Below, piece by piece: positions 1 to 64,000 of a stretch of DNA of 64,000 bases (the first letter of the stretch is position 1; each line of letters begins with the position of its first letter). The notes under the pieces are model-generated. The model had not been told where the DNA came from. It ran no database searches and saw only the letters and a list, made by a program, of their open reading frames with translations. The position numbers and the translations under genes are program-made. The stretch comes from Dermatophagoides farinae (lineage: Eukaryota > Arthropoda > Arachnida > Sarcoptiformes > Pyroglyphidae): assembly GCF_024713945.1 (NCBI RefSeq), contig NW_027461520.1, positions 62,001 through 126,000 on the forward strand, in the 5' to 3' direction.

Positions 1-2349
1 CTCAGCGTGTACACTAAAGATTTCGTCCAGCTTTACGGGCCCACCTTTTGTACTGAAATACTAAATTTATTCCACCAAGCAATACAAACACAAAACTTTT
101 TCGATATTCCGAAAGACCAGTTCAACCACTGGCTTTTATATCGCAAAACCCTAACATTCAGTCTGGACTTTCTCTCAACCTGCCACGAACCAACGGTTAT
201 TTACAAAATATTAAAACCGAACGTAATAAACTTCGTCTTTTCAATAATCTTTCCTATGCTTGCATACACGAAATACATGATTGAAGAATACATGCTCGAC
301 CCGGAACAGTTCTGCGACGGGGTCATCGACGATTATGACATTACTGGTTCTGCACGACAAAGCGCTACCGATTTTGTTAGAAGCCTCATCAAATACAGGT
401 CTAGAGATTTTTTCAACCCAATAATCAGCCGGGTGCTGCAAATTCTCAATACTGCACGAGCAATGCCTTCAAAAGAACTTTTGTCCCAATCTTCTCTTTG
501 CAGATACGCAGCATTTGGCTTACTAGACGCTTGCTCATTCAAGCTTTCAGCTACTCTGACAAAACCAACCCAAGATTTCAACTTAGAAGCGTTCCTCAAA
601 GAATACTTGATTCCCGAAATGCATCAGTCTAACCTGAACATTTTCGTCAAAGCTCAATCATGTAAATTGTTTGGTTCTTTGTTTGGAATCAATAGACTAA
701 GACGTTCTGGACACAACCACATTGTTGACATGCCTATGTTCTTGGAAGCTTACAACTTGCTGTTAATTTGTTGCAATGACAACGACTACGGTGTCAAACT
801 AGAAGCCACGCGTGTCTTGCCCAAGCTACTCCTTTCTGACCACCCCAGTCTCGGTGCTTTCGTATCCCAACGCATCCAGACCATTTTGGAAATTCTAATC
901 AAGTCTTTGCAAACCACACAATTGACAGAGGTTTCCATTACTGCTTTAGAAACGGTTGTCGAAAAATTCAGCACTCTCACTCTGCCGTTTAGCCTTGAAC
1001 TGTGCAAAATGCTGACCAACGCTCTCGAAACGGAAATACAAAAGTACGAAAAGCAGGCTAGTTCTAGTAACGCTGGCCAATTTGAACTTTACAACGCCCA
1101 TACACGAACAACACAGTGTATTTGCTCTACAATTAGTACGATTATTGACGCTTTCATAACAAGCAAAAACGCTTCTTTTTCGTTATACCAATTTTACGAA
1201 ATCGTAAAACCTACTATTAAGCACGGGTTTTCGCCAGAAGGTTCGTCTAACTTGATGAATTGCGCTCAAATTCTTTCCGTCATTACTTACGGATTTGACC
1301 AGTTGCCTCCTGAATTGTGGGAACATTATGATTCAATCTATCGAGTTCTCTTAGAAAATAATGATGATGGAGATGATGGAGGCGAAGATTTTTCCGCGTG
1401 CCTTGCTGTTCTTGATAACTATGTCACTAACGGCAAAAATGTTTTCCTCCACGGTGTCAGCTCGTCAACGGGCATGAAATATCTAGACATGTACTTCCAA
1501 CTAATTAAATCCGCTGTAGAAATCACTTGGGATTTCGAAAAACGTGTGTGTGGATTATGTCTAATCTGGTTCTTGATCGACACTTATGCTTGTAACTTAG
1601 AAAACATAAGTATGTGTATGAACACTATTATAAGTATGGTCCAAATGTTTACCAAACTTAAATCTATTGAACACACCTGCAGTTTTAGTGATATGTTGAC
1701 AAGAATCTACCTGACATTGTTAGTTGCAAATCCTCCATTTACCTTTGATCTAATTTTAAATAATAGGATTGATTTCGACATAATTAAATGTAAAGTACTT
1801 ATCCAGAATAATACTACACGAAAAATATATTTAACGGCCATTTGTAAGTTGTTGCAGCTTGAAGCACAAGGCAGCTTAGTTTTACCTCCGAAAATCACCA
1901 CCGAACGCGCAGCACTGTTAGATAACCTGGTTAAAGTTTTATCAACCTATACCAAAAATAAAGAAATAGAAAACTCTGACTACGACTATGATGATGGGTT
2001 TTCAGATGATAATGATTTTGATGAAAATGAAGACGTTGATTATAAATCTAGAAACAGCAATTCCATGAATCAAAATTACTTGGACGAGAATGATGACTTA
2101 ATCGATCAAGATGATGAAAGCGATCAATATGATGAAAGCGATCAAGAGGATGAAAAATACTCATATTTCGAAAACAATTACGTGGACGAATTATGTGAAC
2201 GTAAATCTCCGTTTAACGATATCAATATTTGCGCTACAATTAAGCAGACTCTAAATCAATCAGCAGCATTAGCATCACATATGACCCCCCAAATTTTGAA
2301 AAAAATAACTAGTTCTTTAACCAGCTTAGAATCGTTAGCAAATAAATAA
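1..2349 (+). CDS. Importin-7/8-like karyopherin, 5' end cut off by window
   Basis: This is the C-terminal part of an importin-beta family nuclear transport receptor, which would carry cargo through nuclear pores under Ran control. The frame is open from the first base, so the N-terminal Ran-binding half lies outside the window; the GTG at 7 is not a real start. About 782 residues remain. Early in the fragment the run FPMLAYTKYMIEEYMLDPEQF matches the 'plmcyt..D.eLWeeDP.EYiR' signature of IPO7/IPO8/Nmd5 proteins. It is followed by long stretches of amphipathic helices typical of HEAT repeats. Near the end (about residues 655-715) there is a very acidic Asp/Glu-rich tract with a repeated DESDQ unit, also a feature of IPO7/8. 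No intron is needed in the visible part. The family call is solid; the exact orthologue (IPO7/8 versus IPO9 or CSE1) is less certain. Confidence 0.7.
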   Translation, partial: LSVYTKDFVQLYGPTFCTEILNLFHQAIQTQNFFDIPKDQFNHWLLYRKTLTFSLDFLSTCHEPTVIYKILKPNVINFVFSIIFPMLAYTKYMIEEYMLDPEQFCDGVIDDYDITGSARQSATDFVRSLIKYRSRDFFNPIISRVLQILNTARAMPSKELLSQSSLCRYAAFGLLDACSFKLSATLTKPTQDFNLEAFLKEYLIPEMHQSNLNIFVKAQSCKLFGSLFGINRLRRSGHNHIVDMPMFLEAYNLLLICCNDNDYGVKLEATRVLPKLLLSDHPSLGAFVSQRIQTILEILIKSLQTTQLTEVSITALETVVEKFSTLTLPFSLELCKMLTNALETEIQKYEKQASSSNAGQFELYNAHTRTTQCICSTISTIIDAFITSKNASFSLYQFYEIVKPTIKHGFSPEGSSNLMNCAQILSVITYGFDQLPPELWEHYDSIYRVLLENNDDGDDGGEDFSACLAVLDNYVTNGKNVFLHGVSSSTGMKYLDMYFQLIKSAVEITWDFEKRVCGLCLIWFLIDTYACNLENISMCMNTIISMVQMFTKLKSIEHTCSFSDMLTRIYLTLLVANPPFTFDLILNNRIDFDIIKCKVLIQNNTTRKIYLTAICKLLQLEAQGSLVLPPKITTERAALLDNLVKVLSTYTKNKEIENSDYDYDDGFSDDNDFDENEDVDYKSRNSNSMNQNYLDENDDLIDQDDESDQYDESDQEDEKYSYFENNYVDELCERKSPFNDINICATIKQTLNQSAALASHMTPQILKKITSSLTSLESLANK

Positions 2350-2364
2350 CTGAAGTAATAAAAC

Positions 2365-3837
2365 TTAATTACCGTTATCTGTTTTCTGTAACAAGCAAAT
2401 AAAGAAGCCTCTACAGTTATTTGTTTCAAAATTGGCACTTAGATAATCTCGAAACGTTAAATATTTTTTGTCTGTTTGCATTTTTAGACTCTGTAATTTG
2501 CTGTTTTGCCATTCTATTTGCGGCATCATTGATTTGTAGTGAGTATTATTTTCTAGTACATCTATTATAACTTCAATATTTTCTTCTTGAAAAACAGAAC
2601 AGCTAGAATATGTCACTAATTCCAAAACATTCCAATTCAAAATATGTTTGAGCAAAATTTTTTGAAATTTAGTCAAATTATTAAGCCTTTTGTTAGAGAT
2701 TTTGCTATTTTTGTGATTTAATAAGCCTGAGCATGACGGATCTAACGAGCTAACTATTTTATTGTCCGAGCTGAACGAATTAGGATAATAAGAGAGCAGA
2801 TGGTTTAAACAAAGTAAACTTTTTTTTTCACAAACACAGTTAGAAATGACTGTATTACAGAAAAAAAGTGAAGTTAAATCGTTGTTAACAATTATGGACG
2901 TTAAACCATGTTGGTTATTTTTTAGCAAATGAATCGGTTTTTTATTATCAGTTCCGTTCACTTTAGTTAAAATAAGTTTTTCATCATCTTGATGTTCGTC
3001 TAGAGTATAAATAGTGTCAAAATAGACCGATTCAGATATTCTATTAACCAATGTGTGATATCTCCCAGGATCTTTTTCAATTGATATAACGCAGCCGTTA
3101 TTATGTAGCTTTGCTAAAAATGAAAGAGTTTTTGAACCAGGACTTGCACAACAATCTATGACTATATCACCAACATTGAGATGCAAAAGTTTCGCTGACA
3201 AACAACTGGCCTTGTCCATAATACAAAGTTTATTTTGTTGATTTTTTAACCAAGCAAAAAAAGCTGTAGACAAGGACCCTTCTAAGCGTAGCACGCCATC
3301 AAACAAATCTTCTGAAACAGCATTAATATTGAACTCTTGATTCAAAGTACGAATCAAATCATTTTTATTTACATAATGAGTATCAAAACGAATATATTTC
3401 GGAATTTCATCCTTGTTTGCATCTGATTGCTCAAACTTTCGGAAATTTGCAAGTAAACCATGACGAGGATATTTGACTTTCAAAGATTTTAGAACTGTGT
3501 TTTTCAATCTGCCACCACCCACAATTCCGTTTTTAGAAAACAAATAGTCAAAACTTATTACGAGCGATAACCACGCAGAAAAAGCAATTTTCTCGTAGCG
3601 TTGTTTAATTTTTTTTTGAGGGCTATAACGAGGAAAATCCCTTAATAAGCCGCAATCTTCAATTGTGCTAACCAGTAATTCATAATTATCGATGATTGAC
3701 GAAACTATTTTCATCACTTTCTTTGTCATTATTTTTTTTTCCCTGGGAATATTCGAATAAACTGACGATTTCAAAGCGCAACCTTCAATGACAATATCCT
3801 GGAGACATTTTGCACAAACTGTATACAATTCAGACAT
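2365..3837 (-). CDS. NSUN5: NSUN5/Rcm1-type rRNA cytosine-5 methyltransferase
   Basis: This SAM-dependent RNA m5C methyltransferase of the NOL1/NOP2/Sun family probably methylates 25S/28S rRNA in the nucleolus. It has 490 residues and one exon. Visible motifs are PKYIRFDT (146-153), DKASCLSA (208-215), the SAM-binding loop VIDCCASPGSKT (226-237), DPSCSG with a catalytic-type Cys at 369, and TYSSCSV with the second Cys at 413. DPSCSG is characteristic of NSUN5/Rcm1 rather than NOP2 or NSUN2. The start is the first ATG after an upstream non-coding stretch and begins MSELYTVCAKC. It converges with the importin gene, leaving only 15 bases between the stop codons. The stretch at about 280-365 between motifs I and IV is longer and more polar than usual and looks like a lineage-specific insertion. 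Confidence 0.88.
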   Translation of the reverse strand: MSELYTVCAKCLQDIVIEGCALKSSVYSNIPREKKIMTKKVMKIVSSIIDNYELLVSTIEDCGLLRDFPRYSPQKKIKQRYEKIAFSAWLSLVISFDYLFSKNGIVGGGRLKNTVLKSLKVKYPRHGLLANFRKFEQSDANKDEIPKYIRFDTHYVNKNDLIRTLNQEFNINAVSEDLFDGVLRLEGSLSTAFFAWLKNQQNKLCIMDKASCLSAKLLHLNVGDIVIDCCASPGSKTLSFLAKLHNNGCVISIEKDPGRYHTLVNRISESVYFDTIYTLDEHQDDEKLILTKVNGTDNKKPIHLLKNNQHGLTSIIVNNDLTSLFFCNTVISNCVCEKKSLLCLNHLLSYYPNSFSSDNKIVSSLDPSCSGLLNHKNSKISNKRLNNLTKFQKILLKHILNWNVLELVTYSSCSVFQEENIEVIIDVLENNTHYKSMMPQIEWQNSKLQSLKMQTDKKYLTFRDYLSANFETNNCRGFFICLLQKTDNGN

Positions 3838-4345
3838 AAGTTTTATAGCTTTTCAAACTTGATAATAGTGTGTAAGTTTCGTATACGGATGAAGTAATAA
3901 GTGTTTTTTTATTTATATAGAATTTTTTATTCTATCATCGTTCAATTTTTAGCAGTCGAGCTCATGAAAAATCTTTTTTGCTATAAATCCAGAAATCGTA
4001 ATTAATTTTTGCAATATTTTGAAATTTATATAAAATGTGATTAATCCATCTTCGTCAAATTTAACAGTAATTACTTTTTTTAATATAAGTTTGTTATCTA
4101 AATTTGGCCGTTAGGGTGATTTTTGACAGTTAAACTAGCAATACCATATATGATTGCTACAGATCTTAAGATATATAACAAACCGACTTTTTTAATATAT
4201 TTGATTATTTTTAAAAATATAATACATGAAAAACTGATAATATGATATTAATCATATTAATTTTTTATATTTTGTTTGTTTAATCAACCAGAGAGATTTA
4301 CATTTTTATTATCTATAATACTGCAAAATACGTTGTGTTATTGTT
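3838..4345. other. Intergenic, shared upstream region of NSUN5 and GET4
   Basis: This 508-base AT-rich stretch separates two divergently transcribed genes and should hold both promoters. I see no open frame of useful length and no RNA gene. Its only notable element is the short perfect inverted repeat listed separately. Confidence 0.6.
4238..4259. repeat. Perfect 9-bp inverted repeat with 4-base loop
   Basis: The arms TAATATGAT and ATCATATTA flank ATTA about 90 bases upstream of the GET4 start. In such AT-rich DNA this can arise by chance; a regulatory role is only possible, not shown. Confidence 0.35.
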
Positions 4346-5206
4346 ATGTCAAATCAAATTGAGAAAGTCATAATTTCAAACATTAAAGATAGTAATTTTT
4401 ATGACGCTCTTCAGTCAATCATGGCTCTATTGGAGCGGCAATATAAGTCCAAAAATATAGACGAAATATTGTTAGCGCTACAACAATACGCACAACTGAT
4501 GATAGATTATAAAGAACATGATTGCGCCATTGAAATAGGTGAAAAGGTTTTGGGGTATCTTAAATTATTGAACACAGACATAACTCTAGAAATAATTGAC
4601 ATTTTTATTAGTATTTTGAATCAGTGCAGTAATGTGAAATGTGCTCGCAAATACATTTTCTGCAACGAGATAATCTTTTCGTCGAAGTCTTTGCCCAATC
4701 TGAGTGAAAAAGAACAAAAATACGGACAGATAGGGTTACACAAAACTATTGCAAGTTATTTGATTTTGGACAAAGAGTATGGTACAGCTTTAATGCATTT
4801 GATCCTCTGTGACGATCCAGAATTGATTTACGAGTTGTTATGTAAATGGTCCAAAGCTTGTTACCCTTCTGAAATGCCATTAATAATACACAAAACGGTT
4901 TTGATTATTTTAGCATCGAAGAATGTTGGATTTGCAGAATACATACTCAACAAGTACTCGAGTTCATTTGATGATAAATTTCCAAATGTCTACTTGCAAG
5001 CCGCATTTTTAATTACAGCCTGTGTAAAACACTCTGACCAGCAATACTGGAAATTAGTTCGAACAAAATATAAGCTTCAAAATGTTGTTGACAACGAGCT
5101 TGAAACTATTCTTAATCAAATAGGCTCTTTATATTTCAATGAAAATAACAACAGCAACATGCTTGAAAACATGTTTTCTGGATTAATGGGCCAGTTAAAA
5201 ATTTAA
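4346..5206 (+). CDS. GET4: GET4 homologue, tail-anchored protein targeting factor
   Basis: GET4 works with GET5/UBL4A to pass tail-anchored membrane proteins from SGT2 to the GET3 ATPase in the cytosol. The product has 286 residues, close to the usual 300, and is all alpha-helical in appearance. Diagnostic points are an N-terminal helical-repeat start (FYDALQSIMALLERQY, residues 13-28), the central ALMHLILCDDPELIYELLCKW followed by CYPSEMPLIIHKTVL, which mirrors the family's 'f..ml.eW...gyp.E.dlfi.r.vL' stretch, and the C-terminal IGSLYFN...NMLENMFSGLMGQL, like the family's 'IG..YFG...nmf..mm..l'. It is a single exon with a clean ATG start. Confidence 0.88.
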   Translation: MSNQIEKVIISNIKDSNFYDALQSIMALLERQYKSKNIDEILLALQQYAQLMIDYKEHDCAIEIGEKVLGYLKLLNTDITLEIIDIFISILNQCSNVKCARKYIFCNEIIFSSKSLPNLSEKEQKYGQIGLHKTIASYLILDKEYGTALMHLILCDDPELIYELLCKWSKACYPSEMPLIIHKTVLIILASKNVGFAEYILNKYSSSFDDKFPNVYLQAAFLITACVKHSDQQYWKLVRTKYKLQNVVDNELETILNQIGSLYFNENNNSNMLENMFSGLMGQLKI

Positions 5207-5292
5207 TATATTTCGTTTCTATAGCTGTTTAACGCCCTCTTATTTGAATTTTAAATAATGTTATTTTATAAGTAATTAATATAAACGATTCA

Positions 5293-5954
5293 ATGGATTT
5301 GCCGAGTATTTCTTTAGTTTTATACAACATAAGCAAGCGTAGCAATTGGGGGACTATAATACGTAGTGCTGCAGCCCACAACATTCACGATATTTTTGTT
5401 GTTGGCAGCAAGAAATTAAAAACATTTGGAAATCAAGTAAGTAAGCTGTTAAAATAAATTATAGGGAACTATAAAACAAGTGAGATTTCATTATTGGGAT
5501 AGTCTCATTGATTTAAAAACTTTTTTTGAAAATAATGACGTCACTTTGGTGGGAATTGAAATCATGGACGAGTCGATTTCAGTGTTAGACTACGATTTTA
5601 GTACCAAGAAAAAAATTAGTTTTATGCTAGGCAACGAAGGACTTGGACTAAATGACAAACAAAAAAAATTATGTGATGAGTTTATATACATACCTCAGTT
5701 TAGCAACGCAACAGCCTCGCTGAATGTCGCGATGGCTGCAACTATTATTTTTCATCAATGGGCAAGTAAGTTTCACAAATTCAAATATTTTAGTTCAAAA
5801 TAACCAAAAAGAATGTCAAAAACAACAAAACAAATACGTTATCACACCATTTAACGAAATTAGTTCGATTGATTTGTCTCAGAAACATGTGTTTCCACAA
5901 AAAAAACACATTGAAATTACAACTCCAAGTTTATTTTTTGAAACAGAACAATAA
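5293..5954 (+). CDS. SpoU-family (SPOUT) RNA 2'-O-methyltransferase
   Basis: This RNA ribose methyltransferase of the TrmH/SpoU group would use SAM on tRNA or rRNA. The gene is assembled from three exons: 5293-5436, 5465-5765 and 5794-5954, joined across two introns of exactly 28 nt with GTAAGT donors and TAG acceptors. Exon 1 carries motif 1, SKRSNWGTIIRSAAAHNIHDIF. Exon 2 carries motif 2, FMLGNEGLGL, and motif 3, IYIPQFSNATASLNVAMAATI, which together form the trefoil-knot SAM site. Exon 3 is a polar tail. The total is 201 residues, a bare catalytic domain plus tail with no RNA-binding extension. The substrate cannot be told from sequence. The split frames and two identical intron lengths make the model strong. 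Confidence 0.85.
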
Positions 5955-6008
5955 AACAACGAGATTTGATCAGGTTACAAAAGCATAATTGGTTTATCTA
6001 CTGCGTAA

Positions 6009-8210
6009 ATGATAAAATACAAGAAAATACTTTATTATTTCTCGATAATCAACTATGTTAGAGCGTTTCAAAAATCACTAACAACATTTCCGCCAATCGA
6101 CACTCGAAAAGCAATTTGGGATGATTACCCTGCCTATGCTCTTTTGCAAAAACCGGCTGGACCTACGCCAGAAATAATCATACTTGATAAGAAAGGCAGA
6201 CACAACAGCCGGCATAAAGGTGCTACGCCTCCTATCAAAATTCCTTCAGCAGATCCAGTTTTCGACATAGTCGTTAATCCTGACTATGTGCCCGAACCAT
6301 TTCCTGCTCCATACCCATTTCCACTAGAAGTTGACCCCGACGATCCGTCTGAACCATTAAAAGCAAATGATACAGATAAAATTCAATATGTTTCCAAAGA
6401 TTTTATTGAAAAAGAACCTGTTATATGGGAATGTCCGACAGATAATTTTAAGTTGGTCAACAACACATGTGTCGAAAGAAACACGGAACTCGCGGTGCTT
6501 GGTTGCAAAGAAGGGTGGTTCATGGACGGTTCTATTTGTATAGCTCATGAAACCTCCAGTATTGAGTACGTCTGTCCAGAAGATTTTGAAGAAGCTACTA
6601 ATGGAACATGTACGAGCATTACATACACGCCTAAACAAATGATTTGTCCTGACGGGTTTGACATATCTATAGAAGGATGTAAAAAATACATTGAAAGCGA
6701 ACCTGTTGAAATTTGCCATGACGGTGTTTTAGAAGACAAACAATGTAGGCATACAACTAAACTTAAGCCTTCCTCACACTGTCCAGACGGTTTTTTACTG
6801 AATGAAGCTAACAATTTTTGCTTTAGACATTCGGTACAAACACCGGAGCAGGTTTGCTCGAGAGGCAATCTCAATCCAACGGAAATGACATGTACTTCAA
6901 TACAAGAAACTTCTTCTGAAACTACTTGCCCGCCTAACTATCAAAGATTCGGTAATTATTGTCAAAAAACCGTTAAAACAATGCCAATTAGATCTTGTGA
7001 AATAGGATTATTGAATCCAGAAGGACTTTGTGAAAAACTTGTAAGTGCTGGTCCACCAGAAGTAGTATGTCCAACTAATACTCTTTTTGACGAAGTAAGC
7101 TTGAATTGCGCTCCCGTACTGCAAAACAATGGTAAACATAACCACAAAATAAGAAAAATGAATCATACTCCAACAATTAAAGCTTTGATTACTTGTCCAC
7201 CTAACAGCGAATTTATAACTATGGATTGTGTAATGCGTGAGTTTTTCGAGCCTTTAATTTCGTGCCCAATGGGATTTGAACTCATAGAATCAAGTTGCTC
7301 GATGACTGAATCAATAGCAATGACGCATAGCTGCGCGCCAGGATATGTATTAAATAGACAAAATAAATGCCAAAAAATCATTGAAGAGCCTTCTAAGTTG
7401 TTGTGTCCGGAAGGCTTCAACTTAGGGTTAGACAACTTATGCAAAAAAATAGAAAAAATGGATGCGAACATTTTTTGCCCGTTGAATTCGAAAATATTAA
7501 CAAACATTGTGGGACAACCAGTGACGTGTATTATCGACGAATACTCGTCTCCAGATCTGAAATGCATAGTCCCTGGCACTTCTTTAGAAATGACAAATCG
7601 TGGCTATAAGTGTTTGTCTGCGATTTTGGAAGCTCCTCGCTTCATATGTCCAGCAGGATTTACTGAATTCGATCAAAAATGTGTACAATACAACACGACA
7701 GAACATATTAAAGCATGTCCTCGTGGGTTTACTTTATTATTCAACACTTGTGTTATGGAGTTACGAGAACAAGCAGTTTACGTTTGCCCTGAAGATTTCT
7801 ATTTATCATCTTCGAGCAACACTTGCATTAAAGAAACACGCTTAGAACCTATCATGAAGTGCAGAGACGGATTTGAGTATGACCATAAAGTAAAAGTGTG
7901 TTATAGACTTCACACGTACTTTGACTTTGATAAAGTAAGGTCAGAAGTAACTCCGGCAGAAGCACCAGTAGAACGTGTAAAAGATTTGCACATAGATCCT
8001 CCAGCGAGTGCAGCTCCCGAGAACAAGGGTGTGAATGTGATCGAAACACCGGTAATACCTCAACCGCAGCTAACAATAGTTCAGCAGCCAGTTGTTATAC
8101 CTCAGCCAGCGATAATTTTACCGCAGCAAGCACCAGTCCCACCGGCACCGGTGATACGAGTTCCGTATGCTATGCCTCAACCAGTGCCTACGTTAAAAAA
8201 ATCTCCATAA
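6009..8210 (+). CDS. Oocyst-wall-protein-like secreted cysteine-rich protein
   Basis: A predicted secreted structural protein of 733 residues resembling the COWP/OWP family of apicomplexan oocyst walls. The N-terminus is a short hydrophobic signal-like stretch ending near Ala19. A proline-rich linker (about 90-115) follows, and then about 20 consecutive units from residue 140 to 640. Each unit has one pair of cysteines 10-13 residues apart, often as CPxGF...C, and repeats every 26-30 residues, giving about 40 cysteines. In known COWPs such cysteines are thought to crosslink the wall. The last 90 residues are rich in Pro, Gln and Val (repeats like VIPQP) and lack Cys. It is a single exon. A second, shorter relative lies at 16571-17968. 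The family call rests on the repeat pattern, not an alignment. Confidence 0.75.
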   Translation: MIKYKKILYYFSIINYVRAFQKSLTTFPPIDTRKAIWDDYPAYALLQKPAGPTPEIIILDKKGRHNSRHKGATPPIKIPSADPVFDIVVNPDYVPEPFPAPYPFPLEVDPDDPSEPLKANDTDKIQYVSKDFIEKEPVIWECPTDNFKLVNNTCVERNTELAVLGCKEGWFMDGSICIAHETSSIEYVCPEDFEEATNGTCTSITYTPKQMICPDGFDISIEGCKKYIESEPVEICHDGVLEDKQCRHTTKLKPSSHCPDGFLLNEANNFCFRHSVQTPEQVCSRGNLNPTEMTCTSIQETSSETTCPPNYQRFGNYCQKTVKTMPIRSCEIGLLNPEGLCEKLVSAGPPEVVCPTNTLFDEVSLNCAPVLQNNGKHNHKIRKMNHTPTIKALITCPPNSEFITMDCVMREFFEPLISCPMGFELIESSCSMTESIAMTHSCAPGYVLNRQNKCQKIIEEPSKLLCPEGFNLGLDNLCKKIEKMDANIFCPLNSKILTNIVGQPVTCIIDEYSSPDLKCIVPGTSLEMTNRGYKCLSAILEAPRFICPAGFTEFDQKCVQYNTTEHIKACPRGFTLLFNTCVMELREQAVYVCPEDFYLSSSSNTCIKETRLEPIMKCRDGFEYDHKVKVCYRLHTYFDFDKVRSEVTPAEAPVERVKDLHIDPPASAAPENKGVNVIETPVIPQPQLTIVQQPVVIPQPAIILPQQAPVPPAPVIRVPYAMPQPVPTLKKSP

Positions 8211-8267
8211 AAACTTGTAGTTTAAATACATAACATATTTAATTTTTTATTAGTATAAAGCAGCAAT

Positions 8268-8688
8268 TTAGTTAATTGAAAACGCTTCGCAGTTAATGCA
8301 GACATAAGCGATTTTGATCGAGTCTAAAGAGCATTTTTCTGGGAGCAACGAGTAAATAGCTCCTTTTTCACCGCAAGATTCGCAAACATAGTTGGGGTCT
8401 CTTGGCAGAGATTTGTCATAGATCCATCCTTTGTACACAAAGCTCTTGTAGTCTTCTCTAAAAAAATTCAACGAATAAAAAACCTACCTGCTTCGATTTT
8501 GAAAATAAATTGTTCTTACAACGCTAGTTGTCTTATTCAGCTCGTCGGGGGGGAATAGTTTTCTGCACACAAGACAACGAAGAACTAAACTATTAGTGTT
8601 AGGGTCTTCAACGCTGTGCAAGCAGTTGCCACTAAAAGTTTTAAGAGTGTGAAACGTACCATAAATGACAAAAACTAATATCACTCAT
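8268..8688 (-). CDS. RPB9: RNA polymerase II subunit RPB9
   Basis: A small zinc-ribbon subunit of RNA polymerase II involved in fidelity and elongation. The gene was rebuilt from three minus-strand exons, 8660-8688, 8488-8631 and 8268-8457, separated by introns of 28 nt (8632-8659) and 30 nt (8458-8487). The first exon codes only MSDISFCHL and splits a Cys codon. The joined N-terminal ribbon then reads FCHLCGNCLHSVEDPNT followed by LRCLVC, exactly the RPB9 layout. The middle has DPNY, and the C-terminal ribbon has CESCG with a distal CINC. The total is 120 residues against about 122 in yeast. The second ribbon lacks the RSADE-type acidic hairpin, so TFIIS and RPC11 are excluded. It converges on the oocyst-wall-like gene. 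Confidence 0.88.
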
Positions 8689-8808
8689 TGGCGTATTTGA
8701 GGCTTAGAAGCGAATGAACATATATTTATATATATGTATATTATTGATTCACAAATAATGAGGAAAATAAATTTAATTAGCAAATAATAGAAAATCATGA
8801 TGAGAATT

Positions 8809-9732
8809 TTAGAGTAAATAGGGAATCATGCATTTTCGATTTCTGAAAAAAATAAAACTTCTTAAATAACTTACGGAGGGTAATTAGCGAACTCTTTTTT
8901 GTATAAGCAATGTTTTTTTTTAGCCCAAATGTACATTTGGACAACGCTGATAATTGTGAAAAGCCAGGCGTTTGTAGTATTGATGATCAAAGAAAAAATA
9001 ATCCAGCTCAAGGCTTCCCAAAAATAATTCGCACAACTGACGTAGTCAAAACCGAATTTGTAAGGTATGCCTCGCGTCGTAGATTCAGGTTTTCTGAGTT
9101 TTTTGAGCACGAGATGAGTTAAAAAGTTCATGATTTCCGTGCTCAGAAAAGCAATGAACAGAATTACCGCGATATATTTGTGATTTTCCAAATAGCAAGT
9201 ATAGTTTTTGCTGAACAGCTGGTACGAAATCATTACTCCACAAAGAATCCAATAGTGGAAACAGTTAATAGGAAGTCTTTTGAAGGGCATGCTACTTTTG
9301 CTAAAACGATGAACGAAAACAGATTCAAATTCACGCTTGATGAAATGAATCATAATGCAAAGATAACCCAGTTTCTGGATGAAGGTTAACGGTCTGTTGA
9401 TGTTAATGAGTCTTGCAAAAGGGAAAATCAATATAGGTCCTAGATATTCGATGATGAATACAAGTCTCCAACTGACCTGCATACCTAGATCTTTGATTAA
9501 AAGGCTCGTGTTATCAGTGACATTTTGCGATTGGAGTTCATTGTCGACCAGAGTTTTTCCGTTTTTAAAGGTCCAACGTTGTCTTTGAATAGGTAAACCC
9601 GCTACAGTTAGGTTAAATCAGGGACTTACTCAAGTGTTCATACGCTAATTTCAAGTCTAACAAACAAGCATTGTCAGCCAATTCAATTACTTTTTCTTTT
9701 TTAGTAGAACGATCTTTACAAGTGATTTGCAT
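8809..9732 (-). CDS. TECR: Very-long-chain trans-2,3-enoyl-CoA reductase (TECR/TSC13)
   Basis: This ER membrane enzyme performs the last step of each round of very-long-chain fatty acid elongation, reducing the trans-2 double bond with NADPH. Three minus-strand exons, 9630-9732, 8875-9601 and 8809-8842, are joined by introns of 28 nt (9602-9629) and 32 nt (8843-8874), giving 287 residues (308 in human). Exon 1 and early exon 2 form the ubiquitin-like N-terminal domain, with QRQRWTFKNGKTL and then LIKDLG. The core has VFIIEYLGP and HFIKREFESVFVHRFSKSSMP, typical of the steroid 5-alpha-reductase family. The C-terminal part has GIPYKFGFDYVSCANYFWE and QMYIWAKKKH. The tiny last exon supplies the classic end after EFANYPP, reading NRKCMIPYLL. 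Several hydrophobic helices are present. Confidence 0.92.
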
Positions 9733-9878
9733 CTGTATTATAAAAATTATCAATTTACACAAATTTAGAATTAAATACAAATAAAAAATTTTTGTATTTG
9801 GGCGGGCGATATCATTGTACCCGATAATATCACTAGCTTTTTGTATTTATTTTAATTACGCATTTTGAAAATTTCACT

Positions 9879-12512
9879 TTATTTACTTTGTATGAACTGA
9901 GCTAGACCGTTACGCAAAGCGTGAACAACGTTCGGTGGAAACATATTTTGTTGATCGATTGCGGACAAGCCGACGGCGTTTTTTTTGATTGCGTTCAAAA
10001 GCTTAGGAAGTTCTCCAGGTCTTTCAGTAGCTACTTTGAAAAATCCACTTACTGCAAACAAATCTGGAATGCCTCTAATATACTCAGGAAGATTATTAGC
10101 AATAATGTCGTCAAGTTGGATAATATACATTAAAGACTGATGCGGAAAAACATATGAAAAACATCCGAGCAGGCAAGTAACACTGTCTTTGCAGTAGCTT
10201 GCATATTTAACGTTGTTCATAATGAATTTTAGTTGTTTGAGAATATCGTCAATGTAATTGTTGAAGTAGCTATTATAACGGGAGATCACTACAAAGGAGA
10301 GCAAATACGCTACATCTGAAACTGTTTCTGAATTAAAGATATAGAGATAACTCGTTATCGATTTCAAGATAGGGAGTAACTGTGGTTCTAACACTTCGAT
10401 ATTATATTCAAAAAATGGAACTATGATGCGTAAAAAAAAAGATTGCAAATAAGAGTAGTGGTCTTGATTCAATTCGTTGTAGATAAAACTTAAAACATTG
10501 GGTAGTTTGCAAATGACTAAGAATTCGCTGATACCTGTTTTGAAAATATTTGATAGTTTAGATAAATAAACAACAATAGATTCTAATAGCTCGGTGTTAT
10601 AGATATCAAGCGACACGTCGGACTTGAACTGAAGGTGTTCAGCAAATTCATGCATTTCTCTAGTTAACTTTTCTGAAACTACACCGGAAGACATTTTAAC
10701 AAAATCAAAAGATCTATTATTGAGAAATATAACTAGATTTGCGGCTAGTTCAAATAATAATTGCAGTTCGATTGAGGTCAATCTACGGTCATTTAATTTT
10801 TTTGCAACACATTCAGCCACACGTTGCAACTTGTTGCAAAAGTCCGGATTGTGAGATATGTTTCCTAAAATCATAAGAAAAACATTTCCGAACATGGACA
10901 TTAGAATCAATAGCCGGAATTGAAAACTTTCGATTCCCTGAATTAAAAAACAGACTAATTGGTCGAAGTGCGAAACGCACAATTGTTGGTCGATGTTTAA
11001 AAGCTCGTCAAGCGCAGAGAAAATTACGTCAGTAACGTTCGGATGGCTGACGAAGATTTTACTCAAATACAAATTGAGAAGTTGCGCTGAAAGTTCTGGT
11101 GGACCTTCATGACAAATTAGCTCTGTGAATCGACTTAAAGTCCAGCAACTCATAGAACCAACGAGATATACGGGTGAGTCAATTAACTTAATTAGGTAGT
11201 TTATAATTTCAAATGGTTGGGGCACCAATTTCATTGTGTAGTTGTTGGTAATGATTCCTAAGGCAAAAATTGCTTTTTCGGTTTCTTGCCAGTTGGTACT
11301 GTTAAGTATCAAGTTGTAAATATTGGGAACGAGAATTTTCACAACCATCTCGGAAAATAATTCACTTAAAGTTTCTAAAACAGCAGCCGATTCTTTTCTC
11401 ACTGTGTAATTGTATCCCCAGGGAGATTTATAATCAGCGCTTTCAGAACCGCCGGCAGTGTTCTTCACAGATATTCCTACGGTCGTACTTTCTGCGTAGT
11501 TCGACATAGAACTGACAGGGTATTTCAAATCGAGAAAATCAGCTTCAGTGAATCCCAGGTTACAGTAAATCACACCGAGAATTTTTTCAAGATATTGCGA
11601 TAAAAACGGCTTGAAGTCGTACAAATTGGAAATTTCTTTCCAAATATAAAAGCTACGTAACCGAAGATTGTAATCCTTGTCTATAGCACAGTTAATCAAG
11701 TATTCAACAATGGCGTTCATTTGCATGTTGTCGAATTCTGAGTAGTACTGAAGCAAGTCGAGCAATCCTTGAGTAACTTGTAATTTAATGGGAAGCAAGT
11801 TAATCGGAAGAGACTTGATTAAAAGCTGGAAATAAAGATTAAAGAACCTGTCAGTACTGTCGTCAATTGCAAAAGCCATATGGTAATTATAAATATTCAA
11901 TATGGAGAGTGTCTGTTCATATATTTCAGGCACAAAATCTTGATTGAGAATGTTGAACAAGTAAGGTAAAAGCTTATTGTGCGAAAAAGTTCTAAAAACT
12001 TCTGAATAGTTTGAGACAAAGTTTTGGCAATGCGAGTTGGAACTATTTCCAAATATGTCTTCAACGATTTTTTTTAGAGTCCTGAGCGCTGATATGGCAA
12101 TGTTCAAGTGATCAGTCTTTTGTCGTATAGACAACAAGTCCTCGATAAGTTCGGAGCATTGATCGACGCCCAGTTTAGAAACTATGGTGGCAACAATATT
12201 GCCGGCCGTTTCGCGAATCAAATTCGATTCGTCGCACAGACTGAGTAAAATAAATTTAAAAATAACGTTCTTATCAGGTCGTTCTAAAATAGAATCTAGC
12301 GCGTTTTTGATGATAATTCCGGTTATTTGTCTGATAGAAATGTTATCTACGTTTTTATTCGTGAAAATATGTATAATGTAGTTGAGCCCTTCGTTGGAAG
12401 ACTGCAACTGGGCTAATTGATGCAGAGCAACGGGGTTATTAGGATTTCGAGAAATTTCATTTAGAGATCCCAAAACATCTTGTATTTTATTTTCATCAAG
12501 CGTACATTGCAT
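9879..12512 (-). CDS. TNPO1: Transportin (karyopherin beta-2), nuclear import receptor
   Basis: Transportin imports PY-NLS cargo such as RNA-binding proteins. This uninterrupted frame gives 877 residues, near the usual 890. HEAT-repeat helices run throughout. The N-terminal part matches the family pattern (IIIKNAL; NLIRETAGNIVATIVSKLG, like 'pliRatvgilittIaskg'). The central region has YTVRKESAAVLETLSELFSE, then NWQETEKAIFALGII, and YLVGSMSCWTLSRFTELI, which closely mirrors the transportin segment 'alVRsitCWTLSRya'. A loop between these (about residues 335-365), rich in Ser and Tyr, corresponds to the acidic H8 loop used for cargo release, although it is much less acidic here. The start ATG is the first in frame. 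Importin beta-1 was considered but CWTLSR favours transportin. Confidence 0.85.
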   Translation of the reverse strand: MQCTLDENKIQDVLGSLNEISRNPNNPVALHQLAQLQSSNEGLNYIIHIFTNKNVDNISIRQITGIIIKNALDSILERPDKNVIFKFILLSLCDESNLIRETAGNIVATIVSKLGVDQCSELIEDLLSIRQKTDHLNIAISALRTLKKIVEDIFGNSSNSHCQNFVSNYSEVFRTFSHNKLLPYLFNILNQDFVPEIYEQTLSILNIYNYHMAFAIDDSTDRFFNLYFQLLIKSLPINLLPIKLQVTQGLLDLLQYYSEFDNMQMNAIVEYLINCAIDKDYNLRLRSFYIWKEISNLYDFKPFLSQYLEKILGVIYCNLGFTEADFLDLKYPVSSMSNYAESTTVGISVKNTAGGSESADYKSPWGYNYTVRKESAAVLETLSELFSEMVVKILVPNIYNLILNSTNWQETEKAIFALGIITNNYTMKLVPQPFEIINYLIKLIDSPVYLVGSMSCWTLSRFTELICHEGPPELSAQLLNLYLSKIFVSHPNVTDVIFSALDELLNIDQQLCVSHFDQLVCFLIQGIESFQFRLLILMSMFGNVFLMILGNISHNPDFCNKLQRVAECVAKKLNDRRLTSIELQLLFELAANLVIFLNNRSFDFVKMSSGVVSEKLTREMHEFAEHLQFKSDVSLDIYNTELLESIVVYLSKLSNIFKTGISEFLVICKLPNVLSFIYNELNQDHYSYLQSFFLRIIVPFFEYNIEVLEPQLLPILKSITSYLYIFNSETVSDVAYLLSFVVISRYNSYFNNYIDDILKQLKFIMNNVKYASYCKDSVTCLLGCFSYVFPHQSLMYIIQLDDIIANNLPEYIRGIPDLFAVSGFFKVATERPGELPKLLNAIKKNAVGLSAIDQQNMFPPNVVHALRNGLAQFIQSK

Positions 12513-12653
12513 TCTTTTTCAAACTGATTACTAACCTTATGAACACACACGACAAATAATTTTAAATTTCAAATATAAAAGAATTAAATACGGTTTTATG
12601 AAATATGACTAAAAATAATATTGGAATAACGAAAAAAGAAGTTACAAGTCAAT

Positions 12654-12926
12654 TTAGTCTTTCAGCAGAGCGGCGTAGAGACCGCTTTTTTGCGTTTTGA
12701 TTTCGAACAATTTTGCGATTTGAGATTTTTCAGGTTTAAACAAAGCCACCATACCTGAATAGTTTCGCGTCGTGTTTAGATTGACTTCTTCCGGGTTTCC
12801 ATCAAATTGCAGTTCCAAGCAATTTTCACAGCCGTCTGCGACAAACTCTTCAAAAGACTTAAGCCTACCACAGCCTTTGCAGGCGCGAAACTTGGAGGTT
12901 TCTTTTTTGATGCGCAGTTTTTCCAT
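12654..12926 (-). CDS. SPT4: Transcription elongation factor SPT4
   Basis: SPT4 pairs with SPT5 (DSIF) to keep RNA polymerase II processive. The 90-residue product carries the four-cysteine zinc site as FRACKGCGRLKSFEEF and then DGCENC. The NGN-binding half follows (NYSGMVALFKPEKSQIAKLFEI and GLYAALL), matching the family's 'T..F.GiIal..P..SWvAkw..i....G.YA'. The family's near-invariant W after S is replaced (KSQIAKL). It is a single exon, slightly shorter than the usual 100-117 residues. Confidence 0.9.
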   Translation of the reverse strand: MEKLRIKKETSKFRACKGCGRLKSFEEFVADGCENCLELQFDGNPEEVNLNTTRNYSGMVALFKPEKSQIAKLFEIKTQKSGLYAALLKD

Positions 12927-13001
12927 TAATACCCTGCAAAAAAAGAATATATATTTATAAAATCAACTAAAAAGTAGCAGGCTAAAAATAAAATAAATAT
13001 T

Positions 13002-13649
13002 TTAAGGGTAAATTTGTCGGGGTTTACCCATAGCGGATCTGATATGCATAGTTTTGATGTTATGCCAGTTTTTTTTGGTGAGAGACACCAAAAAGTTAAT
13101 AGCTGTATGTAAGTTTTCTGTGAGTTCTTGTTCAGTCATGTTAACGTTGCCAATAGCAACTCCCAAGCTCGTGTCTTTTTTGAAGACAAACTTCACAGTT
13201 GCTTTCAAGTCGGTGGACTTGTCAGCAAGCTTGTCATTAGGAGTGATAATAGCAGGGAACTTTCCAAGCTTGTTAAGAGTGGGTCCGAAGTATTTGGGAA
13301 TCATGGTGATTAAAGAAGAAGAACACATGAAATAGTGATACTTTTTGGCTAGCTTCTTAACAACTTTGGCGTTCATGTTGATTGCTTCCATCGCGGCGAC
13401 ATTCAAACAAGGAAGACCGCAGTTCTTGGCTTCTTGGCAATGGACGTCTGTCCCGAGAACACAGACCTTTCGATTCGGACTAATGACATGTGGTAAGCGA
13501 ATAGTACCGTTGAAACGTTTGTCTCGTTTGAGGTCGTAATCCTTGATGACTATTTGTAAATCAATAGATTCAAGGAAATTTCTTTTCTTTTCCGGATTCA
13601 GAACGGCTCTAACGGCCTCTTCTACCACTTGTTGTGACAATTTGCTCAT
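13002..13649 (-). CDS. RPL10A: 60S ribosomal protein uL1 (L10a)
   Basis: A component of the large-subunit L1 stalk that helps release E-site tRNA. The product has 215 residues, the expected length, in one exon. Strong landmarks include FLESIDLQIVIKDYDLKRDKRF, VCVLGTDVHCQEAK, the conserved PKYFGPTLNKLGKFP segment, and the terminal KTMHIRSAMGKPRQIYP. It shares its upstream area with the end of the unknown gene at 13838-14785, and codon use is less AT-skewed than neighbours, as expected for a highly expressed gene. Confidence 0.97.
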   Translation of the reverse strand: MSKLSQQVVEEAVRAVLNPEKKRNFLESIDLQIVIKDYDLKRDKRFNGTIRLPHVISPNRKVCVLGTDVHCQEAKNCGLPCLNVAAMEAINMNAKVVKKLAKKYHYFMCSSSLITMIPKYFGPTLNKLGKFPAIITPNDKLADKSTDLKATVKFVFKKDTSLGVAIGNVNMTEQELTENLHTAINFLVSLTKKNWHNIKTMHIRSAMGKPRQIYP

Positions 13650-13837
13650 TTTTGATTAGAACTTGGTGATTGACTAATATACTCGTCTAAGTAAAAAATA
13701 ACTGTTCTGTCTATTAATTTCATATTTTTAAAACTTCTTTTAATTTTATTTTTTTTTGTGTTTCTATTAGCTGCAGCTATGATAAATGAAACTTATAATT
13801 AAAATTTTACTTAAATTATATTGAATAATTTTTCGAT

Positions 13838-14785
13838 TTAACTGCGCTTGTTATTTGCTTTGTATCTATTTTCCAATTGGCTTATTTGACTGAAAGGCTC
13901 AGTGTTTTTGTTTAATCCGTTAACAAAATTCTCTGTGACAAAGTAATAAACCGGGTTTGGAGTTGTAGAGGATGTCGAGTTGTCTACGTAAGCTTTTTTT
14001 CCAGAAGCAGAAATTTTTCTGACTGTATCGTATACGTTTTCCAAAGCTTCCGAGCACCGCTTTTCAAAATCGTATAGCTTACTGGTCGCAGCAGCAACTT
14101 GTTCTTGAATGTCATTCAAACGCGCATTTAGTTCTTCTTGCTGCTTTAATATTTTGGGCAATACTTGGCTAAACATTTCCAACCCTTTGTTCATACCTGT
14201 TAGAGACTGGGCAATAAGCTCAAACACTTCGTCATTGGTCTCTTCGTAAGAATTAATTCCTATTTCACTATTCTGCATAGCGTGTTCGGAATCGCTAGCC
14301 AGATTATTAGATGGATTTGTATTCGAATCAACATTTTTGTCTAACGGCCTGAAGGAGAGATTTTTATTGCTGAAAACTGAGTTATATATGTCAGGTGACC
14401 GTTGCACGCTATTGCGGTTTTCACTGTTTTGGTTCGAATACGCCAAATTTTCTTGAAGTGATGAAAATCCCAAATTATTTTTGGTAAAAGATACTTCATT
14501 TTGTAGTAGGCGACGATAATCCTGGCCAGAATTTACCGAAGCCGGATTTATATTATTACCATCTGTTATGTTTTTAAAAGCAGAAACACTGTTAATGTTT
14601 GACATTGGTTCAATTTTTTTTTCGTTTTCCTGAACGTAATGTAAACTGCTCTCAGAACCCACTTCGTTGTACACTTCGTCTAGATCGCCTTTTTGGTGAA
14701 ATTTTGATATATTAATAGATTTTTCCGTCGATCCCATGGAAGAAACAGAAGAAAGTCCATCAGTTTGTATCAGTTTATAGCTCAT
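13838..14785 (-). CDS. Unknown protein, Ser/Asn-rich with C-terminal coiled coil
   Basis: I do not recognise this 315-residue protein. Roughly residues 1-180 are low-complexity, rich in Ser, Asn and Glu, and probably disordered. Residues about 185-260 look like a coiled coil (FELIAQSLTGMNKGLEMF, then ILKQQEELNARLNDIQEQV and YDFEKRCSEALENVYDTVRK). The tail is polar. There is no signal peptide or membrane segment. The layout, a disordered head with a coiled-coil tail, would suit a cytoskeletal, nucleoporin-like or adaptor protein, but nothing specific supports any of these. It is a single exon with a clear ATG. Confidence 0.55.
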   Translation of the reverse strand: MSYKLIQTDGLSSVSSMGSTEKSINISKFHQKGDLDEVYNEVGSESSLHYVQENEKKIEPMSNINSVSAFKNITDGNNINPASVNSGQDYRRLLQNEVSFTKNNLGFSSLQENLAYSNQNSENRNSVQRSPDIYNSVFSNKNLSFRPLDKNVDSNTNPSNNLASDSEHAMQNSEIGINSYEETNDEVFELIAQSLTGMNKGLEMFSQVLPKILKQQEELNARLNDIQEQVAAATSKLYDFEKRCSEALENVYDTVRKISASGKKAYVDNSTSSTTPNPVYYFVTENFVNGLNKNTEPFSQISQLENRYKANNKRS

Positions 14786-14959
14786 AAATTATGGAGTAGA
14801 TTACTTCTTATAGATTAAAATCTTATAAGCTACAATTTATATTGAACAAAATTCAAATTAATAATTTGTTTGAAATTGATTATTTATTTCATTTTCCAAA
14901 ACTCTTATAGGATAATGCTAAAAAATCTTATATACCATAGAGATTTGTTAAGTAAAATA

Positions 14960-15217
14960 TTAGAATTTGCTCTTGAGTAGGTTTTCACACTGATTCATCC
15001 ATAGAAAGTTATCGATTCCTTTTTTCACATATTCCCTACCATCATATAAAGATACCCAGCTAGATGTAATATACAACCCATTCACCGCACAAATTAGATT
15101 TCTGAAAAACACTGAATTGTTTGGATTAATTGTTTTGCTTAGATCAAAATATGACGTAGGTAACACATACACACATACATTAAAAAAAGTGTATAAGAAT
15201 TTTATTGTTTTAAACAC
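14960..15217 (-). CDS. Doubtful small minus-strand frame
   Basis: An open frame of 85 codons starting only with GTG. The C-terminal half (NLICAVNGLYITSSWVSLYD and on to the end) has protein-like composition. It could be the last exon of a small gene, because a TTTTCAG acceptor-like site precedes it, but I could not find a matching ATG exon with a normal short intron. It overlaps the poorly defined 5' end of the plus-strand gene that follows. Treat it as unproven. Confidence 0.2.
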   Translation of the reverse strand: MFKTIKFLYTFFNVCVYVLPTSYFDLSKTINPNNSVFFRNLICAVNGLYITSSWVSLYDGREYVKKGIDNFLWMNQCENLLKSKF

Positions 15218-15846
15218 CAGTCAAAAATGGAAAAAATTGCTGAACACGTGTGAAAGAATAAATTGTTTTTACAACAAAAAAATATCAAGAAATATCCGGT
15301 GCGCACTTTATTTCGACGAAAATTCAAAACAGGAAATACTCAACAATAAAGAATTGCAGAATCGAATCAGTTCGTTGTTATTCCTGTACTACAAAGCGAT
15401 TTACACAAATATCATCAATCAGTCAATAAAAACGCCAGTATTTCTGAATAGTCGGCAGCAAATATACATCAAACAATATCATAAATATTATGATTTGGTA
15501 AGTTAGTCAAAAAAATATTTTTTAGGTTTCTACGGTGTATTTTCCAACAACAAAAGAAAGAACTTATGCTCTTAACATATTAGAAAACTTAGCAAAAAAT
15601 TTCAACGCGAAAGCAAATAAAAAAGCCATTATGAATATAAATCTATCTCCACCTTTTGGATTTAAGCGTGCCCTTGAGGTTGATAGTCAAACCCTGTGGG
15701 TAATAGTACAGGTTATCGAAAATATAGACGATTTTTTAATAGCATTGCTTTGTACATTATATGAATTTGTGAGAATTGCTCTGGAAGAAGCTTGGACTAA
15801 TGAGTTTCAATATGCTTTTCAGTCAATGCGAAAATTAGTATTTTAA
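15151..15846 (+). CDS. Unknown protein, two or three exons, start uncertain
   Basis: The coding core is clear: a frame open from about 15221 to 15497, a 28-nt GTAAGT...TTTAG intron at 15498-15525, then a frame to the stop at 15846. The joined product is about 200 residues with no recognised domain. It contains KWKKLLNTCERINCFY near the N-terminus and a helical C-terminus (LWVIVQVIENIDDFLIALL). The upstream frame holds no ATG. The best model I can build uses ATGAC at 15151-15155 spliced by a 65-nt intron (15156-15220, GTAGGT...CCAG), giving MTQKWKKLL. That intron is longer than any other here, so the start is tentative. The frame is also open back to 15117. Confidence 0.5.
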
Positions 15847-15965
15847 ATTATATTTTAATTAAAGCAATTGGCAGTTGCGTGCGCGGATTTAGGTATTCCG
15901 ACTAAATTATTCTGAATTCTTTATTACATACTGTATAAATCCGAAATTTAGTTTATAACAGCCTT

Positions 15966-16526
15966 ATGAATCCCATTTTAGAAGATGAATTGAACGCTAT
16001 CTCTTTGTTAGTCGACTCTTTTAGCTACAAAATAGTCGACGACAAACTTGTCTTTAAAGTCACCTCTTCTGGCTCAAACAAACACAAAGCATCCATTGAA
16101 GTGTCCAATTTAGATGAATATCCTCATTCAATAACTAATGTCACTTGTTTAGCTTCTCAATCGATTGGCAATGAGCAAAAAAACAAGATTGACGCTATTA
16201 TTAATGAAGTCGTTTCAGAATTAACAGGTTTTGAATGTTTATATGACATTTACATTGCCGTTCAGATTTTTTTAAACGAAAATTATGTAGACGAAGAATC
16301 AAATGAAGAAGAACTTTCTGATGCAAACGAGACGGAATACTACCGCATTCTAAACACGATTAATTTACCAGCTGAATCAGAAAGAGTTACTGAGGAAGAA
16401 TTTATAAAATGGTCTTCAGATTTTGCGCAAGAAATGATCCAGAAAGGCGTTTGGTTAGATCCTACTATTGATTCTACCAAACTTACCGGTAGAAAATTTT
16501 TTGAATTAGCCAAGCAGCGAACTTAG
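15966..16526 (+). CDS. RWD-domain protein (RWDD1/Gir2-like)
   Basis: RWDD1/Gir2 proteins bind the DRG2 GTPase and ribosome-associated GCN1. This 186-residue product has an N-terminal RWD-like domain beginning EDELNAISLLVDSF and running to about residue 105, then an acidic linker. The C-terminal signature has VTEEEFIKWSSDFAQEM followed by KLTGRKFFE, which parallels the RWDD1 elements 'VTyEsFl.W...F..E' and 'kLtGrqlFe'. The start ATG is the first in the open frame. The RWD fold is weakly conserved, so the call rests mostly on the C-terminal signature. Confidence 0.7.
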   Translation: MNPILEDELNAISLLVDSFSYKIVDDKLVFKVTSSGSNKHKASIEVSNLDEYPHSITNVTCLASQSIGNEQKNKIDAIINEVVSELTGFECLYDIYIAVQIFLNENYVDEESNEEELSDANETEYYRILNTINLPAESERVTEEEFIKWSSDFAQEMIQKGVWLDPTIDSTKLTGRKFFELAKQRT

Positions 16527-16570
16527 AAAAATTTTTACACATTTCACTACAATTATTATGTGATGATATT

Positions 16571-17968
16571 ATGACTAACGTATATTCATTAATTAGTGGA
16601 TTATTATTTATCTTAAATATACACGCTGCGATTCATAATGATCAAAATATAATTCTCAATGCAATCACGCTTTGCAAAGACTCTCACAAGAGATGTACTA
16701 ATTATTATTATGATCTAGAAAAAAAAAAATGTATCTACATCAATTACAAGAACACAAAAAAACCGTTAACGATTCTTATCAATCGTTCAAACAAAAACCT
16801 TAATAAACAACATTATAATTCTTCAGATTATCTAGAAACTATTGATGCAAAACAATTGGTATGTAAACATTACACCGGCATCACTGATTTACCCCCTTTT
16901 ATAGCTAACGCAGACGGTGTTTGCATAAGTGCTAGAATGTACAAGCCAAGAGTTCATCTTGAATGCCCAAAAGGATATACAGAGCATATCAAGCATGACA
17001 GAACCGGAACTAATCTTTCTCCACCCAGCTACATGTGTTTCAAGGATATATTCAGACAAATTTCTGATTCTAACGCTCAATCTTTTGAAAATGACGAACA
17101 AAAAGAAGATATATTTTTTTCTCCATTATCTTTTGTTTATCATACTTATTTAACTGAGTTTTCATCTAATTTGATAGCGTTTTTTGAGTCTTTCAGTAGC
17201 CTACAAGCTGAAACAAATGATGATAATATAAATTTTTTAAGAGATATAATTAGATCTGGAAAAAACGCCAAAAAAATCAACGGGCCTGGGCTGAATATAA
17301 ATTCTAAAAACATTTGTGAAGCTCCATACGAGCTCACGACTAAGAATAATATAACATATTGTAAAACTAGAGTCACAGTTGATCCTATATTAAGCCAGGC
17401 TTCTTGTAGAAGTGCTTGGAAATGGTCTGAACAATATAAACAATGCATGAAAATATCAATTGATTTACCAAAAGAGAAATACTGTAATATTTCAGGACAT
17501 TTAGATGAAGCTGTAATCAATGGTTACTACAAAGTAATTAATAGAGATGTCAACTTTTATAACGAAGAGACGAAATCGTGTTTTGTATTAAAAGACTACA
17601 CTAATCAATTAGCATGTGATGAAGGATACGTATTAACTTACCACAAAAAAAATTTAGTATGTGCACAAATTTATATGCTAGACCCAGAGTATTCATGCGA
17701 GGGATTAGACGGTTTTGGATTGTAAGTAAAACTATTGATGAATTTGTGTAGACAATTTGAAAAGAATGAAGCTTATTGTGTATTCAAAAATGAAACAAAA
17801 CAAGTAGATAAATTTTATAGTAATATCCCAGATTCGGAAAATGTTCTTAGTCGACATATTTCTAAAAAAATATTATTAAATAATTTATCAAGCGAATCGG
17901 ATAAATATAATAAATTAGTCACTGTATCTAGGAGAATAGTAGGTAAATTAGTTGAAGAAGCATTTTAG
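16571..17968 (+). CDS. Second secreted cysteine-rich, oocyst-wall-like protein
   Basis: Two exons, 16571-17721 and 17752-17968, are joined over a 30-nt intron and give 455 residues. The N-terminus is a signal peptide (hydrophobic core ISGLLFILNIHAA). Cysteines again come in pairs with intervening aromatic and glycine residues (ECPKGYTEH...MCF, ICEAPYELTTKNNITYC, ASCRSAWKWSEQYKQC, ACDEGYVLTYHKKNLVC), the same style as the protein at 6009-8210. The units are fewer and less regular, and a Cys-free stretch of about 110 residues interrupts them. The C-terminal exon is Cys-poor and polar. It is likely a wall or surface protein of a resistant stage. Relationship to COWP is inferred from pattern. Confidence 0.6.
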
Positions 17969-18019
17969 CAGGTAAATCTTTCAGCCCTAGTGATGAAATT
18001 ATAAATTTACGTTTAGCTT

Positions 18020-19789
18020 ATGCAGAACTACCAACCTAGACCAGATGTCTGGTATAACAGCGAAGATGCTGTTCTAAAAGCAGCAGTAATGAAATATGGT
18101 ATAAATAATTGGGCTAGGATTTCTAGTTTGCTTGCAAAAAAATCTGCCATTCAGTGCAAACAACGTTGGAACGATTATATACTACCCAAGCTACAATTTA
18201 GGGCTTGGACACCAGACGAATCTAATCAACTTTTGCAGTTAAAAGAAATGTTCAACTCTCAATGGACCACTATTGCAACATTATTAGATCGTACAGTAAA
18301 AGAATGCTTAACTCACTATATCGAACTGAATCAAAGTTACAATGCGGAAGATAGAGAACGACTCATAAATACAATTGATGATTACAACGTGGAAACCAAT
18401 GCAGCTGTACCAGATGCTACGGTCTTGGATGTCGAGCAATATGAGATGCTTGCTGAGGCTCGAGCGCGCTTAGCTTCAAAATACGGGAAAAAACTCAAGC
18501 GTAAACAACGCTTAGCGCAACTTAATGAACGAAACGAGCGATATATGCGTTTGAAAAAACAATTTTTATCAATCAACCCAATCAAATTCAGTAAGAGTTA
18601 CATTGCAAAGTTGTCTTTATTAAATGAAACTCCATTCGAGGTAAAATCAGTTGGAGGGTTATATTCCAGTGACCATGAGCATGTTTTTGCTACAGAACAA
18701 GAAGAAATACGCCGCAAAAAAGTAGCTTATTATAACTTTTTGCAAGAACAAAAAGTGCAAAAAAATCGGAATGAACTTAAAATTGATTCACACAATATTA
18801 TTTCAAAAGAAATAGATAGTTTACAAGATAACAATATCCGTTCGATTATTAGACTGCCTAGCGAAAGCAATACAGGATTCATCTCTTTTGATTATTCGAA
18901 CAATGAAACAAAAGAAGTACTACCGGTAAATACTAGCACCGAAATTGATAAAATAAATAATAAAATAAAAGGCCGAAGTAGCGAATCGTTGGTACGGATT
19001 GATCAGATTTTAGCCAATCAGTATTATATTGGTGGAAAAGTTCACTATACGAATGACACCGATTATTCGGATTCAGAAACTGAAGATACCTCAATAGACT
19101 ACTCTAATCATCTACCATATCTTCTTTCAAATCTTAGACTAAAATACATATTCAAGAATGCAACCAAAGTTGTTGTTCCTATTACAGAAGACCAGTTGTT
19201 GCAAGTGTATATGGAAAATGACACATTTGAATCCAAGTTCGTTCAACAAGCAAATTTTTTACTAATTAAAAAAATGGCGACGTTACTGAATCAAGACTTA
19301 ACTTTACTACCGAACGAAGAATTTTTTTCTTTAGCCCAGCTCTCTAATTTAAGCGATGATCCTGAATTAACAACAACCGTTGCAAATAAACTGATAACGA
19401 AAAACAACCCAAGCAAACATCAGGAACAATATATAGAAAAAGCCACAACTTTGTTGAATAACAATGTATCGCGAAATTATAATTTTACTTTTTCACTGAT
19501 TTCAGTTCATTTACCCATCTCCTTGTACGATTTAACTTCGCAAAATTATTTTTATGTGCCTGCAAGCCGTTCATTTATTTCGACTTCTGAGGAGAATTAT
19601 CAAGTAATAATAGATGAATACGAAAAAAGCACAATAGAGTTAAAAAAAATAAATGACAACTTGAATAAAAAATTAGATAACCTTAAGAATGCTCTAGATA
19701 ATAAATATTGCAAATACGAAAAAACTTTTGATAATTTGATTACAAGCATAGATCGAATATACTCTAAAGCAAACCACATTGATGATTAA
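18020..19789 (+). CDS. CDC5L: CDC5L/Cef1 Myb-type splicing factor
   Basis: A core component of the Prp19 (NineTeen) complex of the spliceosome. The product has 589 residues (human 802). The N-terminus has the two Myb repeats: VWYNSEDAVLKAAVMKYGINNWARISSLL (about 11-39) with SAIQCKQRWNDYILP, then AWTPDESNQLLQLKEMF with TTIATLLDRTVKECLTHY. These follow CDC5L very closely, though the usual RIMIKGG before the first repeat is changed to QNYQPRPD. Next comes a charged helix (MLAEARARLASKYGKKLKRKQRL), also family-typical. The C-terminal third is helical and would bind PRP19/PLRG1 partners. It is a single exon. The same window holds the U5 protein PRP6. Confidence 0.93.
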   Translation: MQNYQPRPDVWYNSEDAVLKAAVMKYGINNWARISSLLAKKSAIQCKQRWNDYILPKLQFRAWTPDESNQLLQLKEMFNSQWTTIATLLDRTVKECLTHYIELNQSYNAEDRERLINTIDDYNVETNAAVPDATVLDVEQYEMLAEARARLASKYGKKLKRKQRLAQLNERNERYMRLKKQFLSINPIKFSKSYIAKLSLLNETPFEVKSVGGLYSSDHEHVFATEQEEIRRKKVAYYNFLQEQKVQKNRNELKIDSHNIISKEIDSLQDNNIRSIIRLPSESNTGFISFDYSNNETKEVLPVNTSTEIDKINNKIKGRSSESLVRIDQILANQYYIGGKVHYTNDTDYSDSETEDTSIDYSNHLPYLLSNLRLKYIFKNATKVVVPITEDQLLQVYMENDTFESKFVQQANFLLIKKMATLLNQDLTLLPNEEFFSLAQLSNLSDDPELTTTVANKLITKNNPSKHQEQYIEKATTLLNNNVSRNYNFTFSLISVHLPISLYDLTSQNYFYVPASRSFISTSEENYQVIIDEYEKSTIELKKINDNLNKKLDNLKNALDNKYCKYEKTFDNLITSIDRIYSKANHIDD

Positions 19790-19856
19790 TTTAAAATGCT
19801 GTCTAAATAACTATACAGTAACCAATTTTAATTTTTCATTGAGTTTTCGCTTCCTT

Positions 19857-21404
19857 TTATCGAGTTTTAATAAACAGAGAACATCTTCTTTCTAAGCAAA
19901 ATTTCCTGCTATTTAAACTTACCGAGCCAGGGAATTGACCATTATTTCTTTGCATGATTTCTTTAATGCATGAATAGGTTTCTGCAAGTTTGGCTTCAAT
20001 TAACGCTTTAAGTTTTTTAGTTTCAGCAATATCAATTTCATTTGGATCAAATTGAAGGTTAGATTCCAGAAGAGACGAACTACTACCTTCACTGACTAAT
20101 TCAGATGAATTATCAGATGATCTAAACGAGTTATTTTCCATTTTCGCATCTTCATCCACATTACTTGGCTGAGGTACAATAGGATATACTTTAGGTGGCC
20201 TATTTCTTGAATAGGACGTTCGTGAAAACGGTTGGAAAAACGTAGTAGGAAGTTCCGCGTCACGCACAACTCTATTATGATTTACAACTGTTTCTTTTCT
20301 TTGACTTTTTGGAGGCAGCTTGAGTTGGAGGGTTTCATGAGACAAACGACTAATAGGTTTTTCATAATACTTTTGAGGATTTTCACAAGCAATATAAGGG
20401 TTGTGAGAATACTGGTTAGACTGACAAGGATGATGGTCATGAGTAGACCATTTTTTTTTAACGGCACATTCTTCTTCTTTATTATTTACATATTGAATTG
20501 AATCATCAGTGGTAGACGGTTCTATAGAATTATCATTCAAAATACTGAGTTTTGTAATTTTTTCAGAAGACATTTTTTTTATCGAGTTATACATTTGATT
20601 AAATAACTCTACGGATTTCTTAGTGTGCGTCTGAAATGCAATAGTATCTCCCGTTTTTGCTTTGACGTTATCTATTTTTTTTTTCATAATTTCAACGATA
20701 TCTTGAGTCAATATAACATATTTACCCGTTGAAACGACTTTCTCCATGGCTGCTTCGAGTGAAAAGTTGTCGTGATTCAATTTACTAGCGTGCAAACATC
20801 GTCTGTTTAAATGTAATATCGATGGAAATGAGCAATTGCAGGATAATGATCGTCCACAATCGCAAACTTGTTGACATTGATTAATATTCGAACTACAACA
20901 AGTAAGTGTCTGATTAGCGTCGCAATGTGAATAAAGGCATGTGCATTGACCATAAGGTTGCGATAACAACGAACAACAACCGTTAAACATACTAGATGCG
21001 TCTGAGACCTGACAAGCTGAAATTCCGGAAGTTCGATTTGGCTCAGTTTCTTGTATAGGCGAACAAGTTTCCTCAATAATTTTATTGAATGACTCAGGGT
21101 GAGTGAACTCGTTTAAGTTAATCGTTTTTTTTTTATTTTCGTTGCTGTTAAATCCTGAACACACTTCTTTTTTATAGTTAAATGTATTTTCAGACGTCTG
21201 CTTTATTTTTTGATTATTTGTATGATTGTTTAGCGGGATCAGATTTTCACAAAGAGAATAAGCGTTATCGGTAAGACAGTTGTCCTCTAGAGAGTTTCTA
21301 AAAACTTCTTGTTTCAAAGCTTTATTAGAGTCTGCATTTCGAGATTTAAAAGTGTTATCACTGATACCATAATATTTATTGTTTGTTTCAAAACAATGAG
21401 ACAT
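19857..21404 (-). CDS. Unknown protein with an internal cysteine-rich patch
   Basis: No family recognised. The product has 515 residues in one exon. Residues 1-125 are polar and Asn/Lys-rich. Residues about 130-205 hold some 18 cysteines, many in CC or CxC form (FNGCCSLLSQPYGQCTC; LTCCSSNINQCQQVCDCG; LSCNC). The rest is polar, with a predicted helix near 210-290 and a Ser-rich acidic patch near 430. There is no signal peptide, so the cysteines are more likely to bind metal or be lipid-modified than to form disulphides. It converges with CDC5L, with 67 bases between stops. Confidence 0.55.
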   Translation of the reverse strand: MSHCFETNNKYYGISDNTFKSRNADSNKALKQEVFRNSLEDNCLTDNAYSLCENLIPLNNHTNNQKIKQTSENTFNYKKEVCSGFNSNENKKKTINLNEFTHPESFNKIIEETCSPIQETEPNRTSGISACQVSDASSMFNGCCSLLSQPYGQCTCLYSHCDANQTLTCCSSNINQCQQVCDCGRSLSCNCSFPSILHLNRRCLHASKLNHDNFSLEAAMEKVVSTGKYVILTQDIVEIMKKKIDNVKAKTGDTIAFQTHTKKSVELFNQMYNSIKKMSSEKITKLSILNDNSIEPSTTDDSIQYVNNKEEECAVKKKWSTHDHHPCQSNQYSHNPYIACENPQKYYEKPISRLSHETLQLKLPPKSQRKETVVNHNRVVRDAELPTTFFQPFSRTSYSRNRPPKVYPIVPQPSNVDEDAKMENNSFRSSDNSSELVSEGSSSSLLESNLQFDPNEIDIAETKKLKALIEAKLAETYSCIKEIMQRNNGQFPGSVSLNSRKFCLERRCSLFIKTR

Positions 21405-21572
21405 AAGCTGTATGTAAAGATTTTATTATTTCAACTAAAGACTTTAGTTATGAATCAGATTGTTCACATAATTTTCAAGATAACATTTTGCACCACAATG
21501 GACTAAAATATGGAAAACAAGGTATCAAGTGAATTTGCTAAATAATTGGAGTCAAGATTAAATGAAGACTAT

Positions 21573-22664
21573 TTAAAGCTTTTTTTTAAGAATTTTCAAT
21601 TTTGATAACACCAACTCATATGTCGCTTGCGTAATTTTTTCTGAACAGTTTTGATAAATTTCAAAATGTGACATAAAAATGATTTTAACCAATTCTAAAA
21701 CAGGAATAGGTGAAATTTTGATGAGTTTTTGAATACGACAAAAAAGCATCAAAAAGTTCATATATTGTTCGGGGTCGCTAGGAGAATTCATACACGCTAT
21801 TGCTAAAATGCAAAGTTCCTCTTGAATTTTTTTTTTCAGCTTATTTGATATTAAGTTTTGTACGGGTGACCGTAGTAAACTCAACAAAGCGTGAGGCGTG
21901 CATTCCGTACGATTGGGTGTTTGCAATTGAGGAAAATCACTTGGAACGTAAAACATTTGATCGTAGTTACTACACCAGCAGCGGTCTGATTTTTTTGACA
22001 AGAAAGGGTTATTTTTCTGCCTCCTTTCTTGGTTTTTGATAATCATTTTAAGGTACTTTGGATACACTTTGATCCTTGTTGCGATGTTAAAATACGCGTA
22101 ACGTTGTAAGTTTTTCGCATTATTTAATTTATATGAAAGCAATTTGTCATCTATGTATTTAACCAGATTAAACAAATTCTGTTTCCATTCATTGACTGGG
22201 ACCTGTTGAATGTGTTTTTGAAGCGCACAAACATATTTGTTAGATGAAATAGTCGTATTGAAAAAAAACTCTTTCGGGAAAGTTACATCATTGTTTTTAT
22301 ACAAGAAATCTATTTGTGGCAAACTGTTTTCGTCTAAAAATTTTTTAATATTATTAGCAGGTATTTTTTTTGAACTCTTATAATAAGACTGCACATGCGG
22401 CTGTAAACCCTTTAAATTTAGTTGGTATGAGTCATTACCTAGTAACGCAGCATTTAACAGTTCACTATTCACAGTAGAATCCACAGAGTAAGCATCAGAA
22501 AATTTTTTTATTTGCTTACCAGCCAAATCACATTGTTCGTTTCTCGAAACATCTAGGTAAACAGCAACTCTAAACAACTTAGTTTTCTTGTTCTTTTTCT
22601 GATCGTAAAATTGCCGCGCAGCCGGATTTATCTTAGTTTTTATGAATAGCTGTGATATCATCAT
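21573..22664 (-). CDS. Unknown basic protein
   Basis: No family recognised. I chose the ATG at 22664 (MMISQLF) over an upstream GTG, giving 363 residues. The protein is lysine-rich and largely helical, with no signal peptide or membrane span. A basic N-terminal segment (TKINPAARQFYDQKKNKKTK) might be a mitochondrial presequence or a nuclear signal. The last 110 residues look like a compact helical domain (LCILAIACMNSPSDPEQYMN). Confidence 0.55.
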   Translation of the reverse strand: MMISQLFIKTKINPAARQFYDQKKNKKTKLFRVAVYLDVSRNEQCDLAGKQIKKFSDAYSVDSTVNSELLNAALLGNDSYQLNLKGLQPHVQSYYKSSKKIPANNIKKFLDENSLPQIDFLYKNNDVTFPKEFFFNTTISSNKYVCALQKHIQQVPVNEWKQNLFNLVKYIDDKLLSYKLNNAKNLQRYAYFNIATRIKVYPKYLKMIIKNQERRQKNNPFLSKKSDRCWCSNYDQMFYVPSDFPQLQTPNRTECTPHALLSLLRSPVQNLISNKLKKKIQEELCILAIACMNSPSDPEQYMNFLMLFCRIQKLIKISPIPVLELVKIIFMSHFEIYQNCSEKITQATYELVLSKLKILKKKL

Positions 22665-22839
22665 GGTGCGCACGCAAATCTATGGCATAAATTCAAAGCA
22701 AGCTGGATTGCATGAGTAGTTAAAACCTAGATATTTTTTCAGATGTACATTTTTTTCTGTATTTAAAGCTTTCGTAGTTAATTAAGAGCATTTAATTACT
22801 GGTTTTGTTTGTGTGGTTTTTGCTCCTACGAGCATTAGT

Positions 22840-23151
22840 TTATTTGAGCAGTCTCCAAGCTTGATAAATTTTTTTTTGCAAATACTTAGAACCGAGATTA
22901 TCACCAATCAATTCGTTCCGGTTGATCAAATCATCTCGTCGTTTAAGGAGCAATTTTTTGTCACTGACTTCTTGAACGTCAAGTATTTCTTTCGCTTCGT
23001 TTTTAGTCATTTTAAGTGCAAAATTAAACAGTTTCGCAGTTGACTGATTGTCTTCTTTGAGTCTCTCTAAGTTAAAATCGTCCTTAGCGAAATAGTCTGA
23101 AAACTTGTTTAAAACACGGTCAAGAATACTTGTAAACGTATTTCTTAGCAT
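22840..23151 (-). CDS. PAM16: PAM16/TIM16 (Magmas), mitochondrial import motor subunit
   Basis: PAM16 is the J-like partner of PAM18 that controls mtHsp70 at the TIM23 channel. The 103-residue product has a hydrophobic/basic N-terminus (MLRNTFTSILDRVLNK) and the degenerate J domain: MTKNEAKEILDVQ, then DDLINRNELIGDN and LGSKYLQKKIYQAW. These match the family's 'MtleEA..ILnv', 'Lf..Nd...GGSfYLqSKv.rA'. There is no HPD, as expected for PAM16. Its presence shows the organism keeps a protein-importing mitochondrion or relic. Confidence 0.8.
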   Translation of the reverse strand: MLRNTFTSILDRVLNKFSDYFAKDDFNLERLKEDNQSTAKLFNFALKMTKNEAKEILDVQEVSDKKLLLKRRDDLINRNELIGDNLGSKYLQKKIYQAWRLLK

Positions 23152-23221
23152 TTGAATATTATATATAAATATAGAAAAAAAATATTATTGAGTTACTTAC
23201 TTAGGTAGAGTACTTGTAAGA

Positions 23222-23933
23222 ATGTCAAGTTTAGAAACAAAGAAAATCACCGTAAAAGTCCTTTTAGTGTATGTACGCATATTTAAATAATTTTAGTGGT
23301 TTGGATGCTGCTGGAAAATCTACCATACTATATAGGTATTTAAATAACACGATTTATACCGGAATCCCCACTCTGGGATTTGATGTGAAAGTTGTGCAAA
23401 AAGGTGTGTATGTTTTAAATTAATTTTATTTCAGTTTGACTCTTGAACTTTGGGATCTTGGAGGTCAATTCGAATTTAGAAAAAACTGGATTACGGCAAT
23501 AAGCAACGTTTTATGTCTTTACTGGGTCGTAGATATTATTGATATTAAACGTTTTGACCTTAGTCTGTCTGAACTAACGCGGTTATTTGATGTCGTCCAA
23601 CATCCAGATATGAGAGTCGTGCTTTTATTAAACAAATGTAATGAATGTGAAGAGTATGAAGAAAACTTAGCAGTATTTACTAGTAAAATTAAGAGTATAA
23701 AATTTCAAGATATACACATTGAAACACTCAATGCGTTACGTGATCCAGAAGCTAAAATAAGCATTAAGATTGACAAACATGTAATTGAATTGGTTAAAAA
23801 GCGGTATAAATGTTTGAACGAATACAACACAAATAATTTTATTCCGAATGAAGTTGACAATGTACTGAGTGAAGCAGAACTGAAGGATTCATCTTTTGTA
23901 CTTGAAAAAAATAGATCAACTTTTTTATTCTAA
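23222..23933 (+). CDS. ARF-like (ARL) small GTPase
   Basis: Three exons, 23222-23268, 23297-23407 and 23435-23933, are joined over introns of 28 and 27 nt and give 218 residues. The P-loop VGLDAAGKST is created only by splicing exon 1 to 2. The switch I threonine lies in GIPTLGFDV, switch II is WDLGGQFEFRKNW (created at the exon 2/3 join), and the guanine motif is NKCN instead of NKxD. The first Met is followed by Ser, not Gly, so N-myristoylation is unlikely. The C-terminal 45 residues extend beyond the G domain. It is an ARL of uncertain type; ARL10/ARL8-like features (NAG/GLDxxGKST, I/V-P-T-x-GF) are possible. Confidence 0.8.
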
Positions 23934-23953
23934 TTAAAATTATTCACAGTCAT

Positions 23954-24317
23954 ATGAACTATAGTTTATTAGTAGATCTTATTTTAACATATAATGTTGT
24001 TAGTTCAAATTTTTTAAGGCCAGTTTCAGATATTTTAGCACCACCATACAATGTAATTAATTTTCATGGTACAGTGCAAGTGATCAACCCGTAAGTGTAG
24101 CGAGAGTTATTTCAGGCATATTGCAGAAAAATATAAAAATCAAAAAGAAGAGGAAATAGAAGCTAATCTGGATGCTAAAGTGATGGCAGTGTATAATAAC
24201 TTGCAACAAAAAAATATACTAGCAGACTATGATAAATTAAACAGTTCATCCAGCGATGACTCAAATTCTAATATAAAGTCGAAAATCAAAAACTTTAAAA
24301 ATAAAATATTGCATTAA
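23954..24317 (+). CDS. Small unknown two-exon protein
   Basis: Neither exon appears as a long frame by itself. Exons 23954-24090 and 24116-24317 join in frame over a 25-nt intron with GTAAGT and TTTCAG ends, giving 112 residues. The N-terminus is mildly hydrophobic (MNYSLLVDLILTYNVVSSNF) and could be a weak signal or anchor. The C-terminal half is charged, Lys/Glu/Asn-rich and helical (KYKNQKEEEIEANLDAKV). No family recognised. Support comes from the clean splice and uninterrupted joint frame. Confidence 0.5.
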
Positions 24318-24397
24318 TTCTAACTACAATAATTAAAAGCACACTTTAAAATTATCTTACTTATAAGCTAATAAGTGTAGTCTTTATTTTTATTTAC

Positions 24398-25207
24398 ATG
24401 CAAGTATTAATTTTTGAATCTAAACAAGAAATAGGCAAATTTGTAGCTGAATTTGTCATAGCGCATATAAAAAAAGTATTCGATCAAAAAAATCGTTCAT
24501 TTGTGCTCGCTACACCGACAGGTGGAAGTGTGTTGGATGCATACAAAGAACTTAGTGAATTAGGACGAAAAAACACTGACATCGATTGGAAAAATGTACA
24601 CACTTTTGCTTTAGATGAGTATTGTTTGAGAGCCACTAACTTTACAGACAGTTACAAGTATTTTTTAAAAAAGAATTTACTGGACAATTTGCCATTACCA
24701 GAAGAGAATAAAAACTTTTTGAATTATTTGGCTGATGATTTGAACCAGGAATGTAAGAGATACGAATCGAAAATTGAAGTATCAGGTAACTTTGATTTAT
24801 TTATTGGCGGTATCGGACGAAATGGGCATATCGCTTTTAACGAGCCTCCAATAACGAAAGATTCCAAGTGCAGAATTGTGGAGCTTGCACATTCTACAAT
24901 TGAAGCTAACAAACGCTTTTTCAACAGTACCAGTGAGGTACCTACTAGAGCTATGACTATAGGGTTTGAAATTATTTTAAAAAGTAAATTAATATTATTA
25001 ATCGCAAATACTCTAGATAAGATAGAAGCTATAGATAAAGCAATCAATCAGGCAGAGTCTAGCTCTGTTCCCGCTTCTTTACTGCAAAATCATCCAAATT
25101 GCTATTTTTTAATAACAAAAAAGTTATCAGACAAATTAAACTTGAGCGAAAAAATTACAATTTATAGCCCCATGGTCTCTGACGTCCTAAATAAAGTTAA
25201 AATGTAG
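24398..25207 (+). CDS. GNPDA: Glucosamine-6-phosphate deaminase
   Basis: Converts glucosamine-6-phosphate to fructose-6-phosphate and ammonia, linking amino-sugar and glycolytic pools. The 269-residue product matches the NagB/GNPDA length. Motifs: the phosphate loop TPTGGS (39-44), ALDEY with the general base Asp73, and FIGGIGRNGHIAFNEP (135-150) with the ring-opening His144 and Glu149. Animal and E. coli enzymes have Asp before GH (GxDGH). Here it is Asn142, as in Bacillus-type NagB (GIGxNGH). Later TRAMTIGFEIILKSK is also typical. It is a single exon with a clean ATG. The Asn variant suggests a different evolutionary branch, not loss of activity. Confidence 0.95.
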   Translation: MQVLIFESKQEIGKFVAEFVIAHIKKVFDQKNRSFVLATPTGGSVLDAYKELSELGRKNTDIDWKNVHTFALDEYCLRATNFTDSYKYFLKKNLLDNLPLPEENKNFLNYLADDLNQECKRYESKIEVSGNFDLFIGGIGRNGHIAFNEPPITKDSKCRIVELAHSTIEANKRFFNSTSEVPTRAMTIGFEIILKSKLILLIANTLDKIEAIDKAINQAESSSVPASLLQNHPNCYFLITKKLSDKLNLSEKITIYSPMVSDVLNKVKM

Positions 25208-25332
25208 CCTTTTTTAGTAATAGATTTATTTTCTTAATGTTAAATTTTTTTCGGATAAACTGGTGATTAATTGGACAAAACAACAATTAATTTTCTATTA
25301 TTTCAAAGTTTAAAAGATACAGATTTTAAACC

Positions 25333-25552
25333 ATGGGTAAGTAAATAGTGTTTTGAACGATTTAATTTTATTATAGGTAAAGTACACGGTTCATTGGCAC
25401 GTGCCGGTAAAGTAAAGGCACAGACTCCAAAAGTCGCAAAACAAGAAACAAAGAAAGCACCCACTGGACGATTCAAGAAGAGAATCCAATATAACAGAAG
25501 ATTTTTGTCCAATGCAAAAGATGCTTCTAAAGGACGTGGCTCCCGTGTTTAA
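25333..25552 (+). CDS. RPS30: 40S ribosomal protein eS30
   Basis: Missed by simple frame scanning because an intron falls after the fourth base of the coding sequence. Exon 1 is 25333-25336 (ATGG), the intron is 25337-25376 (40 nt, GTAAGT...ATAG), and exon 2 is 25377-25552, giving 59 residues. The product reads [23 protein letters not shown] and then RIQYNRRF, an almost exact eS30. There is no fused ubiquitin-like FUBI domain, unlike animals. An intron beside the start codon is common in ribosomal protein genes of compact genomes. Confidence 0.95.
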
Positions 25553-25682
25553 ATTTCATATTTTGTTGGTTAATTACCGCTAAACTTGTAAATATTGTTT
25601 AGCGGTATAGTTTTTTTAACATTTTTTGTTTTATAAATCTACTTAAACTTCACTGTAATTCTTTAAAAACTTTTTCTTTTTA

Positions 25683-28600
25683 TCAAGTCGAAGTTAACAT
25701 AACTCCGGGATACACAAAACCTAAAATAAAAACATTTATAAATGAAACAACACAAATTGCTATCCTAATTCGGTGTCTGAGCTTGTTGAAATGATAAATT
25801 CGTTCACCAATACCCAGGAAATCACTCCATCCTCGACCAACTTGTGGTGCTGTGAGTTCAGGACTTTTATTAGGTTCATTTCTGCCATACCCTACAGGAT
25901 TCATTGTTGCTTCATTAGAATGTAAAATTTGTATATTAACGAAGATTTGACCTGTTTTTTTTAAAAATTTGTAAATTTCTGCTTCTAAATCATTTTCTAT
26001 AAGTTGGTTTTTTGTACTTGTGTAATTGATATGGTCCGTCAAACTCAAAACCACTTCACCCAATAAAACTGATTCCGATAATGTGGAATTTTTCCATACC
26101 CTCAAATGCAAAACATAAGTAGTACCTTTAACCACTTCAATATCTCGATATACAAAACGATAATTATACAAAGCTTCACCGTTTTCTATGTTATAATGGA
26201 CATCGGTTGTTTGTACTCTGGGACTACTAGTGGACTTGCATTCTAATTCACTTTCTACGTAAACATCTAATGATTTACTATTGACGTATACCGAGTCAGT
26301 CTTTTTGTCGTATTCTAAGTACACTAATTGGTGACATGACCAGACAACAACCCGTAATTCGACATTGTTAAAACTTGAATTAGTTTTTAGTTCAAGAGGT
26401 GCGAAAAAATCTTCTTTTAACGCAGCTTCAACTGACAACGACACTGAACCGAAATATTTTGAACTGGTTTCGATTTTGCGCAAAAAATGAAGCTCTATAG
26501 GCGGAATAGGTAGTCTCTCTGATAAATTATTTTTAGTATTCATGACACGCTCAAGTAAGTTAATGATACAAAGGCCTATAAGTTTCTCAAACTTAGCTTC
26601 ATTATTATAAATCAAAATGTACAATATAGATGATTCAGGCAACTTCAAATCAAATACAGAACTAAAGTTACAAGTAATTTCTTCATTTCCTTCACAATGA
26701 AACGTTGATAAAACTTTTGTTTGAGATATGATACAAATAAATGGTTTTATTGTTTCGTTAAACAGAAAATTCAGCTTTCTACCCAAAACATGTAATTTGT
26801 AAATAACTACTCGAACAAATATCTGTTTGTATATATGTGTAAGCGATAAGATGGTGTTGAATAAAGTTGAGTCAAATAAAGTAGTATTTTTTGTAAGCGC
26901 CGCATTGCTACATAAAACTTCATTACTAACTTTACTAGCGATTTGCAAACATAATTCACCTGTTTTAACAAAAAAAACTTCTTCGTTATTAACAGCTGAA
27001 TATAAAGGAGTAAACAGCCAATTTTGAGAATTGAGCATTTGATCTTTAACTTCTGAAGCTAGTAACGTTAACTGTTTAAAATAAGTACTATTTTTAGAAT
27101 AAATTTTCTGCGTTCCTTGTTTTATAAACACCATATCAGTTGGAATTCGAATATCCATAAGATCGTCTGTACTTATGTTTTCGTGATTTTGTAAAATTCC
27201 CATTTGAAACAGCAGCTTCCGCTGCATTTTGATTTCAGAAGGGATTCCATCATCCAACACATTCAATTCAGTTGAAAAGAGATTTTTATTATTTGCTTCA
27301 TCCAAATTTTCAAATAATATATTATCATTTGACGAACTTGATGTTAAATTGTTCCTCAAACGATTTTCATCAAATCGCAGATTAAAGTTAAAGTCATCAG
27401 AATTAGTGCTTTGAAATACATGATGGACATATTTAGAACCAAAAAAATTATTAATGATATCTAGACTTTCTATAGGTTTAAGTTTTTGTTCAATATAGTT
27501 TGTATATCCCGGCATTATATGGGCTAACTTCAGATTAGTGCTTCCGATCAAATTATCTGCACGGACGTCATTATCATAAATAGTTATCTCTAAATGTGGA
27601 TCAAAAATATGATCTCGAGGCAAATAGAGGCTAATTTTCAATGTGTCAGTCAAAAAAAAACAATTTTTCACTGAATTATCATAATCAGAAAAACTATCCA
27701 GTTTGGCTGTTTCGTTTGAATTTTTTTTTTTTTTTTTGGGGTTATATCCATAAAGTGTCTTATTAGTGCAAGTAGAAAGGGAATATTCTGGAATTCGCAT
27801 GATAATAATAGGATTTTCAATTTGATTTTGATTATTTAGAATATCTAATTCCAATTGACTAGATGAATAAGTTCTATGTTCATTTTGAAGTTTTTTTAGA
27901 GATAGCAGTACAACAAACCCTAAGTTTAAGTTATATGGCATTAGATCGGGAATTAGGTCGTCAAAAAAAAGATTGTCTTTTATAGCCTGAGTCATATATT
28001 GGCACGATACTAATAAAGCTCCAAATTTGTCACCAGATCCAGGCGGATTCTTATAAAGACAATTCTCACTAGGTATTATACTATACCACTTGGGATTCAG
28101 TTTAGTGACTTTATTCAAAGAAACAATAAAATTATTTGACGAAACAAATACCCAACCCAACACATTGCTGTTTGTCGTATCTCTTATTCGAATACCAATG
28201 ACTGAAAAACATATTTTACCAGAAGAAACATTGATAGGTAGTTTAATCTCAAGAATAATAGGTTGAAGATAAACTGGAAATCGAGAAGTCGGTCTTTCAC
28301 ACAAATTTTTTGAGTATGTATGAGAACAAAAAATTTCAAAACTGAGTTTGGGAACTGAATGATCTTTCAAACTAAATGGTATATTTCGAGCACAATAAAT
28401 ATTTAAGTGTAAAATAAATGTATCGTATCTAATCGGTTTTTTTTTTTCATATTCCAGCACATTCTCTGAACATTTATTAACCGACATCAATATATTGCTC
28501 ACATATTCTCCGTAATAATTTGTTATCAACAAATATTCTGGCTCAGTAGAGCCTAAATTATTATTATCACCAGAGATTTTATCAAAACATATCCTCCTAT

Positions 28601-29738
28601 AAGCAACCCGTTTATTTTTTGTCGAAAATAGCTCAATGTAAAAAAAAGGAGGAACGTCATCTGAAGTTGCAGATACGAACCCCGTAAAAAATAATACAGC
28701 TTCTTTATAATCCGAAAAAGAATATCTATTTGTATATTCACTCGAGTCATAATCTTTGATTTTTTTTAATTGCGATAGCGATATAACCTTAACATTAGAT
28801 AACCATGATAATTTAATGTAACTGATAGACGGTTCAATAACTATCAAATCGTATAATACAATTAAAATGTGGATTGGATTGCAATTCATCAACCCTTTGT
28901 GGTTGAGCAAGTTAATTTTAGGTGCTTCGATATCGTTTTTGACTCGTCTAGGAAATACCATTATTGATATTAAGCACCTACACATAAGCAAATCATGATT
29001 TTCTAAATCTTCTGGACAGTTGATATAATAGTTGAACCATTTTGTTTCGATCTTTTTAGATTTAACTTCTGCATAACTGAAAATACTTTCACACAATAAA
29101 TTTTTAGAATAACCAATACCTTGATAAATTCTTAAAATAATTGAGTCGGCCAACATTGGCGTCATAATAGGAAAAAGAAATTCCAGTCTTAAATCTACAA
29201 TGGATGCAATCAAAAAATGTTTTGATTTCAGTTCAACACTACCAAGTTCGACGATAATAAACAATGGATCATCAGTTAAAGACTGAAAAAACTCCAGTGA
29301 AAGCAGTTTCAAACTTAAGATATGAGAATAATTTGCTGATAACGCAGCGTCAGGTTTAATGATGCAGCTTTCGAACGTAAAATCTGGGATAATTTCTTTC
29401 CCCTCATAATTTTTATGAATATCTACTGCGTTTATAGTAGATGTCACTGACAGCGTACAATTTAATTTTCCATAAAAATTGCCAGTAAAAGGAGATATTA
29501 GAGAAATACTTTGATCTATAGTGTTAGAATCTGCGTATATGACATTACTTATTTGTATTGAACTCACACCTAACACTGTGTTGGCTTTAAACAAATTCGC
29601 TTTTTCGACAATAAATGATATTTTCGATATTTTAATGTCACTTAAACTAATTTTTACATCGGGCCATAAATGATGGGCGTTCAACCCTACGTAATCGACA
29701 ACGTTGCGAAATACCGGCGATGCATATTCGAGCTCCAT
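25683..29738 (-). CDS. Ferlin-like multi-C2 membrane protein
   Basis: Ferlins are tail-anchored, multi-C2-domain proteins that drive calcium-dependent vesicle fusion; apicomplexan ferlins act in microneme and rhoptry secretion. The product has 1351 residues in one exon. Several beta-rich C2-like regions occur: near 430-560 (DTFILHLNIYCARNIPFSLKDHS), near 600-750 (ISLYLPRDHIFDPHLEITIYDNDVRADNLIGSTNLKL, where Asp residues sit at calcium-loop positions), and near 1120-1270 (NVELRVVVWSCHQLVYLEYDK). The C-terminus has a single membrane span (IAICVVSFINVFILGFVYPG, about 1320-1345) after a basic HKLRHRIR-like stretch, the ferlin anchor. Many C2 loops look degenerate. A poly-Lys run at about 670 comes from a 16-base T homopolymer on the plus strand. 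Confidence 0.75.
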   Translation of the reverse strand: MELEYASPVFRNVVDYVGLNAHHLWPDVKISLSDIKISKISFIVEKANLFKANTVLGVSSIQISNVIYADSNTIDQSISLISPFTGNFYGKLNCTLSVTSTINAVDIHKNYEGKEIIPDFTFESCIIKPDAALSANYSHILSLKLLSLEFFQSLTDDPLFIIVELGSVELKSKHFLIASIVDLRLEFLFPIMTPMLADSIILRIYQGIGYSKNLLCESIFSYAEVKSKKIETKWFNYYINCPEDLENHDLLMCRCLISIMVFPRRVKNDIEAPKINLLNHKGLMNCNPIHILIVLYDLIVIEPSISYIKLSWLSNVKVISLSQLKKIKDYDSSEYTNRYSFSDYKEAVLFFTGFVSATSDDVPPFFYIELFSTKNKRVAYRRICFDKISGDNNNLGSTEPEYLLITNYYGEYVSNILMSVNKCSENVLEYEKKKPIRYDTFILHLNIYCARNIPFSLKDHSVPKLSFEIFCSHTYSKNLCERPTSRFPVYLQPIILEIKLPINVSSGKICFSVIGIRIRDTTNSNVLGWVFVSSNNFIVSLNKVTKLNPKWYSIIPSENCLYKNPPGSGDKFGALLVSCQYMTQAIKDNLFFDDLIPDLMPYNLNLGFVVLLSLKKLQNEHRTYSSSQLELDILNNQNQIENPIIIMRIPEYSLSTCTNKTLYGYNPKKKKKNSNETAKLDSFSDYDNSVKNCFFLTDTLKISLYLPRDHIFDPHLEITIYDNDVRADNLIGSTNLKLAHIMPGYTNYIEQKLKPIESLDIINNFFGSKYVHHVFQSTNSDDFNFNLRFDENRLRNNLTSSSSNDNILFENLDEANNKNLFSTELNVLDDGIPSEIKMQRKLLFQMGILQNHENISTDDLMDIRIPTDMVFIKQGTQKIYSKNSTYFKQLTLLASEVKDQMLNSQNWLFTPLYSAVNNEEVFFVKTGELCLQIASKVSNEVLCSNAALTKNTTLFDSTLFNTILSLTHIYKQIFVRVVIYKLHVLGRKLNFLFNETIKPFICIISQTKVLSTFHCEGNEEITCNFSSVFDLKLPESSILYILIYNNEAKFEKLIGLCIINLLERVMNTKNNLSERLPIPPIELHFLRKIETSSKYFGSVSLSVEAALKEDFFAPLELKTNSSFNNVELRVVVWSCHQLVYLEYDKKTDSVYVNSKSLDVYVESELECKSTSSPRVQTTDVHYNIENGEALYNYRFVYRDIEVVKGTTYVLHLRVWKNSTLSESVLLGEVVLSLTDHINYTSTKNQLIENDLEAEIYKFLKKTGQIFVNIQILHSNEATMNPVGYGRNEPNKSPELTAPQVGRGWSDFLGIGERIYHFNKLRHRIRIAICVVSFINVFILGFVYPGVMLTST

Positions 29739-30039
29739 AAAAACGACTTTTATTATCTAAAAGAATTTGTTATTGTACAAAACATACTATATTTTCCGGC
29801 TTTTTAGAAACGATTCCAGAAATATCACTCAGATCGAACTTGATGTTGAAATGATTTACTTCTTTGCTAGCGATAACAGTGTTCATAGGTTATTTTTTTT
29901 CATGTCAATAATTTTCTGTTTTCCCTTCTTTTTTTAATCCATTCAAAATAAACTCTTTTTTTACATTAAATTCCATATTAATCTAAACCGTAATAATTAA
30001 AAAAAAAACTTCTTCTTCGAGATTAAATTGTTTTGATAA
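29739..30039. other. Intergenic, shared upstream region of ferlin and pseudokinase
   Basis: A 301-base AT-rich gap between divergent genes. It contains one 38-codon ATG frame on the minus strand (29770-29886, beginning MNTVIASKEVNHF) just upstream of ferlin. I tested whether it could be spliced onto ferlin through GTATGT/TTTTAG sites and the reading frame does not match, so it is either a tiny gene, an upstream frame or chance. Confidence 0.4.
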
Positions 30040-30858
30040 ATGTTAGATGTCAAAACTACAGCAACTGAATTAGATTTTTCACATAACAACTTGAATGAAA
30101 GCGTAAAATTAATTTCTATACTTCCTTATCATACTCTTATATTACAGCAGAGCATAAAAGAATTGCTTATCTCAAAGATCGCGAGCCACAAACATATAAT
30201 CCGCTATCAACATATACAAATCACACCTAATCAAATACAAACTTCACATGAAACACTAACTATATCACTCAAAAACTACTTTGATCAAATGACGTACGAA
30301 TCCAAATCTAAAGTTTTTTTTAAATATTTTTATCAGATTATTGATGCATTAGCTCATTTGGAAGAAAAAAAAATAGTGCACAGAAACATCAATCGAGATA
30401 GCATTTATTTAGATCCTTCAGAAAATCTAAAATTAATTAATTTTAAATTCGCCCTGTCGCTCAAATACCCATTGGTAGACATTGAAAATAAATATAATAA
30501 TTATCTGTACGATCCACCAGAAGTATTAATTGGCGATTTTAAATATGTAAACGTTTCTGATATATGGTCTGTAGCGTGCTTGTTTGTGGAATTGGTTACA
30601 GGCGAGGTTTTGTTTAACACAAGCAATCCAACTGAACAATCAAATTTAATAAAAATAGTTCAATTAGACCATTCCTGTAAAGTAGAATTATTTTTGCCAG
30701 AGATTCAAAATCAATACAATAAAACACTCAATATTTGGGCAATATTTTGTGAATTAATTGAGAAAAGACTCGTTCGCTTAGTAAAAAAAATGTTAGTAAT
30801 CGACCCAAATAAAAGAATAACAGCAAAGCAATTATTAGTAGAACTAAAGAAACTATAA
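30040..30858 (+). CDS. CDK-like pseudokinase
   Basis: A protein-kinase fold that appears catalytically dead. In its 272 residues the C-lobe is clear: IVHRNINRDSIYL (112-124), INFKFA (133-138), DPPE (158-161), VSDIWSVACLFVELVTGE (172-189) and DPNKRITAKQLL near the end. The catalytic HRD is HRN (Asn116 for Asp) and DFG is NFK (134-136), so both the base and the metal ligand are lost. The N-lobe is short with no glycine loop or VAIK lysine visible; SIKELLISKIASHKHIIRYQ resembles the alpha-C region. The C-lobe layout, with a tight activation loop and late insert, looks CMGC/CDK-like. Its stop overlaps the end of the opposite gene by six bases. Confidence 0.75.
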   Translation: MLDVKTTATELDFSHNNLNESVKLISILPYHTLILQQSIKELLISKIASHKHIIRYQHIQITPNQIQTSHETLTISLKNYFDQMTYESKSKVFFKYFYQIIDALAHLEEKKIVHRNINRDSIYLDPSENLKLINFKFALSLKYPLVDIENKYNNYLYDPPEVLIGDFKYVNVSDIWSVACLFVELVTGEVLFNTSNPTEQSNLIKIVQLDHSCKVELFLPEIQNQYNKTLNIWAIFCELIEKRLVRLVKKMLVIDPNKRITAKQLLVELKKL

Positions 30859-32709
30859 TATTATAAACAGATACAGTACAGTAATTGGTAAAACTATATA
30901 ACTAAGTTTGTATATTATATTTTTATATTTATTTGATGTTAGTTTATTATGAGTATCATCAACCTCGGACTTTTTAATTTTTTTTGAGTCGATTGGTTCT
31001 TTTACGTTAGTGGTTTTAATTGTTTTTTCAATTTGAGTTTTTTTTTCATGCTCTTCGTTTGCAACAAGTCGAGTTGCTTTAGTTTGCTTGATTTTTCTTA
31101 ATAATTTAATATCATTGATTTGATCTGGTAATGAGTTGACTGAATACTTATCATAAGTCTTTACAATCATTTCGAATATTTTTGATATTTTAGGATTTTT
31201 CAAAACATGACGAAACCTATCGGTTAAATCGATAACTGAACAACTATTTATTTTAAATAATTTAATAATCTGATTTATATCATTCGAAAACAGTAACTTT
31301 GTAAATTCAGTACTATATTCATCTTGTATTTGTTTTAATTCATTGCTTTTAGAAAGTTCCTCAAATAAAAGTTTAAGGGCATCCACATTGAGTCCACAAC
31401 TATGTCCTACATAGTTTTTTCTGCAGACGCATTCAGAAGCTGAAATATCATATATTCCATGGTCGCAACATTTTTTATTTATTTCAAGTTTGTTTAAACA
31501 ATTTTCTCCTGAATAATTAAAATCACAAAAACAAGAAGCATTAATTTTAGAACAAATACCGTGATATAATCCTTCCTCATCATATTTGCATTTACATTTG
31601 TTGTTCTTGAATGAGCAAGCTTCTCCATAATAACCAAAATTACAAACACATTCTTTTTCTAAATTTTGATACCCATTCCCTGAACAAATTTTTTCATCAA
31701 AAAAAAATAAATCCAATCTATTACAATTTATTCCAAAATAATTTTCAGAACATTCGCATCTGTCAGTCTCAATAGTACCATTGTGGCATTTTTTGTTATT
31801 TGAAATTTTTAGAGCACTATTAGTTGATTTAGTAACCGCATGATTATTATTTTTTTTTTCAATCAAGTACATATTTTCGAGATCATATGGTACAAGAAAA
31901 TATTTTTCCATTATTTCATATACGTTTTTAGGCATTTTAATCAATTCATTTTTTCGTACTTTATATGCTGTTTTACGACATGATAAATGTTCGTTAACAC
32001 AATCATTTAAAACAAAGTAATCATCATATAATTTGGTAATTGATGCTGATTTACTCAAAAAAACTTGCGAGTCAAAATCGTTATATTTGTGATATATTTT
32101 TTCATTTGTTCTTATAATTTCTACTACTCCAGAATGAAAAAATAGTTTAAGTTTGTTAACATCAGAACAATCGAAATATAATATTTTATTTTCAAGATTT
32201 TTGTTTTCAAATTCATAATACAAATCGATTGTAAATGTAAAAAAGAATAAAGTCAACTCCTTCCTTCGATTAAAAGTTACTTTGAATATCATTATCATAT
32301 TTTTTGAATTAGTTATTAAATAAACAATCTTGTTGGAACAAACAGCTAAAATTTTTTTATCTATTATTTTCTTGTGTATGTCAGCATTTACGATAGTGTA
32401 TAAATTATTCAAAGCGAATGAATAGTAATAAATCACGGGATTATAATTATTCTTTGAGAAAACTGAATTGAATATGATAATGTCAGAACTGTTTACTTGT
32501 ATAACAATTGGATTTTCAAAAATGTAAAGGTTATTGTAATGAGTTATTTCAACTTCTTCTAAGTTATCATCATTAAATCGTTTGAAACAATTTTTTAAAT
32601 TATTACATGAAGAATCAAACAAGATTAGTTCATTATTTATTAAGAGTGGAACAATACTTGTGATGTTTGCAAAAACAAAAAATTCTAATAATAGTATTTT
32701 TAAGTACAT
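30853..32709 (-). CDS. EGF-repeat type I membrane or GPI-anchored surface protein
   Basis: A predicted surface protein of 618 residues. It has a signal peptide (MYLKILLLEFFVFANITS), a Cys-poor ectodomain of about 270 residues, and four to five EGF-like modules from about 310 to 440 (GTIETDRCECSENYFGINC; CVCNFGYYGEACSF; ASCFCDFNYSGENC; ECVCRKNYVGHSC). A helical, lysine-rich stalk follows. The end is hydrophobic (YKLSYIVLPITVLYLFIIL) with no cytoplasmic tail, which fits a GPI-anchor signal or a tail-anchored end. Apicomplexan EGF proteins serve in adhesion or as scaffolds of invasion ligands; no specific orthologue was recognised. Three-prime ends overlap with the pseudokinase gene. Confidence 0.7.
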   Translation of the reverse strand: MYLKILLLEFFVFANITSIVPLLINNELILFDSSCNNLKNCFKRFNDDNLEEVEITHYNNLYIFENPIVIQVNSSDIIIFNSVFSKNNYNPVIYYYSFALNNLYTIVNADIHKKIIDKKILAVCSNKIVYLITNSKNMIMIFKVTFNRRKELTLFFFTFTIDLYYEFENKNLENKILYFDCSDVNKLKLFFHSGVVEIIRTNEKIYHKYNDFDSQVFLSKSASITKLYDDYFVLNDCVNEHLSCRKTAYKVRKNELIKMPKNVYEIMEKYFLVPYDLENMYLIEKKNNNHAVTKSTNSALKISNNKKCHNGTIETDRCECSENYFGINCNRLDLFFFDEKICSGNGYQNLEKECVCNFGYYGEACSFKNNKCKCKYDEEGLYHGICSKINASCFCDFNYSGENCLNKLEINKKCCDHGIYDISASECVCRKNYVGHSCGLNVDALKLLFEELSKSNELKQIQDEYSTEFTKLLFSNDINQIIKLFKINSCSVIDLTDRFRHVLKNPKISKIFEMIVKTYDKYSVNSLPDQINDIKLLRKIKQTKATRLVANEEHEKKTQIEKTIKTTNVKEPIDSKKIKKSEVDDTHNKLTSNKYKNIIYKLSYIVLPITVLYLFIIL

Positions 32710-32744
32710 TATTTGATCAAAGCATAGTTCAAATATACAAAATA

Positions 32745-32960
32745 TTAATATTTTAACTGATCTTGCCAGCGTTGTAATAATTTACTGTTCGATATTTTAT
32801 TTGAAATAAAACTATTTGAAAATAAATTCTTCATACAACTTTTATTCTCTTCAATTCTTTGAGCTTTCGTTAAGTCATTGAACGTCAAAATTTCTTTAAG
32901 TCTGCTTAGTGTTAAATTACTACAATCTGGAAAAACGTTAACTAAATAATGCTGATACAT
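32745..32960 (-). CDS. Small unknown frame
   Basis: A 71-residue ATG frame lying between the EGF protein gene and a tRNA gene 27 bases upstream. The sequence (MYQHYLVNVFPDCSNLTL, then LKEILTFNDLTKAQRIEENK) has a globular, helical look rather than AT-biased noise, but no family is recognised. It could be an independent short gene or an unspliced remnant. Confidence 0.35.
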   Translation of the reverse strand: MYQHYLVNVFPDCSNLTLSRLKEILTFNDLTKAQRIEENKSCMKNLFSNSFISNKISNSKLLQRWQDQLKY

Positions 32961-32987
32961 AAAAAATAATAAAATTAAAAAAAAAAA

Positions 32988-33059
32988 ACCTCCGGCGGGA
33001 CTCGAACCCGCAACCTTGAGATTAGAAGTCTCACGCGCTGCCAGTTGCGCTACGAAGGC
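32988..33059 (-). tRNA. tRNA-Arg (TCT)
   Basis: Cloverleaf on the minus strand. The anticodon stem TGAGA/TCTCA holds the loop CTTCTAA with anticodon TCT. The T arm is GCGGG-TTCGAGT-CCCGC. Acceptor strands are GCCTTCG and CGGAGGT, leaving a G-U pair at 1-72. A poly-T run follows as a Pol III terminator. Confidence 0.9.
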
Positions 33060-33135
33060 AATAATTACTATTCAACATTAACTTTAAACGACACGAAAAA
33101 TTAGATCACAGTTTTATATTATGTATTAGCTTTTG

Positions 33136-33207
33136 GCCTATATCGTCTAATGGTTAGGACAGAACGTTGTGGCCGTTCAAATCCAGGTTCGATTCCTGGT
33201 GTAGGCA
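33136..33207 (+). tRNA. tRNA-His (GTG)
   Basis: Acceptor strands GCCTATA and TGTAGGC pair; the anticodon stem GAACG/CGTTC encloses TTGTGGC, anticodon GTG. The T loop is TTCGATT. The base before the acceptor is G (33135), which could be an encoded G-1 identity base, and CCA follows the discriminator in the DNA (33208-33210). Either may be coincidence. T4 terminator at 33211-33214. Confidence 0.92.
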
Positions 33208-33325
33208 CCATTTTATTATATATTTAAAAGGTTTTGTGATTTATTTATTATTAATTAATCAAATAAAATTCTTGATATTTATGTAACTTTTATTCGTAAG
33301 TCAAATTAACGCAAAATAAATAAAG

Positions 33326-33403
33326 TCCGGAGAGGCGGAATCGAACCACCGACTACCTGATATCCTCTACAGTCAGATGCTCTACCAACTGAGCTACCTC
33401 CGG
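33326..33403 (-). tRNA. tRNA-Tyr (GTA) with a 5-nt intron
   Basis: Minus strand, 78 bases. Acceptor strands CCGGAGG and TCTCCGG pair, the D arm is GCTC...GAGC, the anticodon stem TCTGA/TCAGG closes, and the T arm is GGTGG-TTCGATT-CCGCC. The stretch between the anticodon stem halves is 12 bases (CTGTAGAGGATA) instead of 7. Removing 5 bases (AGGAT, or equivalently GGATA) next to position 37, the canonical tRNA intron site, gives a normal loop CTGTAGA with anticodon GTA and a 73-base mature RNA. Confidence 0.88.
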
Positions 33404-33572
33404 TTATAAATTATGTTTCGCGACAACCTATAACATAACATTAATCATTAAAAGATAGTTTGTTAATAATATTGTTTTCTTTTTATGAAATAGATGGATA
33501 GCAAAATATTAAAAATAAAATCAATAAAATATATTAGAAATCCACTAAATCTAAAATTGCTCATCAATTTAA

Positions 33573-33644
33573 GCCGCTTTAGCTCAGTGGTAGAGCGCAG
33601 GACTTTTGATCCTGTGGTCACGGGTTCGACCCCCGTAGGCGGTT
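33573..33644 (+). tRNA. tRNA-Lys (TTT), copy 1
   Basis: Anticodon stem CAGGA/TCCTG with loop CTTTTGA, anticodon TTT. The T arm is ACGGG-TTCGACC-CCCGT. The acceptor ends in a G-U pair at 1-72. A CTATTTT terminator follows. Identical over all 72 bases to the copy 136 bases downstream. Confidence 0.93.
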
Positions 33645-33708
33645 CTATTTTAAATTTGATTTTCGCATGCTAACTATTTTTCAAACCGTCATAAATATTA
33701 TATTACAG

Positions 33709-33780
33709 GCCGCTTTAGCTCAGTGGTAGAGCGCAGGACTTTTGATCCTGTGGTCACGGGTTCGACCCCCGTAGGCGGTT
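33709..33780 (+). tRNA. tRNA-Lys (TTT), copy 2
   Basis: An exact second copy of the tRNA-Lys at 33573-33644, in the same orientation. The spacers differ, so the duplication is either old with the gene kept by conversion or limited to the gene. CTTTT terminator directly after. Confidence 0.93.
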
Positions 33781-33809
33781 CTTTTATTTTATACACTATA
33801 AAATATTAA

Positions 33810-33881
33810 AGCCTCCGGTGGGAATCGAACCCACGACTTCCTGTTTACGAAACAGGCGCAATGCCACTATGCTACGAAGGC
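33810..33881 (-). tRNA. tRNA-Thr (CGT)
   Basis: Minus-strand cloverleaf. The anticodon stem CCTGT/ACAGG holds TTCGTAA, anticodon CGT. Acceptor strands GCCTTCG and CGGAGGC pair fully. The T arm is GTGGG-TTCGATT-CCCAC. The acceptor resembles the tRNA-Arg at 32988-33059. Confidence 0.92.
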
Positions 33882-33955
33882 TGACAATAATTCCAACAAA
33901 TCTTTTCCCCTGCTTCAATACGTTTTCACAAAACACAATAGAACTAAACATCTAA

Positions 33956-34026
33956 TCCATTGTAGTCTAGTGGCAGGATATATGGCTCTCACCCATACGA
34001 CCCGGGTTCGATTCCCGGCAGTGGAA
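33956..34026 (+). tRNA. tRNA-Glu (CTC)
   Basis: Acceptor strands TCCATTG and CAGTGGA; the anticodon stem TATGG/CCATA holds CTCTCAC, anticodon CTC. The T arm is CCGGG-TTCGATT-CCCGG. A T4 terminator follows. It lies about 60 bases upstream of the CCT3 start codon on the same strand. Confidence 0.92.
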
Positions 34027-34089
34027 TTTTAATTTTTTTGTATAATTATAATGATAGTATTTTTTAAAATTATTTTATATTATTTTTAT

Positions 34090-35727
34090 ATGTACGGTAA
34101 TCAGCAGCCTTTATTTGTATTAGCGCCCGAAGCTGAGCGTTTGCATGGAAATCAAACTCAAATTGATAGTATTGATGCAGCAAACGCTGTATCTTCTATT
34201 ATAAAAACCACTCTTGGACCTAATAGTATGCTAAAGTTAATGTTAGATCCGATGGATGGAACAGTTATTACTAATGATGGAAATGCTATATTAAGAGAGA
34301 TCGATGTAACTCATCCCGCTGCTAAAGCTTTGATTGAACTTAGTCGTACTCAGGACGATGAAGTCGGTGATGGTACAACATCAGTTGTTTTATTAGCAAG
34401 TTCGATATTATCTTCAACAAAAGAATATCTGGTCGAAAAAATACATCCTACCTATCTTGTTCAAGGCTATTATTTAGCTTTGTCAGAAATTTTATCTTAT
34501 TTAGATTCGATTGCTACAAAATTAGACACGAACGATTCTAACGTCATGCTAAGTATTTTGAAAGCTTCTTTACAGACGAAATTTTCTGAACAATGGTCAA
34601 ACAAAATTTCTACATTAGCTCTACGAGCTTGTAAATTAATACTTGTAGAGCTTTCTAATACTAAAAAGGAAATCGACATTAAACGTTATATTAGAATTGA
34701 AAAAATTGTAGGAGGTTTATTAGAAGACAGCCAAGTAATAGATGGTTTAGTTATGGAAAAAGATGTTACGCATAGCAGAATGGCACGAAAAATTGTTGAT
34801 CCAAAAATATTGTTATTAGATTGCCCTCTCGAATATAAAAAAGGCGAATCAATGACCAATATTGAGATATCTAATGCTGATGATTTTGAAAAAATTCTTG
34901 AACAGGAAGAAAAGGAAATTAAGAAAATGACTCAATTCATTATTAAATCAGGAGCTAATCTGGTCATTACTGAAAAAGGTGTCAGTGATTTAGCTGCTCA
35001 CTATTTAATGAAAGCAAATGTTACTGTAATAAGAAGGGCTAAAAAAACTGAACAAAATAGACTTGTAAAAATAACAGGAGCAAAGATCATTAATAGATGC
35101 GAAGAAATAACACAAGCTAGTCTTGGCATCAAATGCCATCTATTTGAAGTAAAAAAAATTGATGATAGCTATTGGACATTTTTAACTAAATGTGAAGATC
35201 CACAAGCTTGTAGCGTCATTTTACGTGGAGGATCAAAAGATACCTTGAATGAAGTTGAACGTAACTTACACGATGCTTTGTGTGTTGCAAGATGCTTATT
35301 TTTAGATCCCCGTATTGTTGCTGGCGGCGGTGCAACAGAAATTGAATTAAGTTGCCATCTTGACAGACTCGCATCTAAATACTCTGATTCAACTACTTGG
35401 GGTATAAAAGCAATCGCAAAAGCTCTTCAAATCATACCCTTAATACTATTACAGAATTCTGGTGGTCCTGTTTATACAGGATTATCTAAATTAATAACTT
35501 TACATCAAGAAGGCCCTAATAATAAAAATTTTGGCGTTTGTGGATTTACTGGTGATATTGTGAATACATACGACAAACAGATTTATGACACAGTAGCATC
35601 AAAAATTCAAATTATTAAATCGGCTGTGGAGTGTTGCGCAATGATCATTCGTGTTGACGATATATTATCTGGCTTAAGTACACAAAATAAAGATAAAAAT
35701 TCCGGTATTTCGGATTTAGCAGTCTAG
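34090..35727 (+). CDS. CCT3: CCT3, gamma subunit of the TRiC/CCT chaperonin
   Basis: One of the eight paralogous subunits of the cytosolic chaperonin that folds actin and tubulin. The frame extends to an ATG at 34051, but the next 13 codons are only Phe, Ile, Tyr and Lys from AT-rich DNA. The ATG at 34090 gives the family start MYGNQQPLFVLAP and 545 residues, the normal length. Group II chaperonin motifs are present: TLGPNSMLKLMLDPM, TNDGNAILREIDVTHPAAK, DDEVGDGTTSV with the ATPase Asp, and VAGGGATEIEL near the end. KKGESMTNIEI and DVTHSRMARK are gamma-specific. Its upstream region abuts the tRNA cluster. Confidence 0.96.
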   Translation: MYGNQQPLFVLAPEAERLHGNQTQIDSIDAANAVSSIIKTTLGPNSMLKLMLDPMDGTVITNDGNAILREIDVTHPAAKALIELSRTQDDEVGDGTTSVVLLASSILSSTKEYLVEKIHPTYLVQGYYLALSEILSYLDSIATKLDTNDSNVMLSILKASLQTKFSEQWSNKISTLALRACKLILVELSNTKKEIDIKRYIRIEKIVGGLLEDSQVIDGLVMEKDVTHSRMARKIVDPKILLLDCPLEYKKGESMTNIEISNADDFEKILEQEEKEIKKMTQFIIKSGANLVITEKGVSDLAAHYLMKANVTVIRRAKKTEQNRLVKITGAKIINRCEEITQASLGIKCHLFEVKKIDDSYWTFLTKCEDPQACSVILRGGSKDTLNEVERNLHDALCVARCLFLDPRIVAGGGATEIELSCHLDRLASKYSDSTTWGIKAIAKALQIIPLILLQNSGGPVYTGLSKLITLHQEGPNNKNFGVCGFTGDIVNTYDKQIYDTVASKIQIIKSAVECCAMIIRVDDILSGLSTQNKDKNSGISDLAV

Positions 35728-36522
35728 TTAGTTATTTTATAATTTTTTCTTATAAACATTTGTAGAGGTTGTATCTAGTATATTAAGTTGCTTAATTTGA
35801 TAGCATAATAAAATATATCTTAGCTACAATTATCATCCATTATAAAGAAATATGTAGAATTAGGAAAAAATATTATATAAGATTTAGATGAATATAATTA
35901 CATAAACAATAAAAAACAAACAGGCCTCATTGAGTTACGCTGCAAGCGTCTATCCAATTTACTCAGTATCGATGCAAAGCATACATATAATAAGCTGCAA
36001 AAAGTCAGCCTATAGCATTTAAGCTTTTTTCTTTCAAAAACATATACGAGGACCTTGCCCACAGTAAAAAAAACATATTTGCCCTTAGAACTGCGTATGG
36101 ATATAAGTTTTTTATCATTTTTGTTAGCAGAATATTTAGTAGTAAGATTTCGGAATTAATGTGTATTTAAGTAGTCTGAATTGAGTAACAATAAACAATT
36201 GTTGCTAGAATCTGACTCATTCATCGTGCCCTCCATATGTTTCAGGAACTACACCTATATGATGCAGACGACTTTTCTACTTTATGGCAAAATTAGTCAC
36301 CTAATTTTAATTTCTGTTTTTTCGGCATCTCAGACCTTCCCTCTTGTATTTATCAACAAATCTGCCGACTAATACAACACACTCTAGCTATAAATCACAT
36401 TAATGGCATAAAAGCAAAATTTAATAAAATTTATTAGTTCAAATGTTGTTTTGTCTCTCAGTCAGATAGAGAATGCGTTTCTTTGGTGCAGTAAATTAAC
36501 TCGTTTATCATAAATTAACTGA
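35728..36522. other. Longest intergenic gap, with a relatively GC-rich core
   Basis: This 795-base stretch has no credible protein gene; the one 63-codon frame at 36181-36372 lacks ATG and looks like noise. Between about 35915 and 36380 the base composition is visibly less AT-rich than both flanks. The first part shows two small hairpins, ACGCT-GCA-AGCGT and ATGC-AAA-GCAT, and a T-run near 36025. I recognise no known snRNA, SRP, RNase P or snoRNA motif. An unrecognised non-coding RNA is possible. Confidence 0.4.
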
Positions 36523-37753
36523 ATGAAAAATGTTCAAGTAAGTATAAATCTGAAATAATATTTGTTATTATCGGTAGATTGCAACAGATCTAAAAGCAAA
36601 TAAAAAAAATGATGTATTACAAGAAAAGATCTACGCTTTAGAAAGTATATTAGGGTTACTAGAGTCAAAAACTAAAAAACTATCAAATGATGAGAAAAAA
36701 ACGATTGATTCTGAAGCTATTATAGAGATGATCTCGTTTTTGATTGATGAGATCACTCAGCAGATTGTTAAAAAAGATTTTTCATTCATTCGATTGGCTA
36801 CTTTTTTGGAATATCATGTAAACAACACATCAAATTTTGTATTATTATCGAGCAAGTTAAAAAATTTGCATGAAAAAGTTAAGAAATATATGAAGTCTTC
36901 TAATCTTTTTTCAGATTATCTACTCAGTATTTTCAACGACAATGAAAAATTAAATGTTGAATTTGTACCATTCAAAATCCAAACAGAATTACTTTGTGAC
37001 TTAAAAAAAAATCTTGTTCCTACTGATTTGTCTTATATTGCATATGCAACAGGTGATCCAAATTGGCTTGAATTAGCATCATTTTGGAAAAAATCATTAT
37101 TAAGCTTGCGAGTATTTTGTGTTGCTACTAATGATTTAAGTTGGCTTGCATATAATAATTGTTTCTTACGCGCTCCAATGGATTTAAGATGGGTTGCTAT
37201 AAGTTTGAACGATCCACGTTGGTTATTTTTAACGCATTGTTGGAATTTTATTCCGCTTGAAACAAAACTGCAAGCAATAAACTATAAAACTTATGATGAA
37301 TTAAAAGAAAGTTTAGAATCATGTGATTTTACTCTGCAAACAAAAATAAGCTGGACTGATGATAAGTTTTACGTTCCAGTAGAACTAAAGAAAAAATTTT
37401 GTACGAGGCTAATTAATCGATGTAGCTCATGTAGCATACATTGTAATAAGTTTCCATCTAATTTAGATGTAAATAAATATGAAGCAGTTTTAACATCCGT
37501 GATGCAAACTATTAAAAAAATCGGAGAAACCAGTAATTTAAAAGTTGAATATGATCAAATAAACACAGATTTTTTGCATTCTGCTTGTAAAAAAAAAGAA
37601 GAGGATTTGCAAAATCAGCTATATATAATAAAATCTGATTATACGGAGTTAACAAAAAAATACGATGATTTAAAAATCAGCTATGAAAAACTGCTAAATC
37701 AAACTATCAAATTGACTCAGATACTTGATGATAAAAACTCGCATCATAAATAG
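36523..37753 (+). CDS. Unknown protein with three 26-residue Trp repeats
   Basis: Two exons, 36523-36537 (MKNVQ) and 36578-37753, are joined by a 40-nt intron and give 396 residues. Three head-to-tail 26-residue repeats sit in the middle: LSYIAYATGDPNWLELASFW.., LRVFCVATNDLSWLAYNNCF.. and LRWVAISLNDPRWLFLTHCW... Their consensus is Lxx[IVF]xxA[TS]x[GN]D[PL]xWL. Before them is a helical region, after them a CSSCSIHC cluster, and the last 70 residues form a coiled coil (LQNQLYIIKSDYTELTKKYD). No family recognised. A protein-protein scaffold is the likeliest role, by inference only. Confidence 0.6.
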
Positions 37754-37997
37754 TAATTTAATTACATTAAAATTCCTTGATTGCAAACTTAAAATTTCAT
37801 GTATTTTAAGAAAGTTTTGTATGAAAAAATAAACCTAGATTTAACAACGAAGAATTTTTCTCTTGTTACATGTAAAAAAGATAAAATCTATGAATATTTA
37901 ATAATATAACTCGAAATATTAATAACGAGCTTGTAGCTTATATAATTTCAATTGTTATATTTTACAATAAAATTATCATTAGTACCTTATCTTATAA

Positions 37998-38960
37998 ATG
38001 AAATGGTTATATCAGATAGAAAAAATTTTCGTGTCTAAATCCATTAAACGAATCCTAAACAGATGTAAGTGAAACAATTCACATAATTTAGATCCGTTTA
38101 TTGAAGAACTAAATAAGTATCTCAATCGGTATAGCTTGCCTGTCTTATATTATTATAACGAATCAGATAAAAATTTTATTGATAAAATTCCATTTTGTGA
38201 AAAATTATCGCTGAAAGCCGGGCAACGGAGAGCTCTTGATTGTTTTCTTCGCATTAACGTTGATCAATCAGTATTTTTTAGAAGATTGCAAGAAGAGGCT
38301 AATTTATTTTTTGATTTAAATGCTTTTTCTATTTTAGATTTCAATGCTATTAAAAATAAAAAGACAAGTTTTATTTCATCTAACTTTACGTCTGAACTAA
38401 ATATACAAACACCAGTCGAAAAAAAATACGAAATCGAAATTTCTATTGAAAAACTCTCAGGAAATACTTTTGAGTTGTTAACTAATATAAGTATTATTAG
38501 CACTTGTCCTATAAGCAAGCTACTCAGTATTTTTTTTCCTGTTCTTACAAACGAGTCATCATTTCAAAATTACGAAATTCATTATTTTGACAAATATGGT
38601 TCTTGTCTTGATGACTTATTTTCCAACAAGACTGTTATCGATTTATTGTTGCTGAAAATAAAATACATCTCGGTTGGAGTTATAATATTACGTTTATTCT
38701 GGAAAAAATTAACTTTCACGTCTGATTTAAACATAAAGGATTTAGAAAAAAATTTGTACAAAATATCAGTCAAGAATCCAAGATCGCTTTGTTTACTATG
38801 TAAGCAAAACTTAGCTTATTATAAAATAGATGGAAGTCTCTTTTTATTGGAAGAAGCATGCTTGATTTGCAATAAATGTTATGTTATGTTTGTTTCAGTA
38901 ATTGACGACGATATTATAATTACAAATCTAGTCAATGAAACTGAAACTGATTCATATTAG
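37998..38960 (+). CDS. Unknown protein with a C-terminal four-cysteine zinc-finger-like end
   Basis: Exons 37998-38064 and 38092-38960 join over a 27-nt intron. Exon 1 supplies the ATG that the long frame lacks (MKWLYQIEKIFVSK). The product has 311 residues. Most of it is an unrecognised mixed alpha/beta region. Near the C-terminus CLLCKQNLAYYKIDGSLFLL is followed by ACLICNKC, a CxxC...CxxC zinc-ribbon layout slightly like the end of SNAPC3, but the rest does not support that family. Its stop lies five bases from the stop of the opposite gene. Confidence 0.55.
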
Positions 38961-38964
38961 TTAA

Positions 38965-40669
38965 TTATTTGTGCCAATCTCTTGCTTGAATTTTGTTTTG
39001 ATGAATAACTCGCATATCTTCAGTCCAAGCCGTCATATTATTATTAGATTCGCTAAACATTAAAAATTTCTTAAGTCCGTCAATAAATATAGCTTTACTA
39101 CTTATTGCTCTCTTACAGCATTGTTCGACTAATCTTGTCCATGCACGCTTGGTTAAAAATTCGTTACGATTAAGTAACCCTGCAACATTTGATTTTTTAA
39201 GCGATTTTTCGAATCTGATCATCCAATCGTAACATTCGGTTTCACTTCTAGTGAAAAAATCGTAAACCTTGCCATCTCTTGTGTATATTGTAAAGCAACA
39301 CGTAAGCAAAAGTTTAGGAAGTTCGGTCAAAAGTCCTTTGGGTTTGATATAGTTGGTACTTTCTAATTTAGAACTATCTGCACTCATGGAAGACGGTGTG
39401 TCAATACCAGATTGTCTATATATGTACTTCATGTATCCTAACATATTGCTGTCACAACCATACGAAATAGCAGCAATGTCAGTAAATTTAAGAATAGTTG
39501 AAGCAGTTCCTGCGAGTTGCTTTTGCCACCCTAATATGCCAGATTTTTCATCTAGTATGAGTAACCTTGATTCATATTTGTGTAATCCTGTTGAAGGATG
39601 CCATCGAACTCTATAAATTAAATAAGAACTTTTAGCAAGCTTAATTTTGGTAATAGTTTTAACGTCTGTAATAGCGCTAGGCGTGAGCACAATTGAAGTG
39701 TCTTCTCGTTTATTTTTTGTAGTGTCTTTTTTAACCACGAATTTTGAAGGTTCATAAGTGGTTTTACACAAGTTCAGTTGATTTCTTAGATTTTGCAATT
39801 CCATTTCATAATTTTTTTTCATTTCTTCTAACTGAGCTTCCAACGTTTTATAACGTGTTTTATATAATTCTAAAGCTTTTTGATCATTAGAAAGCAGCTG
39901 TATTTGCGCAATTGCAAAATCCAGTTGAGTTTGTCGTTCTCTCAGGGCTTCTATTAAAGATATTTTTTCTTCACCAAGTTGCAGTGTGTGATGTGCAAGT
40001 ATATCATATCTATTTTGAAATTCAATCAATCTGTTAGATAAATCGGTAATAGCACCTTCTTTTTGTCTCGCATTTCGTTCCACTTCACTTAAAATCTGCT
40101 TATATTTGTGTATCTTTTCAGCTGCATTGATGGAATTTTGAATTTCGTGGTCGCGCGCCAATTCGGCTTCTGTATTCGCTGTTTTTAAAGTTCCAATATG
40201 ATCCACTAGTCCTTCATGTTTTTCCGATAATTTTTTATAATCGTCTTGAAGTTTTTCATGTTCTTTCGCTAATAGATTGTAAGCCTTTCTAGTAACATAA
40301 TTTCCACTTTTTGACGGATCAACTTCTTGAATTTGTTGCAACTCTTCTCTCAAAGCTTCAACTTCTTGCTGCATCAATTTATTAGCGCCTGCGAATTTTG
40401 ATGCCCATTTAGTAAGTCTAGTCTTTTCATCTTTTAACTCCGACAAACCTAAAATAATATCTCAAATTACTTACTTGTGGGTCCACAACTATTGGGGTTT
40501 AAGCCTCGTAATTCTTTCAGTCTTTCAATTTTAACTTTCGCTGGCACAGAATTTTCATTGTGCTCGATTAAATCTCTTTTCTAGCATAAATAAAAAATAT
40601 GAAAAAATAACTTACTAATCTATTATGAGCAGTTATTAAAGCTTCATATTCATAGTTTGAATCCACCAT
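38965..40669 (-). CDS. Coiled-coil protein with a C-terminal PH-like domain
   Basis: Three minus-strand exons, 40616-40669, 40475-40580 and 38965-40448, with introns of 35 nt (40581-40615) and 26 nt (40449-40474), give 547 residues. The first ATG yields MVDSNYEYEALITAHNRL. Residues about 60-290 are a near-continuous coiled coil (QQEVEALREELQQIQ; ALRERQTQLDFAIAQIQLL; LEEMKKNYEMELQNLRNQL). Residues about 330-475 look like a split PH domain (IKLAKSSYLIYRVRWHPSTG ... LTCCFTIYTRDGKVYDFFTRS and ECYDWMIRFEKSL), ending with the usual Trp in the last helix. Such a combination suits a membrane-tethering or cytoskeletal protein binding phosphoinositides. No orthologue recognised. Confidence 0.65.
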
Positions 40670-40972
40670 TTAATAATGTTAGATTTATATGTTATATGGT
40701 GCAGGACACTAAATAATTCCAATTCTTTCAAACAAGATCGAACTAAGTCATTTTATAAAAAACCTTGTTATTCCCATTTATTCCAAAACTAGAATAAAAT
40801 GGCTGACTTGTTAGTGTGTCTATTGTTTGAATTTGTATTTGTAACGTTAAAAAATAATATATATGTTATAATTCATTATTTTAAATTTCAATGGACAATT
40901 TAATAGAACATAAAGCTATTCATGAGACCATTTCAAAAAAAAACTAGTTGGAACTGTTAGCAAAAACTCGAA
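40670..40972. other. Intergenic region between divergent genes
   Basis: AT-rich, 303 bases, shared upstream region of the coiled-coil/PH gene and the membrane protein gene. It contains one 18-codon ATG frame (40890-40946) that may be an upstream frame; nothing else is visible. Confidence 0.45.
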
Positions 40973-41854
40973 ATGCTGATCATGGCTTCTTTATTAGAAC
41001 AAGCTAAAAATTTTATTAGATGGATGCAGAGTGAACGTGGGTATATTGGAGCTTTGTTTACTACTCAAAGCAACCCAAGTGATGATCCAATTCTTATGCA
41101 ATTTTCCCTCATTGCCACAATTTTGATTGGGCCTTTTTTTTGCTTTGTATGTGCTATTTTGTATTTTACCATTCCAAAAGAATATTATAAAGTAAAAGCC
41201 TGGTCATTTTGGAATTTAATCGTTGCAGCAATTATGTTTACTGTTTATTTAAGCAATGAGATAAAGCAAGTCGTTGAATACACAACGAAACAGACACATG
41301 CATATCAAACATTGATTCGATTTGATCAATCTAATACAGCCTATCCATATTATAATGATAATCCTTATGAAGAACAAAGTATTAATTCAAAAAACATCTT
41401 ATCCACTTTTGACAATTTTAGTCAAGTTTTCCTAATGTTTCGAGATTTTAATTTATTGCCCTCTTTGGAATTTTATCAGAATTATTTTTTGCAAATAAGC
41501 GATATTAGCAAGGACCAATTAGAAAGATATACAATTATTGAATCTAAAACTCAATATTTTCTGTCTAACAATTATGTAATACGGCTTGGTTTACGTTTGA
41601 AAAAACTAGAAAATGTATTTTATAGTACGGAGCAAAGCTATATATTGATTTATTTTAACAAATCTTATGCCCAAACTTCTAAACTGATATTGATTGAAAA
41701 ACTATTGGTTAACCCAAATAAAAAGTACATCATAGACGAATTTTTTTTGAAAACATACATTAATACAGATGGGTATATCGATGTGGTTTACCCTCGACAA
41801 TATACACTAGAAGTTTTGCAAATAATTAAACGGGTTGAAAACAATAAATTGTAG
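40973..41854 (+). CDS. Unknown membrane protein with two N-terminal spans
   Basis: A 293-residue product. Two hydrophobic segments occur close together, LIATILIGPFFCFVCAILYFTI (about 45-66) and AWSFWNLIVAAIMFTVYL (about 75-92), without a cleavable signal. The remaining 200 residues are polar and soluble-looking. The start could be the first ATG or the one three codons later (MASLLEQAKNF), which looks more natural. The layout resembles small ER or Golgi membrane proteins, but no family is recognised. Confidence 0.55.
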   Translation: MLIMASLLEQAKNFIRWMQSERGYIGALFTTQSNPSDDPILMQFSLIATILIGPFFCFVCAILYFTIPKEYYKVKAWSFWNLIVAAIMFTVYLSNEIKQVVEYTTKQTHAYQTLIRFDQSNTAYPYYNDNPYEEQSINSKNILSTFDNFSQVFLMFRDFNLLPSLEFYQNYFLQISDISKDQLERYTIIESKTQYFLSNNYVIRLGLRLKKLENVFYSTEQSYILIYFNKSYAQTSKLILIEKLLVNPNKKYIIDEFFLKTYINTDGYIDVVYPRQYTLEVLQIIKRVENNKL

Positions 41855-42133
41855 GCTACAACTATACGAGTGATATTTTGCTTCGTTAACTTACTTCGAT
41901 GTGAGCTTTACGTAGTCAGACCAATAATTCAAACCAATTACTTTTGATTAATAATTAAGTCAATGACAGAATTTATTACCGCAAAAAAGTTTTTAGTTTA
42001 TTAAAACACGGTTCATACAATTTTGATGGACTGTAAAACAAGCTCAAAACTAAAATAGTTTTATTTTATACTACATGCCAACGCATGAACTATTGTTTAA
42101 GTGCTTTCGCTGTAATAGATAAATTAAATTGCT

Positions 42134-42775
42134 TCAAAGCGCGGCTTTAGCTTTGCGCCGATCGGCACGGCTAATAGCGTGGAAACCACTTCTAATAGTG
42201 TTTACACTTCTGTTAGCGCCACAAACCTTGCATTGCATTGTGTATAATCGAGTTTGTTGATCTCTGTCCAAAACTGTGTCTGGGCTTCTGCACATTCTGC
42301 AAGTTACATATTCGACTATGTATTTACGTAACAGTGTTTCTATATTTGCAGCGTTGTATCGGCCTCTCAAAATAAGTTGGCCGTCACCGGAAATACTACC
42401 TTCTGTTCCCAGTTCGCTTAGTACGAACTGAAAAATATGTTCGGCTGGTCGATGCATCGTGTTGCAAAGCATTTGAAAATTAGACCAAGCCATTCTTCTT
42501 GTTCCAACTCTGGACAAAACAGGGGGTTTAATGATATAGCGCTTATTCTCCTGTAGATTTGGATTTTTCTTTCTGATATTGGAATAGATTCTTTCAAGTA
42601 ATACGTTGTAGTCGTACGGTTCAGGGAATTTAATGCCATCGTCTTCTTCAGCACTTGGTTGCGGTATTTTTAGTTTTCTCGTTTTCTTTTTTTTGCTAGC
42701 TTTGAACAATTCAGCATATTCATCCTCTTCGACTTTCGGTGTGTTAACTATTTCATCGTTTTTCTCTTTTGTCAT
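42134..42775 (-). CDS. EIF2S2: Translation initiation factor eIF2 beta
   Basis: The beta subunit of eIF2, which delivers initiator tRNA with GTP to the 40S subunit. The frame opens 18 codons further upstream, but MTKEKNDEIV at 42775 is the more natural start, giving 213 residues. The N-terminus keeps only one lysine block (KKKKTRKLK) of the three K-boxes of yeast and animals. The core has YDYNVLLERIYSNIRKKNP, KPPVLSRVGTRRMAWSNF and HIFQFVLSELGTEGSI. The C-terminal C2-C2 zinc ribbon is VTCRMCRSPDTVL with MQCKVCGANRSV. The short head is an unusual but plausible reduction. Confidence 0.95.
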   Translation of the reverse strand: MTKEKNDEIVNTPKVEEDEYAELFKASKKKKTRKLKIPQPSAEEDDGIKFPEPYDYNVLLERIYSNIRKKNPNLQENKRYIIKPPVLSRVGTRRMAWSNFQMLCNTMHRPAEHIFQFVLSELGTEGSISGDGQLILRGRYNAANIETLLRKYIVEYVTCRMCRSPDTVLDRDQQTRLYTMQCKVCGANRSVNTIRSGFHAISRADRRKAKAAL

Positions 42776-42894
42776 GTGCTCTTTATGTAATTTATATAAT
42801 AAGCGCAGTAAACTAATAAAATGTTTCAAAAATTATTTCTCTTATTTTTCAAAAATAATTTAATCTAAACAAAACTATTTTCTTGTCAGCGCCT

Positions 42895-43704
42895 CTAATA
42901 AGAAAACAGTTCCCAATACTCCACGTATTTTATTTTATCTGACGCGAAACACTGTGCTCCTTCAAAATTCAATATGTTACCTTTGTTGAATGTTCGGAAT
43001 TGACGAATAGAATAAACCTCTTGAAAGTTCTTGGAAATCGCTAAACGATGATTGTTAAAGCAGCCTCCAAACGAAATGAAATGTTTATGATTTTTATTAA
43101 ACCAGTAAAAGCTATTATTTGAATTTTGTTTTTTTTCTATTACTTTGAGTAACGGCTTGACACTGAAAATTATAACTTCATCACCGCTCGCTTTTTGATT
43201 ACTCGTCATTTTTATTTTTTGTGTAAAAAATATGCCCACAACTATATTTGACTCTAGTTTCAACAGTAAAAAAGACTTTTTCTTGGACTTCAACATACAC
43301 TCTCGCAACTTTTCTGTGTTGATATTGGTAACAGACGACTCGTACTGCAAAGTACCAATTGTTTTTATGTTGTTCGTAATCAGCGGAATTATGGATTTCC
43401 AAATTTTTGCCGATGCGAAAAGTAAGTCAAACATGTTTTGACAACTCAATATAGATGAATTGAAATACGTAGTAGTTTTTTTATGCGTTTCCTCAGCATT
43501 TCGCTGAATGATAACTAAATCCATATGTTTAGGCACATTTAGGTTTTTTAGATATGCAGAAACGGGAGTTATATCGAATATTAATTTGCAGGACTCATAT
43601 GGGTTATTTGAATTTTTTTGGAAGCTTAATCTAAACAAACGTTCATACCGATCTGTTTCATTGAACAGTTCAAAATTTATAAAAGTCGAAACTATTTCGG
43701 ACAT
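42895..43704 (-). CDS. TLDc-domain protein
   Basis: TLDc proteins are linked to oxidative stress resistance and regulate the V-ATPase. In the 269-residue product the TLDc-like region covers about 90-269. KSFLLLKLESNIVVGIFFTQ matches the family's 'tlllik...g.vfGaf', then GDEVIIFSV, FYWFNKNHKHFISFGGCF, and FRTFNKGNIL ending in VEYWELF (the family 'lEvwg' strand). The first 90 residues have no clear match. The start ATG lies close to the divergent gene that follows. Confidence 0.65.
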   Translation of the reverse strand: MSEIVSTFINFELFNETDRYERLFRLSFQKNSNNPYESCKLIFDITPVSAYLKNLNVPKHMDLVIIQRNAEETHKKTTTYFNSSILSCQNMFDLLFASAKIWKSIIPLITNNIKTIGTLQYESSVTNINTEKLRECMLKSKKKSFLLLKLESNIVVGIFFTQKIKMTSNQKASGDEVIIFSVKPLLKVIEKKQNSNNSFYWFNKNHKHFISFGGCFNNHRLAISKNFQEVYSIRQFRTFNKGNILNFEGAQCFASDKIKYVEYWELFSY

Positions 43705-43896
43705 TATTGACTTATTAGTTTAGTCTAATTTTGTATAATCAAAATATAATAATAGATACAAAATCTCAAAAATTCATAATTAGTTCATCTTTTGGGTTTC
43801 ATAACTTAAAAAAATTAAAAATTAATAAATTACGCCTAACTCGATAGTGCTCTTTTCGGCTTTTTATTGTTTGGGTGCAGCGACCATATTAAGAAT

Positions 43897-45864
43897 ATGC
43901 AACATCGAAATAACTGTCCTCTGGGTAGTGTTTCAGCTTACAAATTATATGGAAGCGAATTAGTAAAAGAAAAAAATAAAGGAATTGCAGAAACTGATAG
44001 CGACCTTCCATGTCCAGATCGTAAGTGTTCTACTTGGTACGATTTGTACACTTGGTTTGGTTTTAATCGAAAGGATCTATCTACAGAACAATTTGTAAAA
44101 TGTTTCACAGACATTGGTCATGGAGGATCTGGTATTTACGAACGCCTGACTATTTTGGGTGAAAAAACGTTAGAAATGCTTGCTAAAATGTATATTAGTG
44201 AAAAGTTCGCAATTTATCTTGTTCCCTACAGCTTGAGAGTCAACACGCCTGAGTCTTTGATACGGTCTATTTGGACTTTGAAACGCGTCGAACGAGTGAC
44301 AAGTCCAGTTTCGTTAGCTTTGTTTAGCAGAGCTCATTTGAGTACAGTCCAGTCGTTGCCTTCGGCTGTTGCAGCGGTAAAATACTTCAAAGCGTGTTTT
44401 GGCTATTCAGTTCAATGTTCCCCAAGTTTACGAGCTTTAAAAACGTCAGCATATAAATTTGAATTGCTCGCAGCTACAGAAACATATGATGCGCGAAACT
44501 CTATTATTTACGACTGGGCTACAGTTTTAATTGACAACGTATATTTTACACAAAAATTTAAAACGCGAGCTACTAATGCCGAGTGTGAACTGATTCAGGA
44601 TATGCAAGAATATTTTGGGTATCCGTACGACACGATAATACCAAGAATCGCGTGCATAATAAACAATGAATATGAAGAATCTGGTTATAATCAACAAGCT
44701 CAAACAGGTAGAAACTTGATACATATCGCAGCAGTTGAATACTTTGCTTCGCTCTCTAGGCAAGCCATGGTAGAAAACACTACAATTGAGCGGTGGATGG
44801 AAAACGAAGTGGGTTGTTTCATGAGCTCTAAAATTTGTGCAATTTTCGCTTGCACTTACATGAATCTAATGCCTATTATTGATAATATGTACGCAAAAAA
44901 TGCCGAAACACAGACTTTAGATGTTTATGAAGATTTATTTTTTAAGTTATTAGCTGCTTGTTACAGTGTTACTCGGGAAGCTGAATCAAAAAAGTACATA
45001 ACAGCTTTAGTGTGTCGATTGCGTCAGATTCAAATAATGATATTTGCAGCCGAAACAAACATAAAAATCAACGGTACGGACGCAGATTCGCTTGCGCTTC
45101 TGCAAGGTATTGATATTTACCGTTGGAGCACTCTGACTTCTCTGAATAAACCAGTTACAATGGCTTGGTCCTCAAGACCTCGCGAAAAACACTTAGATGG
45201 GATTATCCCGGAATTATTAGCACTACAGGTACCATGTAAAACTACTGTTCACAGCCCTTCTCAACCAAACAGCAAAGAAATAAAAAGCAAATATTACTAT
45301 AATCGCAAATTACCAACGCAATGCATAATTGAAGAAGTTGAGAACGAGCCCAATCTTGAGATGTTGAATCCTGAAGAATACAAGCTGGACGATTTTATAG
45401 GAAAAAAATTCAAAGTCAGAAAACGGATCGAAAACAGTCGCCGTCTCAAAAATGAAGTGTTGGGCAATGAAATGGACAAAGTTGTTAAAAAACTTAGCGA
45501 ACGCATTGGCGGAAATTTGTACAAACCGTATGGAGCTAAGTTTATGAACCACAAAATAAAGGTAAAGCGAAAAGAGAATTCTGAAAACGATAACAGCCGA
45601 CAGACATCTGAAATGGACCTGTACTCTCAAGATTCTTATTTACCGCAGTCGAGTGACTACGAAGATTACAACGAAGAAGATGAACAAAGTTCAGTGAAAG
45701 ATATCTCCAGAGAATCTTTAAAAGAGAGAGTGTCAAACGTCTCAATGTTTATTCCACGAGTAACGAGTAGACCGCCCACGCTTTCGTTAAACAAAAGTAT
45801 AAATTGCGCTTCAAATTCATTTGAGAACATAGATAAGAAAAAAGTAGGCTCTGAAATAGCATGA
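43897..45864 (+). CDS. Unknown protein with a possible RNase III-like domain
   Basis: The frame opens at a TTG, but the first ATG is at 43897 (MQHRNNCPLGS), giving 655 residues. Near residue 80 the run IYERLTILGEKTLEMLAKMYISEKF resembles the RNase III signature 'NERLEFLGDavLell.s.yL', but the catalytic Asp is Glu and other acidic ligands are unclear. A second helical region around 255-300 (AQTGRNLIHIAAVEYFASL) may be a further, degenerate copy. Inactive RNase III folds occur in mitochondrial ribosomal proteins such as mL44, which is one possibility. The last 170 residues are charged and disordered. The call is tentative. Confidence 0.5.
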   Translation: MQHRNNCPLGSVSAYKLYGSELVKEKNKGIAETDSDLPCPDRKCSTWYDLYTWFGFNRKDLSTEQFVKCFTDIGHGGSGIYERLTILGEKTLEMLAKMYISEKFAIYLVPYSLRVNTPESLIRSIWTLKRVERVTSPVSLALFSRAHLSTVQSLPSAVAAVKYFKACFGYSVQCSPSLRALKTSAYKFELLAATETYDARNSIIYDWATVLIDNVYFTQKFKTRATNAECELIQDMQEYFGYPYDTIIPRIACIINNEYEESGYNQQAQTGRNLIHIAAVEYFASLSRQAMVENTTIERWMENEVGCFMSSKICAIFACTYMNLMPIIDNMYAKNAETQTLDVYEDLFFKLLAACYSVTREAESKKYITALVCRLRQIQIMIFAAETNIKINGTDADSLALLQGIDIYRWSTLTSLNKPVTMAWSSRPREKHLDGIIPELLALQVPCKTTVHSPSQPNSKEIKSKYYYNRKLPTQCIIEEVENEPNLEMLNPEEYKLDDFIGKKFKVRKRIENSRRLKNEVLGNEMDKVVKKLSERIGGNLYKPYGAKFMNHKIKVKRKENSENDNSRQTSEMDLYSQDSYLPQSSDYEDYNEEDEQSSVKDISRESLKERVSNVSMFIPRVTSRPPTLSLNKSINCASNSFENIDKKKVGSEIA

Positions 45865-46003
45865 AGTTGATTTTTGTATATTTTTCATTATCTAATTGGT
45901 ACGATATTTTACATTCAACATTTTTATTTAAAAATTGCAGACATGTGTTTCTGATATTTAGTAGAAAAAGTATTAGCGTTAAAAGTTATGCAGGTATTTA
46001 GAT

Positions 46004-46717
46004 TTATATGTTTGAGGCCGCTTTTCGCAAGCGAACAACTTCTTCAAAGTTGTTGTAAATGCCTTCAAATCTGGGCGTGAGCGTTTCTTTGGCTGTCTTC
46101 AATGCGTGCTCAACCGTGATCTGGTTTTCGTTCATTTTCTTGATAAGCTGTAAGAAGTTGTGGAATTGCTGCGTGTCCATTATACCTTTCGCGTTTTTGA
46201 ATAGTTCTTTCGTTTTGATGGTGGCTTCATCCAGCTTTGAAATGCTAGCTGGAGGACTGGTTGTGATGTTAGAAAGTGTGTTTTCTAAGTGTAAATTGCT
46301 TGAGTACGAAGGTTCTGTGTAGATAGGGTGGCTGTCCAAGTCGTCGACTTTGATTTCTTGAAGATCTGCCATGATAGATCTACGCAGAGACTCGATTTTC
46401 TCACACTTTTGTTTCAAATTAGAATTGGATTTGCGCAGTCGTAAAATTTCGTCCCGCGCTTGCTGCAAAGAAACCTGGAGCTCGTGAATTTCAGTTTCGT
46501 ACTTTTTGATTTGCGCTTGAGAGCCGGAAAGTTTAGTTTTGTACGCCTCCACATCTCGCGACTGACTTGATAAGATTTCGTCGTATTCTTTACAAACTTG
46601 ACGAAAAGCTCGGTCGACCAGTTGCTGTGCAGTGTTGAATTGCGATTTTGGCTCTTTCGAAGAAAAAGAACGAAGCAGGTCTGAATAATGTTCTGTCGAC
46701 TTGTTATAGTCTTCCAT
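46004..46717 (-). CDS. Unknown coiled-coil protein (At4g15545-like pattern)
   Basis: A 237-residue product. Residues about 45-120 form a coiled coil (YETEIHELQVSLQQARDEI and LRLRKSNSNLKQKCEKIESL). A Ser/Thr-Pro linker follows, then a compact C-terminal helical module with FHNFLQLIKKMNENQITVEH and LKTAKETLTP ending in FEGIYNNFEEVV. That combination reminds me of the plant At4g15545 family of unknown function, with low certainty. It is a single exon. Confidence 0.6.
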   Translation of the reverse strand: MEDYNKSTEHYSDLLRSFSSKEPKSQFNTAQQLVDRAFRQVCKEYDEILSSQSRDVEAYKTKLSGSQAQIKKYETEIHELQVSLQQARDEILRLRKSNSNLKQKCEKIESLRRSIMADLQEIKVDDLDSHPIYTEPSYSSNLHLENTLSNITTSPPASISKLDEATIKTKELFKNAKGIMDTQQFHNFLQLIKKMNENQITVEHALKTAKETLTPRFEGIYNNFEEVVRLRKAASNI

Positions 46718-46967
46718 GTTTTATCTGAATCTAATTATTTACAGTTGTCCGAGGCCGATCAATATTATAGAATGTAAACTCACTCACAAACGATTTATAA
46801 TAATTTATTATTGCACTCATAGACTCGCACTAAATATAGAACCGGAATATGAAACTAAATCAAGTTAAAAGTATGCAAAAGTGTTAACCGACATTCATTG
46901 CTAAAAGATTGCCTTTATTTATTGTTTTTAAAAATATTGCGCAGTTGGTAATATTTATCCGCGTCAT

Positions 46968-47960
46968 ATGCAAAAAAAAAGTAGTTTGTCTATAAATGAA
47001 TTAGCACCACAAACCTGGGAAAACTACAAAAAAATAGACACTGTACCGGCCTTTTATATCAGAGTAAAAAGTCAGAAGGTCACGAGCGTTCTTGAAGCAT
47101 TGAAACAAAATGGGTTTGAGTTTTCTGACTCGTATCGTCATGTTAAACGAGTTAACCGCACTAACGACAACTGCAAAGACGACGCAAACATTTTAGTTTC
47201 TGTTGGGGAGGCTGAACCCAACCTCAGTTTTCTTGTTGAGACGCTAGACGAAATGCCCGAGATTGTTTCAACAGTAATTCACCAACTACAATCGCGCAGC
47301 ATAGCAGAATGCAGAGCGTTAAATGCGCGTCACTGGCCTTATGCGTTTAGAAAATACACTAAACAATGGACGCCTTTAGCTAAAACTCCAAATGAAGAAG
47401 GCCTCGCCGAAACAGCTTTCTATAACTTTAAGACGCTCAATTTGAACTTTTGTGAAAAACTAAATCCGTGCTCTTTAGAGTGCCACATATATCATAAAAA
47501 TCGATTTATCGCCTCCGCTTGCGGCGATTATAAAAATCCTTTAAATCACGCTGTCATGTTAGCCATTGACGCCATAGGCAATTTCATAGCGAATAAAAAA
47601 ACTACGAGCTTAGCTTGCAATAATATATTTTCCACACACAGCAATATTGAAATAGAAATAGACGAAAATGCTATTTCGACAAGACAGTACTATTTAACTG
47701 AGTTTTTAGTGTTTTTAAATTCAGAACCTTGTTGTATGTGTTCTATGGCGCTTGTTCATTCTCGCGTAAAAGACGTAAACATCTGGAGAAACTTTAATCT
47801 CACTGTAGATAAAGAGTGTTTTTACGATATTAAAAAAGAAAAAAATATTATCACAGCAAACAATATTGACAAGTCGTACGACTCTGATTTTTATCGCGAG
47901 CCGATTGTGGCGTTCGTGAAGAATCTAAATCACCATTACCGTGTTTATTTAATTAAATGA
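46968..47960 (+). CDS. ADAT3: ADAT3/Tad3, non-catalytic subunit of tRNA adenosine deaminase
   Basis: With ADAT2 it converts A34 to inosine in tRNAs. The product has 330 residues. The cytidine-deaminase-like fold has PLNHAVMLAID, where the usual catalytic Glu of HAE is Val, and SEPCCMCSMALVHSRV with the zinc-binding PCxxC. HAV is the hallmark of ADAT3, so the change is normal for the family. The N-terminal half has the ADAT3-typical RALNARHWPYAFRKY segment, used in tRNA binding. It is a single exon with a clear ATG. Confidence 0.92.
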   Translation: MQKKSSLSINELAPQTWENYKKIDTVPAFYIRVKSQKVTSVLEALKQNGFEFSDSYRHVKRVNRTNDNCKDDANILVSVGEAEPNLSFLVETLDEMPEIVSTVIHQLQSRSIAECRALNARHWPYAFRKYTKQWTPLAKTPNEEGLAETAFYNFKTLNLNFCEKLNPCSLECHIYHKNRFIASACGDYKNPLNHAVMLAIDAIGNFIANKKTTSLACNNIFSTHSNIEIEIDENAISTRQYYLTEFLVFLNSEPCCMCSMALVHSRVKDVNIWRNFNLTVDKECFYDIKKEKNIITANNIDKSYDSDFYREPIVAFVKNLNHHYRVYLIK

Positions 47961-48136
47961 AAATAAAATAATTTATCATTTTGAAATAAATTCTCGGTGT
48001 AGTTTTGCTATATTTACAGGTCTGTTTTTTGGTAAATTCGAATGCCTTCCTTTTTGAATGTATTTTAGCTATTTTAATTTGAACAGAGTTTTGAGTATAG
48101 TGTTATTTTTTAGGAAGTAATCCGGTCTCTTGTTGT

Positions 48137-49468
48137 ATGCGAGAAATAATTAGTCTACATGTTGGTCAGGCTGGTTTGCAACTGGCACCCGAAGCTTGGG
48201 AGTTATTTGCTCACGAGCACGGAATCAACTTTGCTGGCAACAAAATAAATAAAGAGTTTTATACGGGCACCAAAGCTGAAACTTTCTTTCACACTTCTTC
48301 CACAGAACGTTTGGTGCCCCGCGCCGTGCTTATTGATTTGGAGCCTAGCGTGATAGACATGATTAAGAAAGGTTCATTAGGAGAATTTTTTCATCCAGAC
48401 CATATGTTATCTTTTCAGGAAGACGCAGCAAACAACTTCGCACGTGGTCATTATTCAATCGGTCGCAGTGCAATTCGCACTATCATCGATAATATTAGAC
48501 GGCAAATGGAGTTGACTTCAAGTATACAGGGTTTAATGATTTACCATTCGGTAGGAGGAGGAACTGGTAGTGGGCTGACCGCGTTGGTAAACGAATACAT
48601 GGAAGAAGATATTATGAAAATCCCTACGTTCAATTTTACTATCTGGCCTTCACCATGCATTTCTAACAGCATCGTTGAACCGTATAACGCCGTCTTGAGT
48701 TTGTCTAGTCTTATTCAGCATAGCCACATCACAACTATGCTTGACAACGAAGCGATTTATGATATTTGCCAAAATCAACTTAAATGCCAAGAGCCTTCTT
48801 ACTCAAATTTGAACAGCTTGATTGCCCACGTTGTTAGTTCTGTAACAGCAAGTTTACGTTTTTCTGGACAGCTAAACATTGATTTAAGTGAGTTCTTGAC
48901 TAATCTTGTTCCTTTTCCTCGATTGCATTTTATGTTAAGCTCTCTGGCGCCTATTACCAGTCCATTAAACGTGAACCACCAAAACAATACTGTTACTGAC
49001 ATAACATTCCAATCTTTCCAAGAAAGCAATTCAATGTGTAGATGCAATCCGTTGAGTGGTATCTACATGGCTTGTTGTTTGATGTATAGAGGTGACGTTA
49101 CAACGAACGACGTCAATAAGGCTATCCTCAATCTCAAAGTCAAGTCTAGTGTTAAGTTTGTTCCATGGTCTCCCACTGGATTCAAAACTGGAATTTCTCA
49201 TGCGCCTTTGACGACATTGCAAAACAGCAATATTTCTGTAGAAAAGAAAAACATATGCACAATTTCAAACAACACCAATATATACCGCGTGTTCGAAAAA
49301 GTGGCTGCCAAGTTCGACTTAATGTTTTCACGCAGAGCCTTCGTTCACTGGTTCGTCAGTGAAGGAATGGAAGAATCTGAATTTTCCGAATCTCGCGAAT
49401 CGTTACAAATTTTGCTTGATGATTATATGTCAATTCAAAATGAATTCAGTTATCCTCACGACTATTAG
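48137..49468 (+). CDS. Divergent alpha-tubulin
   Basis: A tubulin of 443 residues, about standard length. MREIISLHVGQAGLQ at the start, GGGTGSG (the nucleotide loop), DNEAIYDIC, and SEFLTNLVPFPRLHF with the alpha-type GTP-hydrolysing Glu identify it as alpha, along with YMACCLMYRGDV and FVHWFVSEGMEE. It differs strongly from ordinary alpha-tubulin: the loop around position 40 is altered, the segment at about 275-295 is unlike the consensus, and the usual acidic Glu-rich tail is replaced by YMSIQNEFSYPHDY. Apicomplexa have specialised alpha isotypes for the conoid or flagella, so a stage-specific isotype is likely. Ordinary alpha-tubulin must lie elsewhere. Confidence 0.9.
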   Translation: MREIISLHVGQAGLQLAPEAWELFAHEHGINFAGNKINKEFYTGTKAETFFHTSSTERLVPRAVLIDLEPSVIDMIKKGSLGEFFHPDHMLSFQEDAANNFARGHYSIGRSAIRTIIDNIRRQMELTSSIQGLMIYHSVGGGTGSGLTALVNEYMEEDIMKIPTFNFTIWPSPCISNSIVEPYNAVLSLSSLIQHSHITTMLDNEAIYDICQNQLKCQEPSYSNLNSLIAHVVSSVTASLRFSGQLNIDLSEFLTNLVPFPRLHFMLSSLAPITSPLNVNHQNNTVTDITFQSFQESNSMCRCNPLSGIYMACCLMYRGDVTTNDVNKAILNLKVKSSVKFVPWSPTGFKTGISHAPLTTLQNSNISVEKKNICTISNNTNIYRVFEKVAAKFDLMFSRRAFVHWFVSEGMEESEFSESRESLQILLDDYMSIQNEFSYPHDY

Positions 49469-49659
49469 ATTTAACAAAGGTCTGTTTATTAACAACACAC
49501 TGGTCTAGTGTGTTGGTTTCTTAATTAATTTTTATTTTTTAAATCAATCTTTTATTTGGTATTGTAATAATCAAATCTAGTGGGTAATCAAAGTTTAAAT
49601 AATAATTTTTTTGCTTAAAAAAAGAAATGATTTGTAAATAATTTACTTTAGTATACTCC

Positions 49660-52577
49660 ATGCCGGAAGATAAATATTTTCCAATTGAGGTATTAATTTC
49701 ATATATCAGCGATGCTAAGTTTCAAGAGTTTGCCATAAACAATTTATTGTCGCGTACCACGACTGAATGGGTAGATTTGTCTACGCAACTTGAAAAAATG
49801 TAAGTTGCAATTTGCCAGCTATTTTTAGTGAAATGTTAGCTAATAGCATCCAGGAAAATTCGGATGTTCGGCAGTCTTTATGTTTGCTTATTAGTATAAT
49901 TTATTATCACATTGAGTTAAATGATTCATCACTGGAATACGCATTAAAAGCAGAAGATGCATTGTTTTCTATATTGAATTCAATTTATGATTCAATCCCC
50001 CCAAAAAGAAAAGTTAACCTGTCTGTAAATTTGTTGGGGAACTCTATGAAGCCTTATGTCAATTGTTTAATAACTACAGCAATAGGACTCTATTTAAAAA
50101 ATTATACCGACAATAAGGTCGTATCAGACTGGGTTGAACTATTGTTATCGTTTGAATCTCCTGCAACTAATCTTTTGGTACACGGAATAGTGATCGAAAG
50201 TTCAAATCTGTCGATCATAGAAAATATTCAACAAAAGTCAATTAATCTCGCATTACTTAAGGAGCTTAGTATACGGCCTTTTTTGATCTGCAAGTCTATT
50301 TCAGTTTGCAAAAATGTGTCTAAAATCGTAATGAACGAACTAATCTCTTATTATAATTCAGAAGGAAGTACTGATTTTTCTAGATTTGAAAAAGAAGGTT
50401 ATTATATGATAATGTTAGCTTTACGAACTAGAGATTGTTCTCAAATTGTAAATGTTTTGAAGATAGCACAAAAGCTGAATTTAGCTTATTTCTACTGGTT
50501 GTGCGATATAGTCAATTGTCACTCTACACTGTCGATGATTGATAAGATTTTAGAAACTTTGTCTCTCAACCCAGAAGAAAATAAAGCAATAAAATATTTG
50601 GATGGTTCTATTAAAGCGAAGCACCTGCATGATTTTTACGAAAAGCATTACAAAACATCGATAAAGTTGTATGAAACAATCAAAGTAAATATTGGGTTGA
50701 AACCGATTATATTAATTACTACAACAATTATTGCATACTGTTTCAGTCAAAGAAGTACTAAAAACGATTCGTTTTTGAGAAACAATTTAACCTGGTTCGT
50801 CAAACCTTTGCAGTGGAATAAATATTCAGTAGTCGCAAGTTTGGGTATTATTAATCAAACTCATTCCGATATAGGTATCAAAGTATTGAGTAGCAATTTA
50901 CCCAACCAGCCAGGATGGAAAGTCGGACAACCATACGATGATGCAGGTGGCCTTTATGGTTTGGGGTTACTTCAAGCGGATAAGCCTGCAGACGATATTA
51001 AAAAATATCTAAGAGAACAGTTAAGCGCTGCCATCGACACCATGTCTGGAAATACAAATAATGAATTATTGACAGGAGCTAGTATGGGTTGTAGTCTAGC
51101 TTTTATTGCAACTAATGATGTTGATATTACCAATCTATTGGAAGCTATCTTGTTGTATGATGTGCCACTACCTTCTGAGGCTGCATGTCTTGGTATGGGT
51201 ATTGTCAACTATAGTAAGTTTGATACGGCGTTAATAAAAAAACTACTTGCTTTTTCGAGTCATACTCAACACGAAAAAATTTTGAGAAGCATTGGTGTAG
51301 CTATATCTATGCTTGTGGCTCATTCGAACGAAAACTGTTTGGAAGTCGTTAATGAAATGATTTCACACGAGAACGAATTTATTCGAATGGGTGGTGTACT
51401 TTCCTTAGGTACTGCTTATTTCCAAAATACTAATAACGATATAATTGCTCGTTTACTGAAACTGATTATTGGTGACGCCAGCGATGAAATGAAACATATG
51501 GCGGTCATGGCCCTTTGCTTCGTTTATCTCGGTACAAGCGAATTTGTTAATGCATTAGAAACCTTCAAAATGCTAATTGATTCTTTTAATTACAGAATTA
51601 GATACGCTGCTGCTTCCGCAATAGGATTAATAGCGGCTGGAACGGGTGATAGAAATGCTTTAGAATTATTACTACTTGTTATCAACGATTCTCATGAGCT
51701 TGTTCGTCAGGCAGCATTAATAAGTCTTGGTATGATTTATATGGGTATATCTGACAGAATGATTTTATATCAACGCAAGGAAAATACTCCCACTATTGAT
51801 ATTGGCGACATTTCAGTAACTAAATTGCCTATTTACCCTACGCCTACTGAAGTACGAGATTTGCTTGTAACGTTAGCCTGCAACTCATATGACGATGTAA
51901 TGGTTCGAGTAGGAGCGTTGTATGGTCTTGGATTTTTGACTGCCAGCGGTTCGAATGCCACCCTTGCAACAGTTAGACGTGTTATCGAAAAGAACAACGA
52001 AACAAATCCAGGAATGAAAGGATTGTTAGAAAGTCAAAAATGGGTTGGTTCATTCATTTCACCAGTAAGGGCTATTGGGTTCATTCTATACACTCAATTT
52101 TGGTATTGGTATCCATTTATCTTGAATATTACGCTTTCATTCGTTCCTCAAGCTTTGATTGCTGTAACAGAAGACGGAATGGCTCCTGAAGATTTCAACT
52201 TACGTCTAAATTGTAAAGAGCATGACAACAGCTACCTTTCTGAGTACAAAGAGGCGACCAACAAACCACTTGCTTCTATTGCTAAATCGCTGTTAACCGC
52301 AGCTAAGAGAGCAGGTATAATAATAAAGGATATCAATAATCTTCAGTTGAAAACCGCACCTAAGAACCAACCTGTTTCTGCAAAAACTGATAAGAAAGAA
52401 GAACAAATAGAATCTGAAGTAGAAGCAGATATTTCGGTCGTAAGGAACTGCAGCAGACTCACAACAATTGAAAGAGCATTAGTAATTAACGATTTTTCAC
52501 AAGAAAAATATGAACCTTTTACTGATATCGACTTAAGCTGCGGCTTAATTTTTCTAAAGAAAAAAGCCAACAATTAA
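49660..52577 (+). CDS. RPN2: RPN2/PSMD1, 26S proteasome regulatory subunit
   Basis: A large scaffold of the proteasome lid-base region. Exons 49660-49799 and 49829-52577 are joined by a 29-nt intron, giving 962 residues (945-990 in other species). Exon 1 begins MPEDKYFPIEVLISYISD. The centre is a run of proteasome/cyclosome repeats of 35-40 residues with alternating small residues: YDDAGGLYGLGLLQAD, LPSEAACLGMGIVNY, FIRMGGVLSLGTAYF, YRIRYAAASAIGLIAAGTG and LVRQAALISLGMIYMG. AAGTG and ETQHEKI-like THQHEKI patterns favour RPN2 over RPN1. The C-terminal tail is charged. Confidence 0.92.
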
Positions 52578-52612
52578 CCACGCTGCTTAATCTCGTAAAT
52601 AAATATTTACTA

Positions 52613-53093
52613 CTATTCAAGAAACCTTTTTGTAAGTACTTTTGTAATCCATTTGTAAATAGATGTTTGGCAGGAGTTATCAAATTTTTCTGATATTGCT
52701 ATTGGCTCGTAATACACCGAATAATCGAGGTCTAAAAAAATGCAAACTTTGTTAACGAATTCGTAAGAAGCAGCAGTGTGCTGGTTAATGTAGTTATTAT
52801 TTATGTCCGTTTTTTTATCAGAAATTATACTTTCTATTGAGGTTGCGTTCTTATATATTTGAAACGTAAAACACTGTGTGAGATTTAAAAATTTTAGTTT
52901 ATTTGTTGGAACCCTTGTTCTTAATTTGTTAATGTAATAATATTCATATTCGTCTATTCTTATAGAGTAAATTCCTCCAAAGAAGTTCACATTGTCTTCC
53001 TCAATAAAAATGAGAGGAATTTGCCTAAAAGTGATCAATAATTTGTACTTACAACTCTTTGGGCAGACTGTAATATCTTAGTTCTACATACAT
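52613..53093 (-). CDS. Unknown two-exon protein
   Basis: Minus-strand exons 53053-53093 (MYVELRYYSLPKE) and 52613-53024, joined by a 28-nt GTAAGT...TTTAG intron, give 150 residues. The ATG at 53038 lies inside the intron and is not the start. The sequence is Tyr/Asn/Ile-rich with no signal or membrane segment (IPLIFIEEDNVNFFGGIYSI). I considered GINS subunits because of the size and N-terminal style but found no decisive motif. Converges with RPN2. Confidence 0.55.
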
Positions 53094-53307
53094 AATGAAG
53101 AAAGCAGTTATTGTTTGTTATTTAATAAATTATACACATGCTACACATGGTAGGTTTTTTACAAGAAAACCTGCACAATTACGTTAGTAAACAGAGCCTT
53201 TTCATTATTTTATTAATTTATTTTTAATGAAATACAATTAGTGAAATCATTTAAAGCAGTTCTTAAGTTGTGGAAATTAATGCTAAAAATAACAAATAAT
53301 ATAATGG

Positions 53308-56107
53308 ATGACGGGTGAATTCAAAAGAGAAAAAAAATCGTATGATCCAGACGATATTTGGGGTCCGGCACCCGTTGATTACATTCCTGGTAAAGGAAGA
53401 GGTGCTACAGCCTTGACCAGTGGTGTCAGCCGAAAAGACGCCACTTTAGCTCAAGAGTTGGGCAAAGCAAAAGCAGCAGAGTTTGACATTCATCAAGACG
53501 CTTCAAAAAGTACTATAAATCCGACGGAACAAGCGATAAAAGAAACAATCAAAAACCCTGTTGCGTTTGAGTTTTATAACGAAATTAAAAAAATAGAAGA
53601 AAAAAGAAATGCTAAACGTTTAAGAGTGGACCAAAGCAAAAGTAAAGCTCAGCAGCCGCTAGATGCAGAGGATCTTCAAACAAATATTATAGAACCTAGT
53701 GTTGAAACCATTGCAAAAACAGAAATTGACTGGGAGGATATAAAACCTGTAGTTTCTCAATTGAACCATACAAGCAAGAAAGCAGAGCGCGTGCTCCCAA
53801 TATTATCGTCTCATAAAAAATTCGTAAACGAAAAGAAAAATCTTAGGAACGCGGTTGACTTTAGTATTGCGATTGATTTAGAAGAAGATGTTGCTATAAA
53901 AAATTACGAAATGAATGAGTCTTGCTTGCGATCTGCGTTAGATGACAATTCAAAAAAAGCGCACAATTCCGTGTTGCCAGTGAGACTCGAGAAGATAGAA
54001 AGCAATCTGGATGATCACTTAAAAGATTACTCTAAAATTTGCAAAACATTCAAGGGGTTACTAAAGAACGCGGAGACGAACGCAAATTTGTGGATAAATT
54101 ACGCTTTATTCTTGATTAAATGCAAAAAGCTTAAGAACGCAAAAGAAGTAATTGCAAATGGCTGTTTGAAGTGTCGTTATTCCGACGAGATTTGGCTCAT
54201 TGCTGCCGAAATATTCAACGATGAAACTAAAGAAGACTGGATAAAAACTGGGCTCAAGTATAACAAAGAAAGTGCCAAACTTTGGCATAGGCTTCTAGAT
54301 TTGGTGGCACAAAAAAATAAGCCAAAACTGGAACAGCTCGAACTGGCGAACAACGCAACGATTCACGTGAAAAATGACGAAGGATTGTGGCTTAAGTACA
54401 TTGAGCTTGAGCCAGATTTAACAAAACCCATTATATTTAAACAAGCGTTGAAGTATTTTCCTAACAATTCGCAGATTTGGCTATTGTACATAAATTCAAA
54501 AGACGACAAATCTAAATTAAAACTGATTAACAAAGCGTTGCATTATTGTGCAAAGTACGTTGAGTTCTGGGTTGTCGCTGCTGCAGCGAGCATTGAGTTC
54601 TACAAAAACACGACAAAAGTGGTAGAAAAAGCTTTTCGGTACATGAACGTAGGGGTGAATTTCATTTCAGAACTTGTTGATAGCGTTTTTACAGTTTGAA
54701 GACAAAATTGCAGCTGAAATACTTTATTATATGCTCGGTAACTACGTTTTATCCTCGATCGATATTTATAACATCGAAGAAAATCTGCTGAAACTGAAGC
54801 ATCAAGGTTTAAATTTAGCTTTAGCAGTAGTCGTTTATTTCTTGTTGTTAACAAAGTTTTCTGAAAAAAAAGTTTTGAAGCTTGTCAAAAAGTATATGTC
54901 GTTAGATATAATGGACGTTATAAAAGATAAAAATAAAAATGAAACTTATAACGCGTTCATTAACAGTTGGCAAACACACAAAGAATTTCTTTTTGAGTAT
55001 TTGCTTTTGTATCACTTATTCAACAACTTGGATTCTTCTGCAATGTGGGAGTTATGTTTAGAGGCAATACTGAATAATCAATTAGTTTTATCGACGAGAG
55101 AGATAGCAGAGTTAATTGACAATTTAAATGAATCGTATTTGAGCAATGCAACACTTGTTGATTTGCTTGTCAGTTATCTAATTTTCACTAACTACGATGT
55201 GCAGCAAGAAAAACTGCGTAAAGTTTTGGTGTATCCGCCCGATGTTTTATCTCCTTATCATTTTTCCATTTTGAAATATCAATCGCACTTCAAACAGCAA
55301 GAGTGCCGTGATAACGCTTTAGTATACGTGTCAAACTTAAACAAAAATTTATCTAATTATACATATTCAAGTAACGATAATCAGTTGGCGTTTTTTTTCG
55401 CGTGTTTTGATCTGATGCTAGAGCAAAATTCAGACGAAAAACCAAACGGAAAGCAACAACTAGATTTATTGAAAGAGACGTATTCAAAACACGGTCAAAT
55501 TTTCTTGTCTCGGTTATTATCGATTTGCTGGACAGTAAACTACACACATGCAGCTTTAACCAGAGTGTATTACCAAAATATTTTTCACTTTGCAGACAAA
55601 AGTGACTTCGTTTTATTTGAGTGTTTGATTTTGAAAAAAGAAATCAAAAAAAGCGAATCTGCTATAGACAAGTTTATTTTAATGTTTCCTTACAATAAAA
55701 GACTGAGTTGGTTCAAAGTTTTGTACTGTAACATAAGCTGTGACGACGAAAATACAGACTATGATTTTTATGAGCTTTTGGCTAGCGCTGCGTTACATAG
55801 AAAAAAAAAGCAGTATGCACTTGCGAAAAAAAAACTAGACCGAGCTAGTCAGCTGGAATTACAAAATTACGACTTAGAAGTTGAAAATTATCTTCTGTAT
55901 AAAGTTCAGTTTGAGTACTGGGCGTCAAAAAAAGCAGTTGATAAGATGAAAGTGCTGAGCAGTTTCTGCAAGCGTTTGGAGAAATCGTTGATTGTTAAGA
56001 CCCACTCTTGTTTCAAAACATTTTGGACAAGTACGAATTTGCTAGAAAACAATTTCAGCAGCAGGATGCAGCAGTATTTAGTGCTCACTGGTCAAACGAA
56101 CGCATGA
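53308..56107 (+). CDS. PRPF6: PRP6/PRPF6, U5 snRNP splicing factor
   Basis: A HAT-repeat scaffold of the U4/U6.U5 tri-snRNP. Two overlapping frames join as 53308-54648 and 54671-56107 through an apparent 22-nt intron (GTAGGG...TTTCAG), giving 925 residues, close to human 941. The N-terminus carries the PRP1-N domain with DDIWGPAPVDYIPGKGRGATAL. HAT repeats start near residue 250 (LWINYALFLIKCKKLKNAKEV; EIWLIAAEIF; LWHRLLDLVAQKN) and continue across the join (YMN then NLLIAFLQFED). The intron is shorter than any other here and its donor is weak, so a frameshift or sequencing error is the alternative. Repeats resume at the right spacing, supporting one gene. Confidence 0.85.
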
Positions 56108-56112
56108 CCTTG

Positions 56113-56750
56113 TTAAATGTGGACGTTCTTAGCTTCTTCCTTCATGTAGACAATATAGTTGTTCAGCCTGGTTAGAGCGACCTCACACACCGTTCTCTCT
56201 TCAGCTAAAATACAAGCAATAACGTTTGCTTCTTCAATCGTAGCTTTGGTACAAGATGTCATATCTTTTGAAACCGACAAAACTTTGTCTTTTGTAGTGG
56301 AAACGAGATATTTTCCATCGATTGTGAGATCGTAACTATCTTCGTCAGCCACCTGGGCTTCGACGAGAATTTCATTGTCAACGTGGCTAATTAATTTAAA
56401 CTGAGAAGGAAAGACCGATAAAATCCGTGTGTTGCTTCTGAAAGCTTCGCTATGCTGTTTAAGTAAACTGATAATTTTGGCGGTTTCGTCTTGCAAATGG
56501 CCTAACAGTCTGAATAGTCTGTTGTAGACGTCCTGGCAATTTTTGATTGTTTCAACAGACGTGCCCAATTCTTCTCTGAAATCTGGCTAGGAGAAATTCG
56601 CTGAAATTAACTTACAATGTGGCGAACTTGGATGACATTTTCAGCTGACAATTGCACAAAAGGCGATAAGGATTGATCAACGAATTTTTGTAAGTAAGAA
56701 AAGTAAATATTTTTCAAATTGTAGTTATATTCTTCGACCTGTGAGGCCAT
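56113..56750 (-). CDS. Unknown helical protein, two exons
   Basis: Minus-strand exons 56616-56750 and 56113-56586, with a 29-nt intron, give 202 residues beginning MASQVEEYNYNLKNIY. The long frame starts with a TTG, so the upstream ATG exon is the better start. The sequence is mostly helical (LRLLGHLQDETAKII), with a beta-rich middle (FKLISHVDNEILVEAQVAD). No family recognised. Convergent with PRP6, with five bases between stops. Confidence 0.55.
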
Positions 56751-56828
56751 GGCTTGCTGATTGACTATTTTATACTTAATTAATGAATATTTATTATGTA
56801 TTAATTCAAACGAAATTAAAAATATAAC

Positions 56829-57146
56829 ATGAATGATATTAACGATAGTAATATCTTAGATTCTAGCTCTCCCTTTTCAAAAAAACACGTTAATATAGAC
56901 GAAGTTATAGAGAGAAACAAGAGTGTTTTTGAAAAGTTGGAGACCCAGACGCTAGAAGAGTATCAGCGTCGTCTTTCTGAACACGAAGCCGAACAAAAAA
57001 AACACAACGACAGCGCGGCTAAATATGCGGAAATTTTGTCTATTTATGATAAGATTTCAGGTCCCTTCGCCATGCACGATCAAACAGAAGCTAAAATACG
57101 AAACTGTTTTGTAGAGAAGCTCAAATATTTGCAAAAAAAAAATTAA
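56829..57146 (+). CDS. Small unknown charged protein
   Basis: A 105-residue product, single exon, with a clear ATG. It has a Ser/Asp-rich head and then a long charged helix (VFEKLETQTLEEYQRRLSEH and on). No family recognised. It shares a divergent upstream region with the gene at 56113-56750. Confidence 0.5.
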   Translation: MNDINDSNILDSSSPFSKKHVNIDEVIERNKSVFEKLETQTLEEYQRRLSEHEAEQKKHNDSAAKYAEILSIYDKISGPFAMHDQTEAKIRNCFVEKLKYLQKKN

Positions 57147-57165
57147 ATGCAAGGTAAAAAGCAAC

Positions 57166-59466
57166 CTACCAAGCTAAGAGATTTTTATGAATAAGATCTA
57201 TGAAGTCAGAGTATTTCCGATCCTGCAATTTCTCGCTTAACTGCGGTTTAAATTCTGTCAAGTTAAGGTTCGGAACAAAGTATTGCCAATTACACCCAAT
57301 AGAAAGAAGGCCACTAAGAGACTCGACTGTAATGCACAAAATCTCAGCATCTTTTCTTTTGTACAATAATTTTTCATAATTGTAAACGATCTCACAATGT
57401 TCATATTTCACTGTGTCTAAAATTAAAACTAAAGATTTCAAAATAAGCTGAGACAGAATTTTTACGGCTGAATTGGTGAAAACAGTAAGTTTCAAACCTT
57501 TGTTGAAAACGATGTTTTCGTGGAAGCTCGAAATTGGGAGTATTTTGCCATTTTCAACATAATAAAAGCCGTTAAAGTCTGCGACATCCGCCAACATATC
57601 GATGAGCGTCGAGTGATCCGACTCATTTTCGATGATATCTTGTACGGGATACAGAAGCACAGAAAATTCAGTTGTGACGGCGTTGAGCTGAAACCTTATT
57701 CGTGGCAGCTTTACCGAGAATTCTGCATTGGACAGAAAATGCAATGTTTCCAGCGGATAAGCTGGAAAGAAATCGAGATCAAGTCGTTCATAGTTGATTG
57801 AATAAAAGTCCTCGGTCAAAAAACAAGCGAAAGGCAGGTTGCGCGATAGGATCGGGTATTTAATCAGTAAAGACACGTTTGCTTCGTTTATAAAGTACTT
57901 TAGAAAAAGGTTCTGCCAATTTTGGGCAGAAGGATCATCGGCTTCCGTGTTAATTTGCGATTCTAATATTGTTTCTTTGTAATTATGGTAAGCCAACAGC
58001 CCCCCGTTAGAAACGATGGTTTGAACACCTATGCGAGCTTGGTTTGTTAAAATAGACAGAGCCGTTCGGCCTGCCATGCAAGAGGCATAGTGACACATGA
58101 AAATAAAATAATCGTGAACAAGCAGATTCGACTCTAGAATGGAATGCTCCATAATAATTTCTTCAAATTTATCTAAACAGCGGTGTTCTAAACTTCTCAC
58201 TTTACGATATGTTTCTAAAACCAGCGATGAAAAAGCTTCAATCCCGTTTTTCGATTCGAGTGGTAATGTAGCTTCACTTTTGTGCTTTTCAGATTCCAGG
58301 CTAATGAGTTCATTGAGAAAACTTTCAGCAGAAAAAACATTATTGTTCGACTTGTCAAGACTTATTTTTTTGCTTAAAAACTCAAAGTCTATGTCTAAAA
58401 GACTTATTCGCAAGTGTTTTGCTAAAAGAGCCAATTTCGACTTGAATTCCTCGAAAAAATCTTCGAAAAATCGTTCTTCCTTGTCTATTGTATGTAAAAA
58501 ACCTTTCATGTGCAGCAACTTCATTCGGATTTCTTTAATTGCATTAATAATTGACTTCCAGTTGTTTATTTCATAAAGAAGTCTCTGCTTCAAGTGATGT
58601 AAAGACTCGGAAACTAGATTTAGCGCACTTGTAAATACATTGTTACCAATCATGTTAATTTCATAGGATAACGAGCAAGTGCAAATTCGTTCGCTTTTCG
58701 GTTGCATAATGCATTTATTACACTCCGTGTTTCCTACCAACAATTTGAAGGATTCAATTTGAAACTGCGTTAAGTCGGTTAAGAAAATAATCTCAAATTG
58801 AGACGGTAAAAAAAAGCAACCGCGGGCATTATGGGTAGAGAAGTTAACAAATCGCATAATTGGATTACATTTTCCGTCTTTTGAACTAATCGATAACGCA
58901 AAACACGCCATTAAAGCGTTTTTAAGGGTGTGAATAATCAACTTTTTTTCACAATCCGTAATTTTTAAGGTATTTAAAATGTTGGAGCTGAGATTTGCTG
59001 CTTGGTTTACCGCTAAAGGTGTGAATTTTGGCAGTTGGTTTACTTCACCGCGCACTAACATATTAATGCTAGTATTTAATTCATTGGGAGGCGGAGGAGG
59101 CGGTAAGCTCCCATTCGGCGGCCATTGTAGAGGAAAAAATTGAGCGGCAAGGCCACGGATATTTTCACGGATAAGGTTGACCTGTAGCCCAAAATTCATC
59201 AATCTTTGAATGTCTGCGGCCTCATTAATTAGCTCTGTCAACACTAAACATTTGAGCAGTAAATCTCGAATTTGCCGTATCTCAATCCAAAAATTTTCTC
59301 TGAAAGTGTAAAGTGAATCATTCTGTTGCAAATAAGATTTTTTAGTCAAATATTGACTAAGTTCATTGGCAATAAAATCTATGCTTTTGTTAAAAATAAC
59401 TTGAACGTTTTGAAGTTGTGCTTGCTCATTTAGCGTTTCTTTGAAAACGTAGTTGTATTCAACCAT
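57166..59466 (-). CDS. Possible Mediator subunit MED14-like protein
   Basis: A 766-residue product. The N-terminal region suggests MED14: a helical start, FGLQVNLIRENIRGLAAQFF, a poly-Pro stretch (LPPPPPPNEL, about 122-131), and INMLVRGEVNQLPKFTPLAV, comparable with the family's 'a.dvLttGtYpRLP'. The remainder is helical, with a Cys-rich spot near 245-265 (TECNKCIMQPKSERICTC). No catalytic domain is seen. The MED14 idea rests on a single weak motif; other large helical complexes are possible. Confidence 0.45.
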   Translation of the reverse strand: MVEYNYVFKETLNEQAQLQNVQVIFNKSIDFIANELSQYLTKKSYLQQNDSLYTFRENFWIEIRQIRDLLLKCLVLTELINEAADIQRLMNFGLQVNLIRENIRGLAAQFFPLQWPPNGSLPPPPPPNELNTSINMLVRGEVNQLPKFTPLAVNQAANLSSNILNTLKITDCEKKLIIHTLKNALMACFALSISSKDGKCNPIMRFVNFSTHNARGCFFLPSQFEIIFLTDLTQFQIESFKLLVGNTECNKCIMQPKSERICTCSLSYEINMIGNNVFTSALNLVSESLHHLKQRLLYEINNWKSIINAIKEIRMKLLHMKGFLHTIDKEERFFEDFFEEFKSKLALLAKHLRISLLDIDFEFLSKKISLDKSNNNVFSAESFLNELISLESEKHKSEATLPLESKNGIEAFSSLVLETYRKVRSLEHRCLDKFEEIIMEHSILESNLLVHDYFIFMCHYASCMAGRTALSILTNQARIGVQTIVSNGGLLAYHNYKETILESQINTEADDPSAQNWQNLFLKYFINEANVSLLIKYPILSRNLPFACFLTEDFYSINYERLDLDFFPAYPLETLHFLSNAEFSVKLPRIRFQLNAVTTEFSVLLYPVQDIIENESDHSTLIDMLADVADFNGFYYVENGKILPISSFHENIVFNKGLKLTVFTNSAVKILSQLILKSLVLILDTVKYEHCEIVYNYEKLLYKRKDAEILCITVESLSGLLSIGCNWQYFVPNLNLTEFKPQLSEKLQDRKYSDFIDLIHKNLLAW

Positions 59467-59725
59467 TAAATAAACAAACCTAAGTAAAAATAACTTTTTC
59501 TCGCATATAGTTTAACTCGCAACTATTTGAAAATAGAGCTCACTTATTCATGTTCGCTAAAATGTTATTTGAACAATTAATTTAGACGCCTAATTAAATT
59601 GATTAAATAATTTATGAAATTAAAATAGTTTTCCTCAAATTATTTGATTATTTAATCAAATATTTTGTTTCGACCTAGGTTAGCGTGACTAAACTTTTAA
59701 ATAGCAAATATTTTAAGATCAGACT

Positions 59726-60930
59726 ATGGTATCTGGATCTAAGCCTGGTCAGGTAGTTAGATTTGCTTTAGAAAACATTAGACAAGATTTTTCAGGTAAC
59801 GTTCATAAGTAGGGTGAGAAAACTAATATATTTAGAAAAATTAAGAGCAAAGATGTAAAACACTTTTCTATTGACCTATGCCAAGAAAAAATTATAAAAA
59901 TACTTTTAGACCTAGAACCTACACTGTAAGTTTCAGTACTATATGAATTAGTAGGTTGATAAAATTATTAACGCTAAACAAACAATGGTTTGTAATGATA
60001 TACGATACATATTTAAAAGCACTAGAGAAAATGATAAAATCAAAGTTTGCAGAGCATTTTGACTATTTAAAACCTCGTTTTTGCAAAATGATTGTGAGTC
60101 GATCAAAAATCAACAAACAAGGCTTTATTCTAAAATTAAAATTAAACTTAGCAGTAACAAATAAAGCTTATCCGTACCACGTGTGTCCGTTGTACTTTAT
60201 ATCAAACAATAAATATACAGATGAATATTCGTCTAATATTTACCTAATTAAGGTTGTATCAAACGAAGATAGAAAAGTCATTAAAATTTGTAAAAGTTAT
60301 TCGAACGATGAGACCTATACTGTCAGCTGTTTAGATTTAATAAGTCCTATTGAGGCACGCATAGGAGATTCTCTAGAACTTTTAATAGACTTAATTTACG
60401 ATAACTACACTCTTGATACCGAAAAACTGCACTTTTGCCAAGTGCCATTCGCTTCAGTAACAGAGTTCAACAAAGCTTTGAATAATTTAAAAAACGAGAA
60501 TCAGTTCGCAGGCATACTCAAAAATAAATATTGGCATAAAATCATATCGACTTACTTAGAAAATGAAACTTTTCTAGAAAAGAAAACAATAAATCTGTAT
60601 GCCAAATGCAACGAAGAGTTTCAATATTTATTTACACCGCAATTTATTCCTGTCAAACAATGTAAATCAATTCAGTACGACAAAAAAATCTACACTAAAT
60701 TTTTGTGCAACGAACTTGGACCAGTAAAAAACTCAAGAAGCAATTTCGGCTTCAAGATAAAAGTAAAAAGTTTGTTAGACAGAGCCCAAAATTTACCTTT
60801 AAAAAGACTTGGAACAACTATTGATAAAAATACTGTATTAGAAGTTTTTCAACGCGATTACGTCGAATTTGTTTTGGATAACTGTCCAGAGAAACCTACA
60901 GTAGAACCTAACAATCTAGATCTATCATAA
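59726..60930 (+). CDS. Unknown three-exon protein
   Basis: Exons 59726-59808, 59836-59925 and 59952-60930 are joined over introns of 27 and 26 nt and give 383 residues. The first two exons have no long frame of their own; the joint frame reads MVSGSKPGQVVRFALENIRQ and on. The second intron ends TAGTAG, so using the second TAG would drop one residue without changing frame. The protein is Lys/Asn/Tyr-rich, with no signal peptide or membrane span (HFDYLKPRFCKMIVSRSKIN). No family recognised. Confidence 0.6.
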
Positions 60931-60950
60931 CCTAATGTAAAAGAAAGAAT

Positions 60951-63098
60951 TCAAAATAATTTTTTAGAATTATGGTACGATGCGTTTTTTTTTAAAGGAT
61001 TAATAAATGGAGTTTTAGTACCAAACATATTGCTGTAGTGTGTAGAAACACTACTTTGCGAATTAGTTTCGAGCGTTTCTAAACATGGTTTGTTTTCCAC
61101 ATGGGTTTCTCGCGTTTCTGGAAGCGACTTATTATGTTTTTTCGGGTGAGAAGAACTATAAATATAAGCCAGGTTAGGATCAGATTCGAGTATTTTAAGA
61201 GCTCCATTTAAGATCTTGATCTTGGAGGCAAGTTCCTCACGATGAATAATAATATTCGAGGGTTCAGAAAGCAGGTCTTCAAGGGATTTTTCATTAATTA
61301 AATTATCGTATAGTGTGTATCGAAGTTGCTCGGTCAACTTTTTTACGACAAAATTTCCAATAATTTTTGGAATTGTATCGCGAAGGTTCACGATAACGAT
61401 GTTGTAATAACTAATTAAGCGCTGTTTCATTTGATGCGAGTAAACATCGACCGTACCTGCTTTTTTTAAAAACAAAGAGTTAGAATTATCGTTATTAATC
61501 ATTTTACTGGTGGTTGGCAATGGAGGAATGGATAAATCGCAGTTCTGTTCATGGTATTGATTGTTGTTTGTGTATAAAAACCCAGTTTCAGCTGTTATGA
61601 TGCTGTCGATCAAATCGTGAGCTACATTTTTGTTTTCATTGAGCACTTTTTTTGCTATTTGAACCGCTTTATAGCCTAAGTTGGGAAAACGTTGAAAAAT
61701 ACGTGACCCGACTCTTTCTAGCAAAGCTTCTAGTATGTTGGTACTTTTTTCTAAACATTGCAGCGCTGGATGTCTCAAGTTTTGAAGATGAGGAAGAATG
61801 AGAAATTCGAATGTATCTAGCGACGGGAAGCCGGGCAACCCTACCCCCTGATGCAGGGAAATAGCTTTTTTAATTTCTTCTTGAGATAACTCAAGGAGCA
61901 TGTTCTCTTGATATTCTTCACTTAACAGGTCGTCATAAACTTGTCTTAATTGTGAACCGCCACACAACTCTGTCAAGTCTCTTTCATTGTCTAGTATCAA
62001 GCGTTCGTCATACTTTCCAGCTAACAAGTTATTGAATAGCGTGCAAAAATCGTTTACACAAGTCCAGACAATGTGTGAGTTATTTTGTTTGTCAATAGGT
62101 ACTTCGTTGCCTAGCAAAGCTAATTCACTTCGTGCTTCACGCAGTTCGGTTTGAATCTCTGCCTTGATATCCGGTAAAAATAACTTAATGTGACTGAAAA
62201 GAACTTTCGTCAGTTTGTCAATCAGTGCCTGAGTTCCCAACATATCTTTAGATAATTTTTTGTATTCAGGTTTAGTCGAAAAAAAAGTCTTTTCCAGCTC
62301 TAACGCTTTGTCAATAGACAAACCTTTTTGATTATCGAGCTGTGACCTGTTTTTTACGGCAATAAACCCGAGTTTTAGCGGGACCAACTCTCCTTGTAAT
62401 ATTGAAACTGCGTTCGTGCCTTTGTCCATTAAATCTAATTTTGTTACAACCCCTATGGTTCTGTTGCCTTCTGGGTCTACTTTTCTCGCGAGTTGCAAAG
62501 CGTCTGAAGTAGAAATGTCTTGATTAGCTGGTATCACTGCTAGTATTATTGTCTTTTCGTCTTTCACGTAGTTATATGACATTTCTCGCGTCAACTGCTC
62601 TATTTCTTCCGTTTGATCGCTGTTCTTTATTGGTACACGCGTGATACCAGGCAAATCAATTAAAGACAAATCAGGACATTCGGGGCCAGAAATATTTAAG
62701 ACCAAGGGTTCAGATACAATTCCCTTGTTTTTACCTGCTATTTCATCCGTATACTGCTGAATTTTATTTTTAACTTGGGCTAGATCAGAAAATTTTTCTG
62801 GTGAATTATTAGGAAACGAGGCGGTGAGAACTGTATTGGGTCTGTGGGCCAGTCTTAGCTCCAAAGGTCTGCGAGTTACAACGCCGTCTCCTCGTGGAAG
62901 AAAATCATACCCAACAATAGATTCTATAACTGAAGATTTTCCAGCACTTTGAGTCCCCACCACAACAATTCTAGGTAAGGTTATGTATTTGTTTATGCCT
63001 GCATCAGACAAATTATCAATCAGATTGATTACGTTTCTGATGTTGTTGTACAAACTGGTTGTTGACTGCGTGTTATTTACGGTTTCCTGTGTTGTCAT
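60951..63098 (-). CDS. Dynamin-related GTPase
   Basis: A membrane-fission GTPase of 715 residues in one exon. GTPase motifs are GTQSAGKSS (48-56), GVVTRRPLELRL (switch I Thr), SLIDLPGITRVP and VVTKLDLMDKGTNA. The middle/stalk domain follows (QGVGLPGFPSLDTFEFLI). The C-terminal GTPase effector domain is present (MKQRLISYYNIVIVNLRDTI and VVKKLTEQLRYTLYD). The polar region between (about 510-550) is short and there is no PH or proline-rich domain, so it is a mitochondrial/secretory DRP rather than an endocytic dynamin. Apicomplexan DrpA (plastid), DrpB (secretory organelles) and DrpC are candidates; I cannot choose among them. Confidence 0.93.
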   Translation of the reverse strand: MTTQETVNNTQSTTSLYNNIRNVINLIDNLSDAGINKYITLPRIVVVGTQSAGKSSVIESIVGYDFLPRGDGVVTRRPLELRLAHRPNTVLTASFPNNSPEKFSDLAQVKNKIQQYTDEIAGKNKGIVSEPLVLNISGPECPDLSLIDLPGITRVPIKNSDQTEEIEQLTREMSYNYVKDEKTIILAVIPANQDISTSDALQLARKVDPEGNRTIGVVTKLDLMDKGTNAVSILQGELVPLKLGFIAVKNRSQLDNQKGLSIDKALELEKTFFSTKPEYKKLSKDMLGTQALIDKLTKVLFSHIKLFLPDIKAEIQTELREARSELALLGNEVPIDKQNNSHIVWTCVNDFCTLFNNLLAGKYDERLILDNERDLTELCGGSQLRQVYDDLLSEEYQENMLLELSQEEIKKAISLHQGVGLPGFPSLDTFEFLILPHLQNLRHPALQCLEKSTNILEALLERVGSRIFQRFPNLGYKAVQIAKKVLNENKNVAHDLIDSIITAETGFLYTNNNQYHEQNCDLSIPPLPTTSKMINNDNSNSLFLKKAGTVDVYSHQMKQRLISYYNIVIVNLRDTIPKIIGNFVVKKLTEQLRYTLYDNLINEKSLEDLLSEPSNIIIHREELASKIKILNGALKILESDPNLAYIYSSSHPKKHNKSLPETRETHVENKPCLETLETNSQSSVSTHYSNMFGTKTPFINPLKKNASYHNSKKLF

Positions 63099-63174
63099 AT
63101 TAATTTATTATTAAATGTTCGGTTTAATATAAATTAAAAAAAATTTTAAGAGAGCGTAAAAGAGTGTCTCTTTT

Positions 63175-63870
63175 ATGGAAAATGTCACGTGCGATGCCAG
63201 TGAAAAAGAGACTCTGGTTTTGAGCTTGTTTCGAGGTTTGGAAAATGATCTAAGTGAATTTTGGAATACATTGCTTGCTGTTCTCAACAGCATACGATCA
63301 AGTGGTTTTTTCAAAACTCACTTTTTGCTCAAAGAAAAAAAATCTTGTTCTTTAAGTTTGTTTTACAAACTAAAGCCTAGCTTTGACAGTGCTAGTCAAA
63401 GTGCTTTGATCATAGAAAGGGATGGAAATAATGCCGTCAGAATAAGCTTCAACTTTGACACAAACGACCTCGAGAAAGATTTTATGCTGCGGTCAATTAT
63501 ACATTACTTGTACCAAAATCTTGAGCTACTTAGGTTTCAAGTTAAGACAAATCCAGCTTACGAGAAAAAAAATGAGCTAGAATTAGACTGCGAGTCCAGT
63601 TTCTACAGTTGCCAAGACAGGTCTGTAGACGAAATGCAGATATTGAAATGTTCAATGATCTGCGAGCCGTTTTCGGACTACACTTTGGGCTGTTTGATCA
63701 CAAAAGAAAACATGTTGTATTATTCTTCTGAGTTTATAATAGAAACAACCAAAGAGATTCTAGCAAACCTGGCTCGGGAAATCGAAAGTTCAAGCAAGAC
63801 GGCTTTTGAGCTGCGCGAAAGTTTAGTTGATAAGTATTTTAATATGATTAACGATTATGTAGACTGGTAA
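63175..63870 (+). CDS. Unknown protein
   Basis: A 231-residue single-exon product with no recognised domain. It is acidic, Ser/Phe/Glu-rich, and without signal or membrane segments (KEKKSCSLSLFYKLKPSF in the middle). The C-terminal third is helical. It is divergent from the dynamin gene with 76 bases between starts. Confidence 0.5.
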   Translation: MENVTCDASEKETLVLSLFRGLENDLSEFWNTLLAVLNSIRSSGFFKTHFLLKEKKSCSLSLFYKLKPSFDSASQSALIIERDGNNAVRISFNFDTNDLEKDFMLRSIIHYLYQNLELLRFQVKTNPAYEKKNELELDCESSFYSCQDRSVDEMQILKCSMICEPFSDYTLGCLITKENMLYYSSEFIIETTKEILANLAREIESSSKTAFELRESLVDKYFNMINDYVDW

Positions 63871-63886
63871 ATTAAACAAGACCAAA

Positions 63887-64000
63887 TTAATAGTGGAACG
63901 CCCAGATTCCGTGCAGTCGACTAGACTCAGCTAACAAGTTGTAACTGTGGTTGAAAGATACGATGTAAGGCAAGCTACTTGTATTGGTATAACCAATTTT
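63887..64000 (-). CDS. 3' end of a gene leaving the window
   Basis: A minus-strand frame open from the window edge to a TAA at 63887-63889 codes 37 residues, including SSLPYIVSFNHSYNLLAESS and ending GIWAFHY. Composition is protein-like and the stop falls 16 bases from the neighbouring stop, the same convergent spacing seen elsewhere here. The family cannot be told from so short a piece. Confidence 0.5.
   Translation of the reverse strand, partial: KIGYTNTSSLPYIVSFNHSYNLLAESSRLHGIWAFHY

Follow-up and report, generated by a model that had tools for sequence, protein, structure and literature searches.

Introns of about 28 nt in gene-dense contigs filed with the mite Dermatophagoides farinae, and their probable origin in an alveolate cobiont

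The window, the whole stretch of 64,000 nucleotides analysed from a contig filed under Dermatophagoides farinae, shows reading frames interrupted by very short segments with GT..AG borders, and this raises two questions: whether the segments are genuine introns, and which organism they belong to.

Introns of the window

Twenty-two introns were rebuilt in 15 genes of the window, 20 of them by the gene model and two (8843 and 23269) by eye. Their median length is 28 nt and they range from 22 to 40 nt: one intron of each of 22, 25, 26, 32, 35 and 40 nt, two of 30 nt, three of each of 27 and 29 nt, and eight of 28 nt. The independently rebuilt totals of introns and genes are identical to those of the first-pass annotation, and most of its length classes agree, but it counted two introns of 26 nt, seven of 28 nt, two of 29 nt and two of 40 nt. 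One mismatch is traced to the intron at 59926, which ends at 59951 (26 nt) or at 59954 (29 nt) with the frame open both ways, and the second 40-nt intron has no match among the rebuilt ones. The borders are as that annotation described them: 15 of the 22 introns start with GTAAGT, 18 end with TAG and four with CAG. When any single intron is retained, an early stop replaces the spliced frame (22/22). This retention test is partly circular, since the gene model puts introns where frames break.

A join can be tested by a domain or structure match in five of the 15 genes (SpoU, RPB9, TECR, ARL and RPN2). The SpoU/TrmH-type RNA methyltransferase gene (5293-5954, forward strand) shows two introns of 28 nt, both from the gene model. 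The first (5437..5464), which also has the retention test, extends the match to the SpoU_methylase profile from positions 51-141 for the downstream exon alone to 2-141 of 142 when spliced, and the score rises from 60.0 to 90.6 bits; the second (5766..5793) is just past the Pfam domain and, if retained, gives a stop at amino acid 160 of 201. The RPB9-like gene (8268-8688, reverse strand) has an intron of 28 nt within the N-terminal zinc ribbon (8632..8659) and a second one of 30 nt (8458..8487), both from the gene model and the retention test, and the spliced protein aligns to PDB RPB9 over residues 4-112, across both introns. In the TECR-like gene (8809-9732, reverse strand), intron 1 has 28 nt (9602..9629; gene model and retention test) and intron 2, found by eye, has 32 nt (8843..8874); joining the final exon, NRKCMIPYLL, makes the Steroid_dh match grow from 139 to 150 of 150 positions and from 99.3 to 116.6 bits. 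The ARL GTPase gene (23222-23933, forward strand) shows an intron of 28 nt directly 5' of the P-loop GLDAAGKST (23269..23296), found by eye, and another of 27 nt from the gene model (23408..23434). The Arf profile is matched over 58-159 without the upstream exons and over 6-158 once spliced, with a gain from 47.2 to 106.4 bits. The RPN2-like proteasome gene (49660-52577) has an intron of 29 nt (49800..49828, forward; gene model), and its RPN2_N match starts from profile position 14 when spliced and from 52 when unspliced. The earlier statement that joins restore the RPB9 zinc ribbon, the ARL P-loop and the TECR C-terminus is supported by these domain and structure gains.

The introns of the other ten genes come from the gene model. 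The unnamed gene at 14915-15846, without Pfam match, shows two of 28 nt (14977..15004 and 15498..15525, forward), both with the retention test. The Cys-containing gene at 16571-17968, also without Pfam match, shows one of 30 nt (17722..17751, forward) whose retention gives a stop at amino acid 384 of 455, and the small gene at 23954-24317 one of 25 nt (24091..24115, forward), with an intact 112-aa frame from one of the four ATGs tried. Introns a few codons past the start codon are avoidable through a downstream start codon, so the 40-nt intron of the gene at 36523-37753 (36538..36577, forward; retention test) is a weak case. In the gene at 37998-38960, the intron of 27 nt (38065..38091, forward) is that of the re-estimated model, and the first unweighted runs picked one of 66 nt instead. 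The gene at 38965-40669, without Pfam match, has on the reverse strand an intron 1 of 35 nt (40581..40615; retention test) and an intron 2 of 26 nt (40449..40474), where an unweighted run picked 14 nt. The PRP6-like gene at 53308-56107 has the shortest intron, 22 nt (54649..54670, forward), and its upstream exon matches PRP1_N and HAT. The retention test accompanies the introns of the remaining genes: one of 28 nt in the gene at 52613-53093 (53025..53052, reverse), one of 29 nt in the gene at 56113-56750 (56587..56615, reverse; without Pfam match), and two in the gene at 59726-60930, of 27 nt (59809..59835, forward) and 29 nt (59926..59954, forward), the latter with the alternative 3' site in the same frame mentioned above.

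A second genome in the assembly

The assembly of 62.4 Mb is a mixture. It contains C1-C10 (58.8 Mb) and the mitochondrial contig C22 on one side, and C11-C21 (3.59 Mb), gene-dense and including the window, on the other. The lengths of C10 (3,348,946 bp) and C22 (14,266 bp) are the same as the published D. farinae values; C1 has 9,170,000 bp here and 9,172,953 in the D. farinae paper, and the totals are 62,435,336 and 62,428,314. Tetranucleotide distance to the window was taken at 12 ten-kb loci, with every contig of C11-C21 represented, and is 0.05-0.09 there. It is 0.16-0.22 for seven ten-kb loci on seven of C1-C10 (C4, C6 and C8 left out), and 0.13-0.14 for two loci of 3 kb, on C3 and C10. 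The window has a GC content of 33% and a coding fraction of about 87% by the gene model, and the composition and coding density of C11-C21 do not fit mite chromosomes. The short introns had been called genome-wide. This applies at most to the cobiont contigs C11-C21, of which about 5% was sampled (184 of 3,594 kb) with a mode of 28 nt, and not to the rest of the assembly, which is mite. About 6% of the published D. farinae assembly (3.6 Mb) is probably not mite, and genes of C11-C21 could be mistaken for mite genes or allergen candidates. Such an organism could occur in mite cultures.

Several markers point to an alveolate. All four AP2 matches of the assembly are on C11, C14, C16 and C19, three of them above the cut-off, and none is on C1-C10. 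The sole alveolin (IMCp) match is on C14; being single, of 34 bits and from a model that also matches a control genome, it is no proof. The AP2 and alveolin models each match one of 14 control genomes, and both domains are present in other alveolates too. C17 contains a 6PGL-G6PD fusion, presumably in the Plasmodium-type order, and three contigs of C11-C21 start with TTTAGGG-type repeats. A search with a 16-base motif did not find 18S on the cobiont contigs. Ranking by PDB similarity was uninformative for placing the cobiont: for the proteasome alpha-2 subunit, 5fmg, presumably Plasmodium, reaches 221 bits against 235 for the top chains, and for a beta subunit 5fmg is last among the 17 PDB matches listed.

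The best explanation, which is probably right, is that the segments are true introns of spliceosomal type, about 28 nt long, and that they belong to the nuclear genome of an alveolate that has gone unrecognised. It is most likely an apicomplexan and possibly a gregarine, with 3.6 Mb co-assembled and filed with D. farinae; the organism would live in or with the mite. This explanation leaves the subgroup undecided, and it overlaps with a possible but clearly less likely alternative, a non-gregarine apicomplexan (for example Cryptosporidium-like or adeleid) or another alveolate in which tiny introns evolved independently. A Cys repeat protein at 6009-8207 without Pfam match, which presumably resembles an oocyst-wall protein, speaks for the alternative, as does the absence of the conserved adenine of Porospora introns, and there is neither a cobiont 18S nor an organelle gene to go by. 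On the gregarine side, the intron mode is the same as in Porospora, the number of introns per intron-bearing gene is similar (22/15 = 1.5 vs 1.8), the host is an arthropod, and a gregarine 18S is reported from another mite, Caparinia.

Under the preferred reading of an alveolate cobiont, two marker families (19/22) point to a genome size of about 4.2 Mb (3.7-5.5), less than in Babesia microti. The chances are evenly balanced for a larger claim: that the chromosome-level assembly of D. farinae includes the bulk of an undescribed apicomplexan's nuclear genome, perhaps that of a gregarine. With only about 4 Mb and about 2,000-2,600 genes, it would be smaller than any apicomplexan nuclear genome seen so far, and its 28-nt introns would lack the Porospora branch adenine. 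If the cobiont genome is near-complete, the apicomplexan minimum would drop well under the approximately 6.5 Mb of Babesia microti (PMC5082761).

Reality of the introns and signals for splicing

The initial settings of the gene model split genes and found few introns; a raised gene cost recovered introns but fused neighbouring genes, with introns of 45-120 nt that were judged false. The re-estimated model, which requires GT..AG borders, gave 59 introns, of which 19 were dropped, and the two found by eye were added, for a set of 42 from the window and 120 kb of C11-C21. The dropped ones are 11 outside 22-42 nt and eight inside (window 15838, 19892 and 29757, and five elsewhere), the eight being removed because the borders were poor, genes had been fused or the frame stayed open with and without the intron. 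The set shows a mode of 28 nt (11 introns), with 32 of 42 at 25-30 nt and 36 of 42 ending in TAG; when the eight in-range candidates are restored, 35 of 50 are at 25-30 nt and the modes 28 and 29 are tied. All 42 kept introns have G at +5, against 46/50 after restoring, so the invariant donor positions are partly due to this selection. The intron consensus is GTANGT...TTTYAG, at about 28 nt.

That indels in the assembly, or coding sequence mistaken for introns, account for these segments is very unlikely. The same contigs do have frame-broken stretches, ORF coverage is 48% at locus L020, and at locus L024 a gene, presumably ThiF/MOCS3-like, is spread over frames; L024 is rich in frame breaks, so assembly indels could mimic some introns, and the partial circularity of the retention test also favours an artefact. 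In a decoy test on 174 kb, with GT..AG only, a flat length prior of 12-120 nt and frameshifts permitted as a competing option, 16 introns of the 26-31 nt class were found with GT..AG and 0-6 with 15 decoy border pairs, and in the 22-36 nt class 18 and 1-10; the total intron number did not differ (50 with GT..AG vs 27-51 with decoys). Thus decoy borders do not produce the 26-31 nt class, the model could have chosen frameshifts instead, the common donor and TAG end are unexpected for indels, and domain matches gain on splicing. The observation of introns of about 28 nt in the window is confirmed.

Counts of GTAAGT..YAG spacing are weak evidence. The raw count at 20-35 nt in the window is 28 vs 9 in the reversed control, and two looser donor patterns give 68 vs 68 and 54 vs 38. 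Counted per site, GTAAGT has a YAG 20-36 nt downstream in 25/42 cases in the window (reversed control 8/43), in 29/56 in the 120-kb cobiont sample (30/76, the number not being above control), and in 2/15 in 70 kb of mite sequence (68/157). Genome-wide pattern counts were discarded, since the places listed were on mite contigs.

The cobiont set contains a U1 snRNA gene on C18, whose 5' end includes ACUUACCUG, complementary to CAG/GUAAGU, and a U4 snRNA gene on C11. The GT..AG borders, the complementarity between donor and U1 5' end and the two genes on the same contig set support, at the level of sequence, the earlier view that the introns near 28 nt are of spliceosomal type. U2 and U6 were detected only on mite chromosomes and not on the cobiont contigs, with only the best candidates scored and the cobiont assembly maybe incomplete, and the SF1-HH domain was matched on mite C1 only. 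A 1,948-aa protein on L029 was set aside as spliceosome evidence because it could be either Brr2 or ASCC3. Adenine is at -11 in 22/42 and at -12 in 24/42 introns. P for the maximum is 0.0086 under plain shuffling; with the final six, T-rich bases fixed it is 0.064, which is not significant under this stricter control. As to branch-site geometry, which the first-pass annotation took to be constrained, the introns show this weak A excess at -11/-12 and no clear branch consensus. Confidence in the best explanation was lowered slightly because of the weaker adenine signal, and because the AP2 and alveolin models match control genomes. Splicing would most likely proceed by intron definition, with a minimal substrate. 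U1 would pair with the GUANGU donor, U2 would pick a weakly specified branch adenosine where the sequence is rich in A, around -11 to -13 counted from the end of the intron, and a short run of U would lead to the 3' UAG.

A very improbable reading is that C11-C21 are true mite DNA, for example a gene-dense region left unplaced or DNA gained by a large horizontal transfer. In its favour, they were released within the mite assembly and passed its microbial filter. Against it stand the differing composition and coding density, 11 proteasome and eight CCT/Cpn60 loci that form a second set alongside the mite's own, AP2 and alveolin matches confined to C11-C21, their own U1 and U4, and contigs beginning with TTTAGGG-type repeats.

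Comparison with known short-intron systems

Dicyemids have introns with a mean of about 26 nt in a genome near 67 Mb. The short introns are alike, but dicyemids are animals, and a dicyemid origin, prompted by the tiny introns, was rejected in view of the mixed assembly and the AP2 and alveolin matches.

The statement that the introns are among the shortest known was too strong, since introns of 15-21 nt, and a mode of 28 nt for the gregarine Porospora (PMC9250747), are in print. Stentor coeruleus has introns of 15-16 nt (PMC9505925), mikrocytids of 16-17 nt (PMC10245619), and introns of 18-21 nt are found in a nucleomorph (PMC10245619) and in Babesia microti (PMC5082761). Stentor, a freshwater ciliate, is similar in its narrow length class and in having no strong branch consensus, but differs in length and in a branch A whose position hardly varies. 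Mikrocytids share tiny introns and a reduced parasite genome, but belong to Rhizaria and have uniform introns of highly conserved sequence. Babesia microti is an apicomplexan with very short introns and a very small genome, but its introns have 18-21 nt and those described here about 28 nt.

The closest lengths are those of Porospora cf. gigantea A and B, whose introns have a median of 28 [27-30] and a mode of 28 nt, with 71-72% at 25-30 nt, so the 28-nt class was already known (PMC9250747). Porospora also has 1.8 introns per intron-bearing gene, a coding fraction of 84%, a GC content of 54%, a genome of 8.8-9.0 Mb and, 6 bp before the acceptor, an A that is strongly conserved (PMC9250747). 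The cobiont is similar in its mode, in most introns being at 25-30 nt (32/42), in its few introns per gene (1.5) and in the coding fraction of the window. It differs in its GC content (33%), in its 3.6 Mb assembled, and in the absence of the strong A, with adenine at -6, -7 and -8 in 2, 18 and 13 of 42 introns. Should the cobiont be a gregarine, the 28-nt length would be common to two genomes that differ greatly in base composition and the conserved adenine would not, which would help to separate length from sequence constraint on tiny introns.

Origin of the unplaced contigs

The assembly contains 62,435,336 bases in 22 contigs, and the window is C17:62001-126000. Seven tested 10-kb loci on C1-C10 (58,827,282 bases) are unlike the window, and twelve on C11-C21 are like it. 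The last 4.3 kb of C22 (14,266 bp) carry three genes in the invertebrate mitochondrial code, one on the opposite strand to the other two; we take them to be nad5, and nad2 and cytb on the opposite strand. C10 has 3,348,946 bp. The published D. farinae mtDNA has 14,266 bp (PMC4223567), and GCA_024713945.1 is described as 62.43 Mb in 21 scaffolds, with a smallest pseudochromosome of 3,348,946 bp (PMC11074847). C1 shows 9,170,000 bp here versus 9,172,953 bp published and the totals are 7 kb apart; therefore, the analysed sequence is the published D. farinae assembly GCA_024713945.1 or a close version of it. Because the loci divide by composition between C1-C10 and C11-C21, and C10 and C22 fit D. 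farinae, C11-C21 (3,593,788 bases) are unplaced contigs of something other than the mite. This 3.59 Mb of the published assembly appears to be an apicomplexan-like cobiont. The microbial filter of that assembly was a BLAST against microbial RefSeq at 1e-50, and the main text of the paper does not contain the word Apicomplexa (PMC11074847).

The window is gene-dense and uses the standard code: 40 gene models each span 240 bases or more, and 87% of the sequence is predicted to be coding by the gene model. Its genes are ordinary eukaryotic housekeeping genes: a CCT gamma subunit, uL1, an eIF2-beta/eIF5-type domain, dynamin, tubulin, an RPN2-like subunit, a PRP6-like factor and a Myb protein. A 1,351-aa C2-domain protein (25683-29738, minus strand) shows a weak match to the ferlin C-terminal domain. 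A 733-aa protein (6009-8207, plus strand) with regularly spaced Cys motifs (CPxGF...C) has no match in Pfam or NCBIfam, and presumably resembles Cryptosporidium-type oocyst wall proteins. The seven tRNA genes are clustered on both strands within about 1 kb (32987-34026), including two lysine tRNAs of equal score, and a candidate nuclear RNase P RNA is at 36160-36381 (minus strand; 31.4 bits, cut-off 28). Outside the window, in the 10-kb piece L024 of the same contig (C17:30001-40000), only 12% is in ORFs of at least 150 aa; it contains three 244-bp direct repeats (L024:3815-4587) and one gene, which we assume to be ThiF/MOCS3-like, scattered across frames. These frame breaks are probably uncorrected long-read indels or decay.

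C11-C21 contain their own set of 11 proteasome loci by our grouping, versus 14 in the mite, eight CCT/Cpn60 loci, counted without subunit assignment, a U1 gene (C18) and a U4 gene (C11). All four AP2 matches in the assembly, three above the cut-off, and the only alveolin match are on these contigs; of 14 control genomes, each of the two models also matches one. C17 has a 6-phosphogluconolactonase-G6PD fusion in a single open frame (2162-4426 of the 10-kb piece L025, minus strand). Among the 20 ends of ten contigs, some of them unreadable, TTTAGGG-type repeats are at the starts of C14, C16 and, noisily, C11. A similarity ranking of PDB chains does not favour Plasmodium. The cobiont is very likely an alveolate and likely an apicomplexan; host type, compaction and Porospora-like introns suggest that it may be a gregarine. 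A search of the open literature, which takes in few subscription journals, preprints or supplements, turned up no gregarine or other apicomplexan described from Dermatophagoides among the papers listed. In the one relevant paper, a gregarine 18S sequence from the mite Caparinia was set aside by its authors (PMC6321676). A survey of animal assemblies for apicomplexan contaminants uses neither the word mite nor Dermatophagoides in its main text (PMC5244568).

Introns of the cobiont

A gene model given only codon usage, GT..AG borders and a prior that was flat over intron lengths of 12-120 nt already chose segments of 22-30 nt, mostly with GTAAGT..TAG ends, plus longer ones that fuse genes. In 174 kb, GT..AG borders gave 16 introns of 26-31 nt, versus 0, 0, 1, 1, 1, 2, 2, 2, 2, 2, 3, 3, 4, 4 and 6 for 15 decoy border pairs; neither the intron total (50 versus 27-51) nor introns of 37-120 nt (28 versus 17-36) show an excess. 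The final window set, reached by re-estimation of the model and then inspection, has the same totals as the first-pass annotation, 22 introns in 15 genes. If any one of the 22 is retained, a stop codon comes earlier than in the spliced frame, a test partly built in. Joining improves the matches of RPB9, ARL and TECR, which the first-pass annotation named: the RPB9 alignment (residues 4-112, E 3.9e-6) spans two introns, and joining raises the domain scores of ARL from 47.2 to 106.4 bits and of TECR from 99.3 to 116.6 bits, with the profile covered to its last position. The SpoU score rises likewise from 60.0 to 90.6 bits, and the RPN2_N match starts at profile position 14 joined versus 52 unjoined.

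The consensus set (n=42) joins the window introns to 20 from twelve 10-kb pieces covering C11-C21. The model behind this set weighted donor, acceptor and length, after which 8 candidates (22-42 nt) were removed by hand. The mode is 28 nt (11 introns), the median is 29, and 32 introns have 25-30 nt; the donor is GTANGT, where position +3 is A and position +5 is G in all 42 and +6 is T in 39, and the ends are TAG (36), CAG (5) and AAG (1), preceded by T-rich positions -4 to -6. With the 8 candidates restored, G at +5 is found in 46/50 and 25-30 nt in 35/50, and modes 28 and 29 tie (11 each).

Possible branch site and splicing mechanism

Adenine peaks at -12 (24/42) and -11 (22/42), above a plain shuffle (13.8 expected; P for the maximum 0.0086). 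With the T-rich last six bases fixed, 15.8 are expected and P rises to 0.064; the sequence thus does no more than suggest a branch site around -11/-12. If the branch A lay near -12 of a 28-nt intron, the donor-branch gap would be about 16 nt, which would leave little space for separately bound factors. The cobiont U1 5' end, AAACUUACCUG, is complementary to CAG/GUAAGU, so that 5' site choice could rest on pairing with U1 and then U6. The SF1-HH domain and, among the best candidates scored, U2 and U6 show matches in the mite and none on C11-C21; no conclusion is drawn from this, because the cobiont genome may be incomplete and its RNAs may be too divergent for the search.

Compaction and comparison with known short introns

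Against an assumed eukaryote set of two families (14 proteasome and 8 CCT genes), C11-C21 contain 19/22 (86%, exact interval 65-97%). Scaling from 3.59 Mb gives a genome of about 4.2 Mb (3.7-5.5), an estimate and not a measurement, since the count covers just two families and a Cpn60 locus may encode mitochondrial HSP60. Gene spacing is 1.6 kb per gene in the window and 1.75 over 105 models in 184 kb, which implies some 2,000 genes on the assembled contigs and at most about 2,600 in the whole genome. For comparison, low figures in the literature are a genome of 6.5 Mb (Babesia microti, PMC5082761) and a set of 2,591 protein-coding genes (Ophryocystis elektroscirrha, PMC10210345). Introns of Porospora gigantea A and B have a median and mode of 28 nt; 71-72% of them belong to the 25-30 class, and the A that lies 6 bp before the acceptor is strongly conserved (PMC9250747). 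The cobiont introns are of the same length but lack this conserved A, showing A at -6, -7 and -8 in 2, 18 and 13 of 42, respectively. Shorter introns are found in Stentor (15-16 nt), mikrocytids (16-17 nt), and a nucleomorph and B. microti (18-21 nt). Because the Porospora mode is the same and these others are shorter still, the class of about 28 nt is already known, and the cobiont is a further case of it, differing in the conserved A.
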